A stretch of 23,415 nucleotides of DNA from a virus. The notes under the pieces were generated by a model that saw only the letters and a program-made list of their open reading frames with translations, made no database searches and was not told where the DNA came from. Position numbers and translations under genes: made by a program. This document shows, one piece after another, positions 1 to 23,415 of the stretch; the first letter of the stretch is position 1; every line of letters begins with the position of its first letter. Location: positions 1 through 23,415 of IMG/VR virus record IMGVR_UViG_3300005915_000119, one strand, 5' to 3'.

Positions 1-43
1 CAAATATGAATGCCAATACTAAAACGAGACTTAACACCTTCAT
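1..43 (-). CDS. Start of a secreted or lipoprotein-like protein (partial)
   Basis: An ATG at 43-41 on the minus strand is preceded by a strong ribosome site (AAGGAGGAGTA). It opens a frame that runs off the window edge. The 14 visible residues, MKVLSLVLVLAFIF, have one basic residue followed by a hydrophobic run, which is how a signal peptide or an N-terminal membrane anchor begins. Nothing more of the protein is visible, so the function cannot be assigned. A 26-bp sequence element found three times in the window lies about 20 bp upstream of the start. The strong ribosome site and the hydrophobic start make a real gene likely. Confidence 0.6.
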   Translation of the reverse strand, partial: MKVLSLVLVLAFIF

Positions 44-62
44 TACTCCTCCTTATTCGTTA

Positions 63-88
63 GTAATCCAACGTATACGCACAGTTCG
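63..88 (-). repeat. Three-copy regulatory-looking motif, copy A
   Basis: Read on the minus strand this is CGAACTG, 3 nt, GTATACG, 2 nt, GGATTAC. The same blocks with the same spacing recur at 1781-1807 (plus strand) and 20083-20109 (minus strand). Copy A lies just upstream of the ribosome site of the gene starting at 43. It does not match a sigma-70 promoter. A phage-specific promoter, an operator or a leader RNA element are all possible. Confidence 0.5.
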
Positions 89-110
89 TACTGTACGTGT
101 GATACTTAGG

Positions 111-452
111 CTACCCTGTGTAGCTAACTCCAACTGCTCCTGATGCCCTTGCGATTATTGTCTCAAGTCCTCCACGTTCTCTCGTTTTCTTTCCTAGTCC
201 TGTCCATCCTCTTTTGAACCCTAACTCTTCCAATCCTACTGTGTACAGTGTTGCTCTTTTCTCGTATTTCGCTGGTAGTTCTTTGCAACCTAGTTTTGTA
301 CATCCTATACTGAAACGTAGGAAATACGCTAGCATTAGTACTGCTTCATCCTGAGTAGGTAACCCGTCTTTTATGTACCCTTCTCTTAAAGCTATCATAA
401 AACTGTCCTCTGAATCTTTCCATCTCTGTAGCACGTTGTCTGGCAGCCCCAT
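111..452 (-). CDS. Hypothetical protein, 113 aa
   Basis: The ATG at 452 is preceded by GGGAGG at good spacing, and the stop of the upstream small gene lies only a couple of bases away, so the two are probably co-transcribed and translationally coupled. The 113-residue product is basic toward the C-terminus and has three cysteines or fewer, no recognisable enzyme motif and no membrane segment. Residues about 33-48 (PTQDEAVLMLAYFLRF) look helical. I do not recognise the family. It is the last gene of the unit that begins at the promoter near 1550, and its neighbours (zinc ribbon, metallopeptidase) are typical accessory phage genes. Confidence 0.6.
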   Translation of the reverse strand: MGLPDNVLQRWKDSEDSFMIALREGYIKDGLPTQDEAVLMLAYFLRFSIGCTKLGCKELPAKYEKRATLYTVGLEELGFKRGWTGLGKKTRERGGLETIIARASGAVGVSYTG

Positions 453-453
453 C

Positions 454-603
454 TTAATACCTCCCTGTTTTCTTTACCCATTCAGCCTCTGTCATTCCTT
501 CTGGTCGTGCTCCTATCTTAAACGACCTGCCCATTGCGTAAACTATCTCTGTGTGTTCCTTCATGAATGGAAACAACAACTGTCCGTTTTTGTCTACTAA
601 CAT
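454..603 (-). CDS. Small hypothetical protein, 49 aa
   Basis: The open frame extends upstream to 771, but that would overlap the metallopeptidase gene by about 170 bp. The better start is the ATG at 603-601. It overlaps the metallopeptidase stop in a TAATG arrangement and has GGGAGG about 6 nt upstream. The product is then 49 residues, beginning MLVDKNGQLLFPF and ending in a basic segment (TEAEWVKKTGRY). No domain is recognised. The stop/start overlap implies translational coupling to the gene before it, and the next gene starts immediately after. Confidence 0.55.
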   Translation of the reverse strand: MLVDKNGQLLFPFMKEHTEIVYAMGRSFKIGARPEGMTEAEWVKKTGRY

Positions 604-1025
604 TACTTCCTCCCTATGAGTTCTTTGTTTGAGTAACCTGTCACGTCTCTTAACTTCTCTGGAATAGTTCTTAATCCTCTGCGCGTGGCTTTTCTTACTG
701 AGTACCTTAAACTGGATACCATTCTGTCCTGGACTCTCTTCTTCCATGGTATACCTATCTCTCTGTAACACTGTCTAGCGAATGTCCAAGCTTCATACTC
801 TTCTACACATCTTAACTTGCCGCTCTCAGCCTTATCGCAATGGCCCAGCACTATATGTCCCGCCTCATGACAGAACACTGCAAACCCCAAATAACCGAGA
901 GACGCTGGAACAGTTATCTCCCTGGTACCAATGTATGCACATCCTGAAGCGTCGTCCCTAGTGCTTCGTACTGTACAGTTGTGCTTCCTTAACAGCTCCA
1001 TTCCATATTCGTCAAATGGTTGCAT
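603..1025 (-). CDS. ImmA/IrrE-type zinc metallopeptidase
   Basis: The 140-residue product carries HEAGH at residues 53-57 within VFCHEAGHIVLGH. This is the zinc-binding and catalytic signature of gluzincin-type peptidases of the ImmA/IrrE family. A downstream acidic segment at about 75-82 (EEYEAWTFA) can supply the third zinc ligand, as in that family. ImmA-type enzymes usually cleave a phage or ICE repressor or relieve a stress response. Here no repressor of the classic type is adjacent, so the substrate is unknown. The N-terminal helix-turn-helix found in some IrrE relatives is absent. The ATG at 1025 overlaps the stop of the upstream zinc-ribbon gene (TAATG) and has GGAGG upstream. The basic C-terminal third (about 90-140) is not part of the family core. 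Confidence 0.75.
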   Translation of the reverse strand: MQPFDEYGMELLRKHNCTVRSTRDDASGCAYIGTREITVPASLGYLGFAVFCHEAGHIVLGHCDKAESGKLRCVEEYEAWTFARQCYREIGIPWKKRVQDRMVSSLRYSVRKATRRGLRTIPEKLRDVTGYSNKELIGRK

Positions 1026-1483
1026 TAGTTTTCCTCCCGAGTGGCATTGTTCTCTTTATCCTCAAGTGAGTCTATTCCTTCTACCTCTGCCTGCTCTTCA
1101 TGCATCCTATCCTCTATCTCTTTCTCATCCATCTCTTCTACTGCTCGTTCCTTATTATACTCTGACTTCGGATTATGAATGTCTGCAGCAGGCCCTGTAA
1201 GAACCAGCAACGCCTCTTTCTTCTTACACTCAGGACATTCCCAAAGTTCATCAGTGCGTACAACTTCGAGGCGATGACCACAGTACTCACATTTGACCTC
1301 TTCTGTTTGATACATTGCCGTCAGCGTCTCTTCTATGTTCTCTCTCACGAACTCTTTAACATCCTCTGAATCGAATCCCTCATGTCTCATATCAACTACA
1401 ACACCTATCACTGCTCTCTGTATTACTTCCATTGGCTGACCTTCTATCAACCCCTCCATCTTTTCCCTTAGTTCCTTTCTCAC
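1025..1483 (-). CDS. Zinc-ribbon protein, 152 aa, function unknown
   Basis: The start is GTG at 1483-1481, with the strong site AAGGGAGG five bases upstream. Residues 65-86 hold two CxxC pairs (C65/C68 and C83/C86), a classical zinc ribbon. The N-terminal 60 residues look helical. The C-terminal 50 residues are very acidic (many Glu and Asp) and probably disordered. A zinc ribbon with an acidic tail fits a nucleic-acid-associated or protein-adaptor role, but no specific function can be named. It is the first gene behind the promoter at 1534-1562 and is translationally coupled to the metallopeptidase gene. Confidence 0.65.
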   Translation of the reverse strand: MRKELREKMEGLIEGQPMEVIQRAVIGVVVDMRHEGFDSEDVKEFVRENIEETLTAMYQTEEVKCEYCGHRLEVVRTDELWECPECKKKEALLVLTGPAADIHNPKSEYNKERAVEEMDEKEIEDRMHEEQAEVEGIDSLEDKENNATREEN

Positions 1484-1514
1484 TGCAGCCTCCCTTGTTA
1501 TTATTTATTAGTAC

Positions 1515-1532
1515 TATTTATATCTATAAATA
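1515..1532. promoter_or_regulatory. Palindromic operator candidate 1
   Basis: The sequence TATTTATA, TC, TATAAATA is an inverted repeat with perfect 8-bp arms. It lies just downstream of the -10 box and overlaps the expected transcription start, where a repressor would block the promoter. The same 18 bp stand at the same position behind the second promoter (3312-3329). Confidence 0.55.
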
Positions 1533-1533
1533 A

Positions 1534-1562
1534 ATTATATGTTATGAATCGAGTTTCGTCAA
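1534..1562 (-). promoter_or_regulatory. Sigma-70-type promoter P1
   Basis: On the minus strand TTGACG (1562-1557) and TATAAT (1539-1534) are separated by exactly 17 bp. A run of nine A lies immediately upstream of the -35 box and may act as an UP-like element. It would drive the zinc-ribbon, metallopeptidase and following small genes. Confidence 0.85.
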
Positions 1563-1589
1563 GTTTTTTTTTGGTTATTTTTATTCAGT

Positions 1590-1603
1590 GGTAAACGTTT
1601 ACC
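1590..1603. promoter_or_regulatory. 14-bp perfect palindrome upstream of P1
   Basis: GGTAAACGTTTACC is a perfect palindrome about 28 bp upstream of the P1 -35 box. It is absent from the P2 copy of the module, so it may give P1 its own control, for example an activator site. No regulator can be assigned. Confidence 0.35.
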
Positions 1604-1610
1604 TTCTCAG

Positions 1611-1647
1611 AACGTTAAACCCCGTATGTTTGTTGCACTATAACGTT
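1611..1647 (-). repeat. Conserved stem-loop upstream of P1
   Basis: A stem of AACGTTA and TAACGTT encloses a loop holding ACATACGGGG (minus strand). The loop block recurs in the terminator upstream of P2 at exactly the same distance (57 bp) from the -35 box. This copy lacks a T-tract, so terminator activity is doubtful here. Confidence 0.45.
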
Positions 1648-1780
1648 ATTGGAAAAGTTATTACTTTTGTTACGGTACCAAAATAATTCTTGTTTTTTCA
1701 TGAAGTAATATTATTTATTATAAAGTAGTAGTGCGTAATACACTGTAATAAAGGGTGTGACTAATATGCTGCTCCACTAT

Positions 1781-1807
1781 CGAACTGGTTGTATACGAAG
1801 GATTTAC
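1781..1807 (+). repeat. Three-copy regulatory-looking motif, copy B
   Basis: CGAACTG, 3 nt, GTATACG, 2 nt, GGATTTAC on the plus strand. It is the only one of the three copies not followed by a credible gene on its own strand. Confidence 0.5.
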
Positions 1808-1824
1808 CGTACCTAATATCCATG

Positions 1825-1854
1825 AAAAAGGGAGAGATTAACGATTCTCCCCCT
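1825..1854 (-). terminator. Rho-independent terminator after the DUF932 gene
   Basis: On the minus strand a stem GGGAGA / TCTCCC (1851-1846 with 1835-1830), extendable by flanking A/T pairs, is followed by a T-tract (1829-1825). It lies about 20 bp past the stop of the gene ending at 1874 and would end that transcript. Confidence 0.75.
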
Positions 1855-1873
1855 TTCTCTGTTTCTTTGTTTG

Positions 1874-2680
1874 TTATCCTTGTTTTGCAAAGCCCCAGTT
1901 GAACTTGTAGAACCTGTTAAGTATCTCTGTCTCTTTGTTCCTCTGAGCAAGTACCCTATTCTCTGCCAGTCTTGATTTAGTCTCGTGAGTCGTATAAGCA
2001 GTCATCACATTGAAGACTCCCCACATTCCCATCTTGTCATTTTCCCTCAGCGAGGCTTCGTACAGTTTGTTCCTCGTCTTTTCACCTAAGGTATCAAGAC
2101 TCTCACAGAACTCTTTCACCTTATCTTCCTTTGCTGCTTTCTCTGTCCACTCCCTCCATATCTGAGTTACCTCTTTCGCACCTTCCATCTTCTGGAAGAT
2201 TATCTCAGTTAAGGTATTCATGTTCAATCCCTCAACGTGTTTGAATGACAGTCTTGCAACTCCCCTGGGCACTGTTAACCCATTTGTGCATACGAGTCTC
2301 AATGCTCTGATTTCGAATCCTACACCGAACTCCATATTGTAACTATTGAACGCCCTTACCTGATAGCTAACTGTATCCCCCTTTCTAACCTCTGCTAGCA
2401 ACGTTTCGTTACCTTCTTGTATAGTATAGTCAGCGAACATTATCGCACCGTTCTTACACAGGCTTAAACGGTCTTGTTTGAGATTCGGCATTTCATCGAA
2501 CGCTTCAACCACTCTATTGTGAGGCACTATCTTATAGTTGTCGCTCACTATCCCGAGAGGTTCCATCGTGTCCTCTCTCAGCACTACCTTTCTGTTAGGT
2601 ACATCGAACGACTCCCCAGCGGAGTCGAATCTCAGTTGTTCCTTCTTTACCCCAAAGTCTAAATCTTTTATTGTTACCAT
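1874..2680 (-). CDS. DUF932 family phage/plasmid protein
   Basis: The 268-residue product resembles the DUF932 family found widely in phages and plasmids. Supporting features are an early segment reading PLGIVSDNYKIVPH (about residues 41-54), a conserved aromatic/acidic middle part with RKGDTVSYQVRAFNS, and the following RLVCTNGLTV. The family's molecular function is not established. The ATG at 2680 is preceded by AAGGAGGG. A strong hairpin separates this gene from the upstream winged-helix-like gene, and a terminator follows. It therefore sits as the second gene of the unit driven by P2, and its level may be adjusted by the hairpin at 2702-2723. Confidence 0.75.
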   Translation of the reverse strand: MVTIKDLDFGVKKEQLRFDSAGESFDVPNRKVVLREDTMEPLGIVSDNYKIVPHNRVVEAFDEMPNLKQDRLSLCKNGAIMFADYTIQEGNETLLAEVRKGDTVSYQVRAFNSYNMEFGVGFEIRALRLVCTNGLTVPRGVARLSFKHVEGLNMNTLTEIIFQKMEGAKEVTQIWREWTEKAAKEDKVKEFCESLDTLGEKTRNKLYEASLRENDKMGMWGVFNVMTAYTTHETKSRLAENRVLAQRNKETEILNRFYKFNWGFAKQG

Positions 2681-2701
2681 CTTGCAGCCCTCCTTGTTAG
2701 C

Positions 2702-2723
2702 GTGGGGGCTATTACACCCCCAC
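2702..2723 (-). promoter_or_regulatory. G/C-rich intercistronic hairpin, copy 1
   Basis: A perfect 7-bp stem GTGGGGG / CCCCCAC has an 8-nt loop that begins TGTAA on the minus strand. There is no T-tract. A near-identical hairpin follows the major capsid gene at 20597-20618. It may protect the 3' end of the upstream message, mark a processing site or partly terminate. Confidence 0.6.
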
Positions 2724-2736
2724 AGTTTAGTTTTCC

Positions 2737-3276
2737 TTAGCAGTTTATCAACACCATGTTCGAAAGTTTCATGTCCGTGTATTTTTTCTCGTCCGCATAG
2801 CTTTCCCTCAGTTCTTCTATCTTCTCCTTTAACGCTACCTCATTCCATCCCTCTCTTCCAATGTTCATCTGCATAAAGTTTTCTACCAGTACGTTTATGT
2901 TCCCCTGTCTCGCATCCAGTCGTGCTATTTCTTTCTCCCCCTCGTATGAGTTCACCCATGTGATGTCTCCACTGCGATGAGTAGTAAATAAATACTTCTT
3001 CACTGAATCTAAGTTTTCCATATCACCTAAGCGACCTACGCCTATTTGACCTCCTGGCGAATCACTATTTTTATCCTTAGGATAGATTGTTATAAGACCT
3101 TTCCTCTGCAGCATCGCTAAGTATCCACTCATCTGAGCTTTTGTCATCTCTACCTTGTATGACTCTAATACTACTTCATCGCTCCAAGTAAATTGCCCAC
3201 CCGTACCTTTCTCTGCCATTTGAATTACTAACCTGAGCGCTTTCTTTTCCCTATCGTTTAGTTTTACTTCTCTCAT
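2737..3276 (-). CDS. Winged-helix-like protein, possible regulator
   Basis: The first gene behind promoter P2. The ATG at 3276 has AAGGGAGG five to six bases upstream. In the 179-residue product, residues about 5-66 look like a winged helix: helix, then TKAQMSGYLAMLQRKGLITI as a recognition-helix plus wing segment. The middle holds a glycine-rich stretch, and the C-terminal third is helical and charged. One SGD tripeptide occurs (HRSGDITW). The family is not recognised beyond this fold guess. Because an 18-bp palindrome overlaps its own transcription start, and the same palindrome sits at P1, it is a reasonable candidate for the shared regulator, but that is inference. Confidence 0.6.
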   Translation of the reverse strand: MREVKLNDREKKALRLVIQMAEKGTGGQFTWSDEVVLESYKVEMTKAQMSGYLAMLQRKGLITIYPKDKNSDSPGGQIGVGRLGDMENLDSVKKYLFTTHRSGDITWVNSYEGEKEIARLDARQGNINVLVENFMQMNIGREGWNEVALKEKIEELRESYADEKKYTDMKLSNMVLINC

Positions 3277-3311
3277 CGCAGCCTCCCTTGTTTGTTATAA
3301 CTTATTAGTTC

Positions 3312-3329
3312 TATTTATATCTATAAATA
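3312..3329. promoter_or_regulatory. Palindromic operator candidate 2
   Basis: Identical 18-bp inverted repeat (arms TATTTATA / TATAAATA, centre TC) to that at 1515-1532, overlapping the expected transcription start of P2. Confidence 0.55.
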
Positions 3330-3330
3330 A

Positions 3331-3359
3331 ATTATATGTTATAAATCCGATTTCGTCAA
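3331..3359 (-). promoter_or_regulatory. Sigma-70-type promoter P2
   Basis: TTGACG (3359-3354) and TATAAT (3336-3331) with exactly 17 bp between them on the minus strand, preceded by an A/T-rich stretch. The sequence from the -35 box to the ribosome site is nearly the same as at P1. Confidence 0.85.
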
Positions 3360-3401
3360 GAAAATAATTAAAATAATTCTACCTAAGGAAGAATTCTTTT
3401 A

Positions 3402-3444
3402 ACAAAAAACGCTATACCCCGTATGTTTATTGAGGGATAGCGTT
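3402..3444 (-). terminator. Rho-independent terminator after the lysis-like pair
   Basis: On the minus strand AACGCTAT pairs with ATAGCGTT. The stem continues with CCC/GGG after a single-base bulge and is followed by a run of T (3409-3404). It lies about 30 bp past the stop at 3473 and closes the long structural operon just before promoter P2. The loop holds ACATACGGGG, shared with the stem-loop at 1611-1647. Confidence 0.8.
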
Positions 3445-3472
3445 ATTCGCAAAAGTTTTAACTTTTTATTCG

Positions 3473-3712
3473 TTAGTCCAAATCATTGAACTTACTCTTG
3501 AGTTTTTTATATTTTCTTTTTACCTTCTCAGGCAATGCGTTCTGATGTTCATCAATCAGTTCACAGATGTCCTCTGCTACATCCAAAGCCTTCTTCCAAT
3601 TCTTCTTCAGACCCACATTGAAGTTCTTATCCTTCTTATCTGGGTCTGTAGCATTACGAACTATCGCAAGACCTTGATGTAGTATCCCGAGAATGGCACT
3701 GATGCTAAACAT
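3473..3712 (-). CDS. Small basic protein downstream of holin-like gene
   Basis: A 79-residue product whose ATG lies inside the last codons of the preceding holin-like gene (8-nt overlap), so it is translationally coupled. The first 18 residues (MFSISAILGILHQGLAIV) are fairly hydrophobic and may be a weak signal or membrane-associated helix. The rest is highly charged, with a lysine-rich segment at about 63-75. The position at the end of the late operon, after a small membrane protein and before a terminator, suggests a lysis or membrane-associated role. There is no catalytic motif and no recognised family. Confidence 0.6.
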   Translation of the reverse strand: MFSISAILGILHQGLAIVRNATDPDKKDKNFNVGLKKNWKKALDVAEDICELIDEHQNALPEKVKRKYKKLKSKFNDLD

Positions 3713-3896
3713 CTTCGTTCTTCGCTTTGCCTAAGTTTGCACCTAGGAAGTTGATAACATCCAGTATGACCTGGAGTATCTTATCATCTACCTTATTCGG
3801 TGTCTTAGTTGCGATAAGAGCAAACGTACCTACAACTGTTAACGCTATAGGTATATACGCTATTATCATGTCCACTATTGCTTGAATCTGTTCCAT
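3705..3896 (-). CDS. Small holin-like membrane protein, 63 aa
   Basis: The open frame reaches up to 3953, but the ATG at 3896 has a perfect ribosome site (AAGGAGGTAGAG) and avoids overlap with the upstream gene, so I choose it. The 63-residue product has a hydrophobic segment at about residues 9-30 (from MIIAYIPIALTVVGTFALIA) and a second, amphipathic segment at about 39-55. The charged C-terminus ends in KAKNEDV. This size and layout resemble small phage holins or similar late membrane proteins. I see no endolysin next to it, so a lysis function is likely but not shown. Confidence 0.6.
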   Translation of the reverse strand: MEQIQAIVDMIIAYIPIALTVVGTFALIATKTPNKVDDKILQVILDVINFLGANLGKAKNEDV

Positions 3897-3913
3897 CTCT
3901 ACCTCCTTGTTTG

Positions 3914-4408
3914 TTATAACATATGGTGGTAGCCCCCAGCAGGGGCCCCCCAAGCTTGCATTTCATAAATATAAGCGTACCCCTGAGAAGTGCTATAGGG
4001 AATTTGCAAATCCCTACCCAGACCCACTACAATCGCTTTCATTCCTGTAACTCCTGACCATCCAGTATCATCTGATATCCACGTTGCTGTAGTTGTCCCC
4101 TGAGTTGTTTCAACATATATTATGTCTTGCCAATCACCATTAAAGTATAATTGTATGCCCCATTGTCGATACCCCCCACTTCTTCCTCCTCCAACTGAAG
4201 TAAACTTTAGTTTCACCTCTTGTATCTTACTACGGGGAAACCAACATATTGAGGATATAGACCCTCCAGCAGTCACCCCAAGAGCGTCCCACTTGCCCCG
4301 ATAAGACGCATCGTTAGCATCATTCATATCAGCGATTGCCCCTATAGTAAAAGAACCTCCTTCTACTACTACTAGGTCTTGATTATAAACAAGGTCTTTT
4401 GAAGGCAT
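3914..4408 (-). CDS. Candidate distal tail / receptor-binding protein
   Basis: The start ATG at 4408 overlaps the stop of the large tail-tip gene (TAATG), so the two are made together. The 164-residue product is rich in Gly, Trp, Tyr and Thr and reads as alternating beta strands. The stretch from about 63 to 155 (KIQEVKLKFTSVGGG onwards, ending YIYEMQAWGA) resembles a galactose-binding-like (jelly-roll) domain. Position directly after the tip protein, and a beta-rich ligand-binding-like fold, fit a receptor-binding or tail-tip accessory protein. The assignment rests on context and fold impression, not a recognised family. Confidence 0.5.
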   Translation of the reverse strand: MPSKDLVYNQDLVVVEGGSFTIGAIADMNDANDASYRGKWDALGVTAGGSISSICWFPRSKIQEVKLKFTSVGGGRSGGYRQWGIQLYFNGDWQDIIYVETTQGTTTATWISDDTGWSGVTGMKAIVVGLGRDLQIPYSTSQGYAYIYEMQAWGAPAGGYHHML

Positions 4409-7400
4409 TATGCTATCTCCACGTCGAGTTGAATTGAAATATCTTCACCCTCATAGAGCGAACCTATCTGGTCTACTCCTATAGTCACTTCATCCCCGGA
4501 TGCGATAGTCGTTGTATCAAATACTTCTCTGATAACCGTTTCGGGGGTTTCATCTCCTGATGGAAGTATTATTCTGTTCCACTGACTGGACGCCCAGATA
4601 GATGAACCATTAACGTCTACGTCTACTATGACTGAGTCTCCTGAAGAAGGTTTCTCTATATAACCTCTTGCACTCTTTATAGTAGCGTCGAAAGGCATTA
4701 TGAAAGTTCCACTGGCGTTGTCCCCAGACTCGGGAGACCCTGGAAGATACCAAAATAGTGACCTTCCTACTACGTCTGAAACTCCTGCTCCGTATATCGT
4801 TCCCGAGTTAATCTCTAACCCGTCTGTACCGTCTAATTTGAATCCAGTAACTCCCTCCACATAATTGTCACTTCTTATGTCTCCCGATTCGTTTATGACT
4901 ATCGAGCCTGCAGCTAAGGTACCTGCTATTAGTTTCGTAACTGAAAGGTTAATGATATGAGCGTTGTTTATGATAGCATCTCTGATTTGAGCAGACAGTG
5001 TTAGTATCTCCCCGGCATAGAGATTTCTGGCTTTTATGACTTCATCGCCAAACATGTCTGCTGTTAGCGTCTTATATTCGACGGATACAACGTTTGAAGC
5101 ATCTCCGCTACCATAAGTATCCACCCCGTAAACTCTGTACCATCTCTTATCGGTCAGCAACCATTCTGAGGTAGCATCTGGATTAGTATCCCAAACAGTG
5201 TCTCCTGTTATTGTTCCTGCGACTGCATCGTATCCTATAACCTGTCTAGTTTGTCCTCTTCCAGTACCTCTTGTTATAGCTAACTGGTCTCCCTCAAACC
5301 TCCTATCTCCAGAACCTACTAACTCTGTTGCAGTTAGAGTGTCATTTGTTCCACTATCCCCACTACCAGCAACTGGAGGGTCTCCTAGGATTGTTGCTCT
5401 GGTTCCTACTACCTTTGACTCTAACCAGTCATCCCCACTCCCCCATGTGTTATTTCTCGATACGTAGATGTCGTAACTTACAAGGTCAGGGTCTGTAACG
5501 TCTACCCAGTTTAGTTCTGCAAACCCAAACCACACTAGTGGTTCTATAACGGGCGCAGCAGGAGCAGCATTGGTAGGTGTAGTACTGGCCGAAGAGACCG
5601 AGTAGTTACCACTCCTGTCTATCGCCCTACAATAATAAGTACCAGGAGCGCGAGAACCTGGACTTATTATTGTGTACGTATCCGCCTGACCCCTAAATAC
5701 GAGATTAGAAACATCACCAGAGGCCCAAGTCACATCAGTAGTACGTATTTCATATCCCCACAGGTCTACATCTGTATTGGGAGTCCAAGCCAGTGTTATC
5801 TCGTTCGTAAATGTATTCGTAAGTCCCTGAACAACTGCTGGGGCACCTTGTTTACCTAAAGTGATGATGTTAGCAGAATACGCACCATCGGAAATATAGT
5901 CTCTCGTGGAGACTGTCTTAACTCTGATTATATAGGTTGCCTGACTTTCCACATCTGGAATAGTCATATACTCATCTTTCGTATACCCTACCACTGTATA
6001 TCCATCATCTCCTGATGTCCATACATTGATGAATAAACCTAGGTTGAGGATTGGGTCATCTTTGTAATCCTCTAACCTTGCTAATTCACTATCTCCTACC
6101 TTCCTTAACTCCACTTGGTAGTAATCGAAGTATTCAAATCCTTGCTTTATCCCATCCCAAGTAACTTCCAAATCTGAAATAGCTGCACCATCGTGATTGA
6201 AATAAACAGTCTCTTTAGCATCCACGTCTGTTGGATTTGGAAGAGGTTGCGTTTCATAATCTGTTAATGGTAGAACTGGACGGGTGTAGTTGGATAAGTC
6301 CCCTCCATAACTGTCAGTATAGAGAGTACCATAGTGCTCCCTACATTCTATCAACCTATTGTCATCATCCATTTCGGCTATAGACAGTATTCTGAATTGC
6401 TTCTTATCCCAATTGTAATCGGGTAAAGTTACAGATATGACATCTCCGGGTTCACAATGTACAGCTAGGATAGACGTTTTGAATGTTAGGTTAACCCCAA
6501 CGACCCGGGACATTCGCAGAAAGAAGTTTGCTACTCTGAGTGCTTGACTCTGTCTGGTGATTCCCATAAGTTGGACTTCTGTACCTACTACTCCTCGTCC
6601 TCCCTCTAAGTCGTTTCTCAAGACCTGGTCATTCAAGTCTTCTGCAATGGCGTAAACTTTCGTATATTCATTCTCGGGGTCTAAGAAGAGAACCTTTATC
6701 CTATTGTAGAACTCATCCTTACCCGTCATTGAGAACTTCGCACTATCCTGTATGATAGTATCTTCATCAAAGTCCTGAGTTGATACTTCTTCCTTCTCTA
6801 CGTTAAGAAACAGTTTACCTTGGGCCCACACTAGGAACCCTCCAAAGGTAGCAAGTATCTCACCTAGGATATCTAACTGAGACCTCTGAGAGTCAATTAC
6901 CATATCCAGTTCGAATCTATTCTCTAACCCTCCATCCCCATCTTCTACTTGACCATCACAGTAAAGGTATGAATTGTAGAAACTGGTGAAGTCGATTACA
7001 TCGTCACCCAATCCACATCCATATCTTTGATTAGTCAGAAAATCCAATACGCAAGCGGATGGATTATTGGAGTACTTTGTATTGGTCCAATTGAGTGCTG
7101 CATAAGGAGTTCGTACTTTCGTTCCCGCTACAGTTGAGGATACAACGGGGTTACCACCTTTTAGTTTGCTCCCAGCAGTAAGAGTAACCGCTAGATAAGC
7201 GAACCTTCTCATACCGTATAACTTACCCGCGAACCTCTCATCTTGGTCTTGGGTTTCAGTTCCTAGGTACGCAGTATAGGAACAACTTCCAATATCCTCT
7301 ATTGGAGTGTCGTTTACTTTAACATCTGTTATACTTGTAACTTCTCCCATACAGATACAAATCGCTCTCTTTACTGAAGCACCAGGTTCACTTTGGTAAA

Positions 7401-7641
7401 CATTGTTACCATACATCTTCAGTGTGCCGTATAGAATCGGAAGAGGTAACTCTGAAGTAGTTGTATTCTGAAGAGCACCAAATCCATATCGTGGAGAAGA
7501 ACCACCCGCACCAATAAGGTTACCGCCACCAACTGCTCCAGACTTCGGAGCAGTCATCATACCGTAAACTACAGCGGCTCCGGCAGCGACAATTACCCAA
7601 CCTATAATGGCATATGTTACAGCGGTGGCTGTTACAGGCAT
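4408..7641 (-). CDS. Large tail-tip / host-specificity protein (J or GTA gp15-like)
   Basis: 1077 residues. A hydrophobic helix at about 8-29 is followed by a glycine-rich linker. Residues about 60-440 match the tip-attachment core of lambda J-type and gene-transfer-agent megatron proteins, with a segment reading LPILYGTLKMYG early and a CEPGDVI loop at about 396-402. Residues about 480-860 contain fibronectin-III-like repeats (EITLAWTPNTDVDLWGYEI is typical). Residues about 862-915 form the helical linker with NNAHIINLSVTKLIAG. The end is a beta-sandwich common at tail tips (about 960-1077). Eleven SGD tripeptides occur between residues 543 and 1050 and none before. It presumably forms the tail tip and contacts the host. 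The start overlaps the stop of the NlpC/P60 gene by 10 nt. Confidence 0.85.
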   Translation of the reverse strand: MPVTATAVTYAIIGWVIVAAGAAVVYGMMTAPKSGAVGGGNLIGAGGSSPRYGFGALQNTTTSELPLPILYGTLKMYGNNVYQSEPGASVKRAICICMGEVTSITDVKVNDTPIEDIGSCSYTAYLGTETQDQDERFAGKLYGMRRFAYLAVTLTAGSKLKGGNPVVSSTVAGTKVRTPYAALNWTNTKYSNNPSACVLDFLTNQRYGCGLGDDVIDFTSFYNSYLYCDGQVEDGDGGLENRFELDMVIDSQRSQLDILGEILATFGGFLVWAQGKLFLNVEKEEVSTQDFDEDTIIQDSAKFSMTGKDEFYNRIKVLFLDPENEYTKVYAIAEDLNDQVLRNDLEGGRGVVGTEVQLMGITRQSQALRVANFFLRMSRVVGVNLTFKTSILAVHCEPGDVISVTLPDYNWDKKQFRILSIAEMDDDNRLIECREHYGTLYTDSYGGDLSNYTRPVLPLTDYETQPLPNPTDVDAKETVYFNHDGAAISDLEVTWDGIKQGFEYFDYYQVELRKVGDSELARLEDYKDDPILNLGLFINVWTSGDDGYTVVGYTKDEYMTIPDVESQATYIIRVKTVSTRDYISDGAYSANIITLGKQGAPAVVQGLTNTFTNEITLAWTPNTDVDLWGYEIRTTDVTWASGDVSNLVFRGQADTYTIISPGSRAPGTYYCRAIDRSGNYSVSSASTTPTNAAPAAPVIEPLVWFGFAELNWVDVTDPDLVSYDIYVSRNNTWGSGDDWLESKVVGTRATILGDPPVAGSGDSGTNDTLTATELVGSGDRRFEGDQLAITRGTGRGQTRQVIGYDAVAGTITGDTVWDTNPDATSEWLLTDKRWYRVYGVDTYGSGDASNVVSVEYKTLTADMFGDEVIKARNLYAGEILTLSAQIRDAIINNAHIINLSVTKLIAGTLAAGSIVINESGDIRSDNYVEGVTGFKLDGTDGLEINSGTIYGAGVSDVVGRSLFWYLPGSPESGDNASGTFIMPFDATIKSARGYIEKPSSGDSVIVDVDVNGSSIWASSQWNRIILPSGDETPETVIREVFDTTTIASGDEVTIGVDQIGSLYEGEDISIQLDVEIA

Positions 7642-8063
7642 CCTACCACCTCCAGGCCGTATCTAAACTTCCCCGTCCAATAGTCACTGAGGGAAGATAT
7701 ACAACTCTTTCCTACGTGAGGCATATACAAGAACTTATTATCCCCCAGATAGGCAGCGGCCAACTCTATTCTATCCTTCCCACTTATGGAGAAGAATATT
7801 AAGTCGTTTTCCTTTAGGTCTTCTATCCTATCTCTCCTATGTCCTCCGGCGGTAAGTTTTGCAATCTCATCATTGAATTTTCTTGCTGTGGTAAGTATAA
7901 AATGTCCGTCAAACTCATAATCGGGAAACTGCTCTTGTGCCTGGGTTCCCAATTCTCTATAATAGGCTATCAATAGAGTTACGCAATCCATGCCCTCCTC
8001 TAGTGTTTCCCCTTTGAGTTTATACTTAACTCCTACATACTTCTGCACTCTGTCATTTATCAT
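7632..8063 (-). CDS. NlpC/P60-type tail peptidase, possibly degenerate
   Basis: 143 residues in the position where gene transfer agents and lambda-like phages encode a tail-associated NlpC/P60 cell-wall peptidase. The N-terminal catalytic cysteine motif is clear at EEGMDCVTLLIAYYRE (C27). The usual histidine before the YLG strand seems to be missing: where the family normally has HVAIYLG, this protein reads LAAAYLG (101-107). The only nearby histidine is H116 in FLYMPHVGKS. The protein may use a shifted histidine or may be structural. It would sit at the tail tip and open peptidoglycan during entry. The ATG overlaps the DUF2163 stop (ATGA type), so translation is coupled. Confidence 0.75.
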   Translation of the reverse strand: MINDRVQKYVGVKYKLKGETLEEGMDCVTLLIAYYRELGTQAQEQFPDYEFDGHFILTTARKFNDEIAKLTAGGHRRDRIEDLKENDLIFFSISGKDRIELAAAYLGDNKFLYMPHVGKSCISSLSDYWTGKFRYGLEVVGCL

Positions 8064-8911
8064 TTTATCACCATATTCTCAGGGATGGTATGAAAGCCCC
8101 CGAAGTTTGCTTCGTTGCCATAATCGCCACTGCACATGAATAACGTCTTATCGCAACCAGTCCGCACCGTGTATGTATCTCCCACTGCTGGTGCATAAGG
8201 CATAGGGTTGTCTAAAGTAATCTGTCCTACTATACTTGTATCTACTGTTTGTCTGTACCCGTCATTCTGACCCGATGTGAATCTTACGTAACCTCTTCTC
8301 CAATACCTATCTGCCTCCGTTACATCAACTCCTTTAAGTTCAGTTGTAGTACAATCAGCGTCACATGTCTTACTTTTGCTGTACGCAGCATCTGCTACAT
8401 TTACTCCACACTCCTCTCCCCCGAACCTCCAATTGCAAGGTAACTGATACCATATGTGAGGGGCTTTCTTCTTCAACGAACTTATCCTTGGAACTACATT
8501 TATGGATAACCATTTATCGTCTACCGCTGGAGAATCCATTAGACCATCGAATATAGTAACAGCATCTCCTGAGGACCCCAATACGTTAGTGAATACCTGT
8601 CGGATAACTATTCGTCTACCTCTGAACTCATTAGCCTGTAAGTATCCTACCAAACTCTTATCTACATTGGATATTCCTACTCTCACTCTGTCTATGTCTA
8701 ATCCCAAAGAAGACTTCGCAGAACTTCTCGAACCTGGTACTGGTTGATAAACTGCAGCATCTCCCGAAGCAGCATTGAAGAAGCTAATACTCTCCGTGTT
8801 GTTAGCCACGAAGTAATATGTAGTTGTGTCCAGATAGAGGTCAATCAATTCGACTGGTCTATTGTGGTCACCTGATGCAGTTGTCTTAAAATCTTGAGTT
8901 AAGTTTCTCAT
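8060..8911 (-). CDS. DUF2163 / phage BR0599-type tail hub protein
   Basis: 283 residues. The layout matches the DUF2163 family: N-terminal beta domain, central ISNVDKSL and FRGRRIVIR, then VTIFDGLMDS, a cysteine-bearing CNWRFGGEECG (C159, C168), and the C-terminal signature TGCDKTLFMC...NFGGF (C253, C260). In gene transfer agents this protein forms the tail hub. Lambda gpL and the GTA hub bind an iron-sulfur cluster, and the four cysteines here are possible ligands. An extra pair, C183 and C187, is not part of the usual set as I know it. Four SGD tripeptides occur (residues 13, 49, 114, 261). Overlapping starts and stops link it to its neighbours on both sides. Confidence 0.85.
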   Translation of the reverse strand: MRNLTQDFKTTASGDHNRPVELIDLYLDTTTYYFVANNTESISFFNAASGDAAVYQPVPGSRSSAKSSLGLDIDRVRVGISNVDKSLVGYLQANEFRGRRIVIRQVFTNVLGSSGDAVTIFDGLMDSPAVDDKWLSINVVPRISSLKKKAPHIWYQLPCNWRFGGEECGVNVADAAYSKSKTCDADCTTTELKGVDVTEADRYWRRGYVRFTSGQNDGYRQTVDTSIVGQITLDNPMPYAPAVGDTYTVRTGCDKTLFMCSGDYGNEANFGGFHTIPENMVIK

Positions 8912-9474
8912 AACACCTCTACCAAGTCAATGTCAAAATTCCAAAGTTTGTAGGCGAATTGTTCTCGCGACAACTCATCCCCACCAAACCTAACTTGATA
9001 GTAGAATCTATAATCTGTTGCCATTACAAGTTCAGCACTTCCTGGAGCTACAGAGAACTCTATTGCGCCCGTAGTATAGTTCACCGTATAATCAGAAGCC
9101 TCTGTTACTGGAGTACCATCTACGGTTAAATCACAATCACCACTCTTAACTGGATACCTATCGAACTGAAAGGATTTCTCCGAACCTGTTCCAGTTCCTA
9201 CATGTTCATCTCCACTTTGGGAGATAGGACTTTCATCTGTAGCCTCCCAATAGAAGCTTTCTCCCTTTCCTGACTTTCCATTGAAGAAGTTGTATAGGTA
9301 ATCAGACTGCTCTGTGTTCCTTCCAGTTGCTCCCCATTTGAATCTATGTTTCGGACGAGTCCACTTAGAACGTCTTTGCTCCTTACCACTCATAAATGGA
9401 GAGACTAACGTTCGATATATCTTTGTTTTCTCATACGATAATACAATATCTCCTGTAAAGATTTCTGCACTCAT
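8908..9474 (-). CDS. DUF2460-like distal tail protein
   Basis: 188 residues. The N-terminal part, with TLVSPFMSGKEQRRSKW at about 22-38, and the C-terminal part, with DYRFYYQVRFGGDEL, match the DUF2460 family (gene transfer agent gp12 type), which forms the distal tail ring joining the tube to the hub. The middle contains repeated TG/SG turns and two SGD tripeptides (residues 87 and 111). It lies directly between the tape measure gene (its ATG overlaps the tape measure stop) and the DUF2163 hub gene (ATGA overlap), which is the expected order. Confidence 0.8.
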   Translation of the reverse strand: MSAEIFTGDIVLSYEKTKIYRTLVSPFMSGKEQRRSKWTRPKHRFKWGATGRNTEQSDYLYNFFNGKSGKGESFYWEATDESPISQSGDEHVGTGTGSEKSFQFDRYPVKSGDCDLTVDGTPVTEASDYTVNYTTGAIEFSVAPGSAELVMATDYRFYYQVRFGGDELSREQFAYKLWNFDIDLVEVL

Positions 9475-11675
9475 TATATTAAGTTCTCCCTCATTGCACC
9501 TCTAAGCGGTGTATTGTTCATAACTGCCCTTCCAACGACTATTTCTATAGCTTCTGGATTCGATTGAACCAGATTAGCAAAACTAGGCGCGTCTACCGCT
9601 TGGATGTAATAGTTGTGGTTCACAACATTTCCTGAACCTGCTCCTGTTGACTCCCCTCCACCTGAGGGTCCTCCTAGAGTTAAGTTTCCCGCTCTTATCG
9701 CAGATGCGAAACTCTTAGGAACTACCATCTCTCCTGGGGTTAGACTTGCAGGGACACTATCTGTACCTGCTGCAAATCCTTGTGACATAATAGTTGCTAC
9801 CTGTACTGCTCCAGCAGCTCCTGCAGATATTACGCCCATCATATTGAGAGGCCATCCAGGTGGTGCTGCTAATGCAGCAGTAACTGCAACCGCTGTATTT
9901 ATTATAGCCTCTCCTACCCTGAGAGCTTTTATGACCATTGCATACTTCTTACTCTCTCCCTGGGCTATTTCAAATAGAGACGCTACTGAACCCATTGTTT
10001 GAGCAGTGGAGCTCATAATTGCTTGAGCATTCGCTAAAGCTACCTTCTTTACCATTTCCTGTTGTGCTGCTAGCAACTCCATATATCTATCACCTGCGGC
10101 CTCTCGAATTTCTTGAATCTGTGTCTCCGCCAACCAAATAGCTGCGACCTTATCCATCTCTCCTTGAAGTATTGCTATTTTTTCTTGTTCTTTCATATAC
10201 GCAGTCTTCTCATGAGCCTCTTCCATTATAGCAGCAATTGCTGTGGTTCCTTCTAAGACTAACTCAGCTTCTTTTGTGTTCGAAACTCTTAGTATCTCAA
10301 GTTTCTTATTAGCTGCAAACTCCTCTTGACTTTGGCCCTCCCAAGGGTCCCCTCCTGAAACAATTGGAGTTGTTGGTGTTGGAGCTCCTCCAGTATCTTT
10401 TTTTACTCCACTTACTTTATCTATAGCGTTATTGACGAAAGCAACCGCTCTGCTTCCTACTTCTGCGCCTCCTGGAAAGATTGCATCTAGGATACCATCC
10501 TTAACTGATGTAAATAGTCCCCCCCTTATCATATCTGGTAACTTCCTCATAGCCAATGCTATATTTTGCATAGCGCTAATTAAGGGAGTTTCCTTTGCGA
10601 TGAACCCTCCTACTTCTATATTCATCATATGCCAAGAAGCAGCTACTTTATCCAATTTCTTCTTAGTCGTCTCCATCTGAACCTTTAACGCCTCTTCCGT
10701 GATACCCTGCCTATTCGCAAACTCTATAGCAAACTTTCTCGTCTCATTCATCTCTTTAGTTGCTGCTATCAATCCCTTCAAGGCTCTAACCCTAGGTAAC
10801 ATACGTCCTAATTCTTCTTTCCGTACCTTGCCCATCTCTTCTAAGATGTCTAAAAACTTACCTTGTTTTAAGGCCTCTTGAGTAGTCATATCGAACCAAT
10901 CTTGAGACTTCGCTTGTAACTCTTCGGTAGGTTTCAACAGACCCTGCATAATACCTGTCATCGCTGTAGCGGCTTCATTATAGTTACCCATCGAGACAGT
11001 CATCTTAGCATACGCGGCCATTGTATCTTCAGCAGAAATCTCTAAGTCACTTGCCATTGGTAAAAACCTACCAGCAGCAGATGATAACTCACCTATAGTC
11101 GCTCTGGCTCTAACCTGTGCTTTAAATAACAAGTCTGCAGCGTCAGCAGCACCGTTAAGAGAACTCCCGTACGCCTCCATTAGAGTTACCAACCCCTGAG
11201 TCGTTGCTTCCATATCCGAACCACCAGCGACAGCTAGTTTAGAAGCAGCAGCTAAGATGTTCAAAGACTCTGCAGTATTTCCTACAGCAGAATGTATGTC
11301 AAAACTAGACTTAAGGAGCGATTTAGTAGTCAGTCCATAGGTTACCGATAATTCCTTAATAGCCTTCTCAAACTGTTTCACATCTCCAGTATTACTACCC
11401 ATTAGAATAGCTATGTTGGCCAATCCCTTTTCGAAGTCTGCAAAAGCATTCAATGATTTCATAGCCGCCATAGCCACACCAGTAATAACTGCGGCTACCG
11501 CCATCCAATGAGTCTTTAGGAACTTTGCTGCTTTACCTCCGGCTCGTCCTGCTCCCCTCATAGCATTTCCTGCCCTCGTGGAGAAGTTTCGGATTGACCT
11601 CTGAGCGGAAGCTAATCCTGCTGCAGTAGCATTCCTGGCTTTGACAACTAATTCTAACGCTCTTTGATTCAACAT
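9474..11675 (-). CDS. Tail tape measure protein
   Basis: 733 residues, the longest helical protein in the operon. A hydrophobic segment at about 57-75 is followed by the conserved tape-measure core (NAFADFEKGLANIAILMG and following, about 76-330) of the TIGR01760 type. A helical, charged middle follows at about 330-550. An Ala/Gly-rich hydrophobic region stands at about 590-650 with the typical C-terminal GTDSVPASLTPGEMVVPKS. It sets tail length and is probably ejected on infection. At roughly 1.5 angstrom per helical residue the tail would be near 100 nm, a rough estimate only. AAGGA precedes the ATG. The gene follows the chaperone frame directly. It contains no SGD tripeptide, unlike the surface-exposed virion proteins. 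Confidence 0.9.
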   Translation of the reverse strand: MLNQRALELVVKARNATAAGLASAQRSIRNFSTRAGNAMRGAGRAGGKAAKFLKTHWMAVAAVITGVAMAAMKSLNAFADFEKGLANIAILMGSNTGDVKQFEKAIKELSVTYGLTTKSLLKSSFDIHSAVGNTAESLNILAAASKLAVAGGSDMEATTQGLVTLMEAYGSSLNGAADAADLLFKAQVRARATIGELSSAAGRFLPMASDLEISAEDTMAAYAKMTVSMGNYNEAATAMTGIMQGLLKPTEELQAKSQDWFDMTTQEALKQGKFLDILEEMGKVRKEELGRMLPRVRALKGLIAATKEMNETRKFAIEFANRQGITEEALKVQMETTKKKLDKVAASWHMMNIEVGGFIAKETPLISAMQNIALAMRKLPDMIRGGLFTSVKDGILDAIFPGGAEVGSRAVAFVNNAIDKVSGVKKDTGGAPTPTTPIVSGGDPWEGQSQEEFAANKKLEILRVSNTKEAELVLEGTTAIAAIMEEAHEKTAYMKEQEKIAILQGEMDKVAAIWLAETQIQEIREAAGDRYMELLAAQQEMVKKVALANAQAIMSSTAQTMGSVASLFEIAQGESKKYAMVIKALRVGEAIINTAVAVTAALAAPPGWPLNMMGVISAGAAGAVQVATIMSQGFAAGTDSVPASLTPGEMVVPKSFASAIRAGNLTLGGPSGGGESTGAGSGNVVNHNYYIQAVDAPSFANLVQSNPEAIEIVVGRAVMNNTPLRGAMRENLI

Positions 11676-11677
11676 AT

Positions 11678-12001
11678 TTACAAGTCCTTCTCAGCTACAG
11701 TTACTGTCTTTATTGGTCCTTGACCACTAGGTCCTTTGTGCTTCATCGCCATCCTTTGCTTTTCGAACTCTCTACTCATGTGGTCAAATACTCTACTCTC
11801 AATTATTCGAAAGTCTACCATATCTTTTTGGTCTTGGTCATAATACCCACCCGACCTAGGTAAACATCTTAACTCTCCATCAAGTGTAGGGCTACAAAAC
11901 AAGTAAGTCACTAGAGCCTGGGGAAGCTTCTTCAATTGCAACTGTTCACAAACAGCTTGAGAAGACATCCCCGACAGCAGTAACTCAGTAGCCCTTACGA
12001 G
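11678..12001 (-). CDS. Tail assembly chaperone, T part made by -1 frameshift
   Basis: An ATG-initiated frame of 96 residues begins at 11968, but it has no good ribosome site. The same frame stays open upstream to the A AAA AAC slippery site of the preceding gene. After a -1 shift the ribosome would read 11 codons (CTC first) into this ATG frame. The fusion would hold 123 residues of the upstream protein plus 107 of this one, about 230 residues. That is the arrangement of lambda gpG/gpGT and most long-tailed phages, where the fused T domain recruits the tape measure. The 96-residue part is polar and basic near the C-terminus. The tape measure gene starts 2 bp after the stop. Confidence 0.8.
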   Translation of the reverse strand, partial: LVRATELLLSGMSSQAVCEQLQLKKLPQALVTYLFCSPTLDGELRCLPRSGGYYDQDQKDMVDFRIIESRVFDHMSREFEKQRMAMKHKGPSGQGPIKTVTVAEKDL

Positions 12002-12369
12002 TTTTTTTCTTCCTCGCTCCTCTTAGATGTCTTCCGGAGACCGTTATCTTCATCAATCCTCTTCGCGAGGAACTGTTGAACAATAGAAGGAAGAAGTTCC
12101 TTGTTAGCTGAATTACAAGTAGCATCCTTTCCTTCTACCAACTCCACGTTTCTCCAACTTACAATGGCCAAGTCAATCTTCAACCTAGTTGCTGTTCCAC
12201 CAAGATAAGCAAAAGTTTCATCTCCCCTACTGACAGTTATCTCATCATCAATAGAGTTAACTTCTCCTGCACTTAGTTTCCTCAGCATAAACACTGGTTG
12301 CTTATCCTTAGCTACATCTTTCTCCTGATACACTACCTCATATGACTCTTTTACATTTACTAACTTCAT
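11995..12369 (-). CDS. Tail assembly chaperone (gpG-like)
   Basis: 124 residues between the tail tube and tape measure genes, the standard place for the tail chaperone. The product is acidic with a mixed alpha/beta pattern and ends in a charged tail (SEEEKNS). The last codons read GAA AAA AAC TCG TAA, giving the slippery heptamer A AAA AAC in the correct phase two codons before the stop. Most ribosomes would make the short protein and some would shift -1 into the T frame. The ATG at 12369 has a GGAGGAGAG site upstream. It should wrap and solubilise the tape measure during assembly and not be in the mature virion. Confidence 0.8.
   Translation of the reverse strand: MKLVNVKESYEVVYQEKDVAKDKQPVFMLRKLSAGEVNSIDDEITVSRGDETFAYLGGTATRLKIDLAIVSWRNVELVEGKDATCNSANKELLPSIVQQFLAKRIDEDNGLRKTSKRSEEEKNS
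12001..12007 (-). other. -1 programmed frameshift slippery site
   Basis: A AAA AAC in phase with the gpG-like frame, part of a run of seven A (12008-12002). Both P-site and A-site tRNAs can re-pair after slipping one base back. The stop codon follows one codon later, and the -1 frame is open into the downstream ATG frame. Confidence 0.85.
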
Positions 12370-12406
12370 ATCTCTCCTCCTGTGCGCCCTTTTAGGTTTG
12401 CGCCCG

Positions 12407-13285
12407 TTATACTACTGTCAAAGTTAACACATCGTTATCTGTGTCATCGATGTAAGCAGTAAAGTTAAATGTTTCTGCAACGTAATCTGTCTGACTAGAC
12501 AACGGTGACGATGAATTGTCAAACAATACCTTGTTCATTTGGAGCTTGAATGAGCTCGAATCTCTGGAGTATGTTGCTTCCAGTTTCGTGGGAAGTTCAC
12601 TTAAGAACTTATCCAACTCATCAGTATCCTGAAACAGCTTCGTAAAGCTTCCTGTTATTACAACTTTAGTTGCTGGTATGCTTACTCTCTCTTTACCTGT
12701 GGTATAGAGGTCCGTAACGAGATTGTTGTTTATCGAAAGCGAGAACGAAGTTATATCTGTGTTCGCTACGTCATCGAATTCGAAAACAGCATCGTTATGT
12801 AGATACGGGTCATCCCCAGAAGTAAATGATGCTGAACTACCCTGAGTAAGCTTCTGATAACCTTTACCTTCTAGTGTGGCTACACACTGGAGAGGATTAG
12901 ATTGCGAAGAAGTAAACTCAAGAGAACTCACCATGTCTCCTGAAGTATAGATATCTGCTGTCTCTCTATCAACGTGTAAGACCAAAGAACTTAAAGGTCT
13001 ATCCGGTGCGTAAGGAGACGAAGAACCACCTACACCCGCTATCCACCACTGTTCGGGTCCTGAGGGAGTTACTGGAAAAGTTACTGAACCTGCTACGGCA
13101 ACATTCATTAATCTTCCACCAACCTGTGCTGGTGTATCCATAACTCTGTCTCCGTAGTAATAACTTTTGGTAATTTGTAGGTCTTCACTGTAGATTGATT
13201 GATACTCAGTTACTGCTCCTCCACTACCAAAGCTTAACTCTTTCCTTATTCCCATGTACCCTTGTGCTGCAATTGGAACTGTCAT
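12407..13285 (-). CDS. Major tail tube protein
   Basis: 292 residues, with a very strong ribosome site (AAAGGAGGTGATAC) before the ATG, as expected for an abundant structural protein. The sequence is almost all beta, with ITKSYYYGDRV and GSVTFPVTPSG early, YTSGDMVSSLEF followed by NPLQCVATLEGKGY in the middle, and strands ending FTAYIDDTDNDVLTLTVV. This layout matches phage tail tube proteins. It lies immediately before the chaperone frameshift pair, the normal order. Two SGD tripeptides occur (residues 115 and 156), both in predicted loops. The product would stack as hexamer rings to form the tail tube. Confidence 0.8.
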   Translation of the reverse strand: MTVPIAAQGYMGIRKELSFGSGGAVTEYQSIYSEDLQITKSYYYGDRVMDTPAQVGGRLMNVAVAGSVTFPVTPSGPEQWWIAGVGGSSSPYAPDRPLSSLVLHVDRETADIYTSGDMVSSLEFTSSQSNPLQCVATLEGKGYQKLTQGSSASFTSGDDPYLHNDAVFEFDDVANTDITSFSLSINNNLVTDLYTTGKERVSIPATKVVITGSFTKLFQDTDELDKFLSELPTKLEATYSRDSSSFKLQMNKVLFDNSSSPLSSQTDYVAETFNFTAYIDDTDNDVLTLTVV

Positions 13286-13301
13286 TGTATCACCTCCTTT
13301 T

Positions 13302-13490
13302 TTATTTAGTTATATCTTTTACCTTTTGTGTGAGTTTTCCATCTCTGCAAAACTCATCATGGACCATTGTTATTATCTCTTTCATGGACCACCTTCTCCT
13401 CATCAGCTCTGGTGGAAAAACCTTCGTACCGAAGCCTTCGTCACCGATACCTTCGACGGTCTTTTTTCCAGAATTTTCTTTGCCTGACAT
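13302..13490 (-). CDS. Small tail-operon protein, 62 aa
   Basis: The ATG at 13490 has a strong ribosome site (AAGGAGGGGAA), and the gene ends just before the tail tube gene. The product begins MSGKENSGKKTVEG and has a conserved-looking core FPPELMRRRWSMKEIITMV. It overlaps the 3' end of the radical SAM gene by 88 bp in a different frame. The good ribosome site, sensible composition and position support this being an original tail-operon gene, into whose 5' end the radical SAM frame reads. No function is recognised. Confidence 0.6.
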   Translation of the reverse strand: MSGKENSGKKTVEGIGDEGFGTKVFPPELMRRRWSMKEIITMVHDEFCRDGKLTQKVKDITK

Positions 13491-14824
13491 TTCCCCTCCT
13501 TATTGCTGTAGAGTAGATTATAGCCTCTTTGTTTGTACCACGCATAAAACTCCTTAAACTTTTCGTTCTCTGGGATATGGCTTAGCAATAAAGCTAAGGG
13601 TAAGGCCCATTTGTGCTTCGATATGAAGCCAAAGAACTTCTGAGTATTGTTTACGAACCTCGCATGACGGGGTTCAAACTTCAACTCAGTTTTGTCAAAG
13701 AAGTTGGGGCTAAAGTCATCTACGTTACATTCCCACAACCCCAATTCCTCACACTTCTTTCCTAACTCTAAGTTTGGATAGGGTTGAAAAATAGATGCCC
13801 AAGCTACAGCAGGTTTACAAGCGATGTTCAACCTAATTGTATCTAAGATGTCCTTTCTCGTTTCTGTGGGCGCTCCTATCATGTTCTCAGTTCTGAACTT
13901 CATCTTATGCTTCTTCAATAAAGCTACTCCAGCAAGAATCTTCTCATTAGACATATGTCTGTTGAGCAACTCTTTCCGAAGTCTTTCAGAACCAGACTCT
14001 ATAGCAAAAGTCACACCCGTACAACCTGCATCTTTCAATAGGATAATCTTCTCTTCTGTTATCCTGTCTATTCTTAACTGTGCGTGAAAAGGAACCTGAA
14101 CTTCATCCTTGTACATTAGCATCAGTGCTGTGAAGTTCGGATTAGAAGTAAACTCGTCATCCTGGAAGTATATCATCTCCAAAGGAAACCTCTTCAAATC
14201 CTTACATTCGTCTATTATGTTCCTGGCACCTCTAAATCGTACCAGCTTTTGCTTCTTTTCCCTGTATAACTGCTTGTATAACACGTTGTAACAATACGTA
14301 CAGCTAAATGGGCAACCCCTCATTGTCATAACGCTTTTAATGGGATTGTCTCTATTCCTATCGTACTTGTAGAGTAAATCTCTATCTGGAAATGGTATAG
14401 TGTCTAAGTCTTGTACCAAATCGCAAACCTCTCCACAATTAAACTCTCTACCATCTTCTATGCAACTAAGAAGCTCTGGAAGTGCCTTCTCGGCTTCTCC
14501 TCGTATGATGTAGTCGATACACCTCTCCTCTAATACCTCTGGGAAGTAAGTTGGATGAGGTCCACCAAATACAGCAATTGCATTTTGGAAGTACGTCTTC
14601 AGCAGATTGTTCAACTTTATGTAGTACTGATGTGTTCCCGTTGTTACAGAATACGCTAGGATGAACTTTTCGTCATGTAAATCTCTCATCTCTTTAGGAA
14701 CAGTTATATCCCCATTAGTCTTTACCAAGTCTACCTTGTGCCCTTCCTCTTTGAGGACAGAACTCAGATAGCCTATACCTAAAGGCTCGATAAGAAAATC
14801 ATCCATTACGAATACTACTCTCAT
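13403..14824 (-). CDS. B12-binding radical SAM enzyme
   Basis: 473 residues. The N-terminal domain (about 1-135) is a cobalamin-binding Rossmann-like fold with PLGIGYLSSVLKEEGHKV and FGGPHPTYFPE. The typical DxHxxG cobalamin-ligand motif is not seen, as in many base-off relatives. The radical SAM core follows with RGCPFSCTYCYN (C171, C175, C178), which binds the 4Fe-4S cluster and SAM, then FQDDEF and FAIESGSERLRKELL. Such enzymes often methylate unreactive carbons or act in natural product and cell-surface pathways. The substrate here is unknown. It is the last gene of a four-gene cassette with three glycosyltransferases (ATGA overlap with the GT9 gene). The last 28 residues overlap the next gene out of frame and look non-homologous. 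Confidence 0.85.
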   Translation of the reverse strand: MRVVFVMDDFLIEPLGIGYLSSVLKEEGHKVDLVKTNGDITVPKEMRDLHDEKFILAYSVTTGTHQYYIKLNNLLKTYFQNAIAVFGGPHPTYFPEVLEERCIDYIIRGEAEKALPELLSCIEDGREFNCGEVCDLVQDLDTIPFPDRDLLYKYDRNRDNPIKSVMTMRGCPFSCTYCYNVLYKQLYREKKQKLVRFRGARNIIDECKDLKRFPLEMIYFQDDEFTSNPNFTALMLMYKDEVQVPFHAQLRIDRITEEKIILLKDAGCTGVTFAIESGSERLRKELLNRHMSNEKILAGVALLKKHKMKFRTENMIGAPTETRKDILDTIRLNIACKPAVAWASIFQPYPNLELGKKCEELGLWECNVDDFSPNFFDKTELKFEPRHARFVNNTQKFFGFISKHKWALPLALLLSHIPENEKFKEFYAWYKQRGYNLLYSNKEGKCQAKKILEKRPSKVSVTKASVRRFFHQS

Positions 14825-15762
14825 TCTGACAACCCCTTTATTACATCAAGTATCGCAGACGCTTTCGTCTTGTTGATACATTTACCATTCACTTCCTTCG
14901 GGAATCTGCAATTAGTGTGACACCTTATTTCTTCACACTGTGGAAGGGTTTCTGACAATACGTTGATTACGTTCTCCCCCCAAGGTCCAGATGTTTCTGG
15001 AATTGTAGAACCCTGAAGTACTATTGTAGGTGTTCCTGAGGATGCTGCTACAAAACTCAGTCCACTATCGAGACCCACAAAGCATAGTGCCTTCTTACAT
15101 AACGCTCCTACCTGAGAAAGAGTCAACTTCTCTCTTACATCGAAGAACTTTACGTCTTCCTTATCCACAGTACCATTAGCAGGTCTATCTGTAGTTGCCC
15201 CTACCTGAAACACTGAAAGCCCCATATCTAAGAGACGATGAGTAAGTTCTTCGAACTTATCCCAATCCTTAGTAGGAACCCCAGATGTAGTATGAACTAC
15301 TACATACTTGTTCTGTTTGTTTATATCGAGCACTCTGTCTACTGCTGCATAGTCGTGCTCTGATAAAAAGAGTTGTACTTTTTCCCCTTCTTCTCTTGCA
15401 GGCAACCTACATCTGTCTAAATAATAATCTACCAGATGCTGATGCCTTAAATGGTCTAACTGATGCCATATCGTATCCTCTTGAGTTATTTGCTGAGGGA
15501 TAAGAACATCGTCATAATTCCATAAACCTTGCTTGTCAACAACCATCGTTAAAATGGCTTCCCAATTCTTTAACCAGTTTGGAGAAGTGTAAATCTTACT
15601 TACCCTAGGATTACCAAAGACTATGTCTTTGTATGCTTCATCCACGTATACATCTACCTCTGGTTCTTCGTACTTCTTATAGATACCATCTATAAGGTTA
15701 TGCACTAGAAGAACGTCCCCTAATGTCCTCGTAAGGACTATTGCTATCTTTTCCTTACCCAT
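14821..15762 (-). CDS. GT9-family (heptosyltransferase-like) glycosyltransferase
   Basis: 313 residues. The N-terminus IAIVLTRTLGDVLLVHNL (GD at 15-16) and the C-terminal motif FVGLDSGLSFVAASSGTPT (GLDSG at about 230-234) match the GT9 family, a GT-B fold enzyme group that includes ADP-heptose:LPS heptosyltransferases. The C-terminal cysteine cluster (CEEIRCHTNCRFP and a fourth Cys in NGKCI) is also seen in many GT9 proteins and may bind a metal. The sugar donor and acceptor are unknown. The ATG overlaps the stop of the upstream GT4 gene (TAATG), and its stop overlaps the radical SAM start, so the cassette is translationally coupled. Confidence 0.85.
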   Translation of the reverse strand: MGKEKIAIVLTRTLGDVLLVHNLIDGIYKKYEEPEVDVYVDEAYKDIVFGNPRVSKIYTSPNWLKNWEAILTMVVDKQGLWNYDDVLIPQQITQEDTIWHQLDHLRHQHLVDYYLDRCRLPAREEGEKVQLFLSEHDYAAVDRVLDINKQNKYVVVHTTSGVPTKDWDKFEELTHRLLDMGLSVFQVGATTDRPANGTVDKEDVKFFDVREKLTLSQVGALCKKALCFVGLDSGLSFVAASSGTPTIVLQGSTIPETSGPWGENVINVLSETLPQCEEIRCHTNCRFPKEVNGKCINKTKASAILDVIKGLSE

Positions 15763-16880
15763 TACTGCTCACCTCCGATTACTTTCAGTATCTTTACCGC
15801 TGCGTCATGCCATGTCCTGGCTTTCGCAGTCTCTGCATTAGCTAAACCCATAGCTTTTGCTTCCTCTTTATTAGTGAACATATGGCGCATTGCTTTTCGT
15901 AACTCTTCCACATCTACACTAGCCCACTTATGGTTCAATGCTTCAGGGCACTTCCTAATATAATCCACACTCGATATTTGTTCTAATGTGTAAGAAAGGT
16001 TGTGTCCCTGAAAGCCCAGTTCTGATAAGGAGGACCAATTGGTCGCTATTATGGGTAACCCACAGGCCATCGCCTCTAACACAGGTAATCCCAAACCCTC
16101 ACCTCTACTGGGTAATACTAAACAATCACATGCTCGATACAGATTCGCTATATCGGGCGTTGTTACTTTATCTCCAAAGAACAGTATCTTAGGTGGATTA
16201 GCTACCCATGAGGTAGATAACTCCTTTAGTCTGCTTACGAGTCTTCTTCTTTGTTGCATACCAAAGCCCCCATAGTGCGTTTTAAGTACTAAGCAAACAT
16301 CTTCGTTTGCCTTGAACTCTTTCGTAAACGCTTCAAGGAGAACTTCAAAATTCTTCCTTTCTGTAAAATCACCATTGGCTATAAACGTGAACTCTTTCTT
16401 ATTGAGAATGTTCGCTTTAAGGCCATCGACCTTAAACTCCTTCTCTATCCCCCAAGGAAGAATATGTATCCTATCCTTATCCAACCCTGAGTTCTGAGCC
16501 CATAAGTCCCTGTTGAAGTTACTAAACGTAAACACTCCATCAACGGCTTGTAATTCCTTCTCCCAAGGTTCGGGTAATCTATCTGTCTCAAATAGAGTAT
16601 AGATGTACCTCTTACAGTCTGCAGGTAACCTATCAAGTAATCGCTGTTGTGCTCTCTGATGCATTATCGCTGGAGTACCTGGTTGAACTTTCTGATTCAT
16701 CATTCTTTGTAACCTACGTGCTACATCTTCGTCTAACGATATCTTTTCTCTGTTCCAAGTAGTGGATTCATCCAAAGCTATACAAACACCCATCTTATCT
16801 AACTCAATGAGCATAGCTCTTGTCATTACTTCATATCCTGATTGCCCTGCAAAGGGTCCGTGCCAGATTAACTGGTTCAT
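15762..16880 (-). CDS. GT4-family glycosyltransferase 1
   Basis: 372 residues with the GT-B fold layout. A glycine-bearing N-terminal loop (GPFAGQSGYE) comes first, then the central IANGDFTERKNFEVLLEAF typical of the start of the GT4 nucleotide-sugar domain. The donor-site motif SRGEGLGLPVLEAMACG contains the E-x7-E pair E261 and E269. It should transfer a sugar with retention of configuration. The acceptor is unknown, and given the location a virion protein or a surface glycan are both possible. It is coupled to its neighbours by stop/start overlaps on both sides. Confidence 0.85.
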   Translation of the reverse strand: MNQLIWHGPFAGQSGYEVMTRAMLIELDKMGVCIALDESTTWNREKISLDEDVARRLQRMMNQKVQPGTPAIMHQRAQQRLLDRLPADCKRYIYTLFETDRLPEPWEKELQAVDGVFTFSNFNRDLWAQNSGLDKDRIHILPWGIEKEFKVDGLKANILNKKEFTFIANGDFTERKNFEVLLEAFTKEFKANEDVCLVLKTHYGGFGMQQRRRLVSRLKELSTSWVANPPKILFFGDKVTTPDIANLYRACDCLVLPSRGEGLGLPVLEAMACGLPIIATNWSSLSELGFQGHNLSYTLEQISSVDYIRKCPEALNHKWASVDVEELRKAMRHMFTNKEEAKAMGLANAETAKARTWHDAAVKILKVIGGEQ

Positions 16881-18097
16881 ACTCCTACCTCCTCTAATAT
16901 CATAGGATACTTAGTGGGCGATTCTAACTTATCGAAAAACGCCACCCATTGTTCTCCCACCTTTGTCCACGTATGGTCTAAGGCAAATCTATACGCCTTA
17001 TCTGCGCAATAAGTTCTGCCTCCCTCATCCTTATACATCTGTTGCATTGCTTCTGCTATTGCTCTAGGTTCTGGTACTGGTCTTTCAGTTAGGTATCTCC
17101 CTGTTAAGTAATGTCCCGCCTCTACAAGAAAAGACCTTTCCTCTCCTCCTAACTCTCCTGTTGCTGACTCGTTAAGAACTAACGTTGGTACCTTAGCGGC
17201 CATTGCTTCAATAACAGGAAGACCAAATCCTTCTCCCCCTATTGACACCAAAGCGTTTGACATATTGTACAGTATGTTCAGTTCTGGTTTAGATATCAAC
17301 TTCGAAAAGCTACTCCCCCTTGCTATCTGAGAAAAGAACACTATTGATTGAGAACCCGCTAAATCAAACGTTGCAAGTAAATCATCAATGTTATGCCCTG
17401 CAGGGTCATAAAAGTAAGTGTGTGGCCAAAGTACTGCCCCAGGACACATACCTTCTTCTTGTACTATCTTCCAAGCCTTGAATAACTCAGGCCAATTCTT
17501 TCTACCCTGATTTCTTGCAACACAGAGAAATATGAACCTATCCTGAAAAGTGTATCTACCTCTAAACTTCTTTTTTACTTCTGGAGGTAGAGGATAATAA
17601 TCTTTCTCATTTACTCCATGATAGATTACAGGTAACTTACCCTCCAAGAAAGGAAAACTCTTCAGTAGTGCGTCTTTACCGAAATCTGTATACGCAATCA
17701 CTCTATCCATAGATACTACGACCTTACCCCAAAAGTTAGGTAAACCCCCACCTATCTTTTCTCCGTCTACGGCTAAGTAACCTACCCACGAGAATAAGTT
17801 TCTACTCTTGCATTGGTTAGGGTCTGTTAAGTAATCGTAAAACCAAGGGTCACCAATTGTCAGAACCACATCTGGTCTTTCTCCATAAACAACTTGGTCG
17901 AAGATATCCTTCCCCCAAGAGTCTTGTTCTGTTGGTATAATTTTGAATGGATACTGGTCAGGGTCAACTTCCCTACTACCACAGGCCAGATAAATGATTT
18001 CATGCCCTGACTCATGCAAGACAGTAGCAATCTCTCCACCTACCTTTGCCATCCCTGTGTGTGAGCAAGGATTTTCTGTTAATACTAATATTCTCAT
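16877..18097 (-). CDS. GT4-family glycosyltransferase 2
   Basis: 406 residues. It begins MRILVLTENPCSHTGMAKVG, a typical GT4 N-terminus with a glycine loop. The middle has LCVARNQGRKNWPELFKAWK, the start of the second Rossmann domain, and the donor motif SIGGEGFGLPVIEAMA contains E289 and E297 (E-x7-E). It is the first gene of the modification cassette, with a strong ribosome site (AAGGAGGTAAG) and a GAAA-loop hairpin directly before that site. Its two ends fit a complete enzyme of the usual length. The donor and acceptor cannot be read from the sequence. Confidence 0.85.
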   Translation of the reverse strand: MRILVLTENPCSHTGMAKVGGEIATVLHESGHEIIYLACGSREVDPDQYPFKIIPTEQDSWGKDIFDQVVYGERPDVVLTIGDPWFYDYLTDPNQCKSRNLFSWVGYLAVDGEKIGGGLPNFWGKVVVSMDRVIAYTDFGKDALLKSFPFLEGKLPVIYHGVNEKDYYPLPPEVKKKFRGRYTFQDRFIFLCVARNQGRKNWPELFKAWKIVQEEGMCPGAVLWPHTYFYDPAGHNIDDLLATFDLAGSQSIVFFSQIARGSSFSKLISKPELNILYNMSNALVSIGGEGFGLPVIEAMAAKVPTLVLNESATGELGGEERSFLVEAGHYLTGRYLTERPVPEPRAIAEAMQQMYKDEGGRTYCADKAYRFALDHTWTKVGEQWVAFFDKLESPTKYPMILEEVGV

Positions 18098-18109
18098 CTT
18101 ACCTCCTTA

Positions 18110-18123
18110 AGCTCTTTCGAGCT
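18110..18123 (-). promoter_or_regulatory. GAAA-loop hairpin before the cassette
   Basis: On the minus strand AGCTC, GAAA, GAGCT forms a 5-bp stem with a GNRA tetraloop. It ends one to two bases before the AAGGAGG ribosome site of the first glycosyltransferase gene. It could tune translation of the cassette or be a remnant of the insertion junction. Confidence 0.35.
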
Positions 18124-18133
18124 CCCGTTTGTT

Positions 18134-18673
18134 TTAAGAGGATAGGAACAACTTCCTACACTCTAGTGAAATAGTAGCAACTATCAAATATATGTTATCT
18201 CCATACGGAGTTGTTATGTAGCCAGTCACACTTGGTTGACATGGTGCACTCAAGTATGAGTCAAACTTATTGTTCCTAACTACACTTAGAACGTTTTCTA
18301 CTAATTCTGCTGACTTGTCTACAGCGTCTTCCTGTATCTCATAACTTCTTGCACAGTATAATTCTACCGTATGAGTAACTTCTCTTTTATGAGATGACGA
18401 CCAAGTCTCTGGAGAACTGACTGGGGCAATACCTACGAAGGGGAATTGGTCATTTCTTAATGGTGGTAAAGATTTAGGAGCTACCTTCTGAATACCTTGC
18501 GCAGGGACATAATCAAGAGCCCCAACTGTCCTAGCTGCGGTTAATGCTGTTTTGATATTAATAAGTAGTGTTTTCATATCTTCTTCTTCCTCCCGGTCAG
18601 AATATACCTGTATGTAATTTCCTAAGTTAAGAATCTCTCTACCGTCTGCATCAACTAGAAATAATAACTCCAT
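18134..18673 (-). CDS. Tail terminator / minor tail protein candidate
   Basis: 179 residues placed after the gpG-like gene, where tail terminator proteins are normally encoded. The ATG at 18673 has AGGAGTGAGGA upstream. An internal methionine (residue 33, before KTLLINIKTALTAA) starts the part that looks like a tail terminator: helix, the segment FPFVGIAPVSSPE, strands THTVELYCARS, and a C-terminal strand LIVATISLECRKLFLSS. The first 32 residues are an unusual extension with an acidic end (REEEED). The protein would cap the tail tube at the head-proximal end. The glycosyltransferase cassette separates it from the tail tube gene, which normally follows it. Confidence 0.6.
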   Translation of the reverse strand: MELLFLVDADGREILNLGNYIQVYSDREEEEDMKTLLINIKTALTAARTVGALDYVPAQGIQKVAPKSLPPLRNDQFPFVGIAPVSSPETWSSSHKREVTHTVELYCARSYEIQEDAVDKSAELVENVLSVVRNNKFDSYLSAPCQPSVTGYITTPYGDNIYLIVATISLECRKLFLSS

Positions 18674-18687
18674 TCCTCACTCCTCCG

Positions 18688-19146
18688 TTAAAACTTCACC
18701 ATCTTACCGGTTAATGCCTTTCCTATATAATCTGTGAGTACCTTACTTATCCTTCTTTTATCTTCCTCTTGAAAGAGTAAAAACTTCCTCTGGGGTATTA
18801 CGGCCTTTCCCTGTACTCTACCAAAGTTATGTGTTGCTGCATATGCTACTGAAGTTCCTATCGCTACTTCCTTAGTACCTCTAACCTCGTAATTAATGCT
18901 ATTCTTTAAAGTACCGGTATCTTGTAGAATAGTAGAACTTCCCTTTCTTCTCTGCTTTACAGTACTGGGAGCGAGAGCTTTCCACTTAGCAGGTCTACCC
19001 TCTTGACGAAAGTTATCATCAACACTTCTTTGCATCAACATACCTATTTGCTTCATGGGTATGACAAGATTGCTCATCTTCCTTCCCAATCCCTTAAGAT
19101 ACGTATTCACCTGTTGCGAATTATCGTCAATTGACAATATTATCAT
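18688..19146 (-). CDS. Phage virion morphogenesis protein (Mu gpG-like)
   Basis: 152 residues. The central part, NFRQEGRPAKWKALAPSTVK followed by SSTILQDTGTLKNSI and AYAATHNFG, is characteristic of the phage virion morphogenesis / tail completion family (Mu gpG and HK97 gp10 relatives). The C-terminal IPQRKFLLFQEEDKRRI also fits. It takes part in joining head and tail. The ATG overlaps the stop of the preceding connector gene (ATGA), and it is followed closely by the tail terminator candidate, the expected order. Confidence 0.85.
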   Translation of the reverse strand: MIILSIDDNSQQVNTYLKGLGRKMSNLVIPMKQIGMLMQRSVDDNFRQEGRPAKWKALAPSTVKQRRKGSSTILQDTGTLKNSINYEVRGTKEVAIGTSVAYAATHNFGRVQGKAVIPQRKFLLFQEEDKRRISKVLTDYIGKALTGKMVKF

Positions 19147-19637
19147 TTAGTCCTCTCATCTACTATGTCATCCAACAAGTCAGGGTCTACTCTCTGGTTT
19201 TCTAAATCATCCATATCACATACAGGTGTATAATCTCTGTTGTGACTTACCTTTGCTCCTAAGGGAGAAGATATCTCAGGTAACTGCATTTCGAATTCTG
19301 CTATCTGGTCTAACTCCTTAATAGGTTCTTCACAGTATCTTTCTCTCCTGTTCTTATCCAAAGGATCACTACCTGGATTCTTCCTAGTGAGAATAAAACA
19401 CATTGACAACTTATTTGCTATTTCATATAGCAATGCTGGTTCACTTCCTGATGCCCAAGGTACCTGAGATGGATAAGACGACTCCAGTTTACTATTAATA
19501 GTCGCATATGCATTTCTCTGTGCCCTAGTAATCAAAGCACCAGAGAGTTGGGCCTCCCCCATATAGTTATTATGGGTGATTGCTAACCCTCCATTCATAT
19601 CCGCTCTTATGTCTCCACTGCTACCGTAGTACTCCAT
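19143..19637 (-). CDS. Head-tail connector, DUF1320 / gp36-like
   Basis: 164 residues with a strong ribosome site (AAGGAGGAAAG). The core ITRAQRNAYATINSKLESSY followed by LLYEIANKLSMCFILTRK resembles the helical head-tail adaptor fold of the Mu gp36 (DUF1320) family. The polar C-terminus (about 120-164) is probably disordered and acidic. One SGD tripeptide occurs near the N-terminus (residue 7). It is encoded between the head genes and the gpG-like gene, as expected for a connector. Confidence 0.65.
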   Translation of the reverse strand: MEYYGSSGDIRADMNGGLAITHNNYMGEAQLSGALITRAQRNAYATINSKLESSYPSQVPWASGSEPALLYEIANKLSMCFILTRKNPGSDPLDKNRRERYCEEPIKELDQIAEFEMQLPEISSPLGAKVSHNRDYTPVCDMDDLENQRVDPDLLDDIVDERTK

Positions 19638-19646
19638 CTTTCCTCC

Positions 19647-20060
19647 TTACCAAGCCTTATCGGCTTCATCCCAACGTTTACATGCAGTTACAAGTACTTC
19701 TTGCTTTGCTTGTAAATCTGCTGCTGGGCTACCGACAGATTGTAAATACCTTCTCAACTGCACTTTGCTCATAGAGTCAAAGTCAAAGGTTACTGTTTCT
19801 TCTTCTGCCTCTATAGTCTGAACTACGGGGCCCCCTTCTTTGAGTCTCTCTTCTCTTTCCTTCAATACCTTAGGGTCGTACTTTATACCTAGTAGAGGTC
19901 TTCCTGCTTTATCATCTTCAGCATCATATCTATCTTTCTCTCGAAAGAAGTCCTCAACCCAATTACCACAGGCACAATTAGCAGGAAATGGTAATTCTAC
20001 ATATTCTCTACCACATTCCTCGCAAATCCATTTTGTATTGACTTTAGTAGATTTGTCCAT
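19647..20060 (-). CDS. Zinc-ribbon protein with HeH/SAP-like C-terminus
   Basis: 137 residues with a perfect ribosome site (AAAAGGAGGTGAACA). The N-terminus holds four cysteines (C13, C16, C29, C31) in WICEECGREY and ANCACGNW, a zinc ribbon. A charged linker follows, then a short helix-extended-loop-helix-like end (FDSMSKVQLRRYLQSVG, KQEVLVTACKRW). Such HeH tails are common in small phage head-operon proteins and may bind DNA or other head proteins. The exact role is unknown. A hairpin and a copy of the three-copy motif lie upstream, so it may have its own promoter. Confidence 0.65.
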   Translation of the reverse strand: MDKSTKVNTKWICEECGREYVELPFPANCACGNWVEDFFREKDRYDAEDDKAGRPLLGIKYDPKVLKEREERLKEGGPVVQTIEAEEETVTFDFDSMSKVQLRRYLQSVGSPAADLQAKQEVLVTACKRWDEADKAW

Positions 20061-20082
20061 TGTTCACCTCCTTTTACTGTGT

Positions 20083-20109
20083 GTAAATCCTTCGTATACG
20101 TTCAGTTCG
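20083..20109 (-). repeat. Three-copy regulatory-looking motif, copy C
   Basis: CGAACTG, 3 nt, GTATACG, 2 nt, GGATTTAC on the minus strand, ending about 22 bp before the ATG at 20060. A small inverted repeat, GTAACC, CTGT, GGTTAC, directly precedes it (20109-20124). Its placement before a gene matches copy A. Confidence 0.5.
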
Positions 20110-20141
20110 TAACCACAGGGTTACATTACTGCTGTTCAATT

Positions 20142-20576
20142 TTAGTACTTTCCGTCTAGTTTGATGTTGCCCTTATTATCTACCATCTTCTTTACTACTT
20201 GTTCATCTGTTCCAGTCATTCCCGAGATAGCAGCTTCATTAAAACCATCTTCTGATAGCTCTTGTACCATCTTCTCTTTCTTAAACGTTTCCCTATTACC
20301 TTTATCAACCTCTCCATACTGCTCTTGTGCTTCTTCAGACCATTGACCCATTCCCTCTTGTGCTGATTTCTTCTTTGGTCTATTTGCAATTATGTGACTG
20401 CGTTTATAGTCGTTCTGATAAAAGCCGGCACCTTTAAGTATGAATCCACTTCCTCCACTTATCAACCTCTTAACCTTTGCTCTACAATGAGGGCACCTAG
20501 GTAACTTCTTTTCATTCATTCCCTGGGGTACTTCGAACTCTCCACATCTCTCACATTCGTATTCATATGTAGGCAT
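20142..20576 (-). CDS. FmdB-like zinc-ribbon protein
   Basis: 144 residues starting MPTYEYECERCGEFEVPQ, which is the signature of the FmdB-type putative regulatory zinc ribbon (C8, C11, C28, C31). The short GSGFILKGAGFYQNDYK that usually follows the ribbon is present. The C-terminal 90 residues are charged and helical and contain a small helix-turn-helix-like part (about 105-130: DGFNEAAISGMTGTDEQVV). Such proteins occur often in phage head operons next to the capsid gene, with no proven function. The ribosome site is AAAGGAGTAAAAG. A strong hairpin separates it from the capsid gene. Confidence 0.75.
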   Translation of the reverse strand: MPTYEYECERCGEFEVPQGMNEKKLPRCPHCRAKVKRLISGGSGFILKGAGFYQNDYKRSHIIANRPKKKSAQEGMGQWSEEAQEQYGEVDKGNRETFKKEKMVQELSEDGFNEAAISGMTGTDEQVVKKMVDNKGNIKLDGKY

Positions 20577-20596
20577 CTTTTACTCCTTTAGTGCTA

Positions 20597-20618
20597 GTGG
20601 GGGTTTTTACACCCCCAC
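20597..20618 (-). promoter_or_regulatory. G/C-rich intercistronic hairpin, copy 2
   Basis: Perfect 7-bp stem GTGGGGG / CCCCCAC with a loop beginning TGTAA on the minus strand, placed just past the major capsid stop. It is almost the same as the hairpin at 2702-2723. No T-run follows, so it is more likely a 3'-end stabiliser, processing site or weak attenuator that raises capsid message relative to downstream genes. Confidence 0.6.
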
Positions 20619-20635
20619 CAGTCTATCCTTAGATG

Positions 20636-21556
20636 TTACGCAAGAACATTATCAATCAGATAACCGGAGTTAGTAGCTACCAGTTTCTCATCCTGAATCA
20701 TGCTCGGCTGAATAACATCACCGTCTCTTTCGTTATCCCTCCAGGTCTTAACTATAATACCATTCGATGTTCTGAATGTATAGCCAAGAGAAAGAGCCTC
20801 AAGTGAAGGTGAAGGTTCCGAGTAACATACAAGTACGTCATCGTCCCAAATACGCGAAATAGAAGCACTCTGCCCCTTCTTCGACGTATCTTCAGTCGCT
20901 TGAGCGAGAATGACTTTCAGGCCCCAAAGGACCGGAGGAAGGTCACCGTTCACAAGAAGTTCCTGGCCACCAGAACCCGTAATCGTGTATCTGATTAGGT
21001 TCCTGACGGTTGAGTCTTTCTTCACAACGTCTTTCACTTCGTCATTCATACATAAGATATTCGCCTCGACACCGGCATTCAATCTGACACTAGCTTTCGC
21101 AGTATCAATATCGGATTCGATAATCGGACTAGTTCCATCCCATTTAATTGCTGGGACAGCACTTGTAAGAGAAGCACCAGCTATCAGTGCTTTCGCCCTT
21201 TTTTCATAACCGAGCATCAGCCACTTCATCAACTTCTCAGTGGTTGTGATTTTCGGTCTGATAGGCGCATCAGCGTTCCTGACAATCCTGTCAGGAACAA
21301 GTTTCCTTAACGCATATTCTTCACAAGAATATGTTCCTGTCGACACATCCCAATCTGCCTCGTTCGCAGGTGCTCCTATTGCTCGATGAGTATCCATTTC
21401 CCGCATCTCTTCTCTCGAAAAGATGTAGTACTTGTCACTTTCTTTAACGACCTTTACAACGGGAAGTAGCATCTCAGCAACGAACGCGAGGTTACGATAC
21501 TTAATCGCAAGATTGGTGAGTGGCGTGCTTACATGAACGTTTGCTCTTTTAGGCAT
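20636..21556 (-). CDS. Major capsid protein
   Basis: 306 residues immediately after the decoration gene, with a strong ribosome site (AAGGGAGGTG). The sequence fits the HK97 fold seen in Mu-like and related capsids: N-terminal arm with TPLTNLAIKYRN, an E-loop-like region with YYIFSREEMREMD, a spine helix at about 105-130 (TTTEKLMKWLMLGYEKRAKA), and a P/A-domain part with CMNDEVKDVVKKDSTVRNLI and VLWGLKVILA. It has no zinc or enzyme motif. It contains no SGD tripeptide. The gene looks more GC-rich and more evenly coded than its neighbours, as is usual for a highly expressed capsid gene. This impression was not measured. Confidence 0.8.
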   Translation of the reverse strand: MPKRANVHVSTPLTNLAIKYRNLAFVAEMLLPVVKVVKESDKYYIFSREEMREMDTHRAIGAPANEADWDVSTGTYSCEEYALRKLVPDRIVRNADAPIRPKITTTEKLMKWLMLGYEKRAKALIAGASLTSAVPAIKWDGTSPIIESDIDTAKASVRLNAGVEANILCMNDEVKDVVKKDSTVRNLIRYTITGSGGQELLVNGDLPPVLWGLKVILAQATEDTSKKGQSASISRIWDDDVLVCYSEPSPSLEALSLGYTFRTSNGIIVKTWRDNERDGDVIQPSMIQDEKLVATNSGYLIDNVLA

Positions 21557-21572
21557 GGCCTAACACCTCCCT

Positions 21573-21980
21573 TTAGATTTTTTCCTCACGGATGTTTACA
21601 TAGGCGGTAACTATATCACCACTAGCTGTAGGTGCTTCTTCATAATGGCCAACAACGCCATCTCCAGAAGTCCAAGCCGTAGGTGTAGATACCTGACCGG
21701 TCGCATCATGAATGTGCAACATGTCACCGATAGAACCTGCAATCGCTGCGCGAACGTAGCTCTTACCTATCTGCATAACATTTACAACATCACCTGATGC
21801 TGCTGCGTCATCCTGAACGATACCGGCTATGAGATTGTCACCACTGGCGGCGGCATTAGTAACATGCCCTTCCTGACCAGCTGCGCCACTCCCACTGTAA
21901 ACAACAACCGAGTACTGAGTTAAAGCCTCATCAGCAATAAAAGAGTCTGCAAGTACTGGTCTATAACCTCTACTTGACAT
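21573..21980 (-). CDS. Capsid decoration (cement) protein, DUF2190-like
   Basis: 135 residues, small, Ala/Gly/Ser-rich and all beta, encoded just before the major capsid gene with a strong ribosome site (AAAGGAGGGTTAT). Segments such as LIAGIVQDDAAASGDVVNV and KSYVRAAIAGSIGDMLHI have the repeated beta-turn layout of DUF2190-type capsid cement proteins. It would sit on the outside of the head and stabilise it. Four SGD tripeptides occur (residues 46, 62, 105, 120), an exceptional density for this length. Confidence 0.75.
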   Translation of the reverse strand: MSSRGYRPVLADSFIADEALTQYSVVVYSGSGAAGQEGHVTNAAASGDNLIAGIVQDDAAASGDVVNVMQIGKSYVRAAIAGSIGDMLHIHDATGQVSTPTAWTSGDGVVGHYEEAPTASGDIVTAYVNIREEKI

Positions 21981-22065
21981 ATAACCCTCCTTTATTTACT
22001 AACATTAGACTACATTTAATTAATAACACTACTAACCGCTTTCCTTTTGTAAAGCACTAACATTA

Positions 22066-22764
22066 TTAGTCCTCATCGGAAAGTCCCTGCTCCTTGTCCT
22101 CTTCTTTGAACGCGGCGCTAACATGTACCAATGCATCTGTATAAGATACATCCTCATGCTCTTTCATATATTTCTGAACTTCCACTTCTAACTCACCATC
22201 AGTAAGTTTGTAAGTGTCGTCCCCTACCTTAACCTCATCTTTCAATTCACCCTCTCCCTCTTTACCATTAGGAGAAGCTTCCTTAAAGTCAACGAGTTTA
22301 GGAAGTTTACTGAGTAGATTCTGGAACGCTTCAAACTGAGATAACTCAGTCTCAATACTCTTCCCATCATCGCCTTTCTTCGTAAACGTGCCCAACTTAT
22401 CCTCTTCATTTAGCTGCAAGAGAATAGCTTTTGCCTCTGCTTCGAACGCTGGTAGAACTTTACCAGATGTCTTCAGGTCTTTGAGAAAACTCTCAACCTT
22501 ACTTTCTTTAGCCTGAGCGTGAAGTTTTACGTTCTCTTTCTCGGCTTCATCAAGTGAAGTTTTCATCTTCTCATAGTCTGTCTTCATCGTCTTAAGACCA
22601 TCCAACTCTTTCTTGTAAGTATCCAGGTCTCCCTGAATCTTAGCCTTAGTTGTCTCGTCCTGTTCCTTAGCGAACTTCGCTTCTGCATCAGACTGCTTCT
22701 GCGCTATACCTTCTATAGCACTTGACAGAGTAGCCAGTTTTTCAACTATGTCTTTGATTTCCAT
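22066..22764 (-). CDS. Nested scaffold protein (internal in-frame start)
   Basis: Inside the protease/scaffold frame an ATG at 22764-22762 is preceded by a perfect ribosome site (AAGGAGGTGAAAGT). Translation from it gives a 232-residue protein, beginning MEIKDIVEKLATL, that is only the helical scaffold half without protease and zinc ribbon. This is the same logic as lambda Nu3 inside gene C. The frame is identical to the long gene. The strength of the site makes a separate product very likely. Confidence 0.75.
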   Translation of the reverse strand: MEIKDIVEKLATLSSAIEGIAQKQSDAEAKFAKEQDETTKAKIQGDLDTYKKELDGLKTMKTDYEKMKTSLDEAEKENVKLHAQAKESKVESFLKDLKTSGKVLPAFEAEAKAILLQLNEEDKLGTFTKKGDDGKSIETELSQFEAFQNLLSKLPKLVDFKEASPNGKEGEGELKDEVKVGDDTYKLTDGELEVEVQKYMKEHEDVSYTDALVHVSAAFKEEDKEQGLSDED

Positions 22765-23415
22765 ACTTTCACCTCCTTCTTTGGATTTGTCTTTTCCAAC
22801 CATCTTTGTCCCGCATTTAGGGCAACTCACTTCAGAACAAGGAGTTCCTTTATCATGTTCCTTTTGAAAACTACAACTAGGACAAACACAAACGCTAGAA
22901 CCCCCATCACCTTGAGAAGGTCCCCCTTGTCCTTTACCATCCCCTCTTGCGAAAGAATTTTCAAACTTCATATCCTCTTCACCCTCTAGCGCATAAGTTA
23001 TTCCTACTAATTCCTTGGTATCCAACAAGTTATCTTCCTTTGATAACTTAATGGGTTCCATACCTGCAACAGCGGGAATTTCATGCCCTAAGAGAGACAC
23101 CGCAATGATTACGTCTTTGTATACCGTATCATCTACCTTGAAGCCGAGACGCAGTTCAATACTTCTTTCAGCAAATCTCTTATCTCGTATCCACTCTGCT
23201 ACCTTACTAGGAACGAAATCGACATCTGCAAAGAGTCTTAAACTACCTCTCGTCTCTCTTGCTTCTATATTAACGATATCACCAAAGGATGCTAATCCTG
23301 CTAAAGACTCTTGGTCAGTTCTATGAGTTATCTTTAGCTTCGGAACAACTTGTTCCTTTAGTGCTTTGAAGTTACTCGCCATTCTCTTTATATCTTCTTC
23401 CGTGAACTTACGACC
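22066..23415 (-). CDS. Prohead protease/scaffold fusion (5' end beyond window)
   Basis: The ATG at 23382 would give 438 residues, but the frame stays open to the window edge, and the 11 extra codons (GRKFTEEDIKR) read like the phage protease motif before the visible part. The true start is therefore probably outside. Residues counted from the 23382 ATG: 10-140 fit a Mu I-type protease domain (KITHRTDQESLAGLASFGD and VSLLGHEIPAVAGM). Residues 165-190 hold six cysteines in zinc-ribbon-like pairs. From 207 on the chain is helical and charged, a typical scaffold coiled coil, ending acidic (EQGLSDED). It directs capsid assembly and cleaves itself and the scaffold. The stop lies 85 bp upstream of the decoration gene. 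Confidence 0.75.
   Translation of the reverse strand, partial: GRKFTEEDIKRMASNFKALKEQVVPKLKITHRTDQESLAGLASFGDIVNIEARETRGSLRLFADVDFVPSKVAEWIRDKRFAERSIELRLGFKVDDTVYKDVIIAVSLLGHEIPAVAGMEPIKLSKEDNLLDTKELVGITYALEGEEDMKFENSFARGDGKGQGGPSQGDGGSSVCVCPSCSFQKEHDKGTPCSEVSCPKCGTKMVGKDKSKEGGESMEIKDIVEKLATLSSAIEGIAQKQSDAEAKFAKEQDETTKAKIQGDLDTYKKELDGLKTMKTDYEKMKTSLDEAEKENVKLHAQAKESKVESFLKDLKTSGKVLPAFEAEAKAILLQLNEEDKLGTFTKKGDDGKSIETELSQFEAFQNLLSKLPKLVDFKEASPNGKEGEGELKDEVKVGDDTYKLTDGELEVEVQKYMKEHEDVSYTDALVHVSAAFKEEDKEQGLSDED

Follow-up and report, generated by a model that had tools for sequence, protein, structure and literature searches.

A Ser-Gly-Asp tripeptide enriched in virion proteins of phages with a glycosyltransferase cassette: a candidate O-glycosylation sequon

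Gene content of the window and abundance of SGD

The window, that is, the whole stretch of DNA analyzed (23,415 nucleotides of the IMG/VR virus record IMGVR_UViG_3300005915_000119), carries the genes considered here on its minus strand. The tail tip or J-like hub protein (4408–7641; 1077 aa), which matches Pfam Phage-tail_3 and the PHROG central tail fiber J, contains 11 Ser-Gly-Asp (SGD) tripeptides. Their Ser residues lie between positions 543 and 1048 of the protein, and the Ser codons, given by their high coordinate because the strand is minus, start at 6015, 5721, 5439, 5364, 5313, 5109, 4887, 4728, 4644, 4560, and 4500. Four SGD are found in the DUF2163/BR0599 tail hub protein (8060–8911; 283 aa; Ser codons 8875, 8767, 8572, and 8131), two in the DUF2460 tail protein (8908–9474; 188 aa; 9216 and 9144), two in the tail tube protein (12407–13285; 292 aa; 12943 and 12820), and four in the capsid decoration protein (21573–21980; 135 aa; 21845, 21797, 21668, and 21623). 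A single SGD (19619) is present in a head-tail connector-like protein (19143–19637; 164 aa), which is without a PHROG match and was named from its gene position. These counts reproduce those of the original prediction, whose listing was complete with the exception of a 25th SGD, in a 179-aa ORF (2737–3276).

Between the neck and tail-tube genes lies a cassette composed of GT4 glycosyltransferases A (16877–18097) and B (15762–16880), both of which track with the SGD trait, a GT9 glycosyltransferase of the heptosyltransferase family (14821–15762), and a B12-binding radical SAM enzyme (13403–14824). As had been claimed, the window translations of the three glycosyltransferases, the radical SAM protein, the tape measure, the major capsid protein, and the protein at 22066–23382 hold no SGD; the last had been labeled a scaffold and instead matches PHROG head maturation proteases.

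The 28 ORFs of the window contain 25 SGD, when 2.5 would be expected from composition. Taken together, the six virion proteins have 24, whereas 1000 composition-preserving shuffles averaged 1.3 and never gave more than 7; no count above 9 was seen in them for any tripeptide whatever. For single proteins, 2000 such shuffles were made each. None attained the observed number for the tip (shuffle mean 0.67 for the whole protein, in place of the approximately 0.3 previously put forward for its C-terminal half), the DUF2163/BR0599 protein (mean 0.16), or the decoration protein (mean 0.12), while the two SGD of the DUF2460 protein were attained in six shuffles, the two of the tail tube in 41, the one of the connector in 129, and the one of the 179-aa ORF in 96. 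The tip, DUF2163, and decoration proteins are therefore each far beyond chance, DUF2460 clearly so, the tube weakly, and the connector not. The shuffles rule out chance as the source of the SGD count, and the excess in the window is confirmed as real.

The excess is specific to the complete triplet

In the six window proteins, SGD occurs 24 times vs 1.3 expected, while the other xGD (14 vs 14.7) and SGx (14 vs 14.7) tripeptides are near expectation and the other SxD are below it (3 vs 13.6). The same pattern was seen in 21 non-redundant cassette-phage proteins with at least two SGD each. Because these were chosen by their SGD count, their SGD figure (106 vs 4.9) is no test; their other xGD (36 vs 51.3), SGx (43 vs 50.5), and SxD (24 vs 47.1) are all below expectation. 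The excess is thus specific to the complete triplet, with the summed one-letter neighbors at or below expectation. SGD has the properties of a sequon, being a short fixed motif enriched in its putative substrates and not elsewhere, with every letter needed for the excess.

This specificity bears on the idea of a structural or binding role for the tripeptide, as a favored beta-turn, a metal site, or a receptor contact, spread by selection in this lineage independently of the cassette. A preference for turns should also lift DGD, TGD, SGN, or SGE, and in the six window proteins these occur 1 vs 1.3, 2 vs 1.4, 1 vs 0.7, and 0 vs 0.8 times, respectively. NGD, in agreement with a structural role, is somewhat elevated in the 21 SGD-rich proteins (6 vs 2.5). 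Such a role is also difficult to reconcile with the recurrence of SGD over Phage-tail_3, Phage_BR0599, DUF2460, Phage_tube_2, Gp77, and Laminin_G_3, and with the shift of SGD positions between relatives.

At the DNA level, the 25 window sites are encoded by 18 different 9-mers, all 25 contexts are distinct, and the usage of Ser, Gly, and Asp codons at the sites is near that of the window ORFs, so selection acts on the protein, as the original prediction had argued in discarding a recent DNA repeat. It is most improbable that repeats, duplication, or composition yielded the SGD count. In relatives, repetition does contribute: many of the 27 SGD in a 1180-aa fiber of G033 lie in near-repeats, and the 37 SGD contexts of L055 comprise only 19 distinct ones. 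For the window, the distinct contexts and near-background codons exclude a DNA repeat, and composition is refuted because the shuffles preserve it.

Fold of the decoration protein

The predicted model of the decoration protein (pLDDT 80.3) had 17 structure matches at E ≤ 0.001 (best E 1.2e-6), with titles that name phage capsids. The predicted fold is that of a capsid-bound phage protein of the HFTV1, phi29 gp8.5 base, or TW1 type, and we take the matched chains to be outer decoration proteins. In the model, all four SGD are outside strands and three immediately precede one, which would suit a turn. In some GT4-lacking relatives, two of the decoration sites read Gly-Asp or Gly-Glu, suggesting that part of the SGD context is an older turn. 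Even with these points in its favor, a structural or binding motif independent of the cassette appears quite unlikely as the explanation of SGD. The surface location originally proposed for the SGD-bearing proteins has structural support for the decoration protein only; the tail-tube model (pLDDT 51) was too poor to judge the exposure of sites.

The cassette and its enzymes

The GT9 and GT4 genes of the window score above the cut-offs of their Pfam models, so the genome encodes glycosyltransferases. The best solved match of the GT4A alignment is the viral GT4 B736L (3oy2), and that of the B12/radical-SAM enzyme is 6fd2, titled 'putative apramycin biosynthetic oxidoreductase 4'. The best solved matches of the cassette enzymes are thus a viral GT4 and, in 6fd2 and BtrN, enzymes of aminoglycoside-type sugar chemistry. 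The window GT9 is not a member of TIGR04414 (TibC/Aah O-heptosyltransferases) by that model (29.5 bits; cut-off 200) and is below the cut-offs of the LPS heptosyltransferases I, II, and III (65.9, 39.4, and 64.0 bits; cut-offs 185.3, 134.6, and 170.2, respectively). Genome contigs scanned with the GT4B alignment yielded four matches, all partial, at 33 to 41% identity.

Wherever both ends are visible (the window, L053, L054, L047, L055, L060, L064, and L096), the glycosyltransferase genes sit between neck and tail tube. The cassettes of relatives add a SPASM radical SAM protein, an aldo-keto-reductase-like protein, methyltransferases, and sugar-nucleotide genes. For example, L100 has a GDP-mannose 4,6-dehydratase-type gene and HddA- and GmhA-like genes, and L096 has an RfaE-domain-II-like gene, all with matches under the NCBIfam cut-offs. 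G003, which looks like the remainder of the window's genome, has a second cassette (GT4 and GT2) as well as QueC- and QueD-type genes; its QueC holds two SGD. When G003 was split by gene position, the 41 ORFs between 11551 and 44896 had 3 SGD vs 1.9 expected, and the remaining 18 ORFs had 24 vs 2.75, so that by gene position the SGD are concentrated in the virion proteins.

SGD in phages with and without the cassette

Relatives with the window's two GT4s contain 125 SGD vs 21.4 expected in a non-redundant set (near-copies removed by a k-mer rule, from 300 to 243 proteins), and their SGD-rich proteins are decoration, tube, tip, hub, and fiber proteins. Searches with the GT4, SPASM, and B12/radical-SAM proteins retrieved further SGD-rich phages. 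Among 48 records, which are mutually related, include some near-copies, and were found through these genes, 11 have a homolog of GT4A or GT4B scoring at least 250 bits, and 8 of these show an SGD excess (p < 0.01), as does 1 of the 37 others; on the capsid tree, cassette and motif go back to a single origin or to two. The one SGD-rich record without such a homolog is L095, a contig that ends beside its radical SAM gene. G003, G037, L051, L101, and L118 were left out of the 48 by hand (same genome, near-copies, or short fragments), and L053/G031 and L054 share 11 identical ORFs. G031, L048, and L117 fell short of significance for an SGD excess at the 0.01 threshold; G031/L053 has the cassette, yet no SGD in its visible hub and N-terminal tip proteins. 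G033 also has one SGD each in its GT9 protein, its tape measure, and two ORFs of 225 and 1050 aa.

No excess was observed in the comparison groups. In 18 capsid relatives without the two GT4s (near-copies L012, L020, L024, and L027 dropped by hand), there were 23 SGD vs 20.9. Within this group, G016 shows a single GT4-type match other than these two and G009 (the record of L011) a single radical SAM match; the omitted L027 has 2 SGD vs 0.48. Five isolates with other glycosyltransferases had 27 SGD vs 23.0 and no tripeptide with p below 1e-5; for S-CBS4, S-EIV1, and LukeCage the first 49.9 kb were covered, a stretch with few recognizable structural genes in S-EIV1. These isolates do not support SGD as a general trait of glycosyltransferase phages. 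The isolate homologs that the original prediction had named as its possible refutation were at expectation, with 23 SGD vs 21.9 in ten isolate-phage regions having tip or capsid relatives (a subset of the 1874 and 99 records matched in two listings) and 3 vs 2.7 in the seven proteins of these regions matched by phmmer to the window tip, BR0599, or DUF2460 proteins. Together with the capsid relatives, they reject SGD as a general property of the protein families. With the shuffles also failing to reach the observed density, the originally claimed protein-level preference for SGD in virion surface and tail proteins is supported. The decoration protein and the SPASM enzyme had no matches in isolate phages, and the phage records that were searched yielded no isolate of the SGD lineage.

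Ten records with the B12/radical-SAM enzyme and no strong GT4 homolog had 17 SGD vs 17.1, so that enzyme is rejected as a sufficient factor. Ten large proteins were sampled from seven of the records (L107, L114, and L119 being outside the sample); eight had matches to PHROG families for head, tail, or packaging, of which one was weak, and this indicates that virion genes are present there. L115, with weaker GT4A and GT4B homologs (173 and 161 bits), was excluded from the ten and kept among the 48, and has 2 SGD vs 2.1. It also has an excess of AGS/TGS, mainly in one tail protein.

These comparisons are relevant to the proposal that SGD is a modification signal for an enzyme other than the phage glycosyltransferases, through host glycosylation or other chemistry, for instance a radical-SAM residue change, the cassette making a DNA sugar or a host surface glycan. 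The substrates of the cassette could be DNA or host glycans rather than virion proteins. A triplet-specific excess would suit any enzyme signal, several radical SAM enzymes are found in the cassettes, and the QueC/QueD-type genes of G003 mean that a DNA modification route may exist. Nevertheless, the SGD excess follows GT4A/GT4B and not the B12/radical-SAM enzyme alone, and the location of the glycosyltransferase genes between neck and tail tube also argues against another enzyme, which we consider unlikely.

Conservation and ancestry of the sites

Three decoration sites (21797, 21668, and 21623) have all nine residues invariant across seven cassette lineages, and the connector SGD is found in four of the seven aligned. 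The window and L095 have 13 SGD sites in common, and five L095 sites are other residues in the window. The L095 relative of the DUF2163/BR0599 protein has six SGD, four of them common to the window, and that of the DUF2460 protein has both window SGD and a third. L101 and L118 each show both tube SGD, while the L055 tube lacks both and has one SGD between their positions. From these alignments, the three decoration sites appear fixed and the SGD sites elsewhere come and go.

On the capsid tree, from which duplicates were removed by hand, the SGD phages form one clade; two changes are needed once L096 and L100 are added (L029 and L031 also being out of this second tree). Cassette and motif have one or two joint origins, so their association is partly phylogenetic, and they could share ancestry without one being the cause of the other.

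SGD as a candidate O-glycosylation sequon

The original prediction offered no mechanism, and the link of SGD to the glycosyltransferase and radical SAM genes is new in this analysis. The presence of SGD-rich outer proteins and sugar genes in the same family of uncultured tailed phages suggests that the tripeptide is a site of sugar attachment to the particle. SGD is probably the acceptor sequon at which a system encoded by the phage adds O-linked glycans to serines of the virion. In such a system, exposed turns of the outer virion proteins (decoration, tube, hub, tip, and fibers) would be the targets, Ser being modified and Gly-Asp forming the required context. The neck-to-tube cassette would build the sugar, perhaps of heptose type as suggested by relatives, and transfer it, probably within the cytoplasm, ahead of assembly or in its course; either GT4 or the GT9 would recognize SGD. 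The modification may shield or tune the particle surface. The chances are about even for a fuller version, in which general O-glycosylation evolved in this lineage with a strict SGD sequon over at least six virion protein families and an unusual radical-SAM-modified (possibly deoxy-heptose) sugar, the sequon being seeded into the outer particle proteins and the rest of the proteome staying at background.

If SGD is such a sequon, sequence alone reveals where a phage glycosylation system acts: serines of the particle that are candidates for modification can be listed, other such phages can be found, and the transferase gene is identifiable by a laboratory-strain test. For placing sugars on proteins, a three-residue tag that many folds tolerate would be useful as well. 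The tripeptide scan is general and could expose other modification signals in uncultured phages.

Phage virion glycosylation is already known. According to PMC12363180 and PMC12619734, the glycosyltransferases of mycobacteriophages Che8, Corndog, and Myrna modify capsid and tail-tube proteins (Freeman et al. 2023). The likeness lies in phage-encoded glycosyltransferases with particle proteins as (here putative) targets; the glycans reported there sit on the C-terminal ends of the capsid and tail-tube subunits, unlike an internal tripeptide in many proteins, and the window cassette differs in having radical SAM and probable sugar-building enzymes. In chloroviruses, virus-encoded glycosyltransferases place glycans on Asn of the major capsid protein, outside the usual sequon, and the function of NY-2A B736L, the nearest solved match of GT4A, is called unknown in PMC5408694. 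There, the glycans are Asn-linked in the major capsid protein of an algal virus; here, a Ser motif is found in decoration and tail proteins, and the major capsid protein has none. In the TibA peptides examined, the GT9 enzymes TibC/Aah add several heptoses to serines but not to threonines (PMC4358343). They resemble the system proposed here in the serine acceptor, with the weak TIGR04414 match noted above, and differ in that their substrates are autotransporters rather than virion proteins. Among the literature matches listed, there was no strict multi-protein tripeptide sequon for phage virion glycosylation, nor any SGD sequon. In proteoglycans, the O-glycan acceptor context is Ser-Gly with an acidic neighbor. 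These sites resemble SGD in that respect and differ in being eukaryotic, with a looser consensus and unrelated enzymes.

Ser-Gly-Asp in the virion proteins of the window

The window, a virus record of 23,415 bases, holds the head and tail module of a tailed phage, which is read on the minus strand. The head part comprises, in order, the genes for a head maturation protease-like protein, the decoration protein, the major capsid protein, the connector and the neck. These are followed by three glycosyltransferases (GT4A, GT4B and GT9) and a B12/radical SAM enzyme, and then by the tail part, with the tail tube, tape measure, DUF2460, BR0599 (DUF2163), NlpC/P60 and tip proteins.

The original prediction, that the tripeptide Ser-Gly-Asp (SGD) is enriched in virion proteins, was borne out by counting. 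The 28 ORFs of the window contain 25 SGD, against 2.5 expected from composition, and the count was still 25 once contexts had been collapsed (Poisson p 5.7e-17; 1.1e-4 for the runner-up tripeptide). Pooled, the tip, BR0599, DUF2460, tail tube, connector and decoration proteins account for 24 (1.3 expected), and only the tip, BR0599 and decoration proteins individually exceeded all 2000 shuffles. The triplet behaves as one unit: in these six proteins, its one-letter neighbors were seen 14 times against 14.7 expected (other xGD), 14 against 14.7 (other SGx), and 3 against 13.6 (other SxD). Codon choice for Ser, Gly and Asp at the sites is about that of the window.

The 54-kb virus record G003 carries near its ends the same tip and decoration proteins, plus other tail proteins, and its middle looks like the remainder of the same genome. 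We split its ORFs by position, head and tail genes not being expected between 11551 and 44896; the 41 ORFs of that interval contain 3 SGD (1.9 expected) and the remaining 18 contain 24 (2.75 expected). Locus L033:7752–9419 of G003 encodes QueC, a QueD-like PTPS protein and, where QueE would stand, a radical SAM protein. This set is a 7-deazaguanine pathway, possibly serving DNA modification.

Position and conservation of the sites

In the structural model of the decoration protein (pLDDT 80.3), which matches capsid chains of HFTV1, the phi29 head fiber base, Pam3, Sf11 and TW1, all four SGD (residues 46–48, 62–64, 105–107 and 120–122) are outside strands; mean pLDDT is 71 in the block with the first SGD and 68 in that with the third. 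Three of the sites are present in 7/7 cassette lineages, without a change in any of their nine residues; of the 148 alignment columns, 30 are invariant. The decoration proteins of L086 and L096 also have three SGD each, and two are visible in the L100 fragment; no cassette is visible in L086, whose contig stops just past the decoration gene. Among 17 decoration-type proteins from records lacking the two GT4s (three near-copy pairs included), 13 have no SGD and four have one, and in some of these relatives two of the sites read Gly-Asp or Gly-Glu minus the Ser.

Other sites turn over. The window and L095 share 13 SGD sites in four proteins that are 61 to 75% identical. The window has six that L095 does not: three fall in stretches absent from L095, two in gapped stretches, and one is substituted. 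Five are found only in L095, where the window carries other residues. In L055, the tail tube protein has neither tube site and carries a single SGD located between the two, and the connector site was found in four of the seven lineages. As judged from these alignments, the pattern looks like that of a selected motif whose exact placement would be of little importance.

SGD excess and the GT4 glycosyltransferases

A search with the major capsid protein returned 27 loci which, taken as sets, are SGD-rich with the glycosyltransferases and not rich without them. Further relatives were found via the GT4A protein, a GT4A alignment, and the SPASM and B12/radical SAM enzymes. Among SGD-rich records, L095 has 19 SGD (1.5 expected), G040 has 26 (4.1 expected), including 11 in one 667-aa protein, and G033 has 43 (4.4 expected). 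Of the latter, 27 are within a single 1180-aa fiber-like protein. At L055:317–3859, the 27 SGD of a 1180-aa fiber-like protein lie in many cases in near-repeats patterned Ile-Ser-Gly-Asp-Thr-Ala. Ten cassette records, with 243 non-redundant proteins, contain 125 SGD against 21.4 expected. The 21 proteins with at least two hold 106 (4.9 expected), being selected by the SGD count itself; QueC is the sole enzyme among them, and the other 20 are virion proteins by family match, except for several that match no family and are assigned from gene position alone. Across the clade as a whole, eight cassette records and nine others were scanned: SGD ranked first among tripeptides in six of the eight, came second in L057, fourth in G006, and reached the top six in none of the nine.

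No SGD excess was found in 18 capsid relatives that lack the two GT4s (23 against 20.9), in five isolates carrying other glycosyltransferases (TJE1, S-CBS4, Mae-JY09, S-EIV1 and LukeCage; 27 against 23.0, three being covered over the first 49.9 kb only), or in ten B12/radical SAM records without a GT4A/GT4B homolog of 250 bits (17 against 17.1). Ten isolate-phage regions around tip or capsid relatives gave 23 against 21.9, and their seven tip, BR0599 and DUF2460 homologs 3 against 2.7. The same B12/radical SAM family occurs in other phages, in records having head, tail or packaging genes (L097, L098, L099, L104, L105, L108 and L116), which as a set show no SGD excess.

Across 48 records, an excess at p < 0.01 was seen in 8 of the 11 with a GT4A or GT4B homolog of at least 250 bits and in 1 of the 37 without; the sole exception is L095, whose contig ends next to its radical SAM gene. 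The comparison gives a Fisher p of 3.7e-6, which should not be taken as a fair estimate: the set consists of relatives, some of them near-copies, collected by searching with these genes. The SGD phages group as a single clade in the capsid tree (support 96/95). With L096 and L100 added, the best tree requires two changes, and 12% of bootstrap trees require one; on this phylogeny, the trait would have arisen once or twice. The link to the cassette therefore rests on the negative sets, the spread across different proteins and the turnover of sites, not on many independent gains.

SGD is most likely the mark of serines glycosylated by the phage. Virion glycosylation by phages is already known, as described in two papers (PMC12363180, PMC12619734); an SGD sequon was not found in the open-licence literature, among the matches listed.

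Enzymes of the cassette

Cassette content varies among relatives. G003 has a second cassette with a GT4, a GT2, a methyltransferase, a second B12/radical SAM enzyme, a SPASM radical SAM enzyme, and a protein aligning with aldo-keto reductases of relatives. The set in G006 resembles it, and in G033 and G040 the SPASM, aldo-keto-reductase-like and methyltransferase genes are grouped with the first set. Top matches among solved structures were glycosyltransferase B736L, BtrN and apramycin biosynthetic oxidoreductase 4. GT9 is heptosyltransferase-like, yet below every NCBIfam cut-off. We infer that the cassette encodes enzymes making an unusual sugar and transferring it.

In L096 and L100, the post-neck cassette is enlarged by sugar-nucleotide, GT2-like, LicD-like and more radical SAM genes. 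L100 has a GDP-mannose 4,6-dehydratase gene (390.8 bits, cut-off 415; above the Pfam cut-off), an HddA-like gene (160.3, cut-off 600) and a GmhA-like gene (71.7, cut-off 276), and L096 an RfaE-domain-II-like gene (71.1, cut-off 181.5).

L115, a phage whose GT4, SPASM and B12/radical SAM genes are divergent, shows an excess of AGS (12 against 2.3) and TGS (13 against 3.1), possibly a different motif; a single 713-aa tail-region protein (L115:17728–19869) has seven of the AGS and four of the TGS.
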